From assembly GCF_016862895.1 (NCBI RefSeq), contig NZ_BONV01000003.1:1-64000 (forward strand): a stretch of 64,000 nucleotides of DNA, given 5' to 3'. Positions 1 to 64,000 of the stretch are shown here, one piece after another (position 1 is the stretch's first letter; every line of letters starts with the position of its first letter). The notes under the pieces are model-generated. The model was not told the DNA's origin. It did no database searches and saw only the letters and a list, made by a program, of their open reading frames with translations. The position numbers and the translations under genes are program-made. Origin of the DNA: Planotetraspora kaengkrachanensis (GTDB lineage: Bacteria > Actinomycetota > Actinomycetes > Streptosporangiales > Streptosporangiaceae).

Positions 1-644
1 CCAACCAAGACGCCGACCCCACCAACCAAGGCGCTGACCAGGGAGCTGAACCAGACCCCGCCGACGACACCACCGACCGCGTCACAAGGCACGCCGGGGA
101 ATGGCCCAGCGACCCACGAACGCGGCCAGGCACCCCCGACGAAGACCAGGCACGAAGACAAGGCCAGGCCCGAGAGCCAGAACAAGAACCAAAGCGGTCG
201 CGGCTGCGATGGAAAGTACCCGGACTCCTGCTGTCGACCGGACAACTGCTGTCCCCCTCCGACATCGACCGGCTCGCCCGCACCTCCACCCTCATCCGCC
301 TGGTCATGAACGCCGACGGACAAGTCCTCGACATGGGCCGCGCCGTACGACTGGCCACCAAACCCCAACGCAAAGCCGTCTACGCCCGCTACTCCACCTG
401 CTGGATCGACGGCTGCCCCCTACCCGCCACCATGTGCCAGATCGACCACGCCGACAACTGGACCGACGGCGGCCTCACCAACCTCAACCTCCTCGGCCCC
501 GCCTGCCAGTTCCACAACCGCGACCGCTACCGGCACCCCCATCGCTACCAACGCCACCCCCAAGGCAAAGACCGCTGGGCCTTCACCTACACCCCCCGAC
601 CCCAACACCACCCACCACAACCCCGCAGACAGCGACCACCGTGA
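1..644 (+). CDS. 13E12-type HNH endonuclease, C-terminal part (cut by window edge)
   Basis: The frame is open from the left edge, leaving about 213 C-terminal residues and a TGA at 642-644. An Asp/Gln/Pro-rich linker comes first. It is followed by an HNH nuclease core with paired cysteines (CWIDGC, then CQIDHADNW) and the closing NLNLLGPACQFHN. This arrangement is typical of the DUF222/13E12 proteins that are multicopy in actinobacteria. The N-terminal DUF222 domain would lie left of the window. The proline- and histidine-rich tail after the HNH core is common in the family. Role unknown; often treated as a repetitive or mobile-associated nuclease. A related fragment in opposite orientation lies at the right edge. 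Confidence 0.8.
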   Translation, partial: NQDADPTNQGADQGAEPDPADDTTDRVTRHAGEWPSDPRTRPGTPDEDQARRQGQAREPEQEPKRSRLRWKVPGLLLSTGQLLSPSDIDRLARTSTLIRLVMNADGQVLDMGRAVRLATKPQRKAVYARYSTCWIDGCPLPATMCQIDHADNWTDGGLTNLNLLGPACQFHNRDRYRHPHRYQRHPQGKDRWAFTYTPRPQHHPPQPRRQRPP

Positions 645-770
645 CCACAGAGGACACATGAACCACAGGGACCACAGCAAAAGACACCCCACCGGACCGG
701 CCGCCATGAAAGCAGCAACGCCACATGCACCGGCGGCCGGTGATCTTCTCGATCCGGAGGTAGCCCGTGA

Positions 771-2549
771 TCAAATTCGCACGTCGGCGGACGGCTGACC
801 GGCGCCCTCGGTACCGGTGTCCGCCGGGTGCCCGAACCAGCGGCCGAGGGCGGATCGCAACTCCGCGCGCTGCCGGTCGTCTGGACTGGGTGACGCCGAG
901 GCCCAGGCGACGTAGCAGTCGGGCCGCAGGAGCAGCGCGGTGACGCCGGCGTCGTCGCATCGGGCGGTCACGACGTCGACCCGGTCGCGCCACGGTGCCG
1001 CGACATCGGCGAGCGTCCCGCCGTCGGTGAGTGTCCCGCCGTCGGTAAGCGTCCCGCCGTCGGTGAGGTCCAGGAGCAGCGGCCGGGCGTCGCGGGTGAG
1101 TTCGGCGAGTCGCACCGCACCCCCAGCGGTGCGCAAGAGCAGGTCGGGCGCCCAGCGGCCGGTCAGAGCGGCGTCCGCCTCGCCAGGGACCGTCCCCGCG
1201 ACACGGAGAGCCCCGCCCGCGACACCAGGAGTCATCCCCGCGACACCAGGAGCCCCGCCCGCGTTGCCAGGGACCACCCCCGCGACACCGGCGGAAGCCG
1301 TACCCTCACCCCCGGATGCCATGTCCATGTCGTAGCGGATGTCCGCGCCGGCTATCAGATTCGCGAGGTGCCGCACGGTGTTCTGGTCTGCCAGCAGTTC
1401 GCTGAACAGCTCACGGAGCGCGGTGACCTCGCTGCCGGGACCGGACAGGACGGCCTGCGCCTGGGTGTGCATGGTCACCCGTCGGCCGGCCGGGCGGCGC
1501 TCGGCCTCGTAGGTGTCCAGCAGGCCCTCCGGCGCCCAGCCGCGCAACTCGGCCGCGAGCTTCCACCCGAGGTTGATCGCGTCCTGCAGGCCGAGGTTGA
1601 GCCCGGGCCCGCCCATCGCGGAGTGCACGTGGGCGGCGTCTCCGACGAGCAGGATCCGCCCGGCGCGGAATCGGTCGGCCAGCCTGGTGTTGCCACCGGT
1701 CAGCCGCCGCAGCAGGTGCGGTCCGGGCCCTTCCGGCGGGCCGATCGGCACATCGACGCCGAGCACCCGCTGGACGCTGTCGCGCAGTTCGGCGATCGTG
1801 AGCGGCTCCTCGTAGCCGGCGTCGTCGCCGGGCTCCAGCCACTCCGTCGTGTTCATCAACTGCGGCCCGCTGGGGAACCGCGCGAATGTGATCAGTCCCC
1901 GCTCGGTGCGGTGGTGCAGGAAGGGCGGGACGGTGCCGTAGCCGGGGACGAGCAGCCCGCCGGAGACCGGATCGATCAGTTCCGCCGGCATGCTGACGTG
2001 GGCGCTGCGCGAGATCCTGCGGTCGGTGGTCACGCCGGGGAAGCCGACCCCGGCGAGCTTGCGGACCACGCTGTGCCCGCCGTCGGCTCCGACCAGGAAC
2101 CGCGCCTCGATCCGGTACGGCCCGGCGGGACCGGTCACCTCGACCGTGACCGCGCCGGAGTCCTGGGTCAGCCCGGTCACCTCGTGACCTCGCCGGATCT
2201 CGACGCCGAGCTCGGTGGCCCGCTCCGCCAGCATCTCCTCGATGCGGCGTTGCGGCACCATCATCACGTAGACGGGGTTGTCGGGCAGCGCGGTGAAGTC
2301 CAGGGGAAACGCGCCGAACATGAAGCCCGGTGCCGGGCTCGGCGGGGCGGCGGTGCCGGTGAGCCGTTCGTGGAGGCCGCGCCGGTCGAGCATCCGCACG
2401 ACCTGGCCGACGAGCCCGTTGGCCCGCTGTTCACCGGACGGACCGGTCAGTCGCTCGAGGACGAGTGGCCGGACACCGGCGAGGGCCAGTTCGCAGGCCA
2501 GCATGAGCCCGTTCGGTCCGGCACCGGAGATGACGACGTCGATGGGCAT
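771..2549 (-). CDS. FAD-dependent aromatic-ring monooxygenase (PHBH-type)
   Basis: A 592-residue flavoprotein hydroxylase. The N-terminal dinucleotide-binding motif GAGPNG is at residues 9-14, the DG motif (LVGADGGHSVVRKLAG) near 155, and the second FAD motif (LLVGDAAHVHSAMGG) near 300. Such enzymes use NADPH and O2 to hydroxylate phenolic or polyketide-like substrates; close relatives include rifampicin and tetracenomycin hydroxylases. ATG at 2549 is chosen because AAGGAT lies just upstream and the Rossmann motif starts immediately. The C-terminal linker carries two repeat expansions: Gly/Val/Pro-rich about residues 420-456, and LTDGGT three times about 494-511. A TetR gene lies just upstream in the same direction and is the likely regulator. 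Substrate unknown. Confidence 0.85.
   Translation of the reverse strand: MPIDVVISGAGPNGLMLACELALAGVRPLVLERLTGPSGEQRANGLVGQVVRMLDRRGLHERLTGTAAPPSPAPGFMFGAFPLDFTALPDNPVYVMMVPQRRIEEMLAERATELGVEIRRGHEVTGLTQDSGAVTVEVTGPAGPYRIEARFLVGADGGHSVVRKLAGVGFPGVTTDRRISRSAHVSMPAELIDPVSGGLLVPGYGTVPPFLHHRTERGLITFARFPSGPQLMNTTEWLEPGDDAGYEEPLTIAELRDSVQRVLGVDVPIGPPEGPGPHLLRRLTGGNTRLADRFRAGRILLVGDAAHVHSAMGGPGLNLGLQDAINLGWKLAAELRGWAPEGLLDTYEAERRPAGRRVTMHTQAQAVLSGPGSEVTALRELFSELLADQNTVRHLANLIAGADIRYDMDMASGGEGTASAGVAGVVPGNAGGAPGVAGMTPGVAGGALRVAGTVPGEADAALTGRWAPDLLLRTAGGAVRLAELTRDARPLLLDLTDGGTLTDGGTLTDGGTLADVAAPWRDRVDVVTARCDDAGVTALLLRPDCYVAWASASPSPDDRQRAELRSALGRWFGHPADTGTEGAGQPSADVRI
1015..1068. repeat. 18-bp tandem repeat, three copies, inside the monooxygenase gene
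   Basis: Three consecutive copies of an 18-bp unit (GTCCCGCCGTCGGTGAGT with two variable bases) encode a repeated LTDGGT hexapeptide. A second, less regular expansion of about 21-bp units lies at roughly 1186-1290 in the same gene. Both keep frame. Confidence 0.9.
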
Positions 2550-2637
2550 GACAAGATCCTTTGAGTGCGGGCGCGCGTGCGCGCACGATGGATCGACCCG
2601 GCGGCGCCGGGTTGACGTACTGGAGGATGAGCCCGCG

Positions 2638-3303
2638 CTACGGCGTGGGCAGGCCCGCGGCGAACTGCGCCAGAGCCTCGGACAACAACTGCTCCATCCC
2701 CACGGGAGGCTCGGACAACAACCGCTCCATCTCCCCGGGAGGATCGGTGCGCAGCCAGTGCTGCATGGCCACGTTGCCGGCGGCCGTGACGGCGGCGGCC
2801 ACCAGATGCGGATATAGGTCACGGTTGACGTCGGTGCCGGTGCGCTCGGCCACCGCGGCGGCGATCTCGGCCTCGGCGAGCGCGCCGGCCCGCAGGAACT
2901 CGCCCTGCATCGCCGGCTCGGCGACCATGAGCCGCACCCCGGCGATCCACTGCTGGCGGTCGGTCACCGGACGCGCGACCGTCTCCGGCGGCGGCTCGAA
3001 CTGCGCTCGCGCCGCGTAGGCGATGGACTCCCAGAGCGGCTCGGAGGCGGGCCGGCTCCGCAGTATCTCCGCGACTCGCAGGGCGCGGTCGAGGTGGCGG
3101 GCGACGATCGCCTCGGCCTTACTGGAGAAGTAGTTGTTGAACGTGCGTGGTGACACCCCCGCCGCCTCGGCGATGTCCTCCACCCTTACGCGGTCGAACC
3201 CGCGCTCGACCGTGAGTCTGACGGCCGCCCAGCTGAGCATCGCCCTGGTTTCGCGCTTCTTGCGCTCCCGCAGGCCGATTCTCGCGACGTCCTCAGTGCT
3301 CAT
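2638..3303 (-). CDS. TetR/AcrR-family transcriptional regulator
   Basis: A 221-residue one-component repressor. The N-terminal HTH contains VSPRTFNNYFSSK at about residues 50-62, the usual TetR recognition helix region, followed by a divergent all-helical ligand domain. ATG 3303 (MSTEDVARIG) is preferred over an upstream in-frame start at 3363, because TetR N-termini are normally about 10-20 residues before the HTH. The gene lies 88 bp upstream of the FAD monooxygenase in the same direction and is divergent from the XRE regulator. By analogy it probably controls the monooxygenase. The C-terminus is repetitive (two PPVGMEQLLSEA-like stretches). Confidence 0.85.
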   Translation of the reverse strand: MSTEDVARIGLRERKKRETRAMLSWAAVRLTVERGFDRVRVEDIAEAAGVSPRTFNNYFSSKAEAIVARHLDRALRVAEILRSRPASEPLWESIAYAARAQFEPPPETVARPVTDRQQWIAGVRLMVAEPAMQGEFLRAGALAEAEIAAAVAERTGTDVNRDLYPHLVAAAVTAAGNVAMQHWLRTDPPGEMERLLSEPPVGMEQLLSEALAQFAAGLPTP

Positions 3304-3498
3304 GGCACCCACCCTAACCGATGTTGCGCGTTCGGCAAAGATGCGTGCCCCGCAATTTTCCAATCCGCGCGGGGTCTCATTTCCGGGCGGCGCGGGAGCT
3401 CCCCCACCAGCGATGTCCAGTGACGTGAAAGGTTCAGACTTCTTAAAGCTTCCAGTTTGTCTCTATATATCCGCTTATGCGTGGCTTACGGTGGCCCA

Positions 3499-4452
3499 AT
3501 GGACAGAGGTAGTCCCCTTGGCGATTTCCTCCGCGCCCGGCGCCAGGCCAGAGACATCGAAGACCTGGGGCTGCGCGACTCCGGGCGTCGCCGGACGCCT
3601 GGACTGCGCCGCGACGAGGTGGCCACGTTGGCCGGCGTCAGCGCCGACTACTACACACGGCTCGAGCAGGGGCGCGAGCGTCATCCATCGGATCAGGTGC
3701 TCGGCGCGCTCGCACGGGTGCTCCAGCTCGACCACGAGGCGACCGATCACCTGTTCGAACTCGTCCGCCCCCGGGTGGGGAGGCCGACGACGTCCGAATG
3801 GACCGACCGGGTCAGCCCGAGCGTTCAGCGCCTCATGGAGCGCTGGGACGACATGGTGACGTTCGTGACGAACCGCTGGTACGACGTCCTGGCCATGAAC
3901 CACGTGGCCGCCGCCCACCTGGGTGCGCTGGAGCACAGCGACAACCTGCTGCGGCTGACCTTCCTCAACCCGTCGGCGCGCGAGTTCTACCTGGACTGGG
4001 AGGAGCAGGCATGGTCCAAGGTGGCGCACGTGCGCGCCGCGGCGGGAACGGAACCGGACGACCCGGCGCTGCTCGAGTTGGTCGAGGAGTTGTCGCGGCG
4101 AAGTGAGGACTTCCGCCGGATGTGGGCCCGCCACGACGTGCGGGCCAAGACCAATGAAGTGCTCCACCTGAACCACCCGATCGTCGGCGAGGTGGTCCTC
4201 TTCCAGGAGTCGTTCACCGTCAACAGCGCCCCCGGGCAGTTCCTCTTCGTCGCCCAGGCCGAGCCGGGCAGCCGGTCCGAACGGGCACTGGCCGCGCTGG
4301 CCGCGCTGGGCGACCCCTCGTCCGGCGCCGGCCGCCCGAACGCCCGCCGCGCCGGACGGCCAGGCGGATCTTCAGATTTGAGGGGCTCCACCGGACCCGC
4401 GCGCCGACCGGACTCGGCCGCCGTCTCCCCGCGGATGAGCGGGCGCGGGTAG
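3499..4452 (+). CDS. XRE-family regulator with MmyB-like ligand domain
   Basis: A 317-residue protein. The N-terminal Cro/XRE helix-turn-helix spans about residues 8-80 (LGDFLRARR, RRTPGLRRDEVATLAGVS, YYTRLEQGR). It is followed by an MmyB-type ligand-binding domain (WDDMVTFVTNRWYDVLAMN onward, about 110-270). This architecture is abundant in actinomycetes, commonly next to redox enzymes. ATG 3499 places the HTH at the very N-terminus; an upstream in-frame start at 3457 would add an implausible tail. A low-complexity Arg/Gly/Pro-rich extension of about 45 residues follows the domain. Upstream is an AT-richer patch (TCTATATATCC near 3460) that could be the promoter. Target genes unknown. Confidence 0.85.
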   Translation: MDRGSPLGDFLRARRQARDIEDLGLRDSGRRRTPGLRRDEVATLAGVSADYYTRLEQGRERHPSDQVLGALARVLQLDHEATDHLFELVRPRVGRPTTSEWTDRVSPSVQRLMERWDDMVTFVTNRWYDVLAMNHVAAAHLGALEHSDNLLRLTFLNPSAREFYLDWEEQAWSKVAHVRAAAGTEPDDPALLELVEELSRRSEDFRRMWARHDVRAKTNEVLHLNHPIVGEVVLFQESFTVNSAPGQFLFVAQAEPGSRSERALAALAALGDPSSGAGRPNARRAGRPGGSSDLRGSTGPARRPDSAAVSPRMSGRG

Positions 4453-4500
4453 CGCGCTCCCTCCCCCGTCCGCACGACCCAGACTGGCCACATCTCATTT

Positions 4501-4514
4501 CGCAATCGATTGCG
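4501..4514. promoter_or_regulatory. LacI-type operator candidate 1
   Basis: CGCAATCGATTGCG is a perfect 14-bp palindrome with the central-CG architecture of LacI/GalR operators. It lies 176 bp upstream of the ABC ATPase start and about 66 bp upstream of the predicted -35. Confidence 0.6.
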
Positions 4515-4579
4515 CAACACCCCTGATCTGAAGCCCGAGGTAAGCCTCTTACTGCCCAAATTATTCTGTATACAGCTCC

Positions 4580-4608
4580 TTGACGCTGGTCAACCGGTTG
4601 GGTACCGT
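4580..4608 (+). promoter_or_regulatory. sigma70-like promoter of the ABC transporter operon
   Basis: TTGACG (4580-4585) and TACCGT (4603-4608) are separated by 17 bp. The palindrome CAACCGGTTG (4591-4600) lies in the spacer. The expected start site falls inside the operator at 4613-4624, which suggests repression. Confidence 0.5.
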
Positions 4609-4612
4609 CGGC

Positions 4613-4624
4613 GCAACCGATTGC
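4613..4624. promoter_or_regulatory. LacI-type operator candidate 2
   Basis: GCAACCGATTGC has the LacI-family core AAnCGnTT and sits at the predicted transcription start of the ABC operon. The same core recurs at 8779-8790 and 8870-8881. Confidence 0.6.
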
Positions 4625-4676
4625 AGCGGGCAACGCCAGAGGCAGGAAAACAGGCTGATCTGAGCAGGGAGCTGGG

Positions 4677-5552
4677 ATGGGGCAAGTAGAGGCCCGCAGT
4701 GCGCCCGGCGCACAGCACGCCGCGGATGAAAGACCCTCGGAGCCGGCGCTCATCGAGGCGGCACATGTGACCGCGGGCTACGACAACAGGCGGGAACACA
4801 CACGACTGATCGCGCTACGAGACGTCTCACTCCAGGTGCGGCGGGGCGAGTTCCTCGCCATCGTCGGACCGTCCGGTTGCGGCAAGACGACCTTCATCAA
4901 TCTGATCGCCGGGTTCGTCAAGCCGCTCGAAGGTTCGGTGCGCGTGCGCGGCGAGGAGGTGACCGGACCGGGCGCCGACCGGGCGATGGTCTTCCAGGAC
5001 TACGCGCTGCTCCCCTGGCGGACGGTCGAGCGGAACATCCGGTTCGCCATGGAGAACCGTCGCGGACACGTGCCGAAGGCCGAGCAGGCCGAGCGGGCGG
5101 CGCGCGCGCTGCGGCTCGTCGGGCTGACGGGTTTCGAGAAGTCCTATCCCCATGAGCTCTCCGGAGGCATGCGGCAGCGCGTCGGGATCGCACGCGCACT
5201 CGTCACCGAGCCCGAGATCCTGCTCATGGACGAGCCGTTCGGCGCGGTGGACGCGATGACGCGGGAGGCCATGCAGGCGGAGCTGGAGAAGATCATCGCC
5301 GAGACCCGGCAGACGGTCGTCTTCATCACCCACTCGATCGACGAGGCCATCCTCCTGGCCGACCGCATCGTGGTCATCAGCAAGCGGCCCGGCACGATCC
5401 GGGAGGTCATCGACGTCGACCTCCCCCGCCCGCGGTTCGACGAGCAGTCCGACGTCCAGCGCTCGCCCAGGTTCGGAGAGATCCGCAGTCATCTGTGGTC
5501 GCTTCTGGCGGACGAGGCCCTGGGCGCCAAGCAGGAGGGCGCGACACGATGA
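4677..5552 (+). CDS. ABC transporter ATP-binding protein (SsuB/TauB/NrtD type)
   Basis: A 291-residue nucleotide-binding subunit of an importer in the nitrate/sulfonate/taurine family. Walker [10 protein letters not shown] is at 64-72, the Q-loop is FQDYALLPW, the ABC signature LSGGM is about 161-165, Walker B with D-loop [12 protein letters not shown] is about 181-192, and the switch His is in FITHSID. The start follows GGGAG with suitable spacing. The TGA overlaps the permease ATG (ATGA), so the two are translationally coupled. First gene of a four-gene operon. The substrate is not shown by sequence: the family moves small organic anions, amides and thiamin precursors. Confidence 0.9.
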
Positions 5553-6385
5553 CCGAGACGATCCAGAGCCCCGCGCGCACGGACGGCCAGCAGATCGAGA
5601 CCATCGAAGTCAGCAAGTTCGCGCGGTTCAAGAGCGTCGGGATCACGGTGGTCAACCTGACCATCTTTTTCACGATCTGGGAGCTCGTCGCCCGCGCGGA
5701 AGTGATCAACTCGCTGTTCTTCCCCCGGGCGACCGACATGTTCGCCGCCCTGTTCAACGGCTTCGCCGACGGCACGATCTGGCCGCAGCTCAGCCACAGC
5801 CTCACGAACTTCCTCATCGGCCTGGCGATCTCGGCGGTGATCGGCATCCCCGTCGGTCTGCTCATGGGCGCCAGCAAGGTCGCCGACCTGATCCTCAGCC
5901 CCTACGTGTGGGCGATGACCTCGCTCCCCCGGGTCGCCCTCATCCCCCTACTGATCCTGATCATGGGATTCGGCAACTCCATGCAGCTGACGATCATCGT
6001 CCTGTCCGCCGTCTTCCCGATCATGGTCAACTGCATGGCGGGCGTGAAGACGGTCGAGCCTTCACTGGTCCGCGCGGGCGTCGTATTCGGTGCGAGCAGG
6101 CCGCAGATCTACCTCAAGGTGATCCTGCCCTACACGCTGCCGTTCGTGATCTCCGGCGTCAACCAGGGCATCGCACGCGGCCTCGTCGGCATGCTCATCG
6201 GTGAACTGCTCGGAGGCGGAGGCAACGGCCTCGGCTTCCTGCTCGACAGGGCGGGCGAGCAGTTCGACGCCCCGATGCTGTACGCGACCTTGATCCTCCT
6301 CGCCGTGATGTCCGTCGGGCTGGTGCAGGCGATGCGCTGGCTCGAACAGCGCGCGGCGCCATGGCGTGACATCTCACGCGCATAG
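5549..6385 (+). CDS. ABC transporter permease (SsuC/TauC type)
   Basis: A 278-residue inner-membrane permease with about six hydrophobic segments. The BPD-transporter EAA loop is at about residue 180 ([18 protein letters not shown]), the site that docks on the ATPase. ATG 5549 is chosen because it forms an ATGA overlap with the ATPase gene. The polar N-terminal 30 residues are usual for the SsuC group. It should pair as a homodimer with the upstream ATPase and the downstream lipoprotein. Confidence 0.9.
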
Positions 6386-6435
6386 ATTCCTCACCCCCCA
6401 CCCGGGTCGGCGCGGTTCGCCATCCCCCACTCGAC

Positions 6436-6463
6436 ACAGCCGCTTCCATACAGCCGCTTCCAT
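6436..6463. repeat. 14-bp tandem duplication
   Basis: Two adjacent copies of ACAGCCGCTTCCAT lie between the permease and the binding-protein gene, 23 bp before the ATG. Confidence 0.85.
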
Positions 6464-6486
6464 GGGACGACGCCCAGGAGTCACCG

Positions 6487-7578
6487 ATGCACAGATCCAA
6501 GCAGTTACTGTCCGTATTCAGTCTCACCGTTCTTCTCGCGGCCTGCGGAGGCGGAGGAGGAGGAGGAGGCGCGGCGGCCCCGAACGCCGCCAACAAGAGC
6601 GCCCCCGCGAGCGCGGAGGACATCGACGCGACGATCGATACGAGCAAGGTCAAGCACACTCTCGTGGTCGGCGTCGACAACCCCTACTACCTCTTCCACG
6701 AAGACATCCTGGTGGCCCAGGAAAAGGGCTACTTCAAGGAAGTCGGCATCGACAACGTCGAGATCAAGACCATCGAGGACCCGCTGCCCGCCCTCATCGG
6801 CGGCTCGCTCGACATGGCGCTGTACGACTCGGACACGACGATCGCCGCCGCCAAGAAGAGCAACACGGGGGTCCGGTTCCTGTCGGTCTACCTGGGCGGC
6901 GAGGCCAACATCCTGGGGGTCGGCAAGGGCATCAACACCGCAGCCGACCTGAAGGGCAAGACGATCACCGGCGGTCAGTTCAACAGCCGCAACGACGCGA
7001 TCCTGCGTGAACTGCTCGTCAAGAACGGCGTCACGCCGGACACGGACGTCAAGATCGTCAGCACCGGCGGCCAGTCGAACGAGCGGCTCCAGTCCGTGAT
7101 CGCCGGTGTGGTCGATGGGGCCAGCCTCCAGCTCCGCCACCGCGAGGTGCTGGAGAAGGCCGGCGGCAAGTTCCTGTTCGAGGAGACCCGCAGGGTGCCG
7201 CAGAACGGGTGGGCGGCCAACAAGCTGCTGACGGAGAGCCCGGAGACCGTCACTGCGTTCCTCACGGCGACGCTGAAGGCACGGCAGTTCATCACGAACC
7301 AGGCGAACAAGGACGCGGTCCTGGCCCTGATGGTGCAGAAGGGATTCGACGTCCCGCCGGAGTTCGCGGACGCGTACTCGGCCGAGAACGCCCCCGACTA
7401 CCACGTGGCCGACGGCGGCTTCGACCCCGCCGACATGGACAAGTTCATCCAGGACCAGATCGGCTTCAAGTCGGTCCCTGAGGGCACCGACTGGCGTGCG
7501 TACACCTACCTCGAGCCGCTCTGGCGTGCGCAGAAGATCCTGGGCCTGCCGTTCCGGCCCGCTCTCGGGAACGTGTGA
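6487..7578 (+). CDS. ABC transporter substrate-binding lipoprotein
   Basis: A 363-residue NMT1/SsuA-like periplasmic-binding-type protein. The signal peptide ends in a lipobox LLAAC with Cys20 as the lipidation site, followed by an eight-glycine linker (21-28). The mature part starts with HTLVVGVDNPYYLFHEDILVAQEKGYF, the usual first strand and helix of the fold (quoted here in part as NPYYLFHEDILVAQEKGYF). ATG 6487 is preceded by GGAG with 6-nt spacing. It is third in the operon, and its stop overlaps the GTG of the next gene (GTGA). The ligand is unknown. Aromatic and acidic residues in the first lobe would suit a small heterocycle or amide, but that is speculation. Confidence 0.88.
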   Translation: MHRSKQLLSVFSLTVLLAACGGGGGGGGAAAPNAANKSAPASAEDIDATIDTSKVKHTLVVGVDNPYYLFHEDILVAQEKGYFKEVGIDNVEIKTIEDPLPALIGGSLDMALYDSDTTIAAAKKSNTGVRFLSVYLGGEANILGVGKGINTAADLKGKTITGGQFNSRNDAILRELLVKNGVTPDTDVKIVSTGGQSNERLQSVIAGVVDGASLQLRHREVLEKAGGKFLFEETRRVPQNGWAANKLLTESPETVTAFLTATLKARQFITNQANKDAVLALMVQKGFDVPPEFADAYSAENAPDYHVADGGFDPADMDKFIQDQIGFKSVPEGTDWRAYTYLEPLWRAQKILGLPFRPALGNV

Positions 7579-8765
7579 GCATGAGCCTGGGAACGGCTGC
7601 CGCCAAGGGGCTCCGCCTTCTCGCCCACCATGACCTCGCCGGCAGCGGCGACGGCATGCAGGTGATGCGTGAAGGCGACGCCATCTACGTCGGCCACAGC
7701 GGCACGTCCAGGATGGGAACCTCGATCCTGGACGTGTCGGACCCGCTGCGGCCCCGGCTGGTCGACCAGTGGGCCGCGCCGGACAACACCCACACGCACA
7801 AGGTCCAGGTCGCCGGCGGACTGCTGCTCGTCAACCACGAGCGCTTTCCCTACCGGCCGACCGGGCCGCTCGGCCCCCACTCGGCGGGCCTCGCGGTGTA
7901 CGACCTGACGGACCCGTTCGCCCCGGAGCAGATCGCGTTCTGGGAGTCCGGGGGCAAGGGCGTGCACCGCATCGTGTGGGAGGGCGGCCGGTACGCCCAC
8001 ATGTCGGCGGTGCCGGACGGCTTCCGGGACCGCATCTGGGTCGCCGTCGACCTGTCGGACCCCGCACGTCCCGTGGAGGCCGGCCGATGGTGGTGGCCGG
8101 GACAGTGGGAGGCGGGCGGCGAGCAGCCGGACTGGCCGGAGGGCCGGCGCTACGCCGCCCACCACGCCCTCGTCTCCGGCGACGTCGCCTACCTCGGTTT
8201 CGACGACGCCAACCTGGTCGTGCTCGACGTCTCCGACATGGCCGCGCCGAAGATGATCGGCCGGTGCAGGTGGGGCGGCGGTGCGACGCACACGTGCCTC
8301 CCTCTGCCCGGCCGCGATCTCCTCGTGGTCACCGACGAGCAGCAGCACGACGGCCCGCGCGCGCCGGAGAGGCGGATCCACCTCGTGGACGTCGCCGATC
8401 CGGCCGAGCCGTCGTACCTCGGCGCCCTCCCACATCCGGACGGTCCGTACGACGACCTGCCGATGCGCTTCGGACCGCACAACCTGCACGAGAACCGGCA
8501 GGGGTCGTACCGGAGCGAGCGGCTCGTCTTCGCGACGTACTTCAACGCGGGCGTCCGCGTCTACGACCTGGAGGATCCGGGCGATCCGCGCGAGGTCGCG
8601 CACTGGGTCTCGGAAACGCCACCCGGCCAGCGGGCGCCGCAGGCCAATGACCTGTTCGTCGACGACGGCGGGCTCATCTGGGTGACCGACCGGACCCATG
8701 GCGGGCTGTTCGTCCTGGAGCCGGAACCGGAACTGGCCGCGCTGATGGAGGAGGCGCGCGCGTAG
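7575..8765 (+). CDS. LVIVD-repeat beta-propeller protein of unknown function
   Basis: A 396-residue protein with no signal peptide. Repeated blades follow the pattern 'xILDVSDPxxPxxVxxW' (TSILDVSDPLRP, LAVYDLTDPFAP, VAVDLSDPARPVEAGRW, LVVLDVSDMAAP, IHLVDVADPAEP, VRVYDLEDPGDP). This is the LVIVD motif of a predicted seven-bladed propeller. Many His and Trp residues (THTHK, NLHENRQG) hint at a metal or heterocycle site. The GTG at 7575 overlaps the lipoprotein stop; ATG 7581 is an alternative. Its place as last gene of the importer operon suggests it acts on the imported compound, possibly as a hydrolase or isomerase, or as a binding protein. No catalytic motif was recognised. Confidence 0.75.
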   Translation: MSMSLGTAAAKGLRLLAHHDLAGSGDGMQVMREGDAIYVGHSGTSRMGTSILDVSDPLRPRLVDQWAAPDNTHTHKVQVAGGLLLVNHERFPYRPTGPLGPHSAGLAVYDLTDPFAPEQIAFWESGGKGVHRIVWEGGRYAHMSAVPDGFRDRIWVAVDLSDPARPVEAGRWWWPGQWEAGGEQPDWPEGRRYAAHHALVSGDVAYLGFDDANLVVLDVSDMAAPKMIGRCRWGGGATHTCLPLPGRDLLVVTDEQQHDGPRAPERRIHLVDVADPAEPSYLGALPHPDGPYDDLPMRFGPHNLHENRQGSYRSERLVFATYFNAGVRVYDLEDPGDPREVAHWVSETPPGQRAPQANDLFVDDGGLIWVTDRTHGGLFVLEPEPELAALMEEARA

Positions 8766-8772
8766 GGAAACG

Positions 8773-8887
8773 GCCGACGCAATCGGTTGCACGCCAAGAT
8801 GACGTGGCGTTCCCGAGCAGCAGCGGATGAACCCCCGGCATCGTGCCGCACGTGCTCGCACCACATCATGCAACCGATTGCGTCGGC
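8773..8887. repeat. 19-bp perfect inverted repeat with embedded LacI-type operators
   Basis: 8773-8791 and 8869-8887 are exact reverse complements (arms contain CCGACGCAATCGGTTGCA and its complement) separated by 77 bp. Each arm contains the core GCAACCGATTGC that also lies at the ABC operon promoter. The element fills the gap between two convergent genes, so it is not an obvious promoter operator. It could be a looping partner, or a long-loop terminator. Confidence 0.85.
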
Positions 8888-8926
8888 GCCCGGCAGCACG
8901 GCGTCAGCGGTTCGGCCCGGCGGCAC

Positions 8927-9382
8927 CTACATCTTCGCCGCCGCCCTCTTGATCGCCTCGCGGATCCGGACGTAGGTGCCGCAGCGGCAGACGTTCTGGA
9001 TCGCGTCGATCTCGGCGTCGGTGGGGTTCGCGGTCTTCCTGAGCAGCGCGACGGCGGCCATGATCTGACCGGGCTGGCAGTAGCCGCACTGGGCGACGTC
9101 CTGCTCGAGCCATGCCTCCTGCACGGGGTGGAGCGCATCGCCGTCGGCGAGCCCCTCGATGGTGGTGACCTCCCTGCCCGCCACCTCGGACACCGCGACG
9201 ACGCACGGGTTGATCGCCTCCCCGTCGAGGTGGCTTGTGCAGGCCTTGCAGACGTCGATGCCGCAGCCGTACTTCGGGCCCGTCACGCCGAGCCTGTCGC
9301 GCAGCACCCACAGCAGGGGCATGTCGGCGGGCGCGTCGACGGTGACGGTCCTCCCGTTCACGGCGAAGGTGTAAGCGGGCAC
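8927..9382 (-). CDS. Molybdenum hydroxylase [2Fe-2S] subunit (IorA-like)
   Basis: A 151-residue small subunit of the xanthine dehydrogenase superfamily. The plant-type cluster ligands are C40, C45, C48 and C60. The second-cluster ligands are C99, C102, C132 and C134 (QCGYCQPGQ and VCRCG). Length and pairing with a single Mo-binding large subunit resemble isoquinoline 1-oxidoreductase or aldehyde dehydrogenase of the IorAB/PaoC type without a FAD subunit. The gene ends an operon headed by the large subunit, with an 11-bp gap, and converges on the importer operon. It carries electrons from the Mo cofactor; the substrate is unknown. Confidence 0.9.
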
Positions 9383-9393
9383 GATCGGACTCC

Positions 9394-11643
9394 TCAGCGG
9401 GGGAACGGGGTGAAGTCGACGTCGAAGTTGATGGGGAAACTGCGCGGCCGGATCCCGGTGGCCCGCGCGTAGGCGTTGGCGATCGCGCCGACCGCCGCGG
9501 GGACGCCCAGCTCCCCCGCGCCGCCCGGCTCACCGCCGGCGGGCATGATGAAGATCCGCACGTCGGACGGCGAGTCCTTCTGCCGCGCGTAGTGGAACTG
9601 CGAGTAGCTGCCCTCCAGCGGCAGGCCACGGTCGATGTGCAGGCCCGCCCGCAGGGTGGTGGAGATGGCGTCGGTCAGGCCGCCGAGCAGCTGCGCCTCC
9701 AGCCCGCGCGGGTTGATCGGGCGGCCGACGTCCGCCGCGATCACCGCACGGACCACCCTCGGCTCACCCGGATCACGCGCGTCGATCTCGACCAGGCACG
9801 CCGTGCACGACTGGTACTCGTCGTGGAAGCCGACCCCCTGGGCGAAGCCCGCCGGCATGGCGCGTCCCCAGTCCCCCTCGGCGGCGACCTTGTCCAGCAC
9901 CCTGCGCTGCCGGTCGGTCTTGAGGAACGCGCGGCGGAACGCGACGGGGTCCCTGCCCATCTTCTTCGCCAGTTCGTCGACGAGGATCTCCTCCGCTCCG
10001 CGGGTGTTGGCCGAGTACACGGACCGCCAGCTCGCGGTGTGCATCTTCAGCGGCACCTCGTTGAGCAGTTCGGTCACGACGCCGAAGTCGTAGGGCACCT
10101 TCACGGTGGTGAGGAACACCGTCTGCGCGAAGCTCAGGTTGCCCGCGACCGGGAGACCGGCCGCGGTGGCCGTGAGGATCTCGCCGAGGCCGTGCCGCAG
10201 ATCGGTCTCCACGGCGGCCACGCGATGTTCGTAGGTGAGCACCCGCCCGAGCGCGTAGGTGGCGCGGATCTTGTGATGCGTCGCCGGGCGGGCCCTCCCG
10301 TGCCGCATGTCGTCGATGCGCGACCACATCAGCTTGACGGGCCTGGCCATGGCCTTGGAGATCTGCGCGGCCTCGAGCGCGCCGTCGAAGAACAGCCTGC
10401 GGCCGAACGAGCCGCCGCTCTGCCTCACGTGCACGGTGACCCGGCCCTCCGGCAGGCCGATCGCCGCGGCGATGGTCTGCCTGGCGACGATCGGGGATTT
10501 CAGCCCGGCCCAGATCTCCGCCCGGTCCTCGCGTACGTCGGCGATCGCACAGTTCGTCTCCAGCGGGGCGTGGCTGACGAAGGCGAAGTCGAACTCCGCG
10601 TCGACGTACCGGGTCAGCAGCGGCGGCACGGCGAACGGCAGGGCGGCCGCGCGGAGCCGCTTGCGGATGCCGGCGTCCGACAGGGAGTCGACGGTGCCCC
10701 CGTTCCAGGTGACGTCCAGCGCGTCCTTGGCGTCCTGTGCCTGCCCGAAGGTCTCGGCCATGACCGCGACGCCGGTCGGGACGACGGCGAGGTCGATCAC
10801 GCCGGGCATGGCCCGCACCTCGGCCTCGTTGTCGACCGAGCGCACGGTGCCGTTGATCGTCGGTGGGCGCCGCACCATCGTGGGCATGGCACCCGCCACG
10901 TCGAGGTCCAGCGTGTAGCGCATCGCGCCGGTCACCATCGCGCGGGCGTCGACGCGCGACGTCGGGGTGCCGACCAGGGTGTGCTCGGACTCCGGTTTCG
11001 GTTTCGCGGTGAGGCCCGGCAGCGGCAGCGTCGCCGCGAGGCTCGTGAGGGAGCCGTAGGAGGCCGTGCGCCCGTCCGGTGCGACGACCGCGCCGTCGCG
11101 GGTGGCGAGAAGGCCGGGCGCCAGGTCCCATCGCGCGCCCGCGGCCGCGACCAGGCGTGCCCGCGCGGCCGCGGCGGCCCGGCGCACGGGCCCGTACACC
11201 GAGCGGATCGTGTTGGATCCTCCGGTGAGCTGGTTCATCAGCAGTTCGGGCCGCGCGTCGGCGAGCCGCACCCGCACCTTGGCCAGCGGGAGGTCGAGCT
11301 CCTCCGCGACCAGCATGGCCACCGCCGTGGTGATGCCCTGGCCGACCTCGGCTCGTGGCAGCTCGAAGTGGGCCTCGCCGTCCTCGGTCACCTCCAGCAC
11401 CAGCAGATGCGCGGTGGGCGTGCCGGCGAGGATGAGCACGTCGCCGAGGTCCATGATGTCCGCGGGCTGCGGCAGGCCGGGCAGGCCCGCCGCGACGTCC
11501 ACGGAGGCGGCTGCCGCGGAGTCAGGGGCCAGGTCGGTCGTCGCGAGCGTCAACGTCGGAGCGGCGACGAGGAAGGTCAGGAACCGCCTGCGACCGACCG
11601 CGCCGCCGGTGAGTTCTGTGGAGCTAGCGGTGGGGTCGCCCAT
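9394..11643 (-). CDS. Molybdopterin-binding hydroxylase large subunit (IorB-like), Tat-exported
   Basis: A 749-residue catalytic subunit. A twin-arginine leader is present ([13 protein letters not shown]18-R20), so the complex is probably exported folded. Mo-cofactor segments include [20 protein letters not shown], a GGSFGRR loop and, near the C-terminus, GGAGELGVP with the conserved active-site Glu. It hydroxylates N-heterocycles or oxidises aldehydes using water as oxygen source. The start has GAGAGGGGA upstream. With the small subunit it forms a two-gene operon; maturation genes (XdhC/CoxI type) were not seen. Its opposition to an ABC importer that shares an operator core suggests one substrate-driven module. 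Confidence 0.88.
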
Positions 11644-11773
11644 GGAAATCCCCTCTCACCGGACGCCGCGGTAACTCACGGGTAGGGAGCATCGTCGCAC
11701 CGTGACGGATTCGGGATGGGCTGTTCCGCGGTATCCGCCGGAAATCTTCCGTCAGCCGCTGCTCAGGCGCCGC

Positions 11774-12736
11774 TCACGGGCCCGCGACCTTCGCCGCCGC
11801 GAGGTGCGGCAGGACCTCGGCCCCGATCAGGGCGATGTGGTCCAGGTCGTGGATGTCGAAGATGAACAGGTAGACCGTGTCGAACCCGATCTCCCCCAGA
11901 CCCGTGAGTTGTTCGGCGATCTGGTCCGGGGAGCCGATCGCCGCGGCGCCGAGGAAGAACGGCGCGATGCCCTCGGCCCGGCGCTCCACCTCCGCGGGCG
12001 TGGACCCGCAGGCGACGGGCACACACGCCGACCGCCGCGGCTCGCCCGGGTCTCTGCCGATCTCCTCGCAGGCCCGGGTGAAGGTCGCCATCTGCTCGCG
12101 CAGGTCGCCGCCGAGACCCGCGTTGAACTCGGACGCGTACCTGGCCGCGATGGCCGGGGTCCGCTTCGGCCCGGTGCCGCCGATCAGGATCGGCGGGTGC
12201 GGCGACTGGAACGGCCGCGGCGGGGTGCGGTTGGCCTCGATGCGGTAGTGAGCCCCTTCGAAGGAGAATCCCTGCTCGTCTCCGAAGGGCGTACGCCACA
12301 ACCCGGTGATGATCTCCAGCTGTTCCTCGAGCCGGTCGAACCGTTCGCCCGTGTCGGGGAACGGGAAGCCGAACGCGGCGTGCTCCCTGGCGAACCAGCC
12401 GGTGCCGATGCCGAATTCGACCCGGCCGCCGCTCATCTCGTCGGCGGACGCGACGATGGTCGCCAGCAGGCCGGGGTGACGGAACGTCGCCGCGCTCATC
12501 AGCGCGCCGAGCCGGATCCGCTCCGTGTCCCTGGCCAGCCCGCCGAGCGTGGTCCAGCAGTCGGTGGGCCGGTAGGCCGGGTCGTCCGGGTCGACGCCGA
12601 GCAGATGGTCCGAGCGGAAGAACGCGTCGAGCCCGGCGCGCTCGGTCGCCTGGGCGAGCCCGAGGATGTCCTCGTAGCGGGCGCCGTGCCGGGGCTCCAT
12701 GAGAACGCGAAGCCTGATCCCTTCCCTGCTTGCCAC
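11774..12736 (-). CDS. LLM-class F420-dependent oxidoreductase (Rv1855c-like)
   Basis: A 320-residue luciferase-like TIM-barrel protein. RYEDILGLAQATERAGLDAF, FRSDHLLG and RIRLGALMSAATFRHPGLLA are typical of F420-using oxidoreductases, as is the middle segment GRVEFGIGTGW. GTG 12736 (VASREGIRLRVLMEP) is chosen, since residues further upstream look non-coding. ATG 12700 at MEPRHG is possible but would cut the first beta strand. It appears monocistronic, with no visible link to the neighbouring genes. Substrate unknown. Confidence 0.8.
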   Translation of the reverse strand: MASREGIRLRVLMEPRHGARYEDILGLAQATERAGLDAFFRSDHLLGVDPDDPAYRPTDCWTTLGGLARDTERIRLGALMSAATFRHPGLLATIVASADEMSGGRVEFGIGTGWFAREHAAFGFPFPDTGERFDRLEEQLEIITGLWRTPFGDEQGFSFEGAHYRIEANRTPPRPFQSPHPPILIGGTGPKRTPAIAARYASEFNAGLGGDLREQMATFTRACEEIGRDPGEPRRSACVPVACGSTPAEVERRAEGIAPFFLGAAAIGSPDQIAEQLTGLGEIGFDTVYLFIFDIHDLDHIALIGAEVLPHLAAAKVAGP

Positions 12737-12827
12737 GTGACCGCACCGCCTTCGTCTGAGACGTATCCGAGATCCACTATGCAAAGCGGCGGCATCGTGA
12801 TCAAGAGGCGATCCGCGTCGGATTCCG

Positions 12828-13399
12828 GTGGAGACGCGGACTGTGGACAACAGATGCGATGATCTGCCGCCATTTCGGCGTGATCATTGGAAAGGACGAC
12901 GCCACCTTCATCTGGTGAGCGCTCTTGTGCAGCGGGAAGCTGCAGAAATCCGCGAAGAATGGCTGGGCCGGGCGTTGTCGACGCCGCCCGCCGACCGTGG
13001 CGCCGCCGAAGCGGCCATCTCGGGCCTGTACGGCCTGATCGGACTCGATCCACCGCGCTTCCACTGGGTCTCCTCACCGGTCGCGGCCCTGACGACCGTT
13101 CCGCCGGGGCTGCCGTCACGGCCTGCGGAGAGCATCGAGCGGATGTGACGCCGTACGCCGGGCGGCCGGGGCGGTCTTCACCTCCGAACCCGCACACCCT
13201 CGTCGCCGACCCGGGAACCTGCCGCTGGACGCGCGGGGTGTCGGACTCCCACCTGTTGGCGATCGGCGTCTTCGAGACCACGGCCGTCGCCTACCTGCTC
13301 CATCCCGAGCACGGGGCCACGGGCTGCACGCCCGGCACGTACCTCGTCCGCCGGCAGCGCGAGTTCGAAGGGCGCGGTGCACGCCTCGTCGCCGACTGA
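12828..13399 (+). pseudogene. Frameshifted remnant of a hypothetical gene
   Basis: One frame (to 13148) encodes protein-like sequence: EEWLGRALSTPPADRGAAEA, then GLYGLIGLDPPRFHWVSSP. This resembles the N-terminal part of a family of actinobacterial proteins of unknown function (DUF6745-like by impression only). A second frame (about 13150-13399) then becomes protein-like: SDSHLLAIGVFETTAVAYL and GTYLVRRQREFEGRG. The switch and the lack of a convincing ribosome site suggest a decayed or internally deleted gene. The two halves may not come from the same parent. Confidence 0.4.
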
Positions 13400-13440
13400 T
13401 CCACACAAGCCGTGAGCTCGGCTGAAGACTGAGCGCACGA

Positions 13441-13469
13441 GTGCACGGCCGCCTGAGGTGGCCGTGCAC
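13441..13469 (-). terminator. Hairpin terminator of the cholesterol oxidase gene
   Basis: A perfect 10-bp stem (GTGCACGGCC / GGCCGTGCAC) closes a 9-nt loop, 19 bp past the choA stop. There is no T-run, as is usual in actinomycetes. It would also stop transcription from the remnant gene on the other strand. Confidence 0.65.
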
Positions 13470-13487
13470 CCGTGCGGGATCTCGCCG

Positions 13488-15740
<2,253 letters not shown>

Positions 15741-15744
<4 letters not shown>

Positions 15745-16820
15745 GGGTGCTTCCTTCCGAGTCTGCCGACGGCGGGACGCAGGGGGACGTCGAGCGCGTC
15801 GTAGAGTCCGGGATCCGCGTCCACGAGCCAGTCGACGGCGCTCACCAGCCGGCCGACGGCGGTGGCGTTCCCGCCCGCGGCCCGGTTGCCGCCCTCGTCG
15901 GTGGCCTCGACCGTGACCTCGATGCGCGGGCTGCCTTCGATGATCACGCGGTGCGCTCCGTCGCCGTCGGGCGGCGTCGGCCAGTCGGGTGCGCAGGACG
16001 CGTGGATGCGGGTGACGTGCTCGATGACGATGCGGGGCTCGCCCTCGACGATGCCCTGCACCTCGAACCGGACCGCGCCCTGGGTGCCCGCCTCGAAGTC
16101 GCCCATCGACCTGGTGCTGATCGTGGTGTCGAGCGGGCGCCGGTCGAGGGTCTCGCGGATCTCGTCGAGTTCGACGCCGAGGGCCCTGGCCATCAGCCGT
16201 ATCTGCCCGCCCCACACCATGGTCGGGACGGTAGGCGCGGTCATCGGCGGCTCGTAGTCCATCGGCTGGCCCATGCCGACCAGGTAGCGGACCGAGTCGG
16301 GCTGGTCGTAGGTGGAGTAGTCGAAGATCTCCTGGCAGCGGATCACGTCGACGGTCGTGCCGAGCCCGCTGACCAGCAGCGGCAGCACGTCGTTGCCCCA
16401 GCCGGGGTCGATGCCGGAGACGAACAGCGAGCCGCCCCCCTCCGCCGCGGCGGCCAGCACGGCCTCCCGCATCTCCGGCGGGGCGTTGCGCTGGTCGTAG
16501 AGGGCGTACAGCGAGGGGGTGACGACCACCGCTCCGATTCGGATCGCCCTGATGATGTCGGCGAGGGCCTCGTCGGGGCGGATTTCGCCGGACGCCGCGT
16601 ACACCACGGCGCCCGGACGGGCCGCCAGCACCGCGTCGACGTCATCGGTGGCCTCGACACCAAGATCGCGGCCGAGCCCGGCGAGGTCGCCCGCGTCGCG
16701 GCCGACCTTGCCCGGGTCGTGGACGAGCACGGCCGCGAGTTTCAGGGCCGGATGTGCCTCGACGGCGCGGATGGCCGCGCGGCCGACGTTGCCGGTGCCC
16801 CAGACAATCGTGGGAATCAT
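15741..16820 (-). CDS. DapB-fold NAD(P)-binding oxidoreductase
   Basis: A 359-residue protein with an N-terminal Rossmann domain (GTGNVG at 8-13) related to dihydrodipicolinate reductase and 2,4-diaminopentanoate dehydrogenase. The C-terminal domain contains SGIDPGWGNDVLPLLVSGLG, characteristic of the large 'dihydrodipicolinate reductase-like' family in actinobacteria. Members sit near steroid and terpenoid genes, but their substrate is largely undefined. ATG 16820 lies 12 bp from a KstR2-type box. The stop overlaps the AhpD-like gene. It likely reduces a keto or enoyl intermediate of steroid or HIP catabolism (inference from context only). Confidence 0.75.
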
Positions 16821-16828
16821 GGCCGGAT

Positions 16829-16848
16829 CCTAACAAGCGCTTGCTTTG
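16829..16848. promoter_or_regulatory. KstR2-type operator upstream of the dapB-like/ahpD-like operon
   Basis: The core AACAAGCGCTTGCT (16832-16845) matches the KstR2 consensus AnCAAGnnCTTGnT at every fixed position. A TATAC element on the minus strand lies directly upstream, so bound repressor would cover the start site. Confidence 0.7.
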
Positions 16849-16884
16849 CTGTATAGTGTCCCCCCGATCCCCCGACGACCGTTC

Positions 16885-18045
16885 TCACCAGAGGCGTTCC
16901 ACGATGGTGACGTTGGCCTGACCGCCGCCCTCGCACATCGTCTGCAGGCCGTACCGGCCGCCGGTGCGCTCCAGTTCGTGCAGCAGGGTGGTCATCAGCC
17001 TGGCGCCGGTCGCGCCGAGCGGATGGCCCAGCGCGATGGCGCCGCCGTTGGGGTTGACCCGCTCCGGGTCGGCGCCCGTCTCCTTGAGCCAGGCGAGCAC
17101 CACCGGGGCGAAGGCCTCGTTGATCTCCACGAAGTCCATGTCGCCGATGGACATGCCGGTCTTCTTGAGCGCGTGCGCGGTCGCCGGGATCGGCGCGGAC
17201 AACATGCGGATCGGGTCCTCGCCGCGGGCCGACAGGTGGTGGACCCGGGCCCGGGGGCGCAGGCCGTGGGTCCGCACGGCCTCCGGCGAGGCGATGAGGA
17301 GCGCCGCCGCCCCGTCCGAGATCTGTGAGGCCACCGCGGCCGTGAGCCGGCCGCCCTCCTCCAGGGTCCGCAGCGCCGCCATCTTCTCCAGGGAGGTGTC
17401 GCGTCTCGGCCCCTCGTCGGCGGCGACGCCCTCGAGCGGCGCGATCTCCCGCTCGAAGAGTCCCTCGTCGATCGCCAGGATCGCGCGGCGGTGCGACTCG
17501 TACGCGAAGACCTCCATGTCCTCCCGCGAGATGTCCCAGTCGCGGGCGATCATCTCGGCGCCGCGGAACTGGGAGACGTCCTGCCCGCCGTACCTGCCCT
17601 GCCAGCCGCGCGAACCGGCGAACGGGCCGCCGGTGAGGCCGAGGGAGTCCGTCGCGCCGCGGGAGGCGAAGGCGATCGGGATCTGGGACATGTTCTGCAC
17701 CCCGCCGGCGACCACGAGGTCGCTCGTGCCCGACATCACGGCCTGGGCCGCGAAGTGCACCGCCTGCTGGGACGAGCCGCACTGACGGTCGACGGTGACG
17801 CCGGGCACCTCCTGGGGCAGCCCGGCGGCCAGCCAGCTGGTGCGGGCGATGTCGCCCGCCTGCGGGCCGACCGCGTCGACGCAGCCGAAGACCACGTCGT
17901 CCACCGCCGCGGGATCGACCCCGGAGCGCGACATGAGCTCGGTCAGCACATGGGCGCCCAGGTCCGCCGGGTGCACGCGGGAAAGACCGCCGCCGCGCCT
18001 GCCCACCGGGGTGCGCACCGCTTCGACGATGTAGGCCTCCGCCAT
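16885..18045 (-). CDS. fadA6: Thiolase FadA6
   Basis: A 386-residue thiolase. The acylation Cys is C89 (VDRQCGSSQQA), the general-base His is H341 (GHPLGATGA), and the second Cys is C371 (MCEGGGQAN). The sequence follows mycobacterial FadA6 closely: GCVDAVGPQAG, VTVDRQCGSSQQ, VQNMSQIPI, ARVHHLSAR. FadA6 carries out a thiolysis late in C/D-ring (HIP) degradation. ATG 18045 is preceded by GAGGAG at 6 nt; a TTG two codons upstream is less likely. It lies 10 bp downstream of kstR2, in an ipdF-kstR2-fadA6 operon. Confidence 0.92.
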   Translation of the reverse strand: MAEAYIVEAVRTPVGRRGGGLSRVHPADLGAHVLTELMSRSGVDPAAVDDVVFGCVDAVGPQAGDIARTSWLAAGLPQEVPGVTVDRQCGSSQQAVHFAAQAVMSGTSDLVVAGGVQNMSQIPIAFASRGATDSLGLTGGPFAGSRGWQGRYGGQDVSQFRGAEMIARDWDISREDMEVFAYESHRRAILAIDEGLFEREIAPLEGVAADEGPRRDTSLEKMAALRTLEEGGRLTAAVASQISDGAAALLIASPEAVRTHGLRPRARVHHLSARGEDPIRMLSAPIPATAHALKKTGMSIGDMDFVEINEAFAPVVLAWLKETGADPERVNPNGGAIALGHPLGATGARLMTTLLHELERTGGRYGLQTMCEGGGQANVTIVERLW

Positions 18046-18055
18046 CGGCAACTCC

Positions 18056-18673
18056 TCAGGTCGTCACGATCCCGTCCAGGACCATCGCCATGTACTGCCT
18101 GGCTATCTCGTCCGCGGACAGCCTGCCGTCGCGGCGGTACCAGCTCGCGGCCAGCCAGACGGTGTCGCGGGTGAAGCGGTAGATGAGACCGGTGTCGAGG
18201 TCCGCGCGGAAGACGCCCTCCATGACGCCCCGGTCCAGCACCGACAACCACATCGCGCGGAACCGGCGCTGCGAGTCGGTCAGGTAGGCGAACCGCGGAT
18301 TGGTCGCCAGGTGCTTGGACTCGTTCTGGTAGATCACGACGGCGGGGCGATGCCGGTCGATCGTGCGGAACGACTCGGCGATGAGCGACCGGAAGGTCTC
18401 CCGAGCGTCGAGCCCGGCCGCGGTCACCGCGTCGTAGGCCGCCCACATGTCGGTGAGGAAGACCGACAGGATCTCGTCGACCATCGACTCCTTGGAGTCG
18501 AAGTGGTAGTAGAGGCTGCCCCCGAGCATGCCCGCGGCGTCGGCCACCTCGCGGACCGTCGTCGACGCGTATCCCCGCGACGCGAACACCTCTGCGGCGG
18601 TCGCGAGCAACTCCGCCCTGCGCTCGGCGCGGGCGGCCGCGGTGCTCTCGGAGTCTCGGCGTCGTGGGCTCAT
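18056..18673 (-). CDS. kstR2: TetR-family regulator KstR2
   Basis: A 205-residue TetR repressor. The HTH region (TTVREVADAAGM, GGSLYYHFDSKESMVDEIL) and the ligand domain (PAVVIYQNESKHLATNPRF, YRFTRDTVW, WYRRDGRLSADEIARQYMA) align by eye along their length with mycobacterial KstR2. KstR2 represses HIP-catabolism genes and is released by HIP-CoA. Here it lies inside the ipdF-kstR2-fadA6 operon, behind a KstR2-type box, so it would be autoregulated. Such boxes occur in front of at least four transcription units in this window. Confidence 0.92.
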   Translation of the reverse strand: MSPRRRDSESTAAARAERRAELLATAAEVFASRGYASTTVREVADAAGMLGGSLYYHFDSKESMVDEILSVFLTDMWAAYDAVTAAGLDARETFRSLIAESFRTIDRHRPAVVIYQNESKHLATNPRFAYLTDSQRRFRAMWLSVLDRGVMEGVFRADLDTGLIYRFTRDTVWLAASWYRRDGRLSADEIARQYMAMVLDGIVTT

Positions 18674-18688
18674 GGAAGGGCGGACCTC

Positions 18689-19462
18689 TCAGGGATGCTG
18701 GCTGGAGACCGAGACGACCTCCCCGGTCATGTACGAGGAGTAGTCGCTCGCGAGGAAGACGATAACGTTGGCCACTTCCCAGGGCTCCGCGTGACGGCCG
18801 AAGGCCTCCTTCTCGACGAGCCGGGCCAGCAGTTCCTCCGTCGTCACCTTGGCCAGGTGCGGATGCAGGGCCAGTGAGGGCGCCACCGCGTTGACCCGCA
18901 CGCCGTACGGCGCGGCCTCGATCGCGGCGCATCTGGTCAGGGCCATGACCCCCGCCTTGGCCGCCGCGTAGTGGGCCTGGCCCTCCTGTGCCCGCCAGCC
19001 GACCACCGAGGCGTTGTTCACGATCACGCCGCGGCCCCTCGGCTGCATGCGCGACAGCGCGGCCCGCGTGCAGCGCATGGTGCCGGTCAGCGTCACGTCG
19101 AGCACCCGGGCCCACTGCTCGTCGGTCATCTCGGTGAGCCTGGCAGTGCCGCCGAGACCGGCGTTGTTGACCACGACGTCCACCGGGCCGAACCGCTCCT
19201 CGGCGACCGCGAACAGGTTTTGCACCTGCTCCTCCGAGGTGACGTCGCAGGGCACCGCCGTCACGTCGTCGCCGAACTCCGCACGCAGCTTGCCCAGGCT
19301 CTCACCGAGCCGCCGCTCGTGTGCGTCGCTGATCACCACGCGCGCGCCCTCCTCGAGCAGGCGCCGCGCGCAGGCGCCCCCGATGCCGGTGCCGGCCGCC
19401 GCGGTCACCGTCGCCACCCGGCCCCGCAGCAGGCCGTGACCGGGAACGTAGGTCGGCTGCAT
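18689..19462 (-). CDS. ipdF: IpdF, SDR-family HIP-CoA pathway dehydrogenase
   Basis: A 257-residue short-chain dehydrogenase. The cofactor motif TAAAGTGIGG, the NNAG motif at 99-102, and the catalytic Ser152, Tyr165 and Lys169 (HYAAAKAG) are visible. The opening VPGHGLL, the phrase ASVVGWRAQ and the ending SVSSQHP match mycobacterial IpdF. IpdF oxidises the 5-hydroxyl of the HIC-CoA intermediate before ring opening. Start ATG 19462 has GGAGGG upstream; the longer ORF upstream (to 19501) is poorly supported. First gene of the operon with kstR2 and fadA6. Confidence 0.92.
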   Translation of the reverse strand: MQPTYVPGHGLLRGRVATVTAAAGTGIGGACARRLLEEGARVVISDAHERRLGESLGKLRAEFGDDVTAVPCDVTSEEQVQNLFAVAEERFGPVDVVVNNAGLGGTARLTEMTDEQWARVLDVTLTGTMRCTRAALSRMQPRGRGVIVNNASVVGWRAQEGQAHYAAAKAGVMALTRCAAIEAAPYGVRVNAVAPSLALHPHLAKVTTEELLARLVEKEAFGRHAEPWEVANVIVFLASDYSSYMTGEVVSVSSQHP

Positions 19463-19524
19463 GCCCCGCCCTCCACGGATCCCCGGCCCGCCGGGATCCA
19501 CCTCGCTGAGCTGACGTGGTTTAC

Positions 19525-19544
19525 TCTATCAAATAGTTGTTAGA
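19525..19544. promoter_or_regulatory. KstR2-type operator between ipdF and the enoyl-CoA hydratase gene
   Basis: TCTATCAAATAGTTGTTAGA fits TCTAnCAAnnnnTTGnTAGA in the 98-bp divergent region, so one box can control both operons. It differs from the mycobacterial KstR2 consensus only at the two inner G/C positions. Confidence 0.65.
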
Positions 19545-19560
19545 AAGAATCGAGGGTGCC

Positions 19561-20412
19561 ATGAGCGGTGCCGTGAGCGTGGTGCGCTACGAGCGGCGCG
19601 GGCCCGTGGCGGTGGTCACCATGAACCGCCCGGAATATCGCAACGCGCAGAACTCGGCGATGACGTACGCGCTGGACGAGGCCTTCTACCGGGCGGCGGC
19701 CGACGACGAGGTCAAGGTGATCGTGCTGGCGGGCGAGGGCCGGCACTTCTCCGCCGGGCACGACATCGGCACCCCGGAGCGGGACGCCCACCTGTCCTTC
19801 GACCGCAGGGCGAGCCTGTGGTGGGACCATGTGGGCAGGGAGGGCGCGGAGAGCCGGTTCGCCCGCGAGTCGGAGGTCTACCTCGGCATGTGCCGGCGGT
19901 GGCGGGAGATACCGAAGCCCATGATCGCGATGGTCCAGGGGGCGTGCATCGCCGGCGGCCTGATGCTCGCCTGGGTCTGCGACCTGATCGTCGCCTCCGA
20001 GGACGCGTTCTTCTCCGACCCGGTGGTGCGGATGGGCATCCCCGGCGTGGAGTATTTCGCCCATCCGTGGGCCATGCCGCCGAGGATCGCCAAGGAGTTC
20101 CTCTTCACCGGCGACCGCATGCCCGCGCGGCGCGCGTACGAGGTCGGGATGGTCAACCGGGTGGTGCCCCGCGAGGAGCTGGAGGCACAGGTCCTGGCGC
20201 TCGCCGAGCGCGTCGCGGCCATGCCCCGCATGGGCCTGGCCCTGGCGAAGAAGGCAGTGAACCAGGCCGAGGACCTCCAGGGCATGCACGCCGGGATGGA
20301 CTCGGTCTTCGGGCTGCACCACCTCGCCCACGCGCACAACGCCGAGACCTCGGCCGATTCGCTCGCCGGGATGGACCCCCGGAGCATGAAGGCGGCCGCC
20401 GATGGATCTTGA
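19561..20412 (+). CDS. Enoyl-CoA hydratase/isomerase (crotonase family)
   Basis: A 283-residue crotonase-fold enzyme. The oxyanion-hole segments are FSAGHDIG (about 63-70) and ACIAGGLMLAWVCDLI; the usual second catalytic Glu region reads VRMGIPGVEYFAHPW. The clade with a long WWDHVGREG insertion is common beside fadE genes in actinobacteria. ATG 19561 is the first good start. The stop overlaps the next gene by 11 bp, so it is co-transcribed with two acyl-CoA dehydrogenase genes behind a KstR2-type box. It probably hydrates the enoyl-CoA they make in HIP-derived acyl chain oxidation; the precise substrate is unassigned. Confidence 0.82.
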   Translation: MSGAVSVVRYERRGPVAVVTMNRPEYRNAQNSAMTYALDEAFYRAAADDEVKVIVLAGEGRHFSAGHDIGTPERDAHLSFDRRASLWWDHVGREGAESRFARESEVYLGMCRRWREIPKPMIAMVQGACIAGGLMLAWVCDLIVASEDAFFSDPVVRMGIPGVEYFAHPWAMPPRIAKEFLFTGDRMPARRAYEVGMVNRVVPREELEAQVLALAERVAAMPRMGLALAKKAVNQAEDLQGMHAGMDSVFGLHHLAHAHNAETSADSLAGMDPRSMKAAADGS

Positions 20413-21529
20413 CCTGTCGGCCGCGGAACGGTTCCGCGCCGAGGTCCGGCAGTGGCTGCGCGCCCACGTCCCCGCCACGCCGCTGCCCTCGCTGGAGACC
20501 GAGGAGGGGTTCGCCGCGCACCGCGCCTGGGAGCGCGAGCTGCATGCGGCCCGGTTGTCGGTGGTCTCCTGGCCCGAGGAGTACGGCGGGCGGAACGCGA
20601 CCCCGCTGGAGTGGCTCGTCTTCGAGGAGGAGTACTACGCGGCCGGGGCGCCGGGCCGGGTCGGCCAGAACGGCATCACCCTGCTCGCCCCGACCCTGTT
20701 CCGGTACGGCACGCCCGAGCAGCTCGCCCGCGTCCTGCCGCCGATGGCCTCCGGTTCGCAGATCTGGGCGCAGGCCTGGTCCGAGCCCGGAGCGGGCAGC
20801 GACCTCGCCTCCCTGCGCGCCACCGCGACCAGGGTCGACGGCGGCTGGCTGCTGAACGGCCACAAGACGTGGAGCTCGCGGGCGGCCTTCGCCGACCGGG
20901 GCTTCGGCCCCTTCCGCTCCGACCGCGAGGCGGAACGGCACCGCGGGCTGACCTACCTGATGTTCCCGCTGGACGCCGAGGGGATCACCCGCCGTCCGAT
21001 CGGACGCCTCGACGGGAAGCCCGCCTTCGCCGAGCTCTTCTTCGACGACGTGTTCGTGCCCGACAGGGACGTCGTCGGCGCACCGGAAGAGGGCTGGCGG
21101 GTCGCGATGACGACGACGGGCAACGAGCGCGGGCTCACGCTGCGCAGCCCGGGCCGGTTCCTGGCCGCCGCCGACCGGCTGGTGGAGCTCTGGCGCGAGC
21201 ACGGAGACCCCGCCGACTCCGCGATGCGCGACCGGGTGGCGGACGCGTGGATCCGGGCCCGCGCCTACCGGTTGAAGGGCTTCGAGACCATCTCACGCAC
21301 CGACGACATCGGCGCCGAGTCCAGCGTCAACAAGGTCTTCTGGTCGGAACTGGACGTGGCGCTGCACGAGACGGCCCTCGACCTGCTCGGCCCGGACGGC
21401 GAGCTCGCGGGCGAATGGCTGGAGGGCTACGTGTTCTCCCTCGCCGGCCCGATCTACGCGGGGACCAACGAGATCCAGCGCGACGTGATCGCCGAGCGGG
21501 TGCTCGGCCTGCCGAGAGCGGGGCGATGA
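20402..21529 (+). CDS. fadE31: Acyl-CoA dehydrogenase, FadE31-like
   Basis: A 375-residue flavoprotein of the steroid-specific ACAD class. Features: VSWPEEYGGRNATPLEW, IWAQAWSEPGAGSDLASL (FAD/substrate binding), NGHKTWSSRAAFADRGFG, and the C-terminal AGTNEIQRDVIAERVLGLPR. The pattern resembles mycobacterial FadE31, which forms an alpha2beta2 heterotetramer with FadE32 or FadE33 and acts on a late HIP-derived CoA ester. The gene starts inside the upstream hydratase gene (11-bp overlap) and is followed after 3 bp by a shorter, divergent ACAD, exactly the heteromer gene arrangement. Assignment to FadE31 rather than FadE30 is by resemblance. Confidence 0.8.
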   Translation: MDLDLSAAERFRAEVRQWLRAHVPATPLPSLETEEGFAAHRAWERELHAARLSVVSWPEEYGGRNATPLEWLVFEEEYYAAGAPGRVGQNGITLLAPTLFRYGTPEQLARVLPPMASGSQIWAQAWSEPGAGSDLASLRATATRVDGGWLLNGHKTWSSRAAFADRGFGPFRSDREAERHRGLTYLMFPLDAEGITRRPIGRLDGKPAFAELFFDDVFVPDRDVVGAPEEGWRVAMTTTGNERGLTLRSPGRFLAAADRLVELWREHGDPADSAMRDRVADAWIRARAYRLKGFETISRTDDIGAESSVNKVFWSELDVALHETALDLLGPDGELAGEWLEGYVFSLAGPIYAGTNEIQRDVIAERVLGLPRAGR

Positions 21530-21532
21530 CAC

Positions 21533-22513
21533 GTGAGGTTCGTCCTGGACGCCGAACAGAGACTGTTCGCGGAGACCCTGGACAAGCTGCTGACCGAGGG
21601 GTCCGCCGCCGTCGTCGCCCGGGAGTGGGCCGCGGGGAGACCCGAGCCGGGCCTCGCGCTGTGGCGCTCGCTGGCCGGCGCCGGAGTCCTCGCGCTCGCC
21701 GTGCCCGAGTCCGCGGGCGGCGCGGGGCCTCTCCCCGTCGAGCTGGTGACCGCGTTCCACGAGTTCGGCAGGCACGGCGTGCCTGGGCCGTACGTCGAGA
21801 CCGTGGCGGCCGCGGTGATGCTCGGCCGTCTCCCCGAGTCGTCGCCGGCCGCCGCGTGGCTGCCCGCGATCGCCGACGGCGCCCTGGTCGTGTCGCTCGC
21901 GCTTCCTCCGGCGGTGCCGTACGCGCTGGACGCGGACGTCGCCGGGCTGGTGCTGTCGGTGGACGGGGAGGAGCTGCGCGTGGCCGGGTGCGGCGAGGCG
22001 CACGCCTCCCTGGACCCGGTCCGGCGGCTGTTCTCAGTCACCGGAGTCACTGCGGGCGAGGTGATCGCCTCTGATGCGGCGGCGGCCGAGGCGTACGACA
22101 TGGGGGCGCTGGTGTGCGCCGCCCAGCTCGTCGGGTTGGGGCGCCGGCTGCTGGAGGTGTCGGTGGATTACGCGCGAACGCGACGGCAGTTCGGGCGGCC
22201 GATCGGCGAGTTCCAGGCGGTCCGGCACCACCTGGCCGACGCGCTGGTCGGGCTGGAGTACGCCCGTCCCCTGGTGTACGGCGCCGCCCTCTCGCACGGC
22301 ACGCCGGACTTCGCGAGGGACGTGTCGGCGGCGAAGGCCGCGGCGTCCGAGGCCGCGTACGCGGCGGCCAGGATCGCCCTGCAGGTGCACGGGGCCATCG
22401 GCTACACCGACGAGTACGACCTCAGCCTGCTCATCCGCAAGGCGCGGGCGCTGCACTCGGCGTGGGGCTCCCCCGCCGATCATCGTGCCCGGGTGATGTC
22501 CGCGCTGGCGTGA
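21533..22513 (+). CDS. Acyl-CoA dehydrogenase partner subunit, FadE32/FadE33-like
   Basis: A 326-residue ACAD, shorter than housekeeping enzymes (about 380). The C-terminal half is canonical (RRQFGRPIGEFQAVRHHLAD, ALQVHGAIGYTDEYDL), while the middle beta domain is reduced. This is usual for the second subunit of heteromeric steroid ACADs. The GTG at 21533 follows the fadE31-like stop by 3 bp. The two products probably form one enzyme. Whether it corresponds to FadE32 or FadE33 cannot be told by eye. Confidence 0.75.
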   Translation: MRFVLDAEQRLFAETLDKLLTEGSAAVVAREWAAGRPEPGLALWRSLAGAGVLALAVPESAGGAGPLPVELVTAFHEFGRHGVPGPYVETVAAAVMLGRLPESSPAAAWLPAIADGALVVSLALPPAVPYALDADVAGLVLSVDGEELRVAGCGEAHASLDPVRRLFSVTGVTAGEVIASDAAAAEAYDMGALVCAAQLVGLGRRLLEVSVDYARTRRQFGRPIGEFQAVRHHLADALVGLEYARPLVYGAALSHGTPDFARDVSAAKAAASEAAYAAARIALQVHGAIGYTDEYDLSLLIRKARALHSAWGSPADHRARVMSALA

Positions 22514-22650
22514 GCGCACGCCGATGGCGACTAGATGTCCTTAAATCAGTAAATGTCTGATGTTAGGGTGACGATCACGCTTCTGCCCCTCGTAGTGGTC
22601 ACCGGGGCCGAACCTCCGGTGACGCGCTCCGCCCCCCAGGAGACACGATC

Positions 22651-24072
22651 GTGCGAACCCGGACCGCGACCGCCCTCGTCCCCGCCCTCATGCTCGCGCT
22701 TCTCACCACCGGCCCCGTCGCCCTGCCCGCTTCGGCGGCGGCGACCCCAGTCAGGTCGTCCGTCACGGCCGCCGAGGATCCCCTGCTGGCCGCGCTCAAG
22801 GCCGTCCCCGGCCTGACGGTGGTCTCGGAGTCCCAGCCGACGGGCTACCGGTACTTCATCCTGAGTTACACACAGCCGATCGACCATCGCAACCCGAAGA
22901 AGGGGACGTTCCAGCAGCGGCTGAGCCTTCTGCACCGCGACACCGCCGCGCCGGTGGTGCTTTACACCAGCGGGTACGGCATGTCGACGAACCCGTCCCG
23001 GACGGAGCCGACCCGGCTGCTCGACGGCAACCAGGTCTCGGTCGAGCACCGTTTCTTCACGCCCTCCCGGCCCGCCCCCGCGAACTGGCGCGATCTCGAC
23101 ATCTGGCAGGAGGCGAGCGACGAGCACCGCATCGTCGAGGCGCTCAAGACGGTCTACACCGGCAAGTGGATCCAGACGGGCGCCAGCAAGGGCGGCATGA
23201 CCTCCGTCTATCACCGGCGGTTCTACCCCGGCGACGTCGACGGCGTGGTGGCCTACGTCGCACCGAACGACCGGGTCAACCCCGCCGACCGCGAGTACGA
23301 CGACTTCTTCGCCCATGTCGGTGACGCCGCGTGCCGCACCGCGCTGAAGAACGTGCAGATCCAGGCGCTCAAGCGGCGCGACCGGCTGGTACCCAGGCTG
23401 AAGGCGTACGCGGCGGACAACGGCTACACCTTCACCAGGACGCTCGGCACCGCCGACCGCTCGTTCGAGATGACCGTGCTCGACGCTCCGTGGGCGTTCT
23501 GGCAGTACTCGACCGCGGCCGACTGCGCTGAGGTGCCGACCGCCACGGCGACCGACGACGAGATCTACCAGTGGCTCGACCAGGTGGCGTCCTTCGCGTT
23601 CTACACCGACCAGGGTCTGGAGTACTACACGCCGTACTACTACCAGGCCGCCACCCAGCTCGGCTGGCCCGAGCTGAAGTTCGCGCACCTGCGCGGGCTG
23701 CTCCGCTACCCCGGCCTCTACCAGGCCAACTCGTCGATTCCCGCGGAGCTTCGCTCACGGCACGACCCCCGGCCGATGCTCGACGTCGACCACTGGGTGC
23801 GCAAGCAGTCGAGCCGGATGATGTTCATCTACGGCGAGAACGACCCGTGGAGCGCCGAGCGGTTCACGCCCACCAAGAAGGACTCCTACCTCTACGTCGC
23901 GCCCGGCGCCAACCACGGGGCGAACGTCGCCGGGCTCAACGAGGCCGACCGTCTCGCCGCGACCGCGACGTTGCGGCGCTGGGCCGGGGTGTCCGGCGTG
24001 ACGGCGCTCCAGCGGAACGCGCAGGCGTCGGTTCCCGACGACGACATGCTTGAGCCCCGCCGCCCGTCCTGA
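22651..24072 (+). CDS. Secreted tripeptidyl aminopeptidase, peptidase family S37
   Basis: A 473-residue exported serine peptidase with a Sec-type signal peptide (about residues 1-30, ending PASAAA). The nucleophile Ser179 lies in TGASKGGMTS. Family hallmarks are LSYTQPIDHRNP, VSVEHRFF and the late YGENDPWSAE and GANHGAN, which supply the Asp and His. Streptomyces relatives release N-terminal tripeptides outside the cell. The GTG start is preceded by AGGAG. It has no obvious link to steroid breakdown and interrupts two KstR2-type gene groups, so it is probably an independent gene. Confidence 0.88.
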   Translation: MRTRTATALVPALMLALLTTGPVALPASAAATPVRSSVTAAEDPLLAALKAVPGLTVVSESQPTGYRYFILSYTQPIDHRNPKKGTFQQRLSLLHRDTAAPVVLYTSGYGMSTNPSRTEPTRLLDGNQVSVEHRFFTPSRPAPANWRDLDIWQEASDEHRIVEALKTVYTGKWIQTGASKGGMTSVYHRRFYPGDVDGVVAYVAPNDRVNPADREYDDFFAHVGDAACRTALKNVQIQALKRRDRLVPRLKAYAADNGYTFTRTLGTADRSFEMTVLDAPWAFWQYSTAADCAEVPTATATDDEIYQWLDQVASFAFYTDQGLEYYTPYYYQAATQLGWPELKFAHLRGLLRYPGLYQANSSIPAELRSRHDPRPMLDVDHWVRKQSSRMMFIYGENDPWSAERFTPTKKDSYLYVAPGANHGANVAGLNEADRLAATATLRRWAGVSGVTALQRNAQASVPDDDMLEPRRPS

Positions 24073-24078
24073 TCAGCA

Positions 24079-24117
24079 CACCTGGTCACTACACCTGGTC
24101 ACTACAGCTGGTCACTA
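24079..24117. repeat. 13-bp tandem repeat, three copies, between convergent genes
   Basis: Three copies of CACCTGGTCACTA (third with one change) plus a partial fourth fill the short gap between the S37 peptidase and ipdC stops. Confidence 0.85.
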
Positions 24118-24133
24118 CAGCTGGGCGGCACAC

Positions 24134-25195
24134 CTAGGCCGGCACGTCGCCCAGGCCGCGCAGGACGCCTGCGGCCTGGGCGACGATGCGGCCGATCAGC
24201 TCCTCGCAGGTGGGCAGGTCGTCGATCAACGCCACCACCTGGCCGGACGCCATCACGCCGAGGTCCGGCCTGCCGTCCACCATGGCCGCCTTGAGCAACA
24301 TGGGCGTGTTGGCGGCCATCAGGACCTGCGACCAGCTCAGCTCCCTGTCGCGCCGCATCGCCAGGCCGTCGCGGATCAACGCGGGCCACGACATCCCGGA
24401 GATCCTCCTGAACCTGGCGGCGCTGCGCACGGCCCGGAGCAGGCGGGACGCCCCGCCCGACCGCTCGAGCCCGTCGACGAACTCGGTCCGCAGCACGCGG
24501 TGCGGCATGCCGTCGACCTGACGGGTGACGACGGTCTCCGTCGTGCCGAGGTAGGCCTGCTTGACCGCGTCGGGCACCGGGCTGTCGGCGGTCAGCAGGA
24601 ACCGGGTGCCCATCCCCACCCCGGCGGCGCCGTACGCCAGGGCGGCCGCCAGGCCGCGCCCGTCGAAGAAACCTCCTGCGGCGATCACCGGGATGTCCAC
24701 CGCGTCGACGACCTGGGGCAGCAGCAGAGTGGTGGCGACCGCCCCGGTGTGGCCGCCGCCCTCGCCGCCCTGGACCATCACGGCGTCGGCTCCCCAGGCC
24801 GCGACCTTCTCCGCGTGGCGTCTGGCGCCGACCGACGGGATCACCACGACCCCGGCCTCCTTCAGCGTCGAGATCAGTTCCCGCCGCGGCGCGAGGGCGA
24901 AGGAGGCGACCTTCACCCGGTTCCTGACCAGCAGGTCGACGCGGTCGCCCGCGTCCGCGGCGTCGGCGCGCAGGTTCACGCCGAACGGCGCGTCCGTACG
25001 CTCGCGCACCTCCGCGATCGCGGCGGCGAGCCGGTCCAGGGTCATCGTGGCCGAGGCGAGGATGCCGAGGCCGCCGGCGTTCGCCACGGCGGAGACCAGC
25101 CGGGGACCGGCCACCCAGCCCATGCCGGTCTGCACGACCGGGTGTCGGACGCCCGTGAGGCGGGTCAGCGGCGTGTCCAGCACCTGGGCGGTCAC
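24134..25195 (-). CDS. ipdC: IpdC, nitronate-monooxygenase-fold enoyl-CoA reductase
   Basis: A 353-residue FMN-dependent TIM barrel of the 2-nitropropane dioxygenase family. Key segments: VQTGMGWVAGPRLVSAVANA, GGLGILASATMT, VMVQGGEGGGHTGAV (FMN phosphate loop) and AAGVGMGTRFL. In mycobacteria IpdC acts with IpdF on 5-hydroxy-HIC-CoA to make HIEC-CoA. GTG 25195 forms a GTGA overlap with ipdB. Last gene of the echA20-ipdA-ipdB-ipdC operon, in the same order as in Mycobacterium tuberculosis. Confidence 0.92.
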   Translation of the reverse strand: MTAQVLDTPLTRLTGVRHPVVQTGMGWVAGPRLVSAVANAGGLGILASATMTLDRLAAAIAEVRERTDAPFGVNLRADAADAGDRVDLLVRNRVKVASFALAPRRELISTLKEAGVVVIPSVGARRHAEKVAAWGADAVMVQGGEGGGHTGAVATTLLLPQVVDAVDIPVIAAGGFFDGRGLAAALAYGAAGVGMGTRFLLTADSPVPDAVKQAYLGTTETVVTRQVDGMPHRVLRTEFVDGLERSGGASRLLRAVRSAARFRRISGMSWPALIRDGLAMRRDRELSWSQVLMAANTPMLLKAAMVDGRPDLGVMASGQVVALIDDLPTCEELIGRIVAQAAGVLRGLGDVPA

Positions 25196-25953
25196 GCCCT
25201 GACCTCCCGGTCGCGCAGGCATTTCGGGTCGAGCACCTCGCGGATCAGCCGCAACTCCTCGTCGGAGGGCTGCCGGGTCTGCGGCACGTCGCCCTCGACG
25301 ACCAGGTCGAAGCCGGTCGCGGCGACCACCCGTTCGACGTCGACTCCGGGATGCACCGAGACGAGCCGCATCGACCCGTCGGGCGTGGCGAAGTCGAGCA
25401 CCGCGAGGTCGGTCACCACGCGGCGCAGACCGTGGAACCGGGAGGCTCGGGGCCCGAGCGCCGCCGCCCGGTCGAAGCCCACTCCGCTCACCATGTCGAC
25501 GGCGGGCACGAAGACCCGGGTCGAGTGCCGCGGGATCCAGTAGCTCGTCGGGTCGGCGATCGTGTTCCCCGGCGCGCCGCGCGCGCCGAGGAGCTGCGAC
25601 TTCGGCCGCGCCCAGTCGCCGATGGCGGAGATGTTGGTGTTGCCGTGCCGGTCGATCTGCGAGGCGCCCATCATCACGTGTCGCCGGCCGTTCTGCACCA
25701 GCCACAGGTGCTCGCGGAACGGCAGCCATCCCTCCACCGCGCCCGCGGGCGCGCCGAGCGCCACCGGCTCCGCGGTGAGCAGCGCGCCGCCGTCGGTGGT
25801 CAGCAGCCCCGGCTCGAACGTGAGCCTGGCCAGCCTGGCCCCGAGGATCGAGCACGTGCCCATCGCCGCGGCCAGCACCTCGCCGTCGCCGCGCCACGCC
25901 TCGGCGCAGGCCACCACGCAGATCTCCGCACGGGCGGCCGACGACGCGCTCAC
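25192..25953 (-). CDS. ipdB: IpdB, CoA-transferase-fold hydrolase subunit beta
   Basis: A 253-residue class I CoA-transferase-fold subunit. RLTFEPGLLTTDGG, MMGASQIDRHGNTNISAIGD and DLAVLDFATPDGSMRLVSVH match mycobacterial IpdB. With IpdA it opens the last steroid ring (COCHEA-CoA hydrolysis) rather than transferring CoA. GTG 25953 gives a GTGA overlap with ipdA; extending the frame to 26001 only adds low-complexity Gly/Arg/Pro residues. Four-gene translationally coupled operon. Confidence 0.92.
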   Translation of the reverse strand: MSASSAARAEICVVACAEAWRGDGEVLAAAMGTCSILGARLARLTFEPGLLTTDGGALLTAEPVALGAPAGAVEGWLPFREHLWLVQNGRRHVMMGASQIDRHGNTNISAIGDWARPKSQLLGARGAPGNTIADPTSYWIPRHSTRVFVPAVDMVSGVGFDRAAALGPRASRFHGLRRVVTDLAVLDFATPDGSMRLVSVHPGVDVERVVAATGFDLVVEGDVPQTRQPSDEELRLIREVLDPKCLRDREVRA

Positions 25954-26834
25954 CGCGCCTCCCCCCGGCCGTGGTCCCTGTCGCCGTCCTGCTCGTGCCA
26001 TCGCCGTACGGCCTCCTGGTAGGCCGCCTCGTCACCGGACAGGAACCGGCCGGCGAACGCCGCCCACGCCTCCGGGTCGGCGGCCGAGGCCGCGTAGTGC
26101 CGCTGGAACGCCTCGTCGCGCTCGCGGCCGGAGCCTCGTTCGGTGAAGTGGCCGCCGTCCGGCGTCTCCACGACTCCCGTGACGTGCATGCGGCTGACCA
26201 GCAGCGTCTGCGGCGGGCCGCCGAGCTCGCCGGGCTCGACCATCCGCTCGCAGGACAGGTAGGCGCGACCGGCCGCCTTGACGAACAGGTCGTCCAGGTA
26301 GGGGTCGGGGCCGAGATAGCGGCCGTTGCCCCGGGTGTCGGCCAGGTCCAGGTGCACCAGCGCCGCGTCCGTCGTCAGCGCGGGCACCGCGACCAGTTCC
26401 TCCCCGTCCTCGTACGGCGAGCGGACGGTGCGCAGGCCCGGATTCACGCGCATCACGTCGGAGCCGAGCCCCGCCCGCGTCGGCAGGAACGGCAGCCGGT
26501 GCGCCCCGGCGAGCAGGCCGAACATGAACATCCCCTCGTCGTACTCGGTGAACTCGACGGCTCCGCTCTGCCGGGCGGCCCGGAAATGCGGTTCGAGCGC
26601 GATGGAGTCGAGCGTCACGAAGGGGGCGATCACCCGGCGGACCTTGCCCGCCGCGCACAGCAGGCCCACGTCGGGCCCGCCGTACGAGACGACGGTCAGG
26701 TCCGTCAGCGGGGACCGGCAGATCGCCCGGACCAGGGCCATCGGCTTGCGCCGCGAGCCCCACCCGCCGATCCCGATCGTCATGCCGCTGTCCAGCGAGC
26801 CGACGATCTCCTCGATCGACATCACGACGCCCAT
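25950..26834 (-). CDS. ipdA: IpdA, CoA-transferase-fold hydrolase subunit alpha
   Basis: A 294-residue alpha subunit. GMTIGIGGWGSRRKPMALVR is the N-terminal glycine-rich CoA-binding loop; VVSYGGPDVGLLCAAGKVRR and the EFTEYDEGMFMFGLLAG region carry acidic residues of the active site. Forms the ring-cleaving IpdAB heteromer. ATG 26834 shares one base with the echA20 stop (TGATG); ATG 26822 is an alternative. The C-terminal 35 residues are charged and variable. Confidence 0.92.
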   Translation of the reverse strand: MGVVMSIEEIVGSLDSGMTIGIGGWGSRRKPMALVRAICRSPLTDLTVVSYGGPDVGLLCAAGKVRRVIAPFVTLDSIALEPHFRAARQSGAVEFTEYDEGMFMFGLLAGAHRLPFLPTRAGLGSDVMRVNPGLRTVRSPYEDGEELVAVPALTTDAALVHLDLADTRGNGRYLGPDPYLDDLFVKAAGRAYLSCERMVEPGELGGPPQTLLVSRMHVTGVVETPDGGHFTERGSGRERDEAFQRHYAASAADPEAWAAFAGRFLSGDEAAYQEAVRRWHEQDGDRDHGRGEAR

Positions 26835-27583
26835 CAGGTCGCCCGGTCCGAGACGAAGGCGTCGCGGTGCCTGTCGCCGGCGCCGGTGAGGCTGAGCTCG
26901 AACGTGAAGCCCTGCTCGAACCGGTAGCTCCGCCTGACGTCGACCGGGTCGATGCCGTTCAGCGACTCCTTGGCCCGCCGGATCACCTGCGGATCCTTGG
27001 CGGCGATCTGGGCGGCCACCTCGAGCGCGGCGTCGCGCAGCCGCTCTCGCGGCACGACCTCCAGGACCGAGCCGTACGCGTGCAGTTCGGCGGCCGTGAC
27101 GGTGCGGCAGGTGTACACCATGGCCCGCATCAGATGCTGGGGAACCAGCCGCGCCAGGTGGGTGGCGGCCCCGAGGGCTCCCCGCTCGACCTCGGGTAGC
27201 CCGAAGTAGGCGTCGTCTGAGGCGACCACGATGTCCGCGTTGCCGGCCAGGCCCACGCCTCCGCCGAGGCAGAACCCGTGCACGGCGGCGATCACCGGCA
27301 CCTCGCACTCGTAGACGGCCGCGAACGCCTCGAAGCAGCCCCGGTTGGCGCCCACCAGGGCCGTGAAGTCACCGTCCGCCTGCATCTCCTTGAGGTCGAC
27401 GCCCGCGTTGAACCCGCGGCCCTCGGCCCGCAGCACCACGACCCGGGTCCGCATGTCCCGCCCGGCCTCCCGTACGGCGCCGGCCAGGTCGAACCAACCC
27501 CGCACGGTCAGCGCGTTCACCGGCGGGGCGTCCATCACGATCTCGACGACGCCCTCGCCGTGACTGCTGGCGGAGATTCCCAT
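26834..27583 (-). CDS. echA20: EchA20, crotonase-fold HIEC-CoA hydrolase
   Basis: A 249-residue crotonase-family hydrolase that opens the penultimate ring in HIP catabolism (HIEC-CoA to COCHEA-CoA). RAEGRGFNAGVDLKEMQ, NRGCFEAFAAVYECEVPVIA, GLPEVERGALGAATHLARLV and EQGFTFEL align with mycobacterial EchA20. ATG 27583 has GAAAGGCGG upstream. It heads the echA20-ipdABC operon, divergent from an SDR gene, with a KstR2-like palindrome in the gap. Confidence 0.93.
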   Translation of the reverse strand: MGISASSHGEGVVEIVMDAPPVNALTVRGWFDLAGAVREAGRDMRTRVVVLRAEGRGFNAGVDLKEMQADGDFTALVGANRGCFEAFAAVYECEVPVIAAVHGFCLGGGVGLAGNADIVVASDDAYFGLPEVERGALGAATHLARLVPQHLMRAMVYTCRTVTAAELHAYGSVLEVVPRERLRDAALEVAAQIAAKDPQVIRRAKESLNGIDPVDVRRSYRFEQGFTFELSLTGAGDRHRDAFVSDRAT

Positions 27584-27598
27584 ACAACCGCCTTTCGA

Positions 27599-27614
27599 TC
27601 TAACATTTGTTAGA
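27599..27614. promoter_or_regulatory. KstR2-like palindrome with shorter spacer, echA20/SDR divergent region
   Basis: TCTAACATTTGTTAGA has 7-bp perfect arms around TT. It carries the same outer half-sites (TCTAnCA / TGnTAGA) as the boxes at 19525 and 60449 but is 4 bp shorter. Confidence 0.55.
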
Positions 27615-27661
27615 AAATACGCTAGCAGAGTCGCCCGGAGACCCACAGAAGAGAGCGCACG

Positions 27662-28636
27662 ATGATCTGCGAGGACCGCGTCGTGATCGTGACCGGCGCC
27701 GGGCGGGGCCTCGGCCGCGCGCACGCCCTGGGCTTCGCCCGGCAGGGCGCCAAGGTCGTGGTCAACGACCTCGGCGTGAGCCTGTCCGGCGAGAGCGGAG
27801 CCCAGGGGTCCGCGCAGTCCGTGGCCCAGTCCGTGGCCCAGTCCGTGGCCCAGTCCGTGGCCCAGTCCGTGGCCCAGTCCGTGGCCGAGGAGACGGCCGA
27901 GGAGATCCGGGCGATGGGCGGCGACGCGGTGGCCGACCGCTCCGACGTCGCCACGGGCGAGGGGGCGCGGCGGCTGGTCGCGACGGCGCTGGACCACTTC
28001 GGCCGGCTCGACGTGCTGGTCAACAACGCCGGGTTCCTCCGCGACCGCATGCTGGTGAACCTCTCCGAGGAGGAGTGGGAGGCGGTGACGCGCGTCCACC
28101 TCACAGGCCATTTCCTGCCGCTGAAGTACGCCGGGCTGCACTGGCGGGCCGAGTCCAAGGCGGGCCGCCCGGTGGACGCCCGCGTGATCAACACCTCGTC
28201 GGGGGCCGGTCTGCTCGGCAGCGTCGGGCAGGGCAACTACTCGGCGGCCAAGGCGGGCATCGTCGGGCTCACGCTCGTCGCCGCGGCCGAACTCGGCCGC
28301 TACGGCGTGACCGTCAACGCCATCGCGCCCTCCGCCCGCACCCGGATGACCGAGCAGGTCTTCGCCGCGACGATGACTGAACCCGGCGACGGCCGGTTCG
28401 ACGCGATGGCCCCGGAGAACGTGTCCCCGCTCGTCGTCTGGCTCGGCTCGGCCGAGTCGGCGGCCGTGACGGGACGCGTCTTCGAGGTCGAGGGCGGCCG
28501 GATCTGCGTGATCGACGGCTTCCGCCGCGGGCCGGCCGCCGACAGGGGCGCCCGCTGGGACGCGTCCGAGCTCGGCCCCGAGATCGCCGCCCTGCTCACC
28601 GCGGCCGCACCGCCCGAGCCCGTCTACGGCGCATGA
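27662..28636 (+). CDS. SDR-family dehydrogenase with AQSV tandem repeat
   Basis: A 324-residue short-chain dehydrogenase of the multifunctional-enzyme/3-hydroxyacyl-CoA type. Motifs: TGAGRGLGRAHALGFARQGA, VLVNNAGFLRDRML, INTSSGAGLLGSVGQGNYSA and YSAAKAG. Relatives oxidise 3-hydroxyacyl-CoA or 17-hydroxysteroid CoA esters, and the product resembles the chsB1-like protein encoded at 40.7 kb. Residues 51-74 are six copies of AQSV, inserted after the NDLG loop that normally contacts the cofactor ribose. Divergent from echA20 across a KstR2-like box, so probably part of the HIP regulon. Substrate unknown. Confidence 0.82.
   Translation: MICEDRVVIVTGAGRGLGRAHALGFARQGAKVVVNDLGVSLSGESGAQGSAQSVAQSVAQSVAQSVAQSVAQSVAEETAEEIRAMGGDAVADRSDVATGEGARRLVATALDHFGRLDVLVNNAGFLRDRMLVNLSEEEWEAVTRVHLTGHFLPLKYAGLHWRAESKAGRPVDARVINTSSGAGLLGSVGQGNYSAAKAGIVGLTLVAAAELGRYGVTVNAIAPSARTRMTEQVFAATMTEPGDGRFDAMAPENVSPLVVWLGSAESAAVTGRVFEVEGGRICVIDGFRRGPAADRGARWDASELGPEIAALLTAAAPPEPVYGA
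27812..27883. repeat. 12-bp tandem repeat, six copies, coding for (AQSV)6
   Basis: Six 12-bp units (GCCCAGTCCGTG; the first has one change) lie in frame inside the SDR gene. Near-identity between units indicates recent expansion by slippage. Confidence 0.95.
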
Positions 28637-28642
28637 GAACCG

Positions 28643-29638
28643 CTATGTCCCCTCGGCGGGTGGCGGGCTGACACCGCCGAGCTGCTCCCCGAGCCCCGTG
28701 CGCTGGTAGCGCAGCCTGCGGCCGGCCCGCTCGCCGACCACCAGGCCGGCGTCCCGGAGCGTCGTCAGGTGATGCGAGGCGGTCGCCGGGGCCAACCGGA
28801 GGGCGGCGGCCACCTCACCCGTGCTGCACGGCACGGCCAACAGGGTCAGCACCGCCGCCCGGGTCGGACCCAGCAGGGCGGCCAGCGCCGCCGGGGGCTC
28901 GACTGAGGCCGGCCGGTCCCAGAGCCCGCCGTGGCCGCGCGGGGCGTACCAGAGCGCCCTGCCGGTCGGAGACTCCGCCATGGTGTACACGTCCGGCCCG
29001 GCGAACCCGGTGGGCAGCAGGGCGAGCGGGTGCCCGTCCAGGCTGAAGTCCCCGTCCTTCGTATAGGCCAGCCGCAGCGCCGCGCCGTCCCAGTCCAGCT
29101 TCGGGTGCAGGTCCGCCAGCAGCGCCCGCGGCCCCCGTTCCGCGGCCAGCAGCCCCCGGCGCACCAGCTCGCCCTCCGCGACCTCGCGCAGTCGCGGCCA
29201 GGCCGGTGCGATCGCCGGCTCGAAGTAGCGCCGGACCTGTCGTACCAGCTCCGTCAGCCCGCCGGCCGGGTCGGTCGCGAACCGATCGATCTCCGGCGGC
29301 GCCCGGTGCCCGGTCCAAGCCCTGTCGACCTCCTCTGCGACACGGTCAAGCGGGGTCCCGGCCACCACCCGCAGTTCCTGGTCCAGGGTGGGCCGGGCGG
29401 TGTCCGGCGCCGGAGTGAGGAAGTCCGGCACATACCCGGTGGGACCGCAGACCACCGCGCGGAATGTGCTCAGGTCCCGGCCTTGGAGCAGCGGCCCGAC
29501 CCTCGCCCGCCAGGACGGGTGCGGCCTGCGTTCCGATCGCGACCTCAGCGCCAGGCAGCTGGCCACGACCTCGGCCATCGGGGAGTGCGCGAATCTGAGC
29601 CCGATCAGGTCGGCGGGGGCGAACTCGATCCGGATCAC
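28643..29638 (-). CDS. ArsR-type HTH regulator with N-terminal DUF5937-like domain
   Basis: A 331-residue protein. The C-terminal winged helix (AALLGPTRAAVLTLLAVP, STGEVAAALRLAPATASHHL, LRDAGLVVGERAGRRLRYQ) is of ArsR type. The long N-terminal domain (MIRIEFAPADLIGLRFAHSP at its start) is the one commonly fused in streptomycete regulators. No metal-binding cysteines are visible, so a small organic ligand or autonomous repression is more likely. The GTG start lies 64 bp from the divergent aldo/keto reductase gene, its probable target. Confidence 0.82.
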   Translation of the reverse strand: MIRIEFAPADLIGLRFAHSPMAEVVASCLALRSRSERRPHPSWRARVGPLLQGRDLSTFRAVVCGPTGYVPDFLTPAPDTARPTLDQELRVVAGTPLDRVAEEVDRAWTGHRAPPEIDRFATDPAGGLTELVRQVRRYFEPAIAPAWPRLREVAEGELVRRGLLAAERGPRALLADLHPKLDWDGAALRLAYTKDGDFSLDGHPLALLPTGFAGPDVYTMAESPTGRALWYAPRGHGGLWDRPASVEPPAALAALLGPTRAAVLTLLAVPCSTGEVAAALRLAPATASHHLTTLRDAGLVVGERAGRRLRYQRTGLGEQLGGVSPPPAEGT

Positions 29639-29702
29639 CCCTGTATTCGAGCATGGTCGAACGGCTACCAGGTGGCCGGGGGGCCGGACCTACGGTCGGC
29701 GC

Positions 29703-30683
29703 ATGAAATACATCCATCTGGGCCGGACCGGCCTGACCGTGAGCCGGTTGTGCCTCGGCACGATGAACTTCGGCTGGCAGATCGACGAGTCCGACAGCCA
29801 CGCCGTTCTTGACCGGGCCCACGACGGTGGCGTGAACTTCGTGGACACCGCGAACATGTACGGCCGCGAGACCGGTGACGGTCTGAGCGAGCAGTTCATC
29901 GGCAGCTGGTTCGACAAGACCGGCAACCGGGACCGGATCGTGCTGGCCACCAAGGTGTACGCGCCGATGACCGACTGGCCGAACGACGGCGGCCTGTCCG
30001 CCCGGCACATCATCGCCGCCTGCGAGGCGTCGCTCCGCCGTTTGCGCACCGACTGGATCGATCTCTACCAGATGCACCACGTGCAGCGGGACACGCCGTG
30101 GGAGGAGATCTGGCAGGCGATGGAGACCCTGGTGGTCCAGGGCAAGGTGCGCTACGTCGGCTCGTCGAACTTCGCCGGCTGGCACCTCGCCCGCGCGCAG
30201 GCGGCGGCCGACCGGCGGAACTTCCTCGGCCTGGTCTCCGAGCAGTGCAAGTACAACCTGCTCACCCGGCACGTCGAACTCGAGGTGCTGCCGGCGGCGA
30301 TCGGGCTCGGGATCGGGATCCTGCCCTATTCGCCGCTGCACTTCGGCGCGCTGTCCGGCGCGCTGCGCAAGCAACGCGACGGCGTCGCCGGCCGGAGCGT
30401 TCTGCATGCTCCCGAGCGGGTCGAACCGCATCGGGCGGCCTTGGAAGGCTACGAGGAGCTGTGCGGTGAACTGGGTGAGAAGCCGACCACCGTCGCGCTC
30501 GCCTGGCTGCTGTCGCGGCAGGGGGTGACCAGCCCGATCATCGGGCCGAGGACCCCCGAACAGCTCGATCTGCCCCTGACCGCACTGGACACCGAACTGT
30601 CCGCCGAGACCCTGGCCCGGCTGGACGAGCTGTTCCCGCCGATCGGCAAAGGCGGCCCGGGCCCGGAGGCCTGGGCCTGGTGA
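29703..30683 (+). CDS. Aldo/keto reductase
   Basis: A 326-residue NADPH-dependent AKR barrel. The catalytic Asp and Tyr lie in FVDTANMYGRE, Lys in IVLATKVY and His in YQMHHV. The C-terminal cofactor segment is PIIGPRTPEQLD. Reduces aldehydes or ketones; substrate not predictable. ATG 29703 is placed directly at the first beta-hairpin (MKYIHLGRTGLTVSRL). Divergent from the ArsR-type regulator; convergent with fadD3, with an 18-bp gap. Confidence 0.88.
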   Translation: MKYIHLGRTGLTVSRLCLGTMNFGWQIDESDSHAVLDRAHDGGVNFVDTANMYGRETGDGLSEQFIGSWFDKTGNRDRIVLATKVYAPMTDWPNDGGLSARHIIAACEASLRRLRTDWIDLYQMHHVQRDTPWEEIWQAMETLVVQGKVRYVGSSNFAGWHLARAQAAADRRNFLGLVSEQCKYNLLTRHVELEVLPAAIGLGIGILPYSPLHFGALSGALRKQRDGVAGRSVLHAPERVEPHRAALEGYEELCGELGEKPTTVALAWLLSRQGVTSPIIGPRTPEQLDLPLTALDTELSAETLARLDELFPPIGKGGPGPEAWAW

Positions 30684-30701
30684 AAGGACGGCGCGGCCGC
30701 T

Positions 30702-32282
30702 TCAGGCGGTCAGGGCGGCGAGCGCGGCCTTGTCGACCTTCCCCGCCGCGTTGCGCGGAAGCTCCCCGACGAGCACGACCTCACGGGGCACCTTGAAACC
30801 GGCGAGCCGGTCCCGGCAGTGGTCGACGAGTTCGCCGGGCACCAGGACGGCGCCCGGACGGGCCACGACGTACGCCCGGCCGGCCTCGCCCATCCGGGCG
30901 TCGGGGACCCCGGTCACCGCGGCCTCGGCGACCCCCTCATGGGCGGCCAGCACCTGCTCGACCTCCGCCGGGTACACGTTGAACCCGCCGACGACGTACA
31001 TGTCCTTCGACCGGCCGGTGATGACCAGGTTGCCGCGCCCGTCGAGCCGTCCCCGGTCGCCGGTCACCAGCCAGCCGTCCCTGATCGTCTCCGCGGTCGC
31101 CTCCTCGTCGTCGAGGTAGCCCACCATCACGTTGTGGCCGCGGACGAGGATCTCGCCGTCCTCCCCCGGCGGGACCGGCGCGCCCCCGCCGTCCGTCACC
31201 ATGACCTCCACGCCCTCGATGGGACGGCCGGACGTGGTCGCCACCGTGACGTCGTCGTCCGCCAGGGAGCAGGCGGTGACCGTGCCGCACGACTCGGTCA
31301 GCCCGTACGCGGTGACCACCTCGGGGAAGAGTTCGGCCCGCATCCGCGCGACCAGCGCGACCGGCACCACGGCGGCGCCGGTCACCGCGAGCCGCAGCGA
31401 CGACAGGTCGAACCGCCCACGCTCCGGCGCGTCGAGCATCGAGACGTAGATGGTCGGCGCCCCGGGCAGCACGGTGATGCGCTCGGCCTCCACCAGCCGC
31501 ATCGTCTCCCCCGCGGCGAACACCGGCTGGAGGACCATCGTGGCTCCCCTGAGCAGGCAGGCGAACACGCCCGCCTTGTAGCCGAAGGAGTGGAACAGCG
31601 GGTTGACGATCAGATAGCGGTCACCGTCGCGCAGGCCGGTCCGGTCGCTCCAGGCCAGATAGGTCCGGACGTTCTGGCGGTGGGTGCACATGGCGCCCTT
31701 GGACCTGCCGGTCGTCCCGGAGGTGAACAGGATGTCCGCCACGTCGTCCGGGCGCACCGCCTCGGCCCGCGCGTCGGCCTCCTCGTCCGTGACCGCCTCG
31801 CCGGCCGACACGAACTCCTCCCACCGTGTCGCGCCCGGACGCTCCTGCGCGTCGTAGGTGACCACGGTGGTGAGGCCGGGCAGGCCGGGCGCCCGCCCTT
31901 GCTCCGTCACTCCGAGCATGCCGAGGTAGCCGTTGCCGAGGAAGCCGTCCGTCACGAAGAGCGCCCGCACGCGGCTGCGGCCGAGCAGCCACCGCGCCTC
32001 CTCGCCCTTGTACCGGGTGTTGGCGGGGACCACGACGGCGCCGGCGCTCAGCGCCCCCAGCGCGGTGACGATCCACCTGAGGCTGTTCGGCGCCCAGATC
32101 CCGATGCGGTCCCCCGGCTCGACGCCGAGCGCGATGAACGCCTTCGCCGCCTCGCGCACCCGGCTGTGCAGTCGCGCGTAGGTCAGCCGGGAGACGCCGT
32201 CCACGACGGCCTCGGCGTCGGGGAACCGCGCGGCCGCGCGCCGCAGGACGCCGGGAATCGTCAGTGCCACGTCGTCGCTCAT
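30702..32282 (-). CDS. fadD3: FadD3, HIP-CoA ligase
   Basis: A 526-residue adenylate-forming acyl-CoA synthetase. The P-loop-like motif ILFTSGTTGRSKG is near residue 180, NPLFHSFGYKAG follows, the A5 motif TAYGLTES is present, and the C-terminal hinge and catalytic Lys are [14 protein letters not shown] and NAAGKVDK. Wording throughout matches mycobacterial FadD3, which activates the C/D-ring propionate HIP to HIP-CoA, the KstR2 effector. It is divergent from an SDR gene over 136 bp. Unlike its mycobacterial counterpart, no KstR2 box was found there; a weak 15-bp palindrome of the second type is present instead. Confidence 0.9.
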   Translation of the reverse strand: MSDDVALTIPGVLRRAAARFPDAEAVVDGVSRLTYARLHSRVREAAKAFIALGVEPGDRIGIWAPNSLRWIVTALGALSAGAVVVPANTRYKGEEARWLLGRSRVRALFVTDGFLGNGYLGMLGVTEQGRAPGLPGLTTVVTYDAQERPGATRWEEFVSAGEAVTDEEADARAEAVRPDDVADILFTSGTTGRSKGAMCTHRQNVRTYLAWSDRTGLRDGDRYLIVNPLFHSFGYKAGVFACLLRGATMVLQPVFAAGETMRLVEAERITVLPGAPTIYVSMLDAPERGRFDLSSLRLAVTGAAVVPVALVARMRAELFPEVVTAYGLTESCGTVTACSLADDDVTVATTSGRPIEGVEVMVTDGGGAPVPPGEDGEILVRGHNVMVGYLDDEEATAETIRDGWLVTGDRGRLDGRGNLVITGRSKDMYVVGGFNVYPAEVEQVLAAHEGVAEAAVTGVPDARMGEAGRAYVVARPGAVLVPGELVDHCRDRLAGFKVPREVVLVGELPRNAAGKVDKAALAALTA

Positions 32283-32326
32283 GGGTCCCCATGGTGTACG
32301 GCCGCGCCCGGGCCGGTGGGCCGCCG

Positions 32327-32341
32327 TCCCGCTGGCCGGAA
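32327..32341. promoter_or_regulatory. Weak eighth copy of the 15-bp ring-regulon palindrome
   Basis: TCCCGCTGGCCGGAA differs at two positions from the site at 38049-38063. It lies in the fadD3/SDR divergent region. Confidence 0.3.
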
Positions 32342-32418
32342 CCTGTCCCCCGCGCCGGGACGCCCGGCCGTACCCTCCGAGAGATCCTTCTCCTCGACCC
32401 CCTCTCCGGGAGGCCCAT

Positions 32419-33186
32419 GTGGACGTGACGGCGGACTTCGGCGGCCGGGCGGTCCTGGTGACCGGCGGCACCAAGGGCATCGGGTTCGTGATCGCGGAGC
32501 GGTTCCTCGCCGCGGGCGCGGACGTCGTGGTGTGCGGCCGCGGCGAGCCCGAGGTGCTGCCCTCCGCCGGCGGCAGGACGGCCCGTTTCCTCGCCGCCGA
32601 CGTCCGGGACGCCGGCGCCGCCGCCCGCCTGGTGGAGGAGGCGGTCGGCCATCTCGGCCGGCTCGACGTGCTCGTCAACAACGCCGGGGGCTCTCCTCCG
32701 GCGGACGCGGGGACCGTGTCGCCGCGGTTCGTGGAGAAGGTCGTGGACCTCAACCTGCTCGCGCCGTTCTACGTGGCGCAGCCCGCCAACAAGGTCATGC
32801 GGGAGCAGGAGACCGGCGGCTCGATCATCAACATCGGCAGCGTCGCGGCCGTCGACCCCCAGCCGGGCATGGCGGCCTACTCGGCGGCCAAGGCCGGCCT
32901 GCTCGTGCTCACCAGGGCCCTGGCGCTCGAATGGTCGCCGAAGGTTCGGGTCAACCACATCACCACCGGTCTCATCCGGACGGAGTCCGCCGCCTGGGCG
33001 TACGGCGAGGACGGCGGCGCCGCCGTCGCGCAGCTGATCCCGATGGGGCGGATGGCGGTGCCCGCCGACGTGGCGAACACCTGCCTCTACCTGGCGAGCG
33101 ATCTCGCCTCCTACATCACGGGGGCGGACATCCCGGTGCACGGCGGAGGCGAGGTCCCGGCCCGTTACGTGCTGACGCGGAACTGA
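32419..33186 (+). CDS. SDR-family oxidoreductase
   Basis: A 255-residue short-chain dehydrogenase. Cofactor motif TGGTKGIG, NNAG, catalytic Ser in INIGSVAAV, and YSAAKAG. The C-terminus has GGGEVPARY. GTG 32419 follows GGGAGG; a longer in-frame extension upstream overlaps the fadD3 promoter and is unlikely. The 3' end overlaps the convergent MaoC gene by 22 bp. Probably acts on a steroid or HIP-derived alcohol, judged only from its position beside fadD3. Confidence 0.82.
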   Translation: MDVTADFGGRAVLVTGGTKGIGFVIAERFLAAGADVVVCGRGEPEVLPSAGGRTARFLAADVRDAGAAARLVEEAVGHLGRLDVLVNNAGGSPPADAGTVSPRFVEKVVDLNLLAPFYVAQPANKVMREQETGGSIINIGSVAAVDPQPGMAAYSAAKAGLLVLTRALALEWSPKVRVNHITTGLIRTESAAWAYGEDGGAAVAQLIPMGRMAVPADVANTCLYLASDLASYITGADIPVHGGGEVPARYVLTRN

Positions 33187-33992
33187 GCGCGCCCGGCCGT
33201 CAGCACGGGCGTGCCGTTCACCGCCGCCTCGAAGAGCACGTCCTCGCCGCGGCCCGCCTGTTGCCATCCCCGCACGTCCAGCAGGTCGCCGGGGAAGACC
33301 GGCGAGGCGAACCTGCCCTCCAGTTCGACCAGGTCGGCCGGGTGCGCCCCCGCCGCCTCGGCCAGCGGCAGCGTCACCGTGGCCAGCGTGCACAGGCCGT
33401 GCATGAACGGCCGCGGCATCCCGGCCGCCTTCGCCGCCTCCGGGTCGATGTGCATGGCGTGCCGGTCGCCGAGCAGCCGGTACAACGCCGGCTGGTCCGG
33501 CCGGGTGGCGAGCCGCGATTCGTGGCCGGGCGGGCCCTGCCGCCGCCCGGAGGCGGACGGGCCCCGTTCACCGCCGAACCCGCCGAGTCCCGGCGCGAAC
33601 AACGACCAGGTGGCGACGGAGAACTCGCTCTCCACCTCGACCTCGAAGATCGCGGCGCTGCCCTTGTCCCACACGTGCGTGACGCGCGCGGACATCGTCA
33701 CCTCTCCCGCGGGAGGCAGCGGCCGCAGCACCCGGAGCCGCTGCGAGGCGTGCATGGTGGTCCTGACGTCGAACGCGCCCAGCGAGCCGAGGGCGTCCGG
33801 TGCCCACTGCGCCCTCGTCAGCGCGAACGTGGGCAGCACGCGCAACCGCTTCTCGAAGACGAGGTCCAGGTCCGTGGGCGCGGCGCCCACCGCGAGCGCG
33901 TAGAGGATCACGTCGCGTTCGTCGTAGGCGGCCGTGTGCGTCCCGAGGTCGCAGCCGATCCACCGGCCCGCGCCCGGCCCGTTCCCGCTCAA
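33165..33992 (-). CDS. MaoC-like (R)-enoyl-CoA hydratase, double hot-dog
   Basis: A 275-residue protein. The C-terminal hot-dog domain carries the hydratase-2 motif (LLGDRHAMHIDPEAAKAAGM with Asp and His, then PFMHGLCTL); the N-terminal hot-dog lacks catalytic residues. This is the architecture of the trihydroxycholestenoyl-CoA hydratase family, including ChsH3. The TTG start at 33992 overlaps the fadE28 stop (TTGA), so it ends the fadD17-fadE29-fadE28 operon. It likely hydrates the enoyl-CoA made by FadE28/29, replacing the ChsH1-ChsH2 pair, which is absent here. Confidence 0.82.
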   Translation of the reverse strand: MSGNGPGAGRWIGCDLGTHTAAYDERDVILYALAVGAAPTDLDLVFEKRLRVLPTFALTRAQWAPDALGSLGAFDVRTTMHASQRLRVLRPLPPAGEVTMSARVTHVWDKGSAAIFEVEVESEFSVATWSLFAPGLGGFGGERGPSASGRRQGPPGHESRLATRPDQPALYRLLGDRHAMHIDPEAAKAAGMPRPFMHGLCTLATVTLPLAEAAGAHPADLVELEGRFASPVFPGDLLDVRGWQQAGRGEDVLFEAAVNGTPVLTAGRAQFRVST

Positions 33993-35143
33993 GGCTCCGC
34001 CGTACCCGAGGCGAGCACGGCGCCGAGTCTCGCCAGGTCGGCGCTGGGCCCGCCCAGGGTGCCGGAGATCTGCCGCGCCCACAGGAAGTGCCGGTGCACG
34101 GGGTATTCGACGTCGACGCCGATTCCGCCGTGGACGTGCTGCACCCGGTGCGCCACGGTCAGGCCGGCCTCACCGGCCCACCACTTCGCAACGAGCACGG
34201 CCGCCTCGGCGCCTTCCTCCGTGTTCTCCGGGATGTCCGTGTTCTCCGGGATGTCCGCGCCGAGGGCGGCGACGGCCTGCCACAGGCACACCCGCATCGC
34301 GTCGATGTCGATGTAACAGTCGGCGAGTTGGTGCTGCACCGCCTGGAAGGTCGCCAGAGGGCGGCCGAACTGCCTGCGCGCGCTGAGATGGGTCACCGCG
34401 TGGCGCAGCGCGCCCTGGACGACGCCGAGCTGGACCGCCGCCAGGGCGACGGCCGCGCGATGGAGGGTCCACCGGAGGGCGTCGCCGCCCGGCACGCCGA
34501 CGGCCGTGGCGGGCGCTCCGGTCAGGGTGAGGTTGCCGCCGCGGTCGTGGTCGGTGGTCTCCACGCGGTCCCAGGCGACTCCCTCCGCACCGATGTCATC
34601 GGATACGACCAGGAACAGGCCCGGGCCGGTCTCCGCCATGGCGGAGACCAGAACCCCGGCCGCGCCGAAGGGCGAGGGGACGGCGGCCTTCACCCCGGTC
34701 AGCCGCCAGGTGCCGCCGTCCCGCCCGGCCACGCACCCCGGCCCGGCCGGATCGGCCGCCCCGAACTCCTCCAGCGCCACGGTGAGCCGGATCGAGCCGT
34801 CCGCCACGCCGGGAAGCAGGCTCTCCCGCTGCTCCGCCGTACCATGCCTGGTGAGCGCGAGCGCGGCGACCGCGGACGGCCACAGCGGGACGGGCGCCAC
34901 GGCACGGCCCTGCTCCTCCAGCAGGACGCACAGGGCGCCGAGGCCCAGCCCCGCCCCGCCCGCCTCCTCCGGCAGCGCGATGCCGAGCAGGCCCGTACGG
35001 CCAAGCTCCGCCCACAGCTCCTCGTCGATCCCCGTGGGGGTGCTCTCGACCAGGCGGACGCGGTCGGTGCCCGCCCGGTCGGCGAAGATGCGGCCCGCCA
35101 GCTCGCGGACCGCTTCGAGTTCGTCGTCCAGAGTGAAGTCCAT
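33989..35143 (-). CDS. fadE28: Acyl-CoA dehydrogenase FadE28-like (ChsE1-type subunit)
   Basis: A 384-residue ACAD. It has the shorter, degenerate beta domain typical of FadE28 and a conserved C-terminal half (RRQFGRPLATFQAVQHQLAD, VQHVHGGIGVDVEYPVHRH). With FadE29 it forms the alpha2beta2 ChsE1-ChsE2 dehydrogenase, which in mycobacteria desaturates the 3-carbon side chain of the pregnane CoA ester. Start and upstream stop share one base. Residues (A)DIPENTDIPENT come from an 18-bp tandem duplication. A CoA ester with a 3-carbon side chain is therefore the likely substrate. Confidence 0.83.
   Translation of the reverse strand: MDFTLDDELEAVRELAGRIFADRAGTDRVRLVESTPTGIDEELWAELGRTGLLGIALPEEAGGAGLGLGALCVLLEEQGRAVAPVPLWPSAVAALALTRHGTAEQRESLLPGVADGSIRLTVALEEFGAADPAGPGCVAGRDGGTWRLTGVKAAVPSPFGAAGVLVSAMAETGPGLFLVVSDDIGAEGVAWDRVETTDHDRGGNLTLTGAPATAVGVPGGDALRWTLHRAAVALAAVQLGVVQGALRHAVTHLSARRQFGRPLATFQAVQHQLADCYIDIDAMRVCLWQAVAALGADIPENTDIPENTEEGAEAAVLVAKWWAGEAGLTVAHRVQHVHGGIGVDVEYPVHRHFLWARQISGTLGGPSADLARLGAVLASGTAEP
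34222..34257. repeat. 18-bp tandem duplication inside fadE28
   Basis: Two exact copies of GTGTTCTCCGGGATGTCC give a DIPENT repeat in the protein, in a loop between C-terminal helices. Confidence 0.9.
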
Positions 35144-36306
35144 CAGCGGCTCCCCGTCCGTGGCAGGCCGAGTCCCTGGGTGGCGACCATGTCCCGCAGG
35201 ACCTCGTTCACGCCGCCGCCGAAGGTGTTCACGATGCCCTGCCGCGACAGCTGTTCGATCTGACCGGCGAGCACGGCCCCCGGCGAACCCGGCCGGAGCC
35301 GCCCGCCGGCGCCGATGATCCCCGACAGCGTCCGCTGCACGTCTATGTGCGTCTCGGTGCCGTAGACCTTCGCCGCGCCCGCGTCCGCGCCGGACAACGT
35401 GCCGCCCGCGACCGCGGCGGTCATCTTCCAGTTCATCAGCCGCATCGCCTCGAGACGCGCGTACGTGCGGGCCAGGTCGCGCTGGACCCACGGCAGGTCG
35501 ATCGCCCCGTTGTCCCTCGCCCAGTCCCTGACGCGCTCCCACAGCTGGATCATCCGGCCGCCCAGGGCGGCCAGGCCGATCCGCTCGTGGTTGAGCTGGT
35601 GGGTGATGAGCCGCCAGCCGCCATCGACCTCGCCGACGACGTCGCCCGCGGGCACGCGGACGCCGCTGTAGTAGGTGGTCGTGACGACCATGCCGCCCAC
35701 GCACCTGATCGGGCTCCAGGAGAAGCCGGAGGCGGCGGTGGGGACGATCAGGATGGAGATGCCCTTGTGCTTGGGGGCGTCCGGATCGGTGCGGCAGGCG
35801 AGCCAGACGTAGTCGGCGGTGTTCGCGCCGCTGGTGAAGATCTTGCTGCCGTCGACGACCCACTCGTCGCCGTCCCTGACCGCGCGGGTCGTCAGGGAGG
35901 CGAGGTCGGTGCCCGCGCCCGGTTCCGTGTAGCCGATGGCGAAGACGATGTCGCCTGACAGGATGCCGGGAAGATACCTCTTCTTCTGCTCGTCCGTCCC
36001 ATGGCTCATCAGGGTCGGCCCGACGGTGTTGACGGTGACGAAGGGGAAGGGCAGCCCGGCCCGCTGGACCTCGTCGAAGAACACGTACTGCTCCTCGACC
36101 GACCTGCCCTGGCCGCCGTACTCGACGGGCCACCCGATGCCGAGCCAGCCGTCGGCGCCGAGCCGTCCGACCACCTCGCGGAAACGGCCGCCGCCCACGC
36201 CCTCCTCGCCCGACAGGCGCCGCTCGTCCTCGGGCAGCAGGCCGGCGAAATACTCCCGCAACTGCGTGCGCAGCCGTCGTTGCGCGGCGGTCTCGCGCAG
36301 ATCCAT
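35143..36306 (-). CDS. fadE29: Acyl-CoA dehydrogenase FadE29-like (ChsE2-type subunit)
   Basis: A 387-residue ACAD. IGYTEPGAGTDLASL, DYVWLACRTDPDAPKHKGIS and VNTFGGGVNEVLRDM are near-copies of mycobacterial FadE29 phrases. It supplies the catalytic half of the heteromer with FadE28. ATG 36306 is preceded by a strong GGAGGAG. It sits 30 bp downstream of the fadD17-like ligase gene in one operon, which suggests ligation and first dehydrogenation of the same side chain. Confidence 0.87.
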   Translation of the reverse strand: MDLRETAAQRRLRTQLREYFAGLLPEDERRLSGEEGVGGGRFREVVGRLGADGWLGIGWPVEYGGQGRSVEEQYVFFDEVQRAGLPFPFVTVNTVGPTLMSHGTDEQKKRYLPGILSGDIVFAIGYTEPGAGTDLASLTTRAVRDGDEWVVDGSKIFTSGANTADYVWLACRTDPDAPKHKGISILIVPTAASGFSWSPIRCVGGMVVTTTYYSGVRVPAGDVVGEVDGGWRLITHQLNHERIGLAALGGRMIQLWERVRDWARDNGAIDLPWVQRDLARTYARLEAMRLMNWKMTAAVAGGTLSGADAGAAKVYGTETHIDVQRTLSGIIGAGGRLRPGSPGAVLAGQIEQLSRQGIVNTFGGGVNEVLRDMVATQGLGLPRTGSR

Positions 36307-36336
36307 GGTCCGCTCTCCTCCTCGGTGGCCGTAGGG

Positions 36337-37977
36337 CTAGATCCCCGGCAGGAACCGCTGACGGCCGTGGGCGGCGAACTCCGCCCGCAGCGCGGCCCTG
36401 TCCTCATCGGTCAGCGGCGTGTATTCGGGGCCGCCGCGGCCCGCCCACCGGTAGACCCGGTCGCCGGTCCGCCAGCCGTCGTGCCGCATCTCGTTCTTGC
36501 GGAGCTTCCCCGAGCCGGTCGCCGGCAGCGCGTCCGAGACCCGGACGAAGCGCGGCGCCCCCTTGGTGCCCAGGTCCGCCTGTCCCGCCAGGAAGTCGGC
36601 CAGGCGTAGTTCCCCGAACGAGGTCCCGCGGGGGATCTCGATCGCGGCCATCACCTGGTCGCCGGACCGCGGGTCGGGCACCGCGAACACGGCTGCGGCC
36701 ACGATCCGCGGGTGGCGGCGCAGGACGCGCTCGATCCGCAGCGCGGAGACGTTCTCGCCGTCCACGCGGATCCAGTCGCCGGAGCGTCCGGCGAAGTAGA
36801 TGTAGCCCTCCTCGTCGACGTAGCCGAGGTCGCCGGTCCAGTACCAGCCGTGGCGGACCCGCTCCGCGTCCGCCGCCTCGTTCTTGTAGTAGCCCTCGAA
36901 CCGGGCCGCGCCTTCGACGTCGACGATTTCGCCGATGGCCTCCTCGGCGTTGGTCACCCGGCCGTACTCGTCGAGCCGCGCCGGTGGGCGCGTCCGCCTC
37001 GTGTCCGGATCGACGACCCTGACCCCGCCGTGCGCCGGCCGTCCCAGCGCGGACGCGGGCGCCTCGGGCACCGGCCTGATCATGCCCGCGCCCTCGCTGG
37101 ACCCGTAGCCCTCGAGCAGCCTGCAGCCAAATCGGCGCAGGAACGCGGCCCGGTCCTCGGGCGACGCCTCCGTGCCGAAGGCGTGGGTGAGCGTGTTGGC
37201 CGCGTCGCCCGGGTCCTCCGGCGTCGCCAGGACGTAGGTGAAGAACGTCGCGCCGTAGAAGCGCACGTCCGGCAGGAAGCCGGATGCGGAGAACCGCGGA
37301 GTGAGCGTGACGGTCGCGCCCGCCACCAGCGACGGGGCCCACAGGGCCATCACCGCGTTGCCGTGGAAGAGGGGCATGCAGCAGTACGTGACGTCGTGCC
37401 GCCTGACGTCGTGTTTCGCGGAGTTGGCGTAGCCGAGCCCGGTGAGCCTTCCCTGCGAGCATCTGGCCGCCTTCGAGGCGCCGGTCGTGCCCGAGGTGAA
37501 CAGCAACAACATCTGGGTCCCGGCGGTGATCTCCGGGTCGCGCAACGGCTCGGACGCGTGCGCGGCCACCGCCTCGGCATACTCCTCGCCGTCGACGAGC
37601 AGGAAGCGGTCGCGGGGCACGCCGACGTCGAGGCCGTCGAGCAGTTTCAGGCCGGCTTCGTCGGTGACGATGAGCTGCGGGTCGGCATGCCTGACCTCCT
37701 CCTCCAGGGCTGAGCCCCGGTGGGTGGGGTTGACGCCGACGATCGTGGCGCCGCTCAGGGCGGCCGCGCCGAGCCAGAAGACGTACTCCGGCACGTTGTC
37801 GAGCAGGACCCCGATGTGGAAGGGGCCGCCGATCCGGGACTCGCGGGCCAACCGGGCGCGGGCCGCGCTCGCGCGGACCACCTCGTCCCAGGTCCACGTG
37901 CGCTCGCGGGTCCGCAGCCCGGCGTGATCGTCGCCGGATCGGGCGAGCAGCAGATCGGCGATCGTCTCGTGGCGCAC
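36337..37977 (-). CDS. fadD17: Acyl-CoA synthetase FadD17-like
   Basis: A 546-residue adenylate-forming ligase. LLLFTSGTTGASKAARCSQG, YCCMPLFHGNAVMALW, RRFGCRLLEGYGSSEGAGMI, GWYWTGDLGYVDEEGYIYFA and GSGKLRK are the core motifs. It follows mycobacterial FadD17 and the related bile-acid/steroid side-chain ligases. FadD17 activates steroid side-chain acids to CoA esters. The GTG at 37977 is the first start in frame. It heads an operon with fadE29, fadE28 and maoC, and a 15-bp palindrome lies 72 bp upstream. Confidence 0.85.
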   Translation of the reverse strand: MRHETIADLLLARSGDDHAGLRTRERTWTWDEVVRASAARARLARESRIGGPFHIGVLLDNVPEYVFWLGAAALSGATIVGVNPTHRGSALEEEVRHADPQLIVTDEAGLKLLDGLDVGVPRDRFLLVDGEEYAEAVAAHASEPLRDPEITAGTQMLLLFTSGTTGASKAARCSQGRLTGLGYANSAKHDVRRHDVTYCCMPLFHGNAVMALWAPSLVAGATVTLTPRFSASGFLPDVRFYGATFFTYVLATPEDPGDAANTLTHAFGTEASPEDRAAFLRRFGCRLLEGYGSSEGAGMIRPVPEAPASALGRPAHGGVRVVDPDTRRTRPPARLDEYGRVTNAEEAIGEIVDVEGAARFEGYYKNEAADAERVRHGWYWTGDLGYVDEEGYIYFAGRSGDWIRVDGENVSALRIERVLRRHPRIVAAAVFAVPDPRSGDQVMAAIEIPRGTSFGELRLADFLAGQADLGTKGAPRFVRVSDALPATGSGKLRKNEMRHDGWRTGDRVYRWAGRGGPEYTPLTDEDRAALRAEFAAHGRQRFLPGI

Positions 37978-38048
37978 TGGCGTGGATCTCCCCTTGGTCC
38001 CGGAGCAGGGCCGACGTTAGTCGGCGGGTCCCGCCCCTGGCCGGCGAG

Positions 38049-38063
38049 TCCCGCTGACCGGGA
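38049..38063. promoter_or_regulatory. 15-bp ring-regulon palindrome, upstream of fadD17 operon
   Basis: TCCCGCTGACCGGGA, one of seven related palindromes. It is centred about 79 bp upstream of the fadD17-like start. Confidence 0.6.
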
Positions 38064-38086
38064 GGTCCCCGGACGTCAGAAATCGG

Positions 38087-38107
38087 CCGTCAGCCGTCAG
38101 CCGTCAG
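38087..38107. repeat. 7-bp tandem repeat, three copies
   Basis: CCGTCAG occurs three times in a row across the stop codon of the SDR gene on the minus strand. Confidence 0.9.
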
Positions 38108-38865
38108 CCGAAGAACGCCTGGCCGCCGTCCAGGGGCACGGTGGCGCCGGTCAGGTACCGCATGCCCGGGCCGACGATCGCGACGACCGCCCGGCCGATG
38201 TCCTGCTCGCAGTCGCCGATGTAACCGAGCGGGATCGTCCTGCGGAACTCCTCCGCCTCCTCCGGGTTGGTCTCCGTCCACCACTTCAGGCCCGGGGACA
38301 GCGCGTGCGGGGCGATGGAGTTGGCGCGGATTCCGTCGGGCCCCCATTCGGCGGCGGCGGTGCGCGTCAGCGAGCGGAGCGCCTGCTTGGCCGCGGCGTA
38401 TGCGCCGTAGGTGGCCGGATCCCACCGGACCATCGCCGAGGTGACGAGGTTGACGATGCTGCCGCCGCCGCGCCGCTTCATGTGGGGGTGACACGCCTTC
38501 ATGAAGGCGAACGCGGCGAAGGGTCCGCTGCGGAAACCCTTCTGGAAGGCCCTGTCGCTCATGGCCAGCAGCGGGCCGTACGCGCCGGAGTAGGCGTTGT
38601 TGACGAGGATGTCCACCCCGCCGAACCGCGCCGCCACCTGGTCGACCACCGAGGGGATCGTGTCGGTGTCGCTGACGTCGCACAGGAAGGGTTCGGCCGC
38701 CGCGCCGCGCTCGCGTACGAGCTCACAGGTCGCCTCGAGCTTCGCCATGGTGCGCCCGATCACCGCGACGGACGCCCCCTCGGAGGCGAGGGCGAGCGCG
38801 ATGCCCTGGCCCACCCCCTGACCCGCTCCGGTGACGATCGCGACCTGTCCGTCCAGACTTCCCAT
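38104..38865 (-). CDS. SDR-family oxidoreductase
   Basis: A 253-residue short-chain dehydrogenase. TGAGQGVGQGIALALASEGA, ILVNNAYSGAYGPLL (note Tyr in place of Gly after NNA), and the catalytic YAAAKQA. GTG/ATG choice: ATG 38865 with GGGGAG upstream. Divergent from the acyl-CoA ligase gene with a 15-bp palindrome between them, so it is probably co-regulated with the ring genes. Substrate unknown; a hydroxysteroid or hydroxyacyl-CoA is likely. Confidence 0.82.
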   Translation of the reverse strand: MGSLDGQVAIVTGAGQGVGQGIALALASEGASVAVIGRTMAKLEATCELVRERGAAAEPFLCDVSDTDTIPSVVDQVAARFGGVDILVNNAYSGAYGPLLAMSDRAFQKGFRSGPFAAFAFMKACHPHMKRRGGGSIVNLVTSAMVRWDPATYGAYAAAKQALRSLTRTAAAEWGPDGIRANSIAPHALSPGLKWWTETNPEEAEEFRRTIPLGYIGDCEQDIGRAVVAIVGPGMRYLTGATVPLDGGQAFFG

Positions 38866-38935
38866 TCGGGCTCCCCGCTCCGCCGTGTGCTCGACCGCAA
38901 TAGTGGTGTCGGCCCGGCCCGCGCAGGAAGGGCCG

Positions 38936-38950
38936 TCCCGGTGACCGGGA
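38936..38950. promoter_or_regulatory. 15-bp ring-regulon palindrome, SDR / acyl-CoA ligase divergent region
   Basis: TCCCGGTGACCGGGA is nearly perfect (only the central base unpaired). It is centred in the 146-bp divergent region. Confidence 0.65.
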
Positions 38951-39011
38951 GACGGCCCTCGGCGGACGCTCCCCCTGCGGTCACAATGAGCGCCCGAGAG
39001 AGAGGGCGCAG

Positions 39012-40682
39012 ATGGGGACGTCGGCAGATCCGAGAACCGCGGCGACGGCGATCGTGACCGGTCTCACCGGCCCCGGGGGTGAGTTCGAGCTCGCCGAGGA
39101 GGACGTCCTCGGATCCCGCATGCCGGTCTTCCGCAACCGCCGCCGCAACCTCGGCGAGGTGCTCGCAGGCTCGGCCGGGTTCGGCGACCGCGACTACATC
39201 GTCACCGAGCACGAACGGATCAGCTATGCCGCGCACGCGCGCCAGGTCGCGTCGTTCGCCGAGGCGCTGCGCGAGGAGTACGGCGTGCGGCCGGGCGACC
39301 GCATCGCCGTCAACGCGGCGAACCGGCCGGGCTGGATCGTGGCGTTCTGGGCCGCCGTCGCCGTGGGCGCCGTGACCGTCGGCTACAACGCGTGGTGGTC
39401 GCGCCGCGAGGTCGAGTACGCCCTGGGGCACACGACGCCGAAACTGGTCGTGGCGGACGCCAGACGGGCCGCGCTCGGCGGCGCGGGCACACCGGTGGTG
39501 CGCATGGAGGACATGCCGCTGCTCGCCGGGCGGTACCCGGACGCGCCTCTGACCCCGCACGCCGCCGGCGAGGACGACCCGGTGATCATCGTCTACACCA
39601 GCGGCACCTCCGGCAGGCCGAAGGGCGCGGTGCACTCGCACCGCAACCTCACCTCGGTCATCGAGTACCACCGCATGAACGACGCGATCGCCCGCGCGTT
39701 CGGCGACCCCACCGACCCCGCGACGCGGCGCTACCTGCTGGCGCTGCCGTTGTTCCACATCGCGGGCCTGCACAACCTCGCGATACCGCGCCTGGCGACC
39801 GGTTCCGCGGTCGTCATGCACCAGGGCGGGTTCGACGTCGACCGGGTGTTGCGGCTGGTCGAAAGGGAACGGGTCACCAACTGGGGTGCCGTGCCCACAA
39901 TGGCGCACCGCCTGCTCGAGCACGGCGACCTTTCGGGGTACGACCTGTCCTCGCTGGCCGCATTCTCGCTCGCGTCCGCGCCGTCGTCACCGGCGTTCAA
40001 GGAACGGCTGCGCGCGGGCTTTCCCGTGGCCCGCCAGTCGCTGGTCGACAGCTACGGCCTGACCGAGTCGTCCACAGCGATCTCCGTGGCCTCCCCGGCC
40101 GACCTCGCGGAGGCGCCGGGTACGCTCGGCCGTCCCATCGCCACGGTGCGGATGGAAGTCCGCGACCCGCAGGGCACGCCGGTGCCCGAGGGCGTCGAAG
40201 GGGAGATCTGCGCGCGCAGCCCGTTCAACATGCTCGGCTACTGGCAGGACCCGGAGGCCACCGCGCGGACGATCCGGGACGACCGGTGGCTGCACACCGG
40301 CGACATCGGTGTGATCGAGAACGGCCGCCTGCGCCTCACCACCCGCCGTTCCGACCTGATCCTGCGCGGCGGGGAGAACGTCTACCCCGCCGAGGTGGAG
40401 AGCGTGTTGTGGGAGCACCCCGGCGTCGTCGAATGCGCCGTCGTCGGCGCTCCCCACCCCGACCTGGGTCAGGAGGTCGCGGCCGTGGTCGTCACCGGGG
40501 ACGACCGGCCGGTGGGCGAGGACGAACTGCGCGCACACGCCGCCGAGCACCTCGCCTACTTCAAGGTGCCGTCCCTGTGGCGGATCACGACGAACCCCCT
40601 GCCGCGCAACGCCACGGGCAAGGTCGTCCGCCACGAGGTCGAGCTGTCCCTCGGGATCCGACAGAGCAGGAGCGTCCAGTGA
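39012..40682 (+). CDS. Acyl-CoA synthetase (long-chain/steroid FadD type)
   Basis: A 556-residue adenylate-forming ligase. [19 protein letters not shown] is the A3 motif; [37 protein letters not shown] and [14 protein letters not shown] follow, with the catalytic Lys in [10 protein letters not shown]. Activates a carboxylic acid to its CoA ester; the exact acid is not evident. It is coupled by a GTGA overlap to a chsB1-like SDR, so ligase and beta-oxidation dehydrogenase may act on the same side chain. Confidence 0.85.
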
Positions 40683-41581
40683 GCCAGAAGACCAGCCTGG
40701 AGGGCAGGACCGCCGTCGTCACCGGCGCCGGCGCCGGACTCGGCCGCAGCGAGGCGCTCGCCCTGGCCGGCCAGGGCGCGAACGTCGTCGTCAACGACGT
40801 GGGCTCGGCCGCCGACGACGTCGTGGCCGAGATCAAGGCTCTCGGCGGGCAGGCCGTCGCGGTGACAGGCGACGTCGGCGAATGGTCCATCGGCGACCGC
40901 CTGGTCCAGGCGGCGACCGAGACGTTCGGCGGCCTCGACATCGTGGTGAACAACGCGGGCGTGCTCCGCGACAGGATGTTGTTCAACCTGAGCGAGCGGG
41001 ACTGGGACGACGTCGTCCGCGTCCACCTCAAGGGCCACGCCGCGGTGTCCCGCGCGGCCGCCGCCTACTGGCGGGCCGCCGCCAAGGCCGCAGGCGGGCC
41101 GGTCTACGCCCGCGTCGTCAACACCTCCTCCGAGGCCTTCCTCTTCGGCTCCCCCGGCCAGCCGAACTACTCGGCCGCCAAGGCGGGCATCACCGCGCTC
41201 ACCCTCTCGACCGCGCAGGGCCTCGCGAGGTACGGCGTGCGCGCCAACGCGATCTGCCCACGGGCCCGCACCGCCATGACGGCGGAGGTGTTCGGCGACG
41301 CCCCCTCGACGGGCGGGCTGGACGCCCTGTCCCCGGATCGGGTCGCCACCTTCGTGAGCTACCTCGTCTCCCCGGCGGCCGACGGGATCACCGGCCAGGT
41401 GTTCGTGGTGTACGGCGACATGGTCGCGTTGCTGGCCGCCCCGACGGTCGAGCAGAAGTTCACCGCCGCCGACGGCGTGTTCTCCGTCGGCGAGTTCGAC
41501 GAACTGCTCACGCCCTACTTCAGCGGGCGCGACCCCCACCGCACGTTCGCGGCGCACAGCGTGGCCGAGCTCGGCACCTGA
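40679..41581 (+). CDS. chsB1: ChsB1-like SDR, steroid side-chain 3-hydroxyacyl-CoA dehydrogenase
   Basis: A 300-residue [74 protein letters not shown] and [18 protein letters not shown] match mycobacterial ChsB1 (Rv3502c), the 17-beta-HSD-type dehydrogenase acting on the C22-hydroxy CoA ester of sterol side-chain oxidation. The GTG at 40679 overlaps the ligase stop. A C-terminal 40-residue extension ([14 protein letters not shown]) is also present in that clade. Converges with the TetR gene after a 1-bp gap. Confidence 0.82.
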
Positions 41582-41582
41582 G

Positions 41583-42194
41583 TCAGGCGGAGTTCGACCG
41601 CGGGGCGAGCAGCAGCCGGCAGGCGATCCTGATGTCGCTCTCGGTGTCGGGGATCGACATCCGGCCGTTGAGGCTCGACTGCAGCACGCCGTACCAGCAC
41701 TGCATGAGCAGGCGGATCAGCGTGACGTCGAGGGCGGTGGGCTCGCCGATGCCGAGCGCCCGCACGATGATCTGACTGAAGGTGCCGTCGATCCGCCCGG
41801 CGTCGGCCACCGCGGCCGCGTTGGCCGCGTTGGCGGACTGGAGCATCGCGACGGCGAGCCTGGGCCTGCGCAACAACTGGCGGCTGGCCTGCACCAGCAC
41901 GTCGGCGACCGCGTCCTCCGGGCTCGTGCCCGGCGCGGGAGGCCGGATGCCCTCGTTGAAACGGTCGATCTGCTCGGCCAGCACGGCCGTGAACAGATGC
42001 GTCTTCGAGGGGAAGTAGCGGTACAGCGTCGCGATCGCGACACCCGCCGCCTTGGCCACCTCGTGCATCTGCATGCGCTCGAGGCCCCGGTCCGCCCCGA
42101 TCCGCGCGGCTGCCCGGAGGATGCGCAGATGCCGGGCCCGCTGCTCCGGGGAGCTGGGCTCCGCCGGCGCTCTGACCTCGGCGATTCTCGGCAC
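41583..42194 (-). CDS. KstR-like TetR-family regulator
   Basis: A 203-residue TetR repressor. RILRAAARIGADRGLERMQM, HEVAKAAGVAIATLYRYFPS and KTHLFTAVL form a DNA-binding domain very close to that of KstR (cholesterol-regulon repressor); the ligand domain is more divergent. GTG 42194 with GGGGGAGA upstream is preferred to ATG 42233. A 15-bp palindrome lies 70 bp upstream of the start. The same palindrome occurs before six other ring or ligase operons, so this protein is the best local candidate for their regulator. It may be a KstR paralogue with changed specificity, since the palindrome is not the known KstR box. Confidence 0.85.
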   Translation of the reverse strand: MPRIAEVRAPAEPSSPEQRARHLRILRAAARIGADRGLERMQMHEVAKAAGVAIATLYRYFPSKTHLFTAVLAEQIDRFNEGIRPPAPGTSPEDAVADVLVQASRQLLRRPRLAVAMLQSANAANAAAVADAGRIDGTFSQIIVRALGIGEPTALDVTLIRLLMQCWYGVLQSSLNGRMSIPDTESDIRIACRLLLAPRSNSA

Positions 42195-42263
42195 GGTCTC
42201 CCCCTGGTCGGTTCTGTCGCAACGACCATACACAGCGCCACCGGCGGTGACGCGAGCCGTTCG

Positions 42264-42278
42264 TACCGGTCAGTGGGA
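42264..42278. promoter_or_regulatory. 15-bp ring-regulon palindrome, upstream of the KstR-like TetR gene
   Basis: TACCGGTCAGTGGGA, 70 bp before the GTG. It lies between the TetR start and the hsaA stop, as expected for autoregulation. Confidence 0.55.
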
Positions 42279-42312
42279 TCGGACTGGGACCGGACTGCGC
42301 CCGCCTCCCCCC

Positions 42313-43479
42313 TCAGACCAGGTTGTCCTCGACGGTCAGGCCGAACTCGCCCCTCCCGTACATCGCGAGGGCCCGCTCGACGTCGTTGGCCACATGGACG
42401 CTGCCCGCGTGGGCGTCCCGCCAGGCCCGCTCGATGGGGTTGCCCCGCCGGAGCGAGTTGCCCCCCGCGGTCTTGAAGAGGATGTCGATCGCCTCGAGCG
42501 CCCTCTCGGTCGCGCGGACCTGGTCCCTGCGGACACGCAGGCGCAGCTCCATCGGGATCCGCTCGCCCCGGACCGCGTGCTCGTACACCTCACGGACGTT
42601 GCGGTCCGTCTGCAGGACCGCCGCGTCGATCTCCGAGGCGGCCCGGGCGACGGCGACCTGGGCGAACTGGTCCTCGGCGAAGCGCCCGCCGCCGAGGCTC
42701 AGCCGTACGCGGTCGCGCATCGCCGTGACGTAGGACCGGTAGCAGCCGGCCGCCATGCCGATCACCGGAGCAGTGATCGCGGTCGTGAACACGCTCCCGA
42801 ACGGCATGCGGTACAGCGGGCCGGAGTTGACCTTCTGGCCGGGGCCGCGGAGCTGGGCCTGCTCGTAGTTGCGCATCGTGCGGTGCTCAGGCACGAAGGC
42901 CCGCTCCACGATCAGGTCGTTGCTCGCCGTGCCGCGCAGGCCGATGACGTCCCACACGTCCTCGATCACATAGTCGGGCCGGGGGACGAGCACGGTCATG
43001 AAGTCCACCGGCCTGCCCTGGGCGCCCACGACCAGGCCGCCGACCAGCGCCCACGAGGCGTGCTCGCAACCGGAGGAGAACCGCCACCGGCCGGTGAGCT
43101 CGTATCCGCCCTCGACCGGGGTCAGCCGCCCGACGGGCGCGTACGACGAGGCCACGAGCGCGTCCTGGTCCTCGCCCCAGACCTCGTCCTGCGCCGCCTC
43201 GTCGAACAGGCCGACATGCCACGGATGCACCCCGAGCACGCTCGCGACCCACCCGGTGGACCCGCAGACCCCGGAGATCTCCCTGACGACCTCGAAGAAC
43301 CACACCGGGTCGCTCTCCGCGCCGCCGTACCGCTTGGGCTGCAGCATCCGGAAGACCCCGGCCTCGACCAGGGCCTGGATCGTCTCCGCGGGCACCCCCC
43401 GGTCCTCGTCCGTGGCACGGGCACGCTCCGTGATCACGGGCAGCAGCGTGCGAACCGCCTCCAGGACCTCGTTGCTCAT
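42313..43479 (-). CDS. hsaA: HsaA, 3-HSA hydroxylase oxygenase component
   Basis: A 388-residue flavin-dependent monooxygenase of the ACAD fold, hydroxylating 3-HSA to the catechol 3,4-DHSA with FMNH2 from HsaB. GGAESDPVWFFEVVREISGV, CGSTGWVASVLGVH, VWGEDQDALVASSYAPVG, WRFSSGCEHASWALVGG (active-site Ser region) and AWRDAHAG (His) match canonical HsaA. ATG 43479 has GGAG nine bases upstream; ATG 43494 would add five residues and is possible. Divergent from kshA, with a shared 15-bp palindrome. Confidence 0.9.
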   Translation of the reverse strand: MSNEVLEAVRTLLPVITERARATDEDRGVPAETIQALVEAGVFRMLQPKRYGGAESDPVWFFEVVREISGVCGSTGWVASVLGVHPWHVGLFDEAAQDEVWGEDQDALVASSYAPVGRLTPVEGGYELTGRWRFSSGCEHASWALVGGLVVGAQGRPVDFMTVLVPRPDYVIEDVWDVIGLRGTASNDLIVERAFVPEHRTMRNYEQAQLRGPGQKVNSGPLYRMPFGSVFTTAITAPVIGMAAGCYRSYVTAMRDRVRLSLGGGRFAEDQFAQVAVARAASEIDAAVLQTDRNVREVYEHAVRGERIPMELRLRVRRDQVRATERALEAIDILFKTAGGNSLRRGNPIERAWRDAHAGSVHVANDVERALAMYGRGEFGLTVEDNLV

Positions 43480-43561
43480 CGTGTCGATCTCCATCGTCGC
43501 TTTCGTCCGGGCGTATCCGTCCATGATGGTGCGTCGCCCCGATGCGCGCATGTCAGGGCCA

Positions 43562-43576
43562 TCCCGGCCAATGGGA
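43562..43576. promoter_or_regulatory. 15-bp ring-regulon palindrome, hsaA/kshA divergent region
   Basis: TCCCGGCCAATGGGA, midway between the hsaA and kshA starts. Confidence 0.6.
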
Positions 43577-43645
43577 CTGGCGGCGGGCCGCGCGGATCCC
43601 GCTTGGCATGCTGGGAGCACGCGCGTCCTGAAGGGATGGGTCAAC

Positions 43646-44797
43646 GTGACTGCAGTCGAAGCCTCGACCACCGGTGTCCGCAGCATCGAGGCGGAAGCGG
43701 TGCCCACGCGATTCGCCCGGGGCTGGCACTGCCTCGGCCTGTCCGGGCGGTTCAAGGACGGCAAGCCGCACACGGTCAACGCGTTCGGGCAGAAGCTCGT
43801 GGTCTTCCAGAGCGGCGACGGCAGCCTCAACGTGCTGGACGCCTACTGCCGTCACATGGGCGCCGACCTCTCAAGGGGCACGATCAAGGGCGACGAGCTC
43901 GCCTGTCCCTTCCACGACTGGCGCTGGGGCGGCGACGGCCGCTGCAAGAAGATTCCTTACGCCCGCCGCGTCCCCCTGCGCGCCCGCACCGCCTCCTGGA
44001 CCACGATGGAGCAGGACGGCCTGCTGTTCGTCTGGAACGACCCGGAGGGCAACCCGCCCCAGCCGGAGGTGGCGATCCCCCGCATCGAGGGGGCCGGCCG
44101 CGACGACTGGACCGACTGGGTCTGGCAGGAGATCGTGGTCGAGACGAACTGCCGCGAGGTCATGGACAACGTGGTGGACATGGCGCACTTCTTCTACGTG
44201 CACTACTCGTTCCCCACGTACTTCAAGAACATCTTCGAAGGCCACGTGGCGACGCAGATCATGAACGGCCTCAGCCGCCCGGACGCCCGCCCGCCCGGCA
44301 AGGGCCCGCGGATGCTCGGCAACTCCTCGGTGGCGTCCTACTACGGGCCGTCCTTCATGATCGACGACCTGACCTACCACTACGACGACATGGACCTCAA
44401 GTCCGTGCTGATCAACGCGCACTACCCGATCGACGGGAACTCGTTCATGCTGCACTCCGGCATCATCGTGCAGCACAGCGACAAGCTCCCCCAGGAGTCC
44501 GCCGAGGCCATGGCCCACAAGCTGGGCGAGTTCATCCTCAAGGGCTTCGACCAGGACGTGGAGATCTGGAAGCACAAGACCCGCATCGACAACCCCCTGC
44601 TGTGCGAGGAGGACGGGCCGGTCTACCAGCTCCGCCGCTGGTACGAGCAGTTCTACGTCGACGTGGCCGACGTCAGGCCGGAGATGGTGGAGCGCTTCGA
44701 GTTCGAGCTCGACACCACCCGGCCGGTCGAGGCGTGGAAGCAGGAGGTCGAGGCGAACCTCGCGCGCAGGGCCGCCGCGGCGGGCCGACAGGCATGA
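43646..44797 (+). CDS. kshA: KshA, 3-ketosteroid 9-alpha-hydroxylase oxygenase
   Basis: A 383-residue Rieske non-heme iron oxygenase. Rieske ligands are C68, H70, C87 and H90 (CRH and CPFHDW). The mononuclear iron motif is D178-x2-H181-x4-H186 (DMAHFFYVH). It hydroxylates C9 of AD/ADD with electrons from KshB, which together with KstD triggers B-ring opening. GTG 43646 follows an AAGGGATGGG stretch and gives the normal length. Its stop overlaps the start of a small cysteine-containing ORF (ATGA). Confidence 0.93.
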   Translation: MTAVEASTTGVRSIEAEAVPTRFARGWHCLGLSGRFKDGKPHTVNAFGQKLVVFQSGDGSLNVLDAYCRHMGADLSRGTIKGDELACPFHDWRWGGDGRCKKIPYARRVPLRARTASWTTMEQDGLLFVWNDPEGNPPQPEVAIPRIEGAGRDDWTDWVWQEIVVETNCREVMDNVVDMAHFFYVHYSFPTYFKNIFEGHVATQIMNGLSRPDARPPGKGPRMLGNSSVASYYGPSFMIDDLTYHYDDMDLKSVLINAHYPIDGNSFMLHSGIIVQHSDKLPQESAEAMAHKLGEFILKGFDQDVEIWKHKTRIDNPLLCEEDGPVYQLRRWYEQFYVDVADVRPEMVERFEFELDTTRPVEAWKQEVEANLARRAAAAGRQA

Positions 44798-45066
44798 CGA
44801 TCCGCGCCGACGACCGCCTGACCGACGGAGCGCCGATGCGGCCGCTGTGCTGCCTGCGATGCGGCGCCGCAGTCGAGGTGCGCAAGGCGAGCTGGCAGCA
44901 GACCAGCGTCCAGTGGAGCGCGCAGTCCCTCGGCGTCTGCCTCGAACGGCGCGACGCCCTCTCCGTCAACGGTGACGGCCGCGCCGTCTTCCAGGGCTGT
45001 ACGGCACTGCGGGAGTCGATCGTCCGGGCGGCGCTCGAGGGGGCCGTCCCCGTGCCGGAGGACTGA
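44794..45066 (+). CDS. Small conserved CxxC protein coupled to kshA
   Basis: A 90-residue protein starting in the kshA stop (ATGA overlap). PLCCLRCGAAVEVRKASWQQ (two neighbouring Cys then CxxC-like spacing) is followed by two further Cys (GVCLERR, QGCTALRE). That makes four to five conserved-looking Cys, compatible with a zinc ribbon or small Fe-S protein. Similar short ORFs follow kshA in other actinomycetes, as far as I recall. It may assist KshA assembly or electron transfer; no function is established. Confidence 0.75.
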   Translation: MTIRADDRLTDGAPMRPLCCLRCGAAVEVRKASWQQTSVQWSAQSLGVCLERRDALSVNGDGRAVFQGCTALRESIVRAALEGAVPVPED

Positions 45067-45125
45067 CGGGGTTCCGGAGACTGACGGAATGCCGGAGGAC
45101 TAAGGAGCGCCGGAGGGCTGACGGA

Positions 45126-45148
45126 GCGGGCGGCCGCGAGCCGCCCGC
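45126..45148. terminator. Bidirectional hairpin terminator after kshA operon
   Basis: A 9-bp stem GCGGGCGGC/GCCGCCCGC with a 5-nt loop lies between convergent genes. The surrounding 110 bp are built of imperfect 'ccggag...ctgacgg' and GATCAGCT repeats. Confidence 0.65.
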
Positions 45149-45175
45149 GCGATCAGCTGGGGATCAGCTCAGAGA

Positions 45176-45925
45176 TCAGCTGTGGGAGCCGCCGTCGACG
45201 CGGACCTCGACGCCGTTGAGGTAGGCGCCGTCCGCCGAGGCCACGAAGGCGATCGTCCCGGCGACGTCCTCAGGACGGCCCGGCTTGCCCCACAACGGGT
45301 AGGTGCGGGCGTACCAAGAGGTGTCGATGCCGGCGTACGTCCGCCTGTTCGCCGTCAGCGGCGTGGCGACGCCGCCCGGCGAGACGGGCACGACGCGGAT
45401 CCGCCGCGCCGACAACTCCGCCGCCAGGCTGATCGAGAACGACAGCAGGGCGCCCTTGGAGGCCGCGTAACCGGTCATCCAGGGGTGGGCCTTCGTCGCC
45501 GCCGTCGAGGTCACGTTCACGACGACCCCCGTGCGGTCCGGGATGTGCGGCAGCACCTCGCGGCAGAGCACGACCGGCGCGAACACGTTGACCGCGAAGA
45601 TCTCCCGGTAGTCGTCGAGGCGCAACGAGTCCATCGGCGTGACCCGCAGGATCCCCGCCACGTTGACCAGCACGTCGACCCGCTCGAGCGCGGCGACGGC
45701 CGCTGCCGACGCCGAAACCGCCCCCTCCTCCGCCGCCAGGTCGGCCACGTGAGGGAGGAACCGGCCGTCGTCGCCGGCGAGCTTCCCGGTCTCGGCGAGA
45801 CCCGCCTCGTCCCGGTCCACGGCGAATACCGTCGCCCCCTCAGAAAGCAGCCTCAGGGCCGTGGCCCGGCCGATGCCCGACCCCGCCCCGGTCAGCAGGA
45901 CGTTCCTGTCCTCGAAACGGTTCAT
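45176..45925 (-). CDS. SDR-family oxidoreductase of the hsaC operon
   Basis: A 249-residue short-chain dehydrogenase. TGAGSGIGRATALRLLSEGA, DVLVNVAGI (Val replacing Asn in NNAG), TSTAATKAHPWMTGYAASKG with catalytic Tyr/Lys, and a C-terminal NGVEVRVDGGSHS. Downstream of the kstD-like flavoprotein and hsaC genes on the same strand, so possibly a hydroxysteroid dehydrogenase (3-beta or 17-beta). The 208-bp gap upstream contains a long direct repeat, and a separate promoter is possible. Confidence 0.8.
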   Translation of the reverse strand: MNRFEDRNVLLTGAGSGIGRATALRLLSEGATVFAVDRDEAGLAETGKLAGDDGRFLPHVADLAAEEGAVSASAAAVAALERVDVLVNVAGILRVTPMDSLRLDDYREIFAVNVFAPVVLCREVLPHIPDRTGVVVNVTSTAATKAHPWMTGYAASKGALLSFSISLAAELSARRIRVVPVSPGGVATPLTANRRTYAGIDTSWYARTYPLWGKPGRPEDVAGTIAFVASADGAYLNGVEVRVDGGSHS

Positions 45926-45940
45926 CCATCCTCCGTGTCT

Positions 45941-46115
45941 ATGGCCGCGCCTTCGGCACGGCGGCTCGGGGCCGCACTTGAGGCCGCGGCTTCCCTCGTC
46001 GCGTCCTCACTCGTTCCTCGCTCCGGGCGCTCCTCAGTCCAGTCCACGGCCGCGCCCCTCCCTGTCCATGGCCGCGCCTTCGGCACGGCGGGTCGGGGCG
46101 CACTTGAGGCCGCGC
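45941..46115. repeat. Direct repeat of about 48 bp in the gap between SDR and kstD-like gene
   Basis: Copies at 45941-45989 and 46068-46115 share ATGGCCGCGCCTTCGGCACG, then GGTCGGGG-like and CACTTGAGGCCGCG segments. The copies are about 127 bp apart. Confidence 0.8.
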
Positions 46116-46133
46116 CTTCCGGCACGGCGCTCC

Positions 46134-47612
46134 TCATTCGCCGGCGGCGGCGCGGCCCGCCCGGCGGCCGAAGAAGGTGCCGTCGCCGAGAGAGGTCCCG
46201 CTGATGTAGCCCTCGCCGTGGATCCCTGCGCTCGCCCGGCCCGCGGCGTACAGTCCGGGAATCGCCAGCCCCGAGTGGTTGAGCACGGCGCCGTCCACGG
46301 TGGTGTGCAGCCCGCCGAGAGTGAATCCGGCGACCCCGGTGCCTTTGCCCGCGCCCTCGGCGTCTCCGGGCGCGAAGCCCTCCTGCGGGTCGACGGCGGC
46401 GAGCGGCGGTCTGAGCGGCCGCAGCCACCTCGGGTCCTTGTGGAAGTAGGGGTCGTTCCCCTGCTCCGCGTGCCGGTTGTACACGGCGAGCGTCGCCTCG
46501 AGCGCCCCCGCGGGCATGCCGAGCGACTCCTCCAGCTCGGCGACCGTCTCCGCGACGAACCGCGGGCGCACGCCCCACAGGTCCTCCGGGGGGATCTCGT
46601 CGAACCCCGCCTCGTCGATGATCGCCCAGTAGGGGCCCGGCTGGTGCCGTACGGCGGCGACGCTGAACAGGCCCGGATAGACGTCCTCGTTGACGAACCT
46701 CTGGCCGAGCGCGTTGACGAGCATGCCGCGCACGAGGATCGCGGGCAGCGCCGTCAGAGCGATCTCCACGACCGACATGCGCCGGGTCGCGGCGCCGAGC
46801 GCCGTCGCCATCCGGATGCCGCCGCCGTCGTCCAGGCCGTCGCTGACCTTGCCGTGGCCGAGCAGCACCGGGGCGTGGTCGGCCAGCATCTCCTCGTTGT
46901 CGACGAATCCCCCGGTCGTGAGGATCACCGCTTTGCGTGCACGGCAGGCCAGCGTCGTGCCGTACCTGCGGGCCACGACGCCGGCGACCCGGCCGTCGTC
47001 GTCCACGACCAGATTGGTCGCGCGGGTGTCGGTACGGCAGACGGCGCCCGCCGACTGCGCCGCCTCGGCCAGCTTCTCCATGATCAGCCAGCCGCCGAAG
47101 GCCTCGGTCGCCGGCCGGTGACCGCGCGGGACGGGCCTGGCGATCGTGTTGTACGGCCAGGCGTTCTCACCCAGCCACATCAGGCCGTCGGCCGTCAGGG
47201 GCATCCAGGTCGGGTCCTCGTGCAGGGTCGCGTTGAACGTGAGCCCCAGGCCACGGAACCATTCGAAGTGCTCGACGCTCTCGTCGCAGTACAGCCGCAG
47301 CTTCTCCTCGTCGGCGTGCGGACCGAGCGCGGCCGTGAGGTAGGCGAACATGTTGTCCGGATCATCGTCGAATCCGCACGCGCGCTGCACCGCCGTGCCG
47401 CCACCGAGGTAGAGCTCTCCCCCCGACTGCGCCGAGGATCCGCCTGGGCCGCCCGCGCGCTCCAGCACGAGCACGTCGGCGCCCGCCCTCGCGGCCTCGT
47501 AGGCGGCGGCCGCGCCGGCGCATCCGAAGCCGACGACGAGCACGTCGCATTCATGGTCGAAGGCGCTGATCGAGCCCAGGGGCACGGGCTCGACCGGCGG
47601 CACGGCGTTCAC
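46134..47612 (-). CDS. KstD-like FAD-dependent dehydrogenase
   Basis: A 492-residue flavoprotein of the fumarate reductase/KstD superfamily. The N-terminal FAD motif is VVGFGCAGAAAAYEAARAG, followed by GGSSAQSGGELYLGGGT, a DGGGIRMATALGAAT segment and a C-terminal GLYAAGRASAGIHGEGYISG. It is shorter than the canonical KstD at 55-56.6 kb and differs in the active-site Tyr motif. It could be a delta-1 or delta-4(5-alpha) steroid dehydrogenase paralogue. The GTG at 47612 lies 2 bp after the hsaC stop, so it is co-transcribed with hsaC. Confidence 0.78.
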   Translation of the reverse strand: MNAVPPVEPVPLGSISAFDHECDVLVVGFGCAGAAAAYEAARAGADVLVLERAGGPGGSSAQSGGELYLGGGTAVQRACGFDDDPDNMFAYLTAALGPHADEEKLRLYCDESVEHFEWFRGLGLTFNATLHEDPTWMPLTADGLMWLGENAWPYNTIARPVPRGHRPATEAFGGWLIMEKLAEAAQSAGAVCRTDTRATNLVVDDDGRVAGVVARRYGTTLACRARKAVILTTGGFVDNEEMLADHAPVLLGHGKVSDGLDDGGGIRMATALGAATRRMSVVEIALTALPAILVRGMLVNALGQRFVNEDVYPGLFSVAAVRHQPGPYWAIIDEAGFDEIPPEDLWGVRPRFVAETVAELEESLGMPAGALEATLAVYNRHAEQGNDPYFHKDPRWLRPLRPPLAAVDPQEGFAPGDAEGAGKGTGVAGFTLGGLHTTVDGAVLNHSGLAIPGLYAAGRASAGIHGEGYISGTSLGDGTFFGRRAGRAAAGE

Positions 47613-47614
47613 GA

Positions 47615-48529
47615 TCAGGACCTGGGCACGAACGCGGCCAGCGGCTCGGAGCCCGACCAGTCGTGACCCCAGTAGCTGTCGGCGGTGATCTCCTCGGCCG
47701 TGTAGTACGTCTCGTCGACGAGCATGCCGCCGGTGCCGTACTCGAGGTCCCAGCCGCCCGGCGCGCGGACGTAGAAGGAGACCATCTTGTCGTTGGTGTG
47801 CCGGCCCAGGGTCGAGGAGATGGAGAAGCCCAGCTCGCTCACCCTGTCGAGCGCCCTGCCGACCGCGTCCAGGCTGTCGACCTCGACCATGAGGTGCACC
47901 AGGCCGGGGTCGCCGTTGTGGGCCGCCGGGCAGATCGCGAGGCTGTGGTGCCGCTGGTTGATCCCCATGAAGCGCATCCGCCGGAACGGCGGCTTCCGCC
48001 GGCCCACCTTCATCGCTCCGCGCGGCAGGAACCCGAGCACCTCGGTGTAGAAGGAGACCGTCTCCTCCATCGCGATGGTGGGCAGCACCACGTGGCCCAT
48101 CCCCTGCGGGCCGGTCACGAACCGCTGCCCCCTGCCCGTGACCACGGGGCTGTGGTCGAGGACGGGGCCGAAGTAGACCTCGACCGGGATGCCGGCGGGG
48201 TCGGTGAACGCGATCACCTGCTCGGCCCCGCGGTCGATGGCCTCCTGCTCGGAGAGCACCTTGACCGGCGTCCCGTGCGCCTCGACGGCGCGGCCGACCG
48301 CGGCGAGGGCGAACTGGTCGCGGACCTCCCACCCGACGGCGAGCACCCGGTCGGCGTCCCCGGGGAGCACGATGAGCCGCGCCTGCCGTTCGTCCATCCG
48401 GAGGTAGAGGCCGTCCGGCTCGGGTCCGGAGCCCTCCGCGAAGCCGAGCCCGTCGATCACGAGCTCACGCCAGCGACCGATGTCACGCGTCTGGACCTTG
48501 AGATAGCCCAGTCCTCGGATCTGCGTCAC
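47615..48529 (-). CDS. hsaC: HsaC, 3,4-DHSA extradiol dioxygenase
   Basis: A 304-residue type I extradiol dioxygenase of the vicinal-oxygen-chelate fold, cleaving the A ring of 3,4-DHSA. Iron ligands by position: H146 (GMGHVVLP), H212 (LVHLMVEV), E263 (WDLEYG). NQRHHSLAICP and TLGRHTNDKMVSFYV hold the second-shell His residues. The GTG start has GGTGG upstream. Heads an operon with the kstD-like gene; a 15-bp palindrome lies 70 bp upstream. Confidence 0.93.
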   Translation of the reverse strand: MTQIRGLGYLKVQTRDIGRWRELVIDGLGFAEGSGPEPDGLYLRMDERQARLIVLPGDADRVLAVGWEVRDQFALAAVGRAVEAHGTPVKVLSEQEAIDRGAEQVIAFTDPAGIPVEVYFGPVLDHSPVVTGRGQRFVTGPQGMGHVVLPTIAMEETVSFYTEVLGFLPRGAMKVGRRKPPFRRMRFMGINQRHHSLAICPAAHNGDPGLVHLMVEVDSLDAVGRALDRVSELGFSISSTLGRHTNDKMVSFYVRAPGGWDLEYGTGGMLVDETYYTAEEITADSYWGHDWSGSEPLAAFVPRS

Positions 48530-48598
48530 CTGTCCACCAATCTCCCGGGCTTTCGTCCACCCAAAAGTGACAGACAGGCCGCCCGGCTGCCTGGAGGC

Positions 48599-48613
48599 TC
48601 CCGCTGAGTGAGA
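48599..48613. promoter_or_regulatory. 15-bp ring-regulon palindrome, upstream of hsaC
   Basis: TCCCGCTGAGTGAGA, 70 bp before the hsaC start. One change in the right half. Confidence 0.55.
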
Positions 48614-48632
48614 GTCCCCGGCGACGGTGGGT

Positions 48633-48656
48633 TGGGGCGGCCTCCCGGCCGCCCCA
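48633..48656 (-). terminator. Hairpin terminator of the proline-rich membrane protein gene
   Basis: GGGGCGGCC/GGCCGCCCC form a 9-bp stem with a 4-nt loop (plus a T-A closing pair), 4 bp past the stop at 48660. It separates this gene from the hsaC promoter. Confidence 0.7.
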
Positions 48657-48659
48657 GGC

Positions 48660-49763
48660 TCAGATCGAGCCGCGGGTGCGAGCGGGCAGCCCCTCCTGCT
48701 CCGCGATCGGACCCCACAGTTCGACGAACGCCGACTTGGCCTTGGTGGCCCTCTCGGACGCCGCGTTCCCCGCGTCGTAGTAGGCGTCTCCCGCCGTCGG
48801 CCCTGTGCAGTTGTTGGCCTGGTACTTCTTCGCCCACTTCAGGTAGGCCGCGTCGGCCTGCTGCGAGGCCACGAGCGCGTTCACGAGATGCTGCTTCAGC
48901 TCGTCGCCTCCCTCGATCAAGCCGACTTTCAGCTTCTTCGCCTGCTGGACCTGCGCGGCCCGCTGGTTGGTGGCCTGCTGGATCGCCGCGATCGCCTGGC
49001 CGGTCTTCGTGCAGTGGAGCATCTGGCTGAGCCCCTGCTGGAGCTTGCCCCGGCTGGGCTTGCTCCCGTCGAGGACCTTGTCGATCGCCGCGGCCTGCCC
49101 GTGCATGCCGCTGCTCTTCGGAGCGGAGGGGGACGCGCTGGCGGTCGCACCGGTGCCGCCGGCCTTGTCACCCTGAAATCCGTAGATCACGAAGGCGACC
49201 CCGACGCCGACCACGGCGGCGACACCGATGGCGGCGAGCGTCTTCCACAGGGGTTCGGGAGCCGCATCCGGCGGTCCGGCCTCGGCCCCGGCCGGACCGA
49301 GCGAATCGGGACCGAACGAATCGGGACCGGCGTAGGCGGGGCCGGGGTAAGCAGACCCGGGGTAAGCAGGGCCGGGGTAGGCAGGGCCGAACCCATCCGG
49401 ACCGCCCTGGGCGGGGAAGCCATCGTGACCGAACGCTCCCGGGGCCCCTGGACCGGGACCCATCGGATGCTGGCCCATGGGCGGCTGGCCCATCGGAGGC
49501 CGACCCATCGGCGGGCCCATCGGGGCCGGGCCCGCCGGACGCTGATCGAAGGCGCTCGGCCCAGGACCGAACGCCATGGTGTCCCCGGCGCCCCGCAGAG
49601 CCGTCAGATCACGAACCCACCATTCCCAGTTCGCCGGGGGCTCCGGCCAGCCTGGGCCGGGCCCGGCCCAGTTCGGAGTGGGGATCCAGTCCCTGGGGGG
49701 AACCGGCCAGCCTGGCGGGGGGTTGAACCGCCACTCGGCACCTGGCTGTGGAGGGATGTTCAA
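48660..49763 (-). CDS. Proline-rich single-pass membrane protein of unknown function
   Basis: A 367-residue protein. The N-terminal 50 residues carry the 'PPGWPxPPxxWxPxxxW' tryptophan/proline module seen in many actinobacterial membrane proteins. Next come a Pro/Gly/Met-rich repeat zone (PPMGRPPMGQPPMGQ, then YPGPAYPG repeats), one transmembrane helix (about 172-192, TLAAIGVAAVVGVGVAFVIY), and an outside helical domain with two Cys (LHCTKT, ANNCTG). The start is TTG 49763 with GGTGAG upstream. No family function is known. It sits between hsa operons but has its own palindromic promoter region and terminator, so it may be unrelated to steroids. Confidence 0.72.
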   Translation of the reverse strand: MNIPPQPGAEWRFNPPPGWPVPPRDWIPTPNWAGPGPGWPEPPANWEWWVRDLTALRGAGDTMAFGPGPSAFDQRPAGPAPMGPPMGRPPMGQPPMGQHPMGPGPGAPGAFGHDGFPAQGGPDGFGPAYPGPAYPGSAYPGPAYAGPDSFGPDSLGPAGAEAGPPDAAPEPLWKTLAAIGVAAVVGVGVAFVIYGFQGDKAGGTGATASASPSAPKSSGMHGQAAAIDKVLDGSKPSRGKLQQGLSQMLHCTKTGQAIAAIQQATNQRAAQVQQAKKLKVGLIEGGDELKQHLVNALVASQQADAAYLKWAKKYQANNCTGPTAGDAYYDAGNAASERATKAKSAFVELWGPIAEQEGLPARTRGSI

Positions 49764-49775
49764 AGCCGCTCACCT

Positions 49776-49798
49776 AACGGGCAACAATGTTGACCGTT
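49776..49798. promoter_or_regulatory. 23-bp imperfect palindrome upstream of the membrane protein gene
   Basis: Arms AACGGgCAACA and TGTTGaCCGTT flank a central A. Ten of eleven arm positions pair. It ends 13 bp before the TTG start, so it probably overlaps the promoter. Confidence 0.5.
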
Positions 49799-49852
49799 GG
49801 GAGTTTAGTCGTATTCACCCCCACCAGATGATCGGCATGAACGCCCCCGGCT

Positions 49853-51037
49853 TCAGATCATCGAACGCATCGGCCCCTGGGGCGGCTCGATGCCGAGCTG
49901 CGTCAGCGCCGAGACGTGGAAGACCGCACCCGGCACGTGGATGGCGTGCGTCAGGCCCACGTGCGCGTCACGCCAGAAACGCTGGATCGGGTTGTCCACG
50001 CGCATGGCGTTCCCGCCGGACCGGTTGACGATCTCGTCGACCGCGCGGACCGCCCGCCAGGCCGCCTGCACCTGGGTGCGCCTGCTCACCGCCCGCTCGT
50101 CGAAGGTGACCTCGCGGCCCGCCGCGACGAGGTCGTACATCCGCGAGGCGTTGTCGAGCAGCGCCGACCGCGCGGCCGCGATGTCAGCAGCGGCCTCGCT
50201 GATGGCGTAGAGCACGTACGGATCGTCCTTGATCTTGGTGCCGGTGATCTGCACCCGGCCCTTCTGGTAGGCCAGGTGGTGCGCGAGGGCGCCCTCGGCC
50301 ATGCCGATCACGGACGCGGTGATCCCGAGGGGAAACGCGACGGAGAACGGCAGGTGGTAGGTCGGGTTGGTCAGCCCCGCCTCCCTGGCCGCGCTGCCGT
50401 CCACGACCTTCGAGAACGGGATGACCCGGTAGTCGGGGACGAACGCGTCCCTGACGACGACGTCCTTGCTGCCGGTGCCGCGCAGGCCGACCACGTTCCA
50501 CGAGTCCTCGACGATCTCGTAGTCGGACCGCGGGAGGATCAGGTGCAGCGACTCCGGCGGTTTGGCGACGTTGCCCTCCGCGTCGCCGAGCATGCCGCCG
50601 AGGAAGATCCAGTCGCAGTGGTCGGTGCCGGAGGAGAACTGCCAGCGCCCGTTGAAGACGTAGCCCCCGTCGACCGGCCGGGCGACGCCCATGGGCGCGT
50701 ACGGCGAGGCGATCCAGGTGTCCTGGTTCTCGCCCCAGATCTCCCGCTGGACCCGGGGATCGGCGTAGGCCATCTCCCAGGGGTGCACGCCGACGACCCC
50801 GGCCACCCAGCCGGTGGAGCCGTCCAGACTGGCGATCTTCATGACGGTCTCGGCGAACTCGCACGGGTGGAACTCGAAACCGCCGTGGATCCGCGGCTGG
50901 AGCATCCGAATGACTCCGGCTTCGCGGAGCACTTTGGCGGCCTGGTCGTCCAGCCTGCACAGGGTCTCGTTCACGGAGCCGAGCGCGCTGATCTCCTCGG
51001 CCCGCCGGGTGATCGCCTCGAGTACCGGGTTGCCCAT
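49853..51037 (-). CDS. HsaA-like flavin-dependent monooxygenase (second copy)
   Basis: A 394-residue ACAD-fold monooxygenase. RMLQPRIHGGFEFHPCEFAE, DGSTGWVAGVVGVHPW, IWGENQDTWIASPYAPMG, WQFSSGTDHCDWIFLGGM and RFWRDAHVG parallel HsaA, but the substrate-side residues differ (SPYAPMG, TDHCDW). ATG 51037 follows the hsaF stop by 8 bp in the hsaE-hsaG-hsaF operon. It may hydroxylate a modified 3-HSA, or another phenolic intermediate, using HsaB-supplied FMNH2. Only one reductase gene is present. Confidence 0.82.
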   Translation of the reverse strand: MGNPVLEAITRRAEEISALGSVNETLCRLDDQAAKVLREAGVIRMLQPRIHGGFEFHPCEFAETVMKIASLDGSTGWVAGVVGVHPWEMAYADPRVQREIWGENQDTWIASPYAPMGVARPVDGGYVFNGRWQFSSGTDHCDWIFLGGMLGDAEGNVAKPPESLHLILPRSDYEIVEDSWNVVGLRGTGSKDVVVRDAFVPDYRVIPFSKVVDGSAAREAGLTNPTYHLPFSVAFPLGITASVIGMAEGALAHHLAYQKGRVQITGTKIKDDPYVLYAISEAAADIAAARSALLDNASRMYDLVAAGREVTFDERAVSRRTQVQAAWRAVRAVDEIVNRSGGNAMRVDNPIQRFWRDAHVGLTHAIHVPGAVFHVSALTQLGIEPPQGPMRSMI

Positions 51038-51045
51038 GGCTTCTC

Positions 51046-52068
51046 TCACTTCTTCGCCGCGAGGGCGACTGCGATCTCGATGAGCTGGTCTTCCTGGCCG
51101 CCGACGAGCTTGCGCCGCCCGGCCTCGAGCAGGATCTCCGCGCCGGGCACGCCGTACTTCTTCGCCTGGCGGTCGGCGTGCTTGAGGAAACTGGAGTACA
51201 CCCCCGTGTAGCCCATGGTGAGCGCCATCCGGTCGAGCAGGCACTCGCCGTCCATGATCGGACGGACGACGTCCTCGGCGGCGTCCATGATCTTGATCGT
51301 GTCGATGCCGGTCCGGATGCCGAGCCTCTCGGCGACGGCGGTGAACGCCTCGACCGGCGTGTTGCCCGCCCCGGCGCCGAACCGGCGGGCCGAGCCGTCG
51401 ATCTGGAGCGCGCCCGCCCGCACCGCGAGGATCGAGTTGGCGACGCCGAGGCCGAGGTTCTCGTGACCGTGGAAGCCGACCTGGGCGTCGGCGCCGAGTT
51501 CCGCCACGAGCGCGGCAACCCGGTCGGAGGTCTGTTCCATGATCAGGGCGCCCGCCGAGTCGACGACGTACACGCACTGGCAGCCGGCGTCCGCCATGAT
51601 CCGGGCCTGCCTGGCGAGCACCTCGGGCGTCCGGCTGTGCGCCATCATGAGGAACCCGACCGTCTCCAGGCCCAGTTCCCTGGCCAGGCCGAAATGCTGC
51701 ACCGCGATGTCGGCCTCGGTGCAGTGCGTGGCGATCCTGCAGATGCTCGCGCCGTTGTCGGCGGCCTCCCGGATGTCGTCCTGGATTCCGAGGCCGGGCA
51801 GCATGAGGAAGGCGATCTTCGCCTGCCTGGCGGTCGCCACGGCGGCCTTGATGAGCTCCTGCTCGGGCGTGAGGCTGAAGCCGTAGTTGAACGACGAGCC
51901 GCCGAGCCCGTCGCCGTGCGTCACCTCGATCACCGAAACGCCCGCGTCGTCGAGCGCGGCGACGACGGACCGGACGTGCTCCGCGGTGAACTGGTGCTGT
52001 TTGGCGTGGGAGCCGTCGCGCAGCGACGAGTCGGTGACCCTGATGTCCAGGTCGGCGCTGTAGGGCAT
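51046..52068 (-). CDS. hsaF: HsaF, 4-hydroxy-2-oxohexanoate aldolase
   Basis: A 340-residue DmpG-type aldolase. The metal and catalytic motif [18 protein letters not shown] has Arg17/Asp18; [10 protein letters not shown] provides His metal ligands, and [18 protein letters not shown] is conserved. It splits 4-hydroxy-2-oxohexanoate into pyruvate and propanal, which is channelled to HsaG. Fourth-from-promoter order is hsaE, hsaG, hsaF, hsaA-like. Confidence 0.94.
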
Positions 52069-52104
52069 GCGGTCGATCTCCTTGTGGCTGGGAGTCCCTG
52101 GTGA

Positions 52105-52989
52105 CTAGGTCCGCGCGAAGCCCTCGCCGACCCTGGTGGCGGCCGCGGTCATGATGTCGAGGTTGCCGGAGTAGGGCGGCAGGAAGTCCCCCGCGCCCTC
52201 GACCTCGAGGAACACCGCGACCCTGGCGAGCCCGCCGCTCACCGGGGTGGGGTCGTCGAACTGCGGCTCCGCGCGCAACCGGTAGCCGGGCACGTAGGAC
52301 GCGACGGCCGCGACGACGTCGTCGATCGAGGCGGAGATCGCGTCCCTGTCGGCGGCGGCGGGGATCGCGCAGAAGACCGTGTCCTGCATGATCATCGGCG
52401 GCTCGGCCGGGTTGAGGATGATGATCGCCTTGCCCCTCCCCGCTCCCCCGATCGTCTCGATGCCACGACCGGTGGCGCGGGTGAACTCGTCGATGTTGGC
52501 CCGGGTGCCCGGGCCCGCCGACGGGGAGGCGACGCTGGCGACGATCTCTGCGTAGGACACCTCGGCGACCCGGGAGACGGCGTGGACGACGGGGATCGTC
52601 GCCTGCCCGCCGCAGGTGATCAGGCTGACGTTGGGCGCGTCGAGGTGGGCGCCGAGGTTCACGGCGGGCACCACGGCGGGCCCGATGGCCGCGGGCGTCA
52701 GGTCCACGGCCCTGATGCCGAGCGCCTCGTACCTGGGCGCGTTCTCCCTGTGCACGTGGGCCGAGGTCGCCTCGAAGACGATGTCGGGCAGCTCCCGCCG
52801 GGCCAGCAGCCACTCGACGCCCTCGGCGGAGGCGACGAGGCCGGCGGAGTCCGCCCGTTTCAGCCCGGGGCTGTCCGCCTCGACGCCGATCATCCAGCGC
52901 GGCTCGATCAGCTCGGAACGGAGCAGCTTGTACATCAGGTCGGTCCCGATGTTGCCCGAGCCGACGATCGCGGCGGTCGCCTTGGTCAC
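52105..52989 (-). CDS. hsaG: HsaG, acylating propanal/acetaldehyde dehydrogenase
   Basis: A 294-residue CoA-acylating aldehyde dehydrogenase. [18 protein letters not shown] is the NAD-binding start; the catalytic Cys126 lies in [14 protein letters not shown]. Oxidises propanal to propionyl-CoA in complex with HsaF. 13 bp after hsaE and 36 bp before hsaF in the operon. Confidence 0.94.
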
Positions 52990-53002
52990 TGCTGTCTCAC
53001 TC

Positions 53003-53788
53003 TCATTCGAATCGGGCGCTCACGGACCCGAGCCCGGCGAACTCGGCCACGAAGACGTCGCCGGGGCGCACGTCGACGGCCCTGGTGCACGAGCCGGGAA
53101 GGATGACGTGCCCCGCCTCGAGACGCACCCCGAAGGCGGCGACCTTCCTGGCCAGCCAGGCCACGGCGATGGTGGGATCGCCGAGGACGGCGCTGGTGTT
53201 GCCCCGCGTGATCTCCGTGCCGTCCTGGTAGAGCACGGCCTCGACGTCGGCGGGGTCCAGGTCGGCCGGGCTGACCCTGGCGGCGCCGAGCAGCACGCCG
53301 GCCGAGGACGCGTTGTCGGCGACGGTGTCCGCCAGCCCGATGCGCCAGTCCTTGATCCGGCTGTCGATCAGCTCGATGCTCGGCACGACGTACTCGGTCG
53401 CGGCGAGGACGTCGGCTTCCGTGCATCCCTCCCCGGGGAGGCTCGACCCGAGGACGTACCCGATCTCGACCTCGATCCGCGGGTGGCAGTACCGGCCCGC
53501 CTCGACGGGGACGTCCTCCGACAACACCATCGTGTCGAGCAGGTGACCGTAGTCGGGCTCGTCGACGCCCATCATCCGCTGCATCACCGGGGACGACAGC
53601 CCCACCTTGTGCCCGTACACCCGGGCGCCCTGGGCGAGGCGGCGCCGGATGTTGCTGAGCTGGATCTCGTAGGCGTCCACCACGTCGATGCCCGGGTAGG
53701 CGTCGGTCAGCGGCTCGATCGGCACCCGGTCCCGCTCCGCCGCCCACAGCCGTCCGGCCGCGGACGCGCGCTGCGCCGCCTCCAGCAT
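53003..53788 (-). CDS. hsaE: HsaE, 2-hydroxyhexa-2,4-dienoate hydratase
   Basis: A 261-residue MhpD-type hydratase. [38 protein letters not shown] (metal-binding Glu pair) and [13 protein letters not shown] are family features. Hydrates the dienoate released by HsaD. First gene of the hsaE-hsaG-hsaF-hsaA-like operon, with a 15-bp palindrome 70 bp upstream of its ATG. Confidence 0.92.
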
Positions 53789-53857
53789 CCAGTCCTCCCG
53801 CGATCGGCCCTGCGAATCTCAAAGGTTCCAGCCGGGGCTCTGCGCCGGTGCCCGTTT

Positions 53858-53872
53858 TCCCGCTCAGTGGGA
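53858..53872. promoter_or_regulatory. 15-bp ring-regulon palindrome, upstream of hsaE
   Basis: TCCCGCTCAGTGGGA, extended by an outer T/A pair to 17 bp. 70 bp before the hsaE start. Confidence 0.65.
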
Positions 53873-53896
53873 ACCGCCCGGCGTCCGGGGGCGGGT

Positions 53897-54964
53897 TCAG
53901 CCGTCGTAGGTGACCTTGAGCCGTTCGCTGACCGGGATCGCCTGGCAGGACAGGATCAGGCCGTCGGCGAGGTCCTGCCGGTCGAGCACGGTGTTGCGCT
54001 CCAGCGTGACCTCGCCCTCAAGGAGCACGCAGGCGCACGCGCTGCAGGACCCCTCCCGGCAGGAGTACGGCGCGTCCATCCCGGCGTCCAGGATCACGTC
54101 GAGCAGCTTGTTGCCCGCGGGCCAGGCCAGCGTCCTCGTCTCCCCGTCCAGCTCGACCTCCACCGTGCTGACCGGGCCGGACACGTCGAGGACGACCGCC
54201 GACCCGGCGAACGGATCGGTGGCCAGCGACTCGAACCGCTCCACGTGGATCCGCCGGTCCTGGGCGCCCAGCCCGGCGAGTACCTCCGAGGCGAGGTCCA
54301 TGAACGGCCCCGGCCCGCAGACGAAAGCCTCCCTTCCCGCGTACGGCCGGACCAGGCCGGCGAGACCGGCCGCGGTGGGCAGGCCCTGCACCGACTCCAG
54401 CCAGTGGAGGACCGTCAGCCGCTCGCCGTACTCGGCGGTCAGCGCGACGAGCTCGTCCCGGAAGATCACCGACTTCTCGTCCCTGTTGGCGTAGACGAGG
54501 GTGAGCACTCCCGTCCCCGCACGCAGGCACGACTTGAGGATCGACATGACCGGGGTGATGCCGCTGCCGCCCGCGAGAAGCAGCAGGTCGTCGTCGAGCG
54601 AGGTGGGGGTGAACGTCCCGGAGGGGCGCAGCACCTCGAGCACGTCCCCCTCGGTGACGTTGTCGCAGATCCAGTTGGACCCGTAACCGCCCCGGGTCCG
54701 CTTCACCGTCACCTTGAGCTTGTCGTCGCACACCGGCGAACTGCTGAGCGAGTAGCAGCGCGCCGCGCCCTCCGGGCGGGTGGTCGGCACCCGGACGGTG
54801 AGGAACTGGCCGGGCCGGTAGCCCAACCGGGAATGGTCGCCGTCGGCGGGTTCGAGGACGAGCGAGTGGGCGTCCGCGGTCTCGCGGACCACCTCCACCA
54901 CCCGCATCCTGAGCGGGCCCGGCTGTGTCATCTCCGGTGTGTCATCTCTTGGCGACTGTGTCAT
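53897..54964 (-). CDS. kshB: KshB, ketosteroid 9-alpha-hydroxylase reductase
   Basis: A 355-residue reductase. The FNR-like FAD domain (RCYSLSSSPVCDD), the NAD domain (LLLAGGSGITPVMSILK, VCGPGPFMD) and a C-terminal plant-type [2Fe-2S] domain (CREGSCSACACVL then ILSCQ) give the KshB order. Delivers electrons to KshA. ATG 54964 overlaps the kstD stop (ATGA) and gives the usual length. ATG 54931, in a duplicated copy of the same start context, would shorten it by 11 residues. Confidence 0.92.
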   Translation of the reverse strand: MTQSPRDDTPEMTQPGPLRMRVVEVVRETADAHSLVLEPADGDHSRLGYRPGQFLTVRVPTTRPEGAARCYSLSSSPVCDDKLKVTVKRTRGGYGSNWICDNVTEGDVLEVLRPSGTFTPTSLDDDLLLLAGGSGITPVMSILKSCLRAGTGVLTLVYANRDEKSVIFRDELVALTAEYGERLTVLHWLESVQGLPTAAGLAGLVRPYAGREAFVCGPGPFMDLASEVLAGLGAQDRRIHVERFESLATDPFAGSAVVLDVSGPVSTVEVELDGETRTLAWPAGNKLLDVILDAGMDAPYSCREGSCSACACVLLEGEVTLERNTVLDRQDLADGLILSCQAIPVSERLKVTYDG

Positions 54965-54970
54965 CTCTTG
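54933..54970. repeat. 20-bp-period tandem duplication across the kstD stop / kshB start
   Basis: On the minus strand CGCCAAGAGATGACACA occurs twice 20 bp apart, and AGATGACACA a third time downstream. This gives three ATG codons in the same local context. Confidence 0.85.
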
Positions 54971-56610
54971 GCGGCCGCGTGCCGCGCGGCGATGTACCCG
55001 AAGACGATCGAGGGGCCGATCGTGGCGCCCGGGCCGGCGTACTCGTTGCCCATGACGGAGGCCGAGGTGTTGCCGGTGGCGTACAGGCCCTCGATCACCG
55101 ACTCGTCCGCGCGCAGGACCCTGCTGTGCTCGTCGCACACCAGCCCGCCCTTGGTGCCCAGGTCGCCGACCTCGATCCGGAAGGCGTGGAACGGCGCCTT
55201 GCCGATCACGTCGAGGTTCGGGTTCTTCAGCGTGGGGTCGCCGTAGTACCGGTCGTACGCGCTGTCCCCGCGGCCGAAGTCCTCGTCCTTTCCCGCCTCG
55301 GCGAACCGGTTGAACCGCGCCACGGTCTCGGCCAGCGTGCCCGCCGGCACGCCGATCTTGCCCGCCAGCTCTTCGACGGTCCCGGCCTCGAACGCGATGC
55401 CCTTCTCGTAGTACCCCCGCGGGATCGGCGCCCCCGGGAGGATCTGGGCGAACGGGTAGCGCTCTCTGGCCTTGGCGTCCATCACGAACCACGCGGGAAC
55501 ATGCCCGCCGGCCAACTGGTCGTGGACGAAGTTGACGTAAGGCGACGACTCGTTGGTGAAGCGCCTGCCGTCCGACGACACGATGATCGACGGCGGGATG
55601 CACCGCTCGGACACGAGCGGGATGACCGCCCCCGCCGGATGCCGGACGGCGGGCATCCACCAGGCGTCGTCCATCAGGCCGAGGTCGGCGCCGAGCCGCT
55701 CGCCGGCCAGGATGCCGTCGCCGGTGTTCTCCCTGGCGCCCATGCCGAAGTCCTCCCTGCCGCCCTCGGGCAGGTGTTTCGCGCGCATCTCGGGGTTGTG
55801 GTCGAACCCGCCCGTCGCCAGCAGCACGCCGTACCTGCCCCGGATCCGGATCTCCTCGCCGTCACGCCGGGCGACGATTCCGGTGACGGCCTTGCCTTCG
55901 TCGGTGACCAGATCCGTCATGGGCGTCTTGAGCCAGAGCGGCACGCCCGCGTCCTTGACCGCCATCCGCAGCCGCGCGACCAGCGCCCGCCCCCCGGTGG
56001 CCATGTGCCTGCGCCGCACGAGGTTGGACGCGACCCGCCAGGCCGCGACGACCGAGGCCCGGCGGCCCCGCCAGGTGCGCTTCACCATGGCCAGGTCGTG
56101 GTAGTCCTTGGCGGTGATCCACAGCCCGAGGGGGCCCTTCATGCTGTTGGGGCGCTGGTGTCTCTCGTCCTCGACGAGCTTGCGGGTGTCGAACGGCAGC
56201 GCCTCGATCGACCGCCCCATCGGCCGGCCGCCCTCAAGCTCTGGGTGATAGTCCGAGTAGCCCTTCACCCAGAAGAAGCGCATCCATCTGCTCCTGCAGA
56301 GCAGTTCCATCGCGGCGGGGCCCTCGTCGACGAACGCGTCCAGCCGCGCGGCCGGGACCCGTCCCCCGGTCAGCAGGTCGAGATAACGGCGGATCGACTC
56401 ACGGCTGTCGTCGTGGCCCTTCGCCCGCAGAGCCGGGTTGTTCGGGATCCAGATCCCGCCGCCGGAGATCCCGGTGCTGCCGCCGAACTTCCCGCCCTTC
56501 TCGACCACGACGGCGGACAGCCCGCTGTCGTGCGCGGTCAGCGCGGCGGCCATGCCGCCCGCGCCGCTGCCGACGATGACGAGATCGAACTCGTGGTCCC
56601 ACTCGCTCAC
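54961..56610 (-). CDS. kstD: KstD, 3-ketosteroid delta-1-dehydrogenase
   Basis: A 549-residue flavoprotein introducing the C1-C2 double bond in AD or 9-OH-AD. The FAD motif GSGAGGMAAALTAHD begins at residue 14; GGSTGISGGGIWIPNNP, VLLATGGFDHNPEMR and GNEYAGPGATIGPSIVFGY (Tyr/Gly of the active site) are canonical. GTG 56610 overlaps the hsaD stop (GTGA). Middle gene of the hsaD-kstD-kshB operon. Confidence 0.94.
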   Translation of the reverse strand: MSEWDHEFDLVIVGSGAGGMAAALTAHDSGLSAVVVEKGGKFGGSTGISGGGIWIPNNPALRAKGHDDSRESIRRYLDLLTGGRVPAARLDAFVDEGPAAMELLCRSRWMRFFWVKGYSDYHPELEGGRPMGRSIEALPFDTRKLVEDERHQRPNSMKGPLGLWITAKDYHDLAMVKRTWRGRRASVVAAWRVASNLVRRRHMATGGRALVARLRMAVKDAGVPLWLKTPMTDLVTDEGKAVTGIVARRDGEEIRIRGRYGVLLATGGFDHNPEMRAKHLPEGGREDFGMGARENTGDGILAGERLGADLGLMDDAWWMPAVRHPAGAVIPLVSERCIPPSIIVSSDGRRFTNESSPYVNFVHDQLAGGHVPAWFVMDAKARERYPFAQILPGAPIPRGYYEKGIAFEAGTVEELAGKIGVPAGTLAETVARFNRFAEAGKDEDFGRGDSAYDRYYGDPTLKNPNLDVIGKAPFHAFRIEVGDLGTKGGLVCDEHSRVLRADESVIEGLYATGNTSASVMGNEYAGPGATIGPSIVFGYIAARHAAAKR

Positions 56611-57476
56611 TGGGCGTCCTTCCTCGTCAGGAAGCCGAGCACGACGCTCTCCCAGGCGGCCTTCTGTTCGATCATGACCCAGTGCCCGCAGTCGGGGAAG
56701 ACGTGCAACTCGGCGTCGGGGATCGTGCGCATCGGCAGGATCGCCATGTCGACCGGGCTCACCCGGTCGTCGCGCCCCCACGTGATCAGTGTCCTTGCCT
56801 TCAACCGGTGCAGCATCGCCCAGTACGGCGGGGCGTCCGAGCGGGCCATGGCGGCCGTGCGGGCGGCGGACGCGGCCCTGCCGTACATGCGCCGGGCGCT
56901 CGCCAGCGTGGCCGGGTCGGTGGCCTGGGTCCAGCGCTCCTCGATCAGCTCCTCGGTGACCAGCGCCGGGTCGTGGACCATGGAGTAGAGCCACCGGATG
57001 AGCGCCTCCCTGGTGGGGTTCTCGGTGAACTCTATGAGGAGGTTGATGCCTTCACCCGGGCCCGGGCTGAACAGGTTCCTGCCGATGCCGCCGATGGTGA
57101 CGAGCCTGCGCACCCGATCGGGGTGGGCGATCGCCACCTGGGCGGCCACCACGCCGCCCATCGAATTGCCGATCACGTCGACCTGCTGGAGCCCGAGCCC
57201 GTCGAGGAACCGGATCACCGCGCCGTTCGCCGCCGCCATGGGATGCTCTCCGGTCGGGTCGCTGACCCCGAACCCGGGGAACTCGAGGACCAGGCAGCGG
57301 AAGTGGTCGGCGAACACGGGCAGGTTGCCGCGGAAGTTCCGCCAGCCGGTGACCCCGGGACCCGATCCGTGCAGGAGCAGCAGGGGCGGCCCCTCACCCG
57401 CCTCGTGGTACCGCAGCACCCCCTGGTCGGTCGTGAGCTCGCGCGCCGTCGACTCATAGGTCAGCTCTGTGGTCAT
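56607..57476 (-). CDS. hsaD: HsaD, 4,9-DSHA meta-cleavage product hydrolase
   Basis: A 289-residue alpha/beta-hydrolase. The triad is Ser105 (IGNSMGG), about Asp237 (WGRDDRVSP) and His265 (DCGHWVMIE). LLLLHGSGPGVTGWRNFRGN carries the oxyanion loop. Cleaves the HsaC product into HIP and the 2-hydroxydienoate. ATG 57476 gives family length. Heads the operon; divergent from hsaB. Confidence 0.94.
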   Translation of the reverse strand: MTTELTYESTARELTTDQGVLRYHEAGEGPPLLLLHGSGPGVTGWRNFRGNLPVFADHFRCLVLEFPGFGVSDPTGEHPMAAANGAVIRFLDGLGLQQVDVIGNSMGGVVAAQVAIAHPDRVRRLVTIGGIGRNLFSPGPGEGINLLIEFTENPTREALIRWLYSMVHDPALVTEELIEERWTQATDPATLASARRMYGRAASAARTAAMARSDAPPYWAMLHRLKARTLITWGRDDRVSPVDMAILPMRTIPDAELHVFPDCGHWVMIEQKAAWESVVLGFLTRKDAQ

Positions 57477-57601
57477 GTCGCCCCAGTCATCGCAATGTCG
57501 GCTCCCGGGGACGGTAATCGACGTCGCCCGCCCGCCGTGATGATCATCCCGATGAGCGAGACCCGGCCCCCGCCGTCGTCGGGGCGGGGCGCGCCGGGGG
57601 C

Positions 57602-57616
57602 GCCCACTGAACGGGA
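57602..57616. promoter_or_regulatory. 15-bp ring-regulon palindrome, hsaD/hsaB divergent region
   Basis: GCCCACTGAACGGGA, in the 231-bp gap between hsaD and hsaB. The separate palindrome GATGATCATC lies at 57539-57548. Confidence 0.55.
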
Positions 57617-57707
57617 TCCGCCGTCGGCCGCGATCGGGCCGGGGCTTAACGTCATGTTTCAGACGCCGCGACACGGCGCGACGAGAGGCCGAACTCGAGG
57701 TGACCGC

Positions 57708-58283
57708 ATGACAGCTGAGCCCGCCCTGACGACAGACCCTGTCGGCGTGGCTCCGCCCACGCCCGCGGAGTTCCGCCGCGCGATGGGGATGTTCGCGAGC
57801 GGCGTGACGATCGTCACCGGTGTGGACGAGGACGAGCCGGTCGGCTTCGCGTGCCAGGCGTTCGCCTCGGTCTCCCTCGAGCCGCCGCTGATCCTCTTCT
57901 GCGCCGATCACAACGGCCGCACCTGGCCGAGGATCAGGAGATCGGGTCGCTTCTGCGTCAACGTCCTCGGCGAGGAGCAGGTCGACCTGTGCGGCCGGTT
58001 CGGCTCCAGCAGGGGGAGGAAGTTCGACGGGCTCGACTGGGAGCGGTCCCTGTGGGGCACCCCCGCGCTGCCCGACGTGCTCCTGCGGATCCACGCCGAG
58101 GTGTACGACGTGCACGTCGCGGGCGACCACGACGTGGTGATCGGCCGGGTCCTCCAACTGGAGCAGATCGCCGAGCAGCGCCCGATGCTCTTCTTCCGCG
58201 GCCGGTTCGGGGTCGACGGCCACGAGCCCGCCGTCCAGCCCGCGCTCGCCAACCTCTGGGGCTGGGGCGACCACTGGGGGTAG
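57708..58283 (+). CDS. hsaB: HsaB, flavin reductase component
   Basis: A 191-residue flavin:NAD(P)H reductase of the HpaC/NmoB type. FRRAMGMFASGVTIVTGVDE, GFACQAFASVSLEPPLILFC and FCVNVLGEEQ are the FMN-binding core. Supplies FMNH2 to HsaA. ATG 57708 has GAGG at 7 nt. It is the only such reductase in the window, so it must serve both HsaA-like oxygenases unless another lies elsewhere. Confidence 0.92.
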   Translation: MTAEPALTTDPVGVAPPTPAEFRRAMGMFASGVTIVTGVDEDEPVGFACQAFASVSLEPPLILFCADHNGRTWPRIRRSGRFCVNVLGEEQVDLCGRFGSSRGRKFDGLDWERSLWGTPALPDVLLRIHAEVYDVHVAGDHDVVIGRVLQLEQIAEQRPMLFFRGRFGVDGHEPAVQPALANLWGWGDHWG

Positions 58284-58296
58284 CCCCCGGGCTGGT

Positions 58297-58326
58297 CAGA
58301 GCCAGTCAGAGCCAGTTAGAGCCAGT
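58297..58326. repeat. 10-bp tandem repeat, three copies, at the IclR stop
   Basis: CAGAGCCAGT occurs three times (third begins with T). The repeat covers the last codons and stop of the IclR gene and the gap to hsaB. Confidence 0.9.
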
Positions 58327-59203
58327 CGCCGTCCTGGCCGACGGTGAGGAACCGGTTCATGCTCTCGGAGGACCACGTTCGGTCCGGCGCGCGCCCGGCC
58401 CGGCGGGCCCGCCGCGGCGACTCCAGGTCGGGGAAGAAGGCCAGCGAGGCCTGCCGGGCGGCGTCGGCCACGAGGGGCGCCACCTTCTCCAGCGGCATGC
58501 GCGCGTCGCCCACCAGTGAGATGCTCGCCACCGGTCCCTCGGGGCCGCGGATCGCCGCCGCGACGCAGGCGATGTTCGGGAAGCACTCCCCGCGCTCGAA
58601 GGCCAGCCCGCGGCGCTGCCGGATCCGGTTGAGCTCCTGGTGCAGGGTGCCGATGTCGCCGATCGTGCGGCTGGTCAGCCTGCTGATGGAGCGGCCGACC
58701 AGCGCCTCGACCTGCTCCGGCTCCAGCCACGCGAGGATCGCCTTGCCCAGCGCCGTCGAGTGCGCGGGGGCCCGGCCGCCCACGCGGGAGGGCACCGACA
58801 GGGCGAACCGCCCGCCGACCTTGTCCAGGTAGAAGACATCGGACCCGTCGAGTACCGCCAGATGGACGACCATCCCGGTCTTGATCTGCAGGTCGTGCAG
58901 GAGCGGCGCGGCCGCCTCGCGGACCTCTCCGTGGCTTCCGTTCCTGCCGCCCAGCCCGAGCGCCCGCCGTCCCAGGCTGTATCCGAAGGACGTGTGGTCG
59001 AGCCAGTCCAGCCGTACGAGCTGGTCGAGGATCCGGTGCGCGGTCGAGCGGGGCAGGTGGGTGGTGCGGGCCACGTCCTCCAGGGTGAGACGGGTGGAGC
59101 GGCCGGCGAAGGCATCCATGATCAGTGTCATCCGCTCGACCATCGAGAGCGGCAGCTCCGGTCGTGCGGGTGTCGGTTCGGGCTCGGCGCTGAGGGCGGT
59201 CAT
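58316..59203 (-). CDS. IclR-family transcriptional regulator
   Basis: A 295-residue regulator. The N-terminal winged helix (RLTLEDVARTTHLPRSTAHR, ILDQLVRLDWLDH) is followed by the IclR effector domain (GMVVHLAVLDGSDVFYLDKV, HSTALGKAILAWL, RGLAFERGECFPNIACVAAA). A 40-residue Arg-rich tail follows. Divergent orientation is absent: it lies upstream-to-downstream with fadE30 on the same strand and converges with hsaB. IclR proteins often control aromatic or steroid genes; its target here is unknown. Confidence 0.87.
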   Translation of the reverse strand: MTALSAEPEPTPARPELPLSMVERMTLIMDAFAGRSTRLTLEDVARTTHLPRSTAHRILDQLVRLDWLDHTSFGYSLGRRALGLGGRNGSHGEVREAAAPLLHDLQIKTGMVVHLAVLDGSDVFYLDKVGGRFALSVPSRVGGRAPAHSTALGKAILAWLEPEQVEALVGRSISRLTSRTIGDIGTLHQELNRIRQRRGLAFERGECFPNIACVAAAIRGPEGPVASISLVGDARMPLEKVAPLVADAARQASLAFFPDLESPRRARRAGRAPDRTWSSESMNRFLTVGQDGDWL

Positions 59204-59276
59204 CGAACCTCCCGAAACTGAAATGAATTCTTGCCGTGGAATCTAGCAACGGCATGCGCCCGAGGGAAGGGCCGGT

Positions 59277-60440
59277 TCACCTGGCCTCCCGGGGCAGGCC
59301 GAGCACGCGCTCGGCGATGACGTCGCGCTGGATCTCGTTGGTGCCGGCGTAGATGGTGTCGGCGCGGGAGAACAGGTAGAGCCGCTGCACGTCGCTCAGG
59401 TCGTACGGCCGGCCGTCGGCGACCATGCCGGCCGCGCCGAGCACGTCCATGGCCAGCTCGCCCAGCTCCCGGTGCCAGGTTCCCCACACGAGCTTCGAGA
59501 TGGACGACTCGGGGCCCGGCGCGCCCGCGGCGACGCCCGCCATCGTCCGGACCGCGTTGAGCCGCATGACCTCCAGCCCGATCCAGGCCCGGACGAGCCG
59601 GTCGCGCAGCAACGGGTCGTCGGCGGCCCCGGTCGTGCGGGCCAGCGCGATGACGGCCTCCAACTCCGCGCGGAAGCCCACCTGCTGGCCGAGGGTGGCC
59701 ACCCCGCGCTCGAAGCCGAGCGTGGCCATGGCGATCCGCCAGCCGTCGCCGGGCGCGCCCACGATGTTCGCGCCGTCGGTCACGGCGCCGTCGAAGAAGA
59801 CCTCACTGAACTCGCTCGTCCCGGTCATCTGGACGATCGGCCTGACCTCGACCCCGTCCTGCCGCATCGGCACCAGCAGGTAGGACAGCCCCCGGTGGCG
59901 GGCCGATCCTGGCTCCGTGCGGCAGACGGCGAAGCACCAGTCGGCCTGCGCGGCCAGCGAGGTCCACACCTTCTGCCCGTCGATCCGCCATCGTCCGCCG
60001 TCGAGCTCCGCACGGGTCCGCACGTTGGCCAGGTCGGAGCCCGCGCCGGGTTCGGAGTAGCCCTGGCACCACAGCTCCTCGACGGCCACGATCGGCGGCA
60101 GGAACCGGCGGCGCTGCTCGTCGGTGCCGAACGCGATGATCGTCGGGCCGAGCAGGTTCTCGCCGATGTGGTTCACCCGGGCCGGGGCCCGCGCGAGCGC
60201 GTACTCCTCGTGGAAGACGACCTGCTCCTCGACGCTCGCACCACGCCCGCCGTACGCCTCGGGCCAGCCGAGGCACGTCCAGCCGGCCGCGGCCATGTGC
60301 CGCTCCCAGGCGAGCCGGATGTCGAACGCCTCATGCTCGCGGCCCGGGCCGCCGAGCCCGCGCGCCTGCGCGAACGCGCCCGTCAGGCCGTCCTCGAGCC
60401 AGGCCCGGACGTCGCGCCGGAACGACTCGCCGCGCTTCAC
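59277..60440 (-). CDS. fadE30: FadE30, HIP-CoA acyl-CoA dehydrogenase
   Basis: A 387-residue ACAD. GLGGPGREHEAFD near the N-terminus, LWCQGYSEPGAGSDLANV, DGQKVWTSLAAQADWCF and the C-terminal AGTNEIQRDVIAERVLGLPR follow mycobacterial FadE30, which desaturates the propionate side chain of HIP-CoA in the first step after FadD3. The GTG start at 60440 is 8 bp from a KstR2-type box shared with the divergent fadE. This places HIP genes at both ends of the locus. Confidence 0.85.
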   Translation of the reverse strand: MKRGESFRRDVRAWLEDGLTGAFAQARGLGGPGREHEAFDIRLAWERHMAAAGWTCLGWPEAYGGRGASVEEQVVFHEEYALARAPARVNHIGENLLGPTIIAFGTDEQRRRFLPPIVAVEELWCQGYSEPGAGSDLANVRTRAELDGGRWRIDGQKVWTSLAAQADWCFAVCRTEPGSARHRGLSYLLVPMRQDGVEVRPIVQMTGTSEFSEVFFDGAVTDGANIVGAPGDGWRIAMATLGFERGVATLGQQVGFRAELEAVIALARTTGAADDPLLRDRLVRAWIGLEVMRLNAVRTMAGVAAGAPGPESSISKLVWGTWHRELGELAMDVLGAAGMVADGRPYDLSDVQRLYLFSRADTIYAGTNEIQRDVIAERVLGLPREAR

Positions 60441-60448
60441 GCTGATAA

Positions 60449-60468
60449 TCTACCAAACAGTTGTTAGA
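60449..60468. promoter_or_regulatory. KstR2-type operator, fadE30 / fadE divergent region
   Basis: TCTACCAAACAGTTGTTAGA fits TCTAnCAAnnnnTTGnTAGA and is nearly identical to the box at 19525-19544 (two C/T differences). The whole divergent gap is only 50 bp. Confidence 0.68.
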
Positions 60469-60490
60469 CACATAAGATCCTGGGGCCGCC

Positions 60491-61564
60491 ATGATCACCA
60501 CCGACGAGCAGGAGGAACTGCGCCGCACCGTGCGCGCCCTCCTCGAGCGCAACCCCCCGGCCAGGCCCGCGCCGGACGCCGAACCCGGCTACGACAAGAC
60601 CGCGTGGCGGCTGCTCGCGGAGCAGGTCGGCGCCTTCGGGCTCGCCGTGCCCGAGGCGTACGGCGGAGCGGGCTGCACGGCGGTGGAGACCCACGTGGTG
60701 TGCGAGGAGTTGGGCCGCGCCCTCACCCCGGTGCCGTACCTCGGCTCGGCGGTCCTCGCCACCGAGGCCCTGCTCGCGTGCGGGGCGACGGACCCGCTGC
60801 CCGGCCTGGCCGACGGCAGCCGCGTCGGATCCTTGGCCTGGGCGGAGAACGGGACATGGGATCCGGCCGCGATCCGGGCCCACGTGGAGGACGGCAGGCT
60901 GACGGGAGTGAAGGACCACGTGCTCGACGGCGCACACGCGGACCTGTTCGTCGTGCCCGCCCGGACACGGGAGGGCGGCCTCGGGGTCTACCTCGCCGAG
61001 GCATCCTCTCCCGCCGTGCGGATCGAACCACTGGTCACACTCGATCGGACGAGGCTCCAGGCACGTGTGACATTCGACACAGCACCCGTGCGGCTGATCT
61101 GCGCCGACGGACACCGCGTCCTCGAACGGCTCATCGCCGTGGCCGCGACCGCGCTCAGCGCCGAACAGCTCGGCGGCGGCGAACGCTGCCTGGAGATGAC
61201 ACTGGCTCATGTGAAGACCAGAGAGCAGTTCGGACGGCCGATCGGTTCCTTCCAGGCGGTCAGGCACCGGCTGGCCGACCTGTACGTCCTGGTCGAATCC
61301 GCCCGCTCGGTGAGCTACGACGCCGCCCACGCCCTCGCCGCCCACGCCCCGGACCTTGCGGTGCGGGCGGCGACCGCCCAGGCCTACTGCGCCGAGGCGT
61401 TCTCCGCGGTGGCCGCCGAGACCATCCAATTGCACGGCGGCATCGGCTTCACCTGGGAGCACGAGGCGCATCTGTACTTCAAACGGGCACACTCCGCCGC
61501 CGAACTTTTCGGCGACGCGGCCTGGCACCGGTCCCGCCTCGGCCCTGTGGTGCTCGGGCGCTGA
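60491..61564 (+). CDS. Acyl-CoA dehydrogenase, FadE33/FadE32-like
   Basis: A 357-residue ACAD with a reduced middle domain and normal C-terminal half (REQFGRPIGSFQAVRHRLAD, QLHGGIGFTWEHEAHLYFKR). This is typical of the partner subunit of heteromeric steroid ACADs. Divergent from fadE30 over a 50-bp gap with a KstR2-type box. It might pair with the FadE31-like protein encoded at 20.4 kb, as FadE33 does with FadE31 in mycobacteria. The stop lies within the first unit of a 12-bp tandem repeat. Confidence 0.77.
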   Translation: MITTDEQEELRRTVRALLERNPPARPAPDAEPGYDKTAWRLLAEQVGAFGLAVPEAYGGAGCTAVETHVVCEELGRALTPVPYLGSAVLATEALLACGATDPLPGLADGSRVGSLAWAENGTWDPAAIRAHVEDGRLTGVKDHVLDGAHADLFVVPARTREGGLGVYLAEASSPAVRIEPLVTLDRTRLQARVTFDTAPVRLICADGHRVLERLIAVAATALSAEQLGGGERCLEMTLAHVKTREQFGRPIGSFQAVRHRLADLYVLVESARSVSYDAAHALAAHAPDLAVRAATAQAYCAEAFSAVAAETIQLHGGIGFTWEHEAHLYFKRAHSAAELFGDAAWHRSRLGPVVLGR

Positions 61565-61632
61565 CATCGGCGCTGACATCGGCGCTGACGTGGGCGCTGA
61601 CGTGGGCGCTGACATGGGCGCTGACGTCGGGG
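61561..61632. repeat. 12-bp tandem repeat, six copies, at the 3' end of fadE
   Basis: Six units of CTGACATCGGCG with A/G and C/G changes. The fadE stop TGA is in unit one. Another frame reads (GADx)n. Confidence 0.95.
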
Positions 61633-61691
61633 CGCAACAAATTCGTAATGTGCTGTTCCCCTAACCTGCGGCAATACGTCGCGAGTGGTCT

Positions 61692-61943
61692 TTGCGACAG
61701 GACATACTCAGAAGGGTGAAGTCAGCAAGCGGGGCGCCCAGGCGCCATCTGCCCACGAGTCCCTTCAAGCCCCCGCCCCCCGCGCCACCGCTGGAGCAGT
61801 ACAGCGTGGACGACCGGGTGAGCCACGATCGTTATGGCCTCGGCGTGGTCATCAGTGTCGAAGAGGGCGCCGCCGTCCTCGTCGACTTCGGATCACGGCA
61901 GGAGCGGATCCCCGCGCCTTACTCCAAGCTCGTCAAGCTCTGA
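61692..61943 (+). CDS. Small conserved protein with SH3-like/CarD-like fold
   Basis: An 83-residue protein. The N-terminus is basic and proline-rich (SPFKPPPPAPP), followed by one small beta-barrel module (YSVDDRVSHDRYGLGVVISV, then VLVDFGSRQERIPAPYSKL). The phrase 'V-x-H-xx-YGLG-x-V' is typical of CarD/Tudor-like folds. Short proteins of this kind are widespread in actinomycetes and uncharacterised. Start TTG 61692 or GTG 61719 cannot be decided. Independent of the steroid genes. Confidence 0.7.
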   Translation: MRQDILRRVKSASGAPRRHLPTSPFKPPPPAPPLEQYSVDDRVSHDRYGLGVVISVEEGAAVLVDFGSRQERIPAPYSKLVKL

Positions 61944-61959
61944 CACCCGCGCGAACGGG

Positions 61960-61989
61960 CAGTACGCGGATCGCACGATCGGCGTACTG
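61960..61989. terminator. Bidirectional hairpin terminator
   Basis: CAGTACGCGGATCG pairs with CGATCGGCGTACTG with one G-G mismatch, a 13-of-14-bp stem. It lies between two convergent genes. Confidence 0.7.
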
Positions 61990-62012
61990 AAGACACCCGT
62001 CGCCGGGTTCCG

Positions 62013-63059
62013 TCACCGGCCTGCTTTCCTCCTGATCCTTCTCGTTCGGCTGCCCGTCTCGCCCTTGCCCGTCTTCGTCGGCGGCGCTGGTCGAGCGGGA
62101 GCGGACTGAAGTGGTGGGGATTCCAGCCGCGTGTCCTTGTCCGCGCGCCCCCATGGCAGGAGGCCGCCGAGCCGGGCCGTCAGCCTCTCCTTGTAAATGC
62201 CGACGACGATCAGCAACAGGGCCAGGATGACGGTCAGCACCCACACCTGTGGTCCTGCTGTCACGACCGCGGCGAGTTGTTGCTGCCGGAACTTGCCGGC
62301 CAGGACATCTACTGCCACGCCACCGTCGTCGAGCAGGTCCGGGTCGCCGAGACCTATGACACGTTCCTCCCTCCCCTGCGCGATGGGATGAGCATCGGAC
62401 GACGGCGTCGTCGCCGTGACGCCGAAGACCGGATAGCGGAGTGTGAGGGACGAGGCCGGGTCGAGGCCGAGGTTCACCTTGAGGGAGCCCTTGCGGGTCA
62501 GCCATTCTCGCTGCTGGTCCGACAACCAGCCGAGGTTCTCCTTCGCCAGGTCGGTCTCGCGGAGATCGAAGTAGCTGTGCGGTTGCACAAGCGGCGCGAA
62601 GACGGCGATCCGATGCGTGACCGTGGGCGGCCACAGGCTCGGCAGGGGGATCTCGGCGGTCGTCGTGTGCCGGGTGAACTGCAACTCGACGCTATCGAGC
62701 GCGCCCGGATGTACGACCGACCGTTCAAGCTCCCAGTTGCCCTGGCCAAGCGCGGACGTGAGCCGGTCGGCCAGGGTTTCGGCGTGCGATGCGAGCCCGA
62801 AGGTGATGCGTTCTGTCCCGCTCCAGCGGACACAGTCAAGTTCGCACGAGAAGACCCCTGAATATCGGGCGTCCAGGGCGATCGCCGGCGACGGCGCGGC
62901 GAAATTACCCGGAGGGCCGGAAGCGAACCAGATCGCGGCCGCCACACCCAGTGCGCCGATCACGGGCGCCAAGCGGACTGCCAATCTGCCCCGACCACGC
63001 GACCGCGGTCGCGTTCCTTCGGAGCTTTCGTCCCGCACGCCGGGGTCCCTCTCGTTCAC
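62013..63059 (-). CDS. Hypothetical two-helix membrane protein
   Basis: A 348-residue protein. A basic N-terminus precedes a transmembrane helix (about 28-47, LAPVIGALGVAAAIWFASG). A large outside domain follows with a CELDC pair and SGTERITFGL, then a second helix (about 270-290, VWVLTVILALLLIVVGIY) and a basic cytoplasmic tail. No recognised family. Topology suggests both ends inside and the middle domain extracellular. No link to neighbours beyond convergence with the small gene. Confidence 0.65.
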   Translation of the reverse strand: MNERDPGVRDESSEGTRPRSRGRGRLAVRLAPVIGALGVAAAIWFASGPPGNFAAPSPAIALDARYSGVFSCELDCVRWSGTERITFGLASHAETLADRLTSALGQGNWELERSVVHPGALDSVELQFTRHTTTAEIPLPSLWPPTVTHRIAVFAPLVQPHSYFDLRETDLAKENLGWLSDQQREWLTRKGSLKVNLGLDPASSLTLRYPVFGVTATTPSSDAHPIAQGREERVIGLGDPDLLDDGGVAVDVLAGKFRQQQLAAVVTAGPQVWVLTVILALLLIVVGIYKERLTARLGGLLPWGRADKDTRLESPPLQSAPARPAPPTKTGKGETGSRTRRIRRKAGR

Positions 63060-63239
63060 CGTGCGATGGCCCCCGTCCCTTGTCGCTCCCCGGCTTCTGC
63101 GCGCCGCATCTGATCGATCGCCGACTCGTCCGCACGCAACATACGGCCGTGCCCGTCATACGTCGACACCTGACGTGGATCATCGGTGCTCGTGTGCGGC
63201 CTCGGCTCGATCGCCCCGCGCCCTGGCGGCCCTCGGCCA

Positions 63240-64000
63240 TCAGAGGGTCGGATCACCGGCTGCGGGATCCGGAGGCGGTCGACCCGGCTGCTCGTGCCGT
63301 TCCCGCCGTGGCCCAGCCGCCGGATCGGGATTCGACCCGGCGGCTGCCCGTTCGGCGAACGCCGGTTCCCACCAGATGGGGCTGCCCTCCCGATGAGAGA
63401 GGAGATACGCCGAGGTATCGAGGGCGAACTCATCGGTATCACCGGTGATGGCGCCATAGTGGCGGGCCGCCTGGACGTCGGCGATATCCGGCCAGGTCGG
63501 GATATGAGGCGGGAAGGATTCGATGATCGGCGAAGTGTGTGCCGGGTAACGATGCCCGGTCCGGCTGATCCAGATCACCTGACCCGGCTCCGGCTGGACA
63601 ACTCGCCAGCCGTGATCCCTTAGATCGTGATCATGGGAGCAGGCGATCTCGAGGTTGTGCGCGGTGGTGAGCCCGCCGTGGCTGTAAGGATCGACGTGAT
63701 CGAGCTCGGAGTTGCTCGCGGGCGCGCGGCAACCCGGGGCCGTGCACACCCGGTCGCGGATCTGCACCCACCGCCGCAGTCCGGCCGTGGCGAATCGCCG
63801 CCGCGCATCAGCACCGGTGCCCGCGTCGGCGTCTGCATCGGCGTCTGCATCGGCCGGCGCCTCTCCGGTCGGTACGCATGCGGCGTCCACCTGCCGGATG
63901 ACATCGGTGACGACAGATGCCCAGCCTTCGAGCCCAGGCAGGTCGGCCTGCCATTCGCGCAGTTGGGCCAGCGGGATCTGCAGCTCCACGATCCCATTGC
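63240..64000 (-). CDS. 13E12-type HNH endonuclease, C-terminal part (cut by window edge)
   Basis: The minus-strand frame is open to the right edge (no stop before 64000), so about 253 C-terminal residues are present and a GTG at 63989 is not necessarily the start. The HNH core is VQIRDRVCTAPGCRAPASNS, then ELDHVDPYSHGGLTTAHNL and CSHDHDLRDHGW, with the Cys pairs of the DUF222/13E12 class. An (Asp-Ala)n run at the N-terminal side comes from a small tandem repeat near 63830-63860. The protein differs in detail from the left-edge copy but belongs to the same family. Confidence 0.82.
   Translation of the reverse strand, partial: NGIVELQIPLAQLREWQADLPGLEGWASVVTDVIRQVDAACVPTGEAPADADADADADAGTGADARRRFATAGLRRWVQIRDRVCTAPGCRAPASNSELDHVDPYSHGGLTTAHNLEIACSHDHDLRDHGWRVVQPEPGQVIWISRTGHRYPAHTSPIIESFPPHIPTWPDIADVQAARHYGAITGDTDEFALDTSAYLLSHREGSPIWWEPAFAERAAAGSNPDPAAGPRRERHEQPGRPPPDPAAGDPTL

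Follow-up and report, generated by a model that had tools for sequence, protein, structure and literature searches.

KstR and KstR2, the actinobacterial sterol regulators that have been characterised, are both described as TetR repressors (PMC8399759), and their operators were given in an earlier note on this DNA as 14-bp AAC..GTT or CAAG..CTTG palindromes. KstR3 of M. neoaurum is reported to regulate a sterol side-chain operon negatively (PMC10398937); the main text of that paper contains neither "motif" nor "palindrom." For Nocardioides simplex VKM Ac-2033D, Shtratnikova et al. (2020, PMC7593942) described from the bile-acid cluster the palindrome Lcin1, TCCCGGT[C/G]ACCGGGA, whose binder is left open in the available text. 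The candidates named there for new motifs are KR76_18060 (a KstR3 ortholog) and KR76_18605 (TetR). Two regulator candidates were induced in that organism, one a KstR3 ortholog and the other a TetR gene, and no induction was seen for a possible casA ortholog. IclR-family regulators often control aromatic-ring degradation and include activators, and their group 1 operators include the actinobacterial NdgR/LtbR site KTYCRSMWYSYGRRM (Suvorova and Gelfand 2021, PMC8222616); the main text of that survey does not contain the word "steroid."

The window analysed here is a 64,000-nt stretch from Planotetraspora kaengkrachanensis (Table 1). Since casG and casI both lie in it, its gene content marks it as a bile-acid cluster. 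The seven 15-bp sites proposed in the earlier note were all recovered and all lie between genes, that at 43562 on the basis of the HsaA profile match starting at 43464, with longer open reading frames overlapping it. The consensus proposed for them, TCCCRSYSAVYGGGA, is exact at four of the seven (plus strand) but has one mismatch at 42264, 48599, and 57602; at up to two mismatches it matches 39 places in the window versus 22.0 ± 5.5 in dinucleotide shuffles, of which none of 100 reached 39. A fully palindromic version, TCCCRSTSASYGGGA, describes the sites better. Two sites must be added, for a total of nine. The site at 57547-57561 (TCCCGATGAGCGAGA), on the hsaD side, had been overlooked, and 32327-32341 had been discounted as a lone weak match in the HIP, importer, or unrelated regions but joins the set, with a -10-like hexamer on either side, at 30 and 29 bp; site, hexamers, and neighbouring genes are all kept in three loci (L023, L024, and L025) of the single genus Planotetraspora.

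Table 1. Predicted operators, promoter elements, and genes of the window
Feature	Position	Strand	Remarks
Lcin1-type site, divergent FadD3-family ligase // SDR	32327..32341	.	2 mismatches to TCCCRSTSASYGGGA
-10-like CACCAT	32291-32296	-	30 bp from 32327 site; ~9 bp before ligase ATG
-10-like TACCCT	32371-32376	+	29 bp from 32327 site
Lcin1-type site before casI operon	38049..38063	-	exact match
-10-like TAACGT	38014-38019		29 bp downstream of 38049 site
Lcin1-type site, divergent SDR // casG	38936..38950	.	exact match
-10-like CACTAT	38900-38905	-	30 bp from 38936 site
-10-like CACAAT	38982-38987	+	31 bp from 38936 site
Lcin1-type site before kstR3	42264..42278	-	1 mismatch
-10-like GTGTAT or TATGGT (kstR3)			30 or 33 bp, respectively, from 42264 site
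Lcin1-type site, divergent hsaA // kshA	43562..43576	.	
-10-like CACCAT	43526-43531	-	30 bp from 43562 site
-10-like CATGCT	43607-43612	+	30 bp from 43562 site
Lcin1-type site before hsaC	48599..48613	-	1 mismatch
-10-like CACTTT	48564-48569		29 bp from 48599 site
Lcin1-type site before hsaEGF	53858..53872	-	exact match
-10-like AACCTT	53822-53827		30 bp from 53858 site
Lcin1-type site before hsaD-kstD-kshB	57547..57561	-	2 mismatches
-10-like TACCGT	57511-57516		30 bp from 57547 site
Lcin1-type site before hsaB	57602..57616	+	
-10-like TAACGT	57647-57652		30 bp from 57602 site
Conserved element GTGTATGGTCGTTGCGACA over kstR3 -10	42215..42233	-	conserved in kstR3 promoters
FadD3-family acyl-CoA ligase	30702..32282	-	NF005801 703.3 bits, cut-off 657
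casI, steroid-22-oyl-CoA synthetase (earlier fadD17)	36337..37977	-	NF052587 959.7 bits, cut-off 900
casG, steroid-24-oyl-CoA synthetase	39054..40682	+	NF052580 886.7 bits, cut-off 750
KstR3-type TetR regulator, earlier proposed binder	41583..42194	-	
hsaA	42313..43464	-	NF045629 662.5 bits, cut-off 450; sole place in genome above cut-off
kshA-like gene (start approximate; name from earlier note)	43652..44797	+	no NCBIfam family at E<=1e-60
hsaC-like extradiol dioxygenase	47615..48460	-	NF045631 295.9 bits, under cut-off 450; TIGR03213 325.8 bits, under cut-off 366
hsaEGF operon	51046..53788	-	hsaG- and hsaF-type families over cut-offs; hsaE an HpaH-like hydratase, under cut-off
kstD-like FAD dehydrogenase	54961..56610	-	NF009473 895.8 bits, cut-off 837; 3-oxosteroid 1-dehydrogenase NF005882 676.9 bits, under cut-off 788
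hsaD-like hydrolase	56607..57476	-	NF045632 276.5 bits, under cut-off 400
hsaB-like flavin reductase	57747..58283	+	NF045630 192.6 bits, under cut-off 230
IclR-family regulator, proposed binder/activator	58316..59203	-	both IclR domains over cut-off

Judged by its palindrome, the window motif is Lcin1 and hence already published rather than new: the 38936 site fits the published form, and the other sites are variants. The targets are also of the same kind as in N. simplex (bile-acid cluster genes and hsaEGF), with sites before casG, casI, hsaA, hsaEGF, and others. Unlike the present analysis, the available account of Lcin1 in PMC7593942 states neither a fixed -10 spacing nor an IclR assignment.

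The genome-wide search suggested in the earlier note returned 50 matches to TCCCRSTSASYGGGA at up to one mismatch (8.77 Mb, 96 contigs), compared with 8 for the backwards control pattern. A 15.8-kb interval of this window, chosen afterwards, contains five of them where about 0.09 would be expected; a crude gene caller places 36 of the remaining 45 inside genes, and one GC-rich stretch near a contig end accounts for 3 of the 9 intergenic sites elsewhere. The motif by itself is not specific genome-wide; specificity rises greatly when a -10-like hexamer at the fixed distance is required as well: elsewhere in this genome (up to two mismatches, 41 stretches), the spaced hexamer accompanies 1 site out of 13 between genes and 3 out of 45 within them. 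The abundance of matches and their frequency inside genes are what chance GC-rich palindromes would give, yet we attach virtually no credence to that explanation, which is already refuted: the sites cluster at steroid promoters and keep the -10 spacing, the motif is conserved in other genera and was discovered independently by MEME in another genus, and the controls are clean.

A gene-facing -10-like hexamer of the pattern nANNNT, starting 29 to 31 bp after the site, is present in 11 of the 12 window promoters, a count that none of 5,000 dinucleotide shuffles reached (largest, 7). Across 131 gene-facing directions from IclR-bearing loci and the window, 24, 39, and 19 hexamers start at 29, 30, and 31 bp, respectively, against a mean of 2.4 and a maximum of 8 at other spacings. 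In the IclR-bearing groups, the spaced hexamer stands on one or both sides of 85 of 107 intergenic sites, compared with 12.5% of random intergenic positions and 1 of 12 clean control palindrome matches. KstR sites differ from Lcin1 sites here, as no -10 spacing peak was found in 60 KstR-site directions. The peak is weaker in a group of Microbispora, Microtetraspora, Nonomuraea, and Streptosporangium (9, 6, and 5 of 46 directions at 29, 30, and 31 bp, with 6 at 33 bp and up to 6 at other spacings). The -35 region is weak: in 11 of the 12 window promoters, no more than three of six places agree with TTGACA, the hsaA promoter has a -35-like CTGACA (five of six), and no -35 consensus emerged across 104 aligned promoters. 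A site at a fixed position upstream of the core promoter, with predicted -10 boxes and a weak -35, constitutes an activator-like geometry. The location of sites about 70 bp upstream of the start, as earlier observed, holds because the site-to--10 spacing is fixed.

The protein encoded at 58316-59203 belongs to the IclR family at gathering cut-offs (PF09339 HTH_IclR, 46.9 bits, cut-off 22; PF01614 IclR_C, 117.1 bits, cut-off 24); its best NCBIfam match, to the PcaR/PcaU/PobR subfamily, scores 114.3 bits, under the cut-off of 284.75. By its base pattern, the architecture of Lcin1 is IclR-family rather than KstR-family: it is a 15-bp odd palindrome with the YCR...YGR core, and it shares both the odd palindrome and the YCR(S)...(S)YGR core with IclR group 1 (PMC8222616), whereas the KstR and KstR2 operators, although they too serve steroid catabolic genes, are 14 bp long. 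Positions 3 (C/T), 5 (A/G), 11 (C/T), and 13 (A/G) conform in all of 104 site-orientations, which were gathered with a pattern leaning toward that core, and C at 4 and G at 12 occur in 100 of the 104. Lcin1 departs from the full group 1 consensus GKTYCRYW3-4RYGRAMC in having mainly C/G at positions 2/14 for the outer T/A and TSA for W3 at the centre. In Planotetraspora, no Lcin1 site accompanies the IclR gene itself; such a site lies within 400 bp at 16 of 42 other IclR loci, in one case with a -10 at 29 to 31 bp and in three rows with one at 32 bp.

We consider it probable that an IclR-family activator, most likely the 58316-59203 protein, uses the nine sites as operators, and that kstR3 is a target of this system and not its controller. 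We infer that, in the presence of a bile-acid-derived ligand, the IclR protein would bind the 15-bp palindrome in dimeric or tetrameric form, at a position centred about 50 bp before the transcription starts, and would help RNA polymerase at promoters that combine a -10 at fixed distance with little or no -35. It would thereby switch on casG, casI, the SDR genes, hsaA, kshA, hsaC, hsaEGF, hsaD-kstD-kshB, and hsaB. The FadD3-type ligase gene is a probable target as well, and the KstR3-type TetR gene would be one further target. More broadly, we lean toward the view that Lcin1 marks a promoter class across several actinobacterial families (15-bp IclR-type operator, -10 at 30 bp, little or no -35) in which a subfamily of IclR activators runs catabolic clusters for bile acids and related polycyclic compounds and KstR3 is secondary. 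If so, bile-acid breakdown would be under positive IclR control, with KstR3 a downstream regulator. The candidate protein, together with its nine predicted operators, the twelve predicted -10 boxes, and the cases of natural loss, makes the binder question testable.

The earlier note had named the TetR protein at 41583-42194 as the likely binder; on this reading, the protein would act as an autoregulated repressor released by a bile-acid metabolite. This protein is a relative of KstR (PDB 3bjb, 257 bits; KstR chains, about 92 bits) that falls below the KstR equivalog cut-off (NF033703, 112.7 versus 280 bits), as does the KstR-type paralog in the same genome (144.1 bits); it shares its name and the TetR family with the KstR3 described in PMC10398937. 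The paralog has KstR-type sites (TAGAACACATTCTA and TAGAACGCGTTACA), which bears out the earlier view of a coherent steroid regulon apart from KstR. KstR-clade genes carry TAGAACnnGTTCTA-type sites, not Lcin1; the 14-bp operator TnnAACnnGTTnnA occurs at up to one mismatch in 27 of 28 KstR-clade rows, and the window kstR3 promoter comes no closer to it than three mismatches. The site in front of kstR3 itself proved well conserved (all 20 kstR3 rows with 68% identity or more have it at up to two mismatches, 20 of 21 once genome G433 is included), and the KstR3 candidate gene is lithocholate induced in N. simplex (PMC7593942), both in line with TetR binding, yet the same promoter architecture stands before other target genes. 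Helix 2 has R in the KstR clade versus H/Q/N/V in the KstR3 clade, in step with the upstream motif, a split explained equally well by two clades having different targets. TetR binding is disfavoured because G433, with KstR3 (77-79%), hsaA (81%), and hsaB (77%) and a best IclR match of 39%, has no Lcin1 at up to three mismatches before kstR3 or hsaA (before hsaB there is one degenerate two-mismatch match without a -10), and because G508, with an IclR (55-57%) and hsa/ksh/kst genes but no KstR3 (best TetR match 40%, KstR-type), keeps the spaced -10 at five of six intergenic sites. Together with the fixed -10 spacing at target genes and the odd, IclR-type palindrome, this makes the TetR protein an unlikely binder, and it cautions against assigning a motif to the nearest autoregulated-looking gene.

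Sites and TetR are also separated within genomes. In G322, all five intergenic sites on C18, the stretch holding its IclR, have the spaced -10, and no site lies within 300 bp before the KstR3-like TetR on C22; in G031, 16 of 18 sites on C87/C8 have it, and none precedes the TetR on C88. IclR paralog loci L247 and L249 carry sites (2/3 with a -10), as does L248 (4/4), and none has a KstR3 homolog in the stretch; KstR3 is present elsewhere in those genomes, as in many with sites near IclR paralogs, and could act in trans. Other counts are lower and weigh against the IclR reading: 0/0 and 1/3 sites with a -10 at the paralog loci G107 C100 and G031 C121/C98, respectively; two two-mismatch intergenic sites in 36 kb, one with a -10, in G107 C42, which has both regulators; and in G478, with a 71% IclR beside hsaA and no KstR3, one intergenic match in 38 kb (two mismatches, no -10) and 27 matches genome-wide at up to one mismatch. 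In the tree, the IclR of G508 pairs with that of G322, not with that of the window. That a third regulator binds Lcin1 seems unlikely: only some transcription factors of these loci made up the candidate field and the site-rich C8 of G031 lacks an IclR in the stretch examined, but the inspected regulators include an IclR at the Lcin1 loci of G508, G322, L247, L248, and L249.

It is conceivable, if less than evenly probable, that both regulators act, IclR activating through Lcin1 and KstR3 repressing at least its own gene through GTGTATGGTCGTTGCGACA over the -10; such an arrangement is compatible with the IclR-activator explanation. We regard GTGTATGGTCGTTGCGACA as a speculative KstR3 operator candidate. 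It has no second copy in the window at up to three mismatches and overlaps the core promoter, so that its conservation may be that of the -10 itself; it is nevertheless conserved across Streptosporangiaceae kstR3 promoters, and G433 retains the related stretch GTGTAAGGTCTTCCCGGAC despite the loss of Lcin1 there.

The 15-bp palindrome that the earlier note had placed before the steroid genes is Lcin1, described by Shtratnikova et al. (2020; PMC7593942) as TCCCGGT[C/G]ACCGGGA on the basis of MEME and footprinting, and the regulon is real but was previously known in silico. In N. simplex, that paper locates Lcin1 in bile-acid cluster E and before hsaEGF; it names KR76_18060 (the KstR3 ortholog) and KR76_18605 (a TetR) as possible binders of its new motifs and calls for further research. 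A 2019 R. ruber genome paper lists iclR genes within steroid-pathway regions, and our literature search on KstR3, Lcin1, and IclR with bile acid or steroid found no assignment of Lcin1 to IclR.

All seven copies of the palindrome were recovered by a pattern search of the window and all are intergenic; the pattern given for them is exact at four, with one mismatch at the other three. Two further members were found (see table). Around the site at 32327-32341, the neighboring genes and the -10-like hexamers are the same in three Planotetraspora loci. Relatives of the FadD3-family ligase are KstR2 targets in mycobacteria; this ring C/D entry gene has possibly been shifted to the bile-acid regulon. 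In the 8.77-Mb genome, the palindromic form TCCCRSTSASYGGGA occurs at 50 sites with at most one mismatch (8 for a control pattern), 5 of which fall inside 15.8 kb of the window. A wider regulon was dropped because 36 of the other 45 lie inside genes, as judged by our gene caller, which is self-made and crude. Three Lcin1-like matches at G000:C3:383714-383838 (locus L055 of the same genome) precede a possible coding start; this triple site, in a GC-rich stretch close to a contig end, was also dropped.

Profile searches placed CasG (886.7 bits; cut-off, 750) and CasI (959.7 bits; cut-off, 900), the latter previously called fadD17, above their cut-offs, which marks the cluster as one for bile-acid side-chain degradation. 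The window is the only place in the genome with an HsaA above cut-off. HsaB, HsaC, and HsaD score under their NCBIfam cut-offs and no NCBIfam family matched kshA at an E value of ≤1e-60, these four names coming from similarity, context, and the earlier note. By the window TetR, the closest named genome is that of Planotetraspora phitsanulokensis (98%).

Features located in the window and elsewhere in the P. kaengkrachanensis genome
Feature	Position	Strand	Remark
Further Lcin1-type member	32327-32341		precedes FadD3-family ligase gene
Second HsaA-like monooxygenase	49853-51037	-	387 bits; HsaA cut-off, 450
Further Lcin1-type member	57547-57561		
IclR-family gene	58316-59203		
KstR-type TetR paralog (L052)	G000:C58:27193-27726		sites TAGAACACATTCTA and TAGAACGCGTTACA

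That the regulon stands apart from KstR was borne out, the genome having a separate KstR-type TetR with KstR-type sites on contig C58. The nearest PDB entry to the window TetR is 3bjb (257 bits), with KstR more distant (92 bits), and both the window protein and the C58 paralog miss the NCBIfam KstR cut-off. Among KstR-clade genes, 27 of 28 carry a TnnAACnnGTTnnA site (≤1 mismatch) in the 300 bp before them; Lcin1 (≤2 mismatches) precedes none of the 28. In helix 2, this clade has Arg (MR.VA) where the KstR3 clade has His, Gln, Asn, or Val, a difference that covaries with the upstream motif.

In 11 of the 12 window promoters, a -10-like hexamer (nANNNT) begins 29 to 31 bp past the site, read towards the gene, a count reached in 0 of 5,000 dinucleotide shuffles (maximum, 7); the twelfth promoter, that of kstR3, has GTGTAT at 30 or TATGGT at 33 bp. 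Over the 131 gene-facing directions of IclR-bearing loci, window included, there are 24, 39, and 19 such hexamers at 29, 30, and 31 bp, against an average of 2.4 and a maximum of 8 at other distances, orthologous promoters of related genomes being non-independent in these counts. The peak is weaker in the group of Microbispora, Microtetraspora, Nonomuraea, and Streptosporangium (9, 6, and 5 of 46 directions, with 6 at 33 bp), and 60 KstR-site directions gave no peak. With the predicted -10 box placed at -12, the site is centered near -50. No -35 consensus was found in 104 aligned promoters, a set preselected for a -10; the hsaA promoter has a -35-like CTGACA. Three divergent gene pairs each have one common site, with the spacing preserved on either side. 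Such a fixed distance, kept on both sides of divergent pairs, points to the requirement of an activator, since a repressor would have no such need.

In the groups that have IclR, a hexamer at this spacing follows 85 of 107 intergenic sites, a tally using 6 of the 14 named loci; for genome G433, KstR loci, TetR loci lacking IclR, and the remainder of this genome taken together, the figure is 2 of 22. The base rate at random intergenic positions is 12.5% and 14.6%. A later tally took in most remaining loci, and all 14 named Streptosporangiaceae loci together give 47 of 68 sites. Five permuted-palindrome controls caught real sites (22 of 40 intergenic matches with a -10 in group B, for example); once matches overlapping an Lcin1-like stretch were removed, a -10 followed 1 of the 12 left in IclR-bearing loci and, where IclR is missing, 4 of 7, both small numbers.

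The KstR3-type TetR (41583-42194), which the earlier note took for the likely binder, does occur with the motif: Lcin1 (≤2 mismatches) precedes 20 of 20 KstR3 genes of at least 68% identity, among which two pairs look like duplicate genomes, the later-found G433 being the exception. At 48 to 55% identity (L102 to L107), Lcin1 was present in four of six loci; among more distant ones, it was present with ≤2 mismatches in L109, L110, L111, L114, and L131 (at -240) and with 3 in L112 and L128, and was not found in L108, L113, L116, and L121. Across 150 genomes of one family, Streptosporangiaceae as judged from named members, KstR3 (E ≤ 1e-40) was found in 22 and IclR (E ≤ 1e-75) in 23, with three discordant. 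G433 retains KstR3, hsaA, and hsaB, with a top IclR match of 39%; neither kstR3 nor hsaA is preceded there by Lcin1, even with 3 mismatches allowed, hsaB has one degenerate match before it (2 mismatches, without a -10), and none of three intergenic matches in 39 kb has a -10. G508 has IclR (57%) and hsa/ksh/kst genes, its top TetR match being KstR-type (40%), and five of its six intergenic sites have the spaced -10, including those before hsaG-F, hsaA//kshA, hsaD, and hsaE. With the activator-like spacing, these two genomes led us to reject the TetR, which we consider an improbable binder of Lcin1 from the sequence comparisons. The IclR protein is the likelier candidate and is probably both activator and binder.

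Against IclR counts G478, in which a 71% IclR adjoins hsaA and KstR3 is absent, since its 38 kb hold a single intergenic match, with 2 mismatches and without a -10. In G322 and G031, the Lcin1 promoters and the KstR3-like TetR genes are on different contigs, and no site lies within 300 bp before the latter. All five sites in the IclR-holding stretch of G322 have a -10, as do 16 of 18 on contigs C87 and C8 of G031, with IclR genes on C87 and none seen on C8. IclR paralog loci L247, L248, and L249 have sites and no KstR3 homolog in the stretch, KstR3 being elsewhere in those genomes; few or no sites were found at the paralog loci on G107 C100 and G031 C121 and C98, and one of two has the spaced -10 on G107 C42. 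Family and genus of the other G-numbered genomes are guesses from group labels, and some of these genomes are probably identical to named loci. Loci L299 and L300 (G031 C8) show several sites with the spaced -10 in a catabolic-looking cluster, with no IclR in the stretch read.

According to Suvorova and Gelfand (2021; PMC8222616), operators of the IclR family read GKTYCRYW3-4RYGRAMC or TGRAACAN1-2TGTTYCA, and that of NdgR/LtbR reads KTYCRSMWYSYGRRM. Lcin1 resembles these operators in its odd spacing and its YCRS/SYGR core and lacks their outer T/A. Positions 3, 5, 11, and 13 are always Y, R, Y, and R in the 104 site-orientations that were collected, a result to which the collecting pattern was biased.

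Before kstR3, here (42264-42278) and in other genera, Lcin1 mostly has an asymmetric end, GGTA for GGGA. A second element, GTGTATGGTCGTTGCGACA (42215-42233, minus strand), overlaps the kstR3 -10 and is conserved across Streptosporangiaceae; a related stretch is present in G433, where Lcin1 is absent before kstR3. At a guess, this element might be the operator of KstR3.
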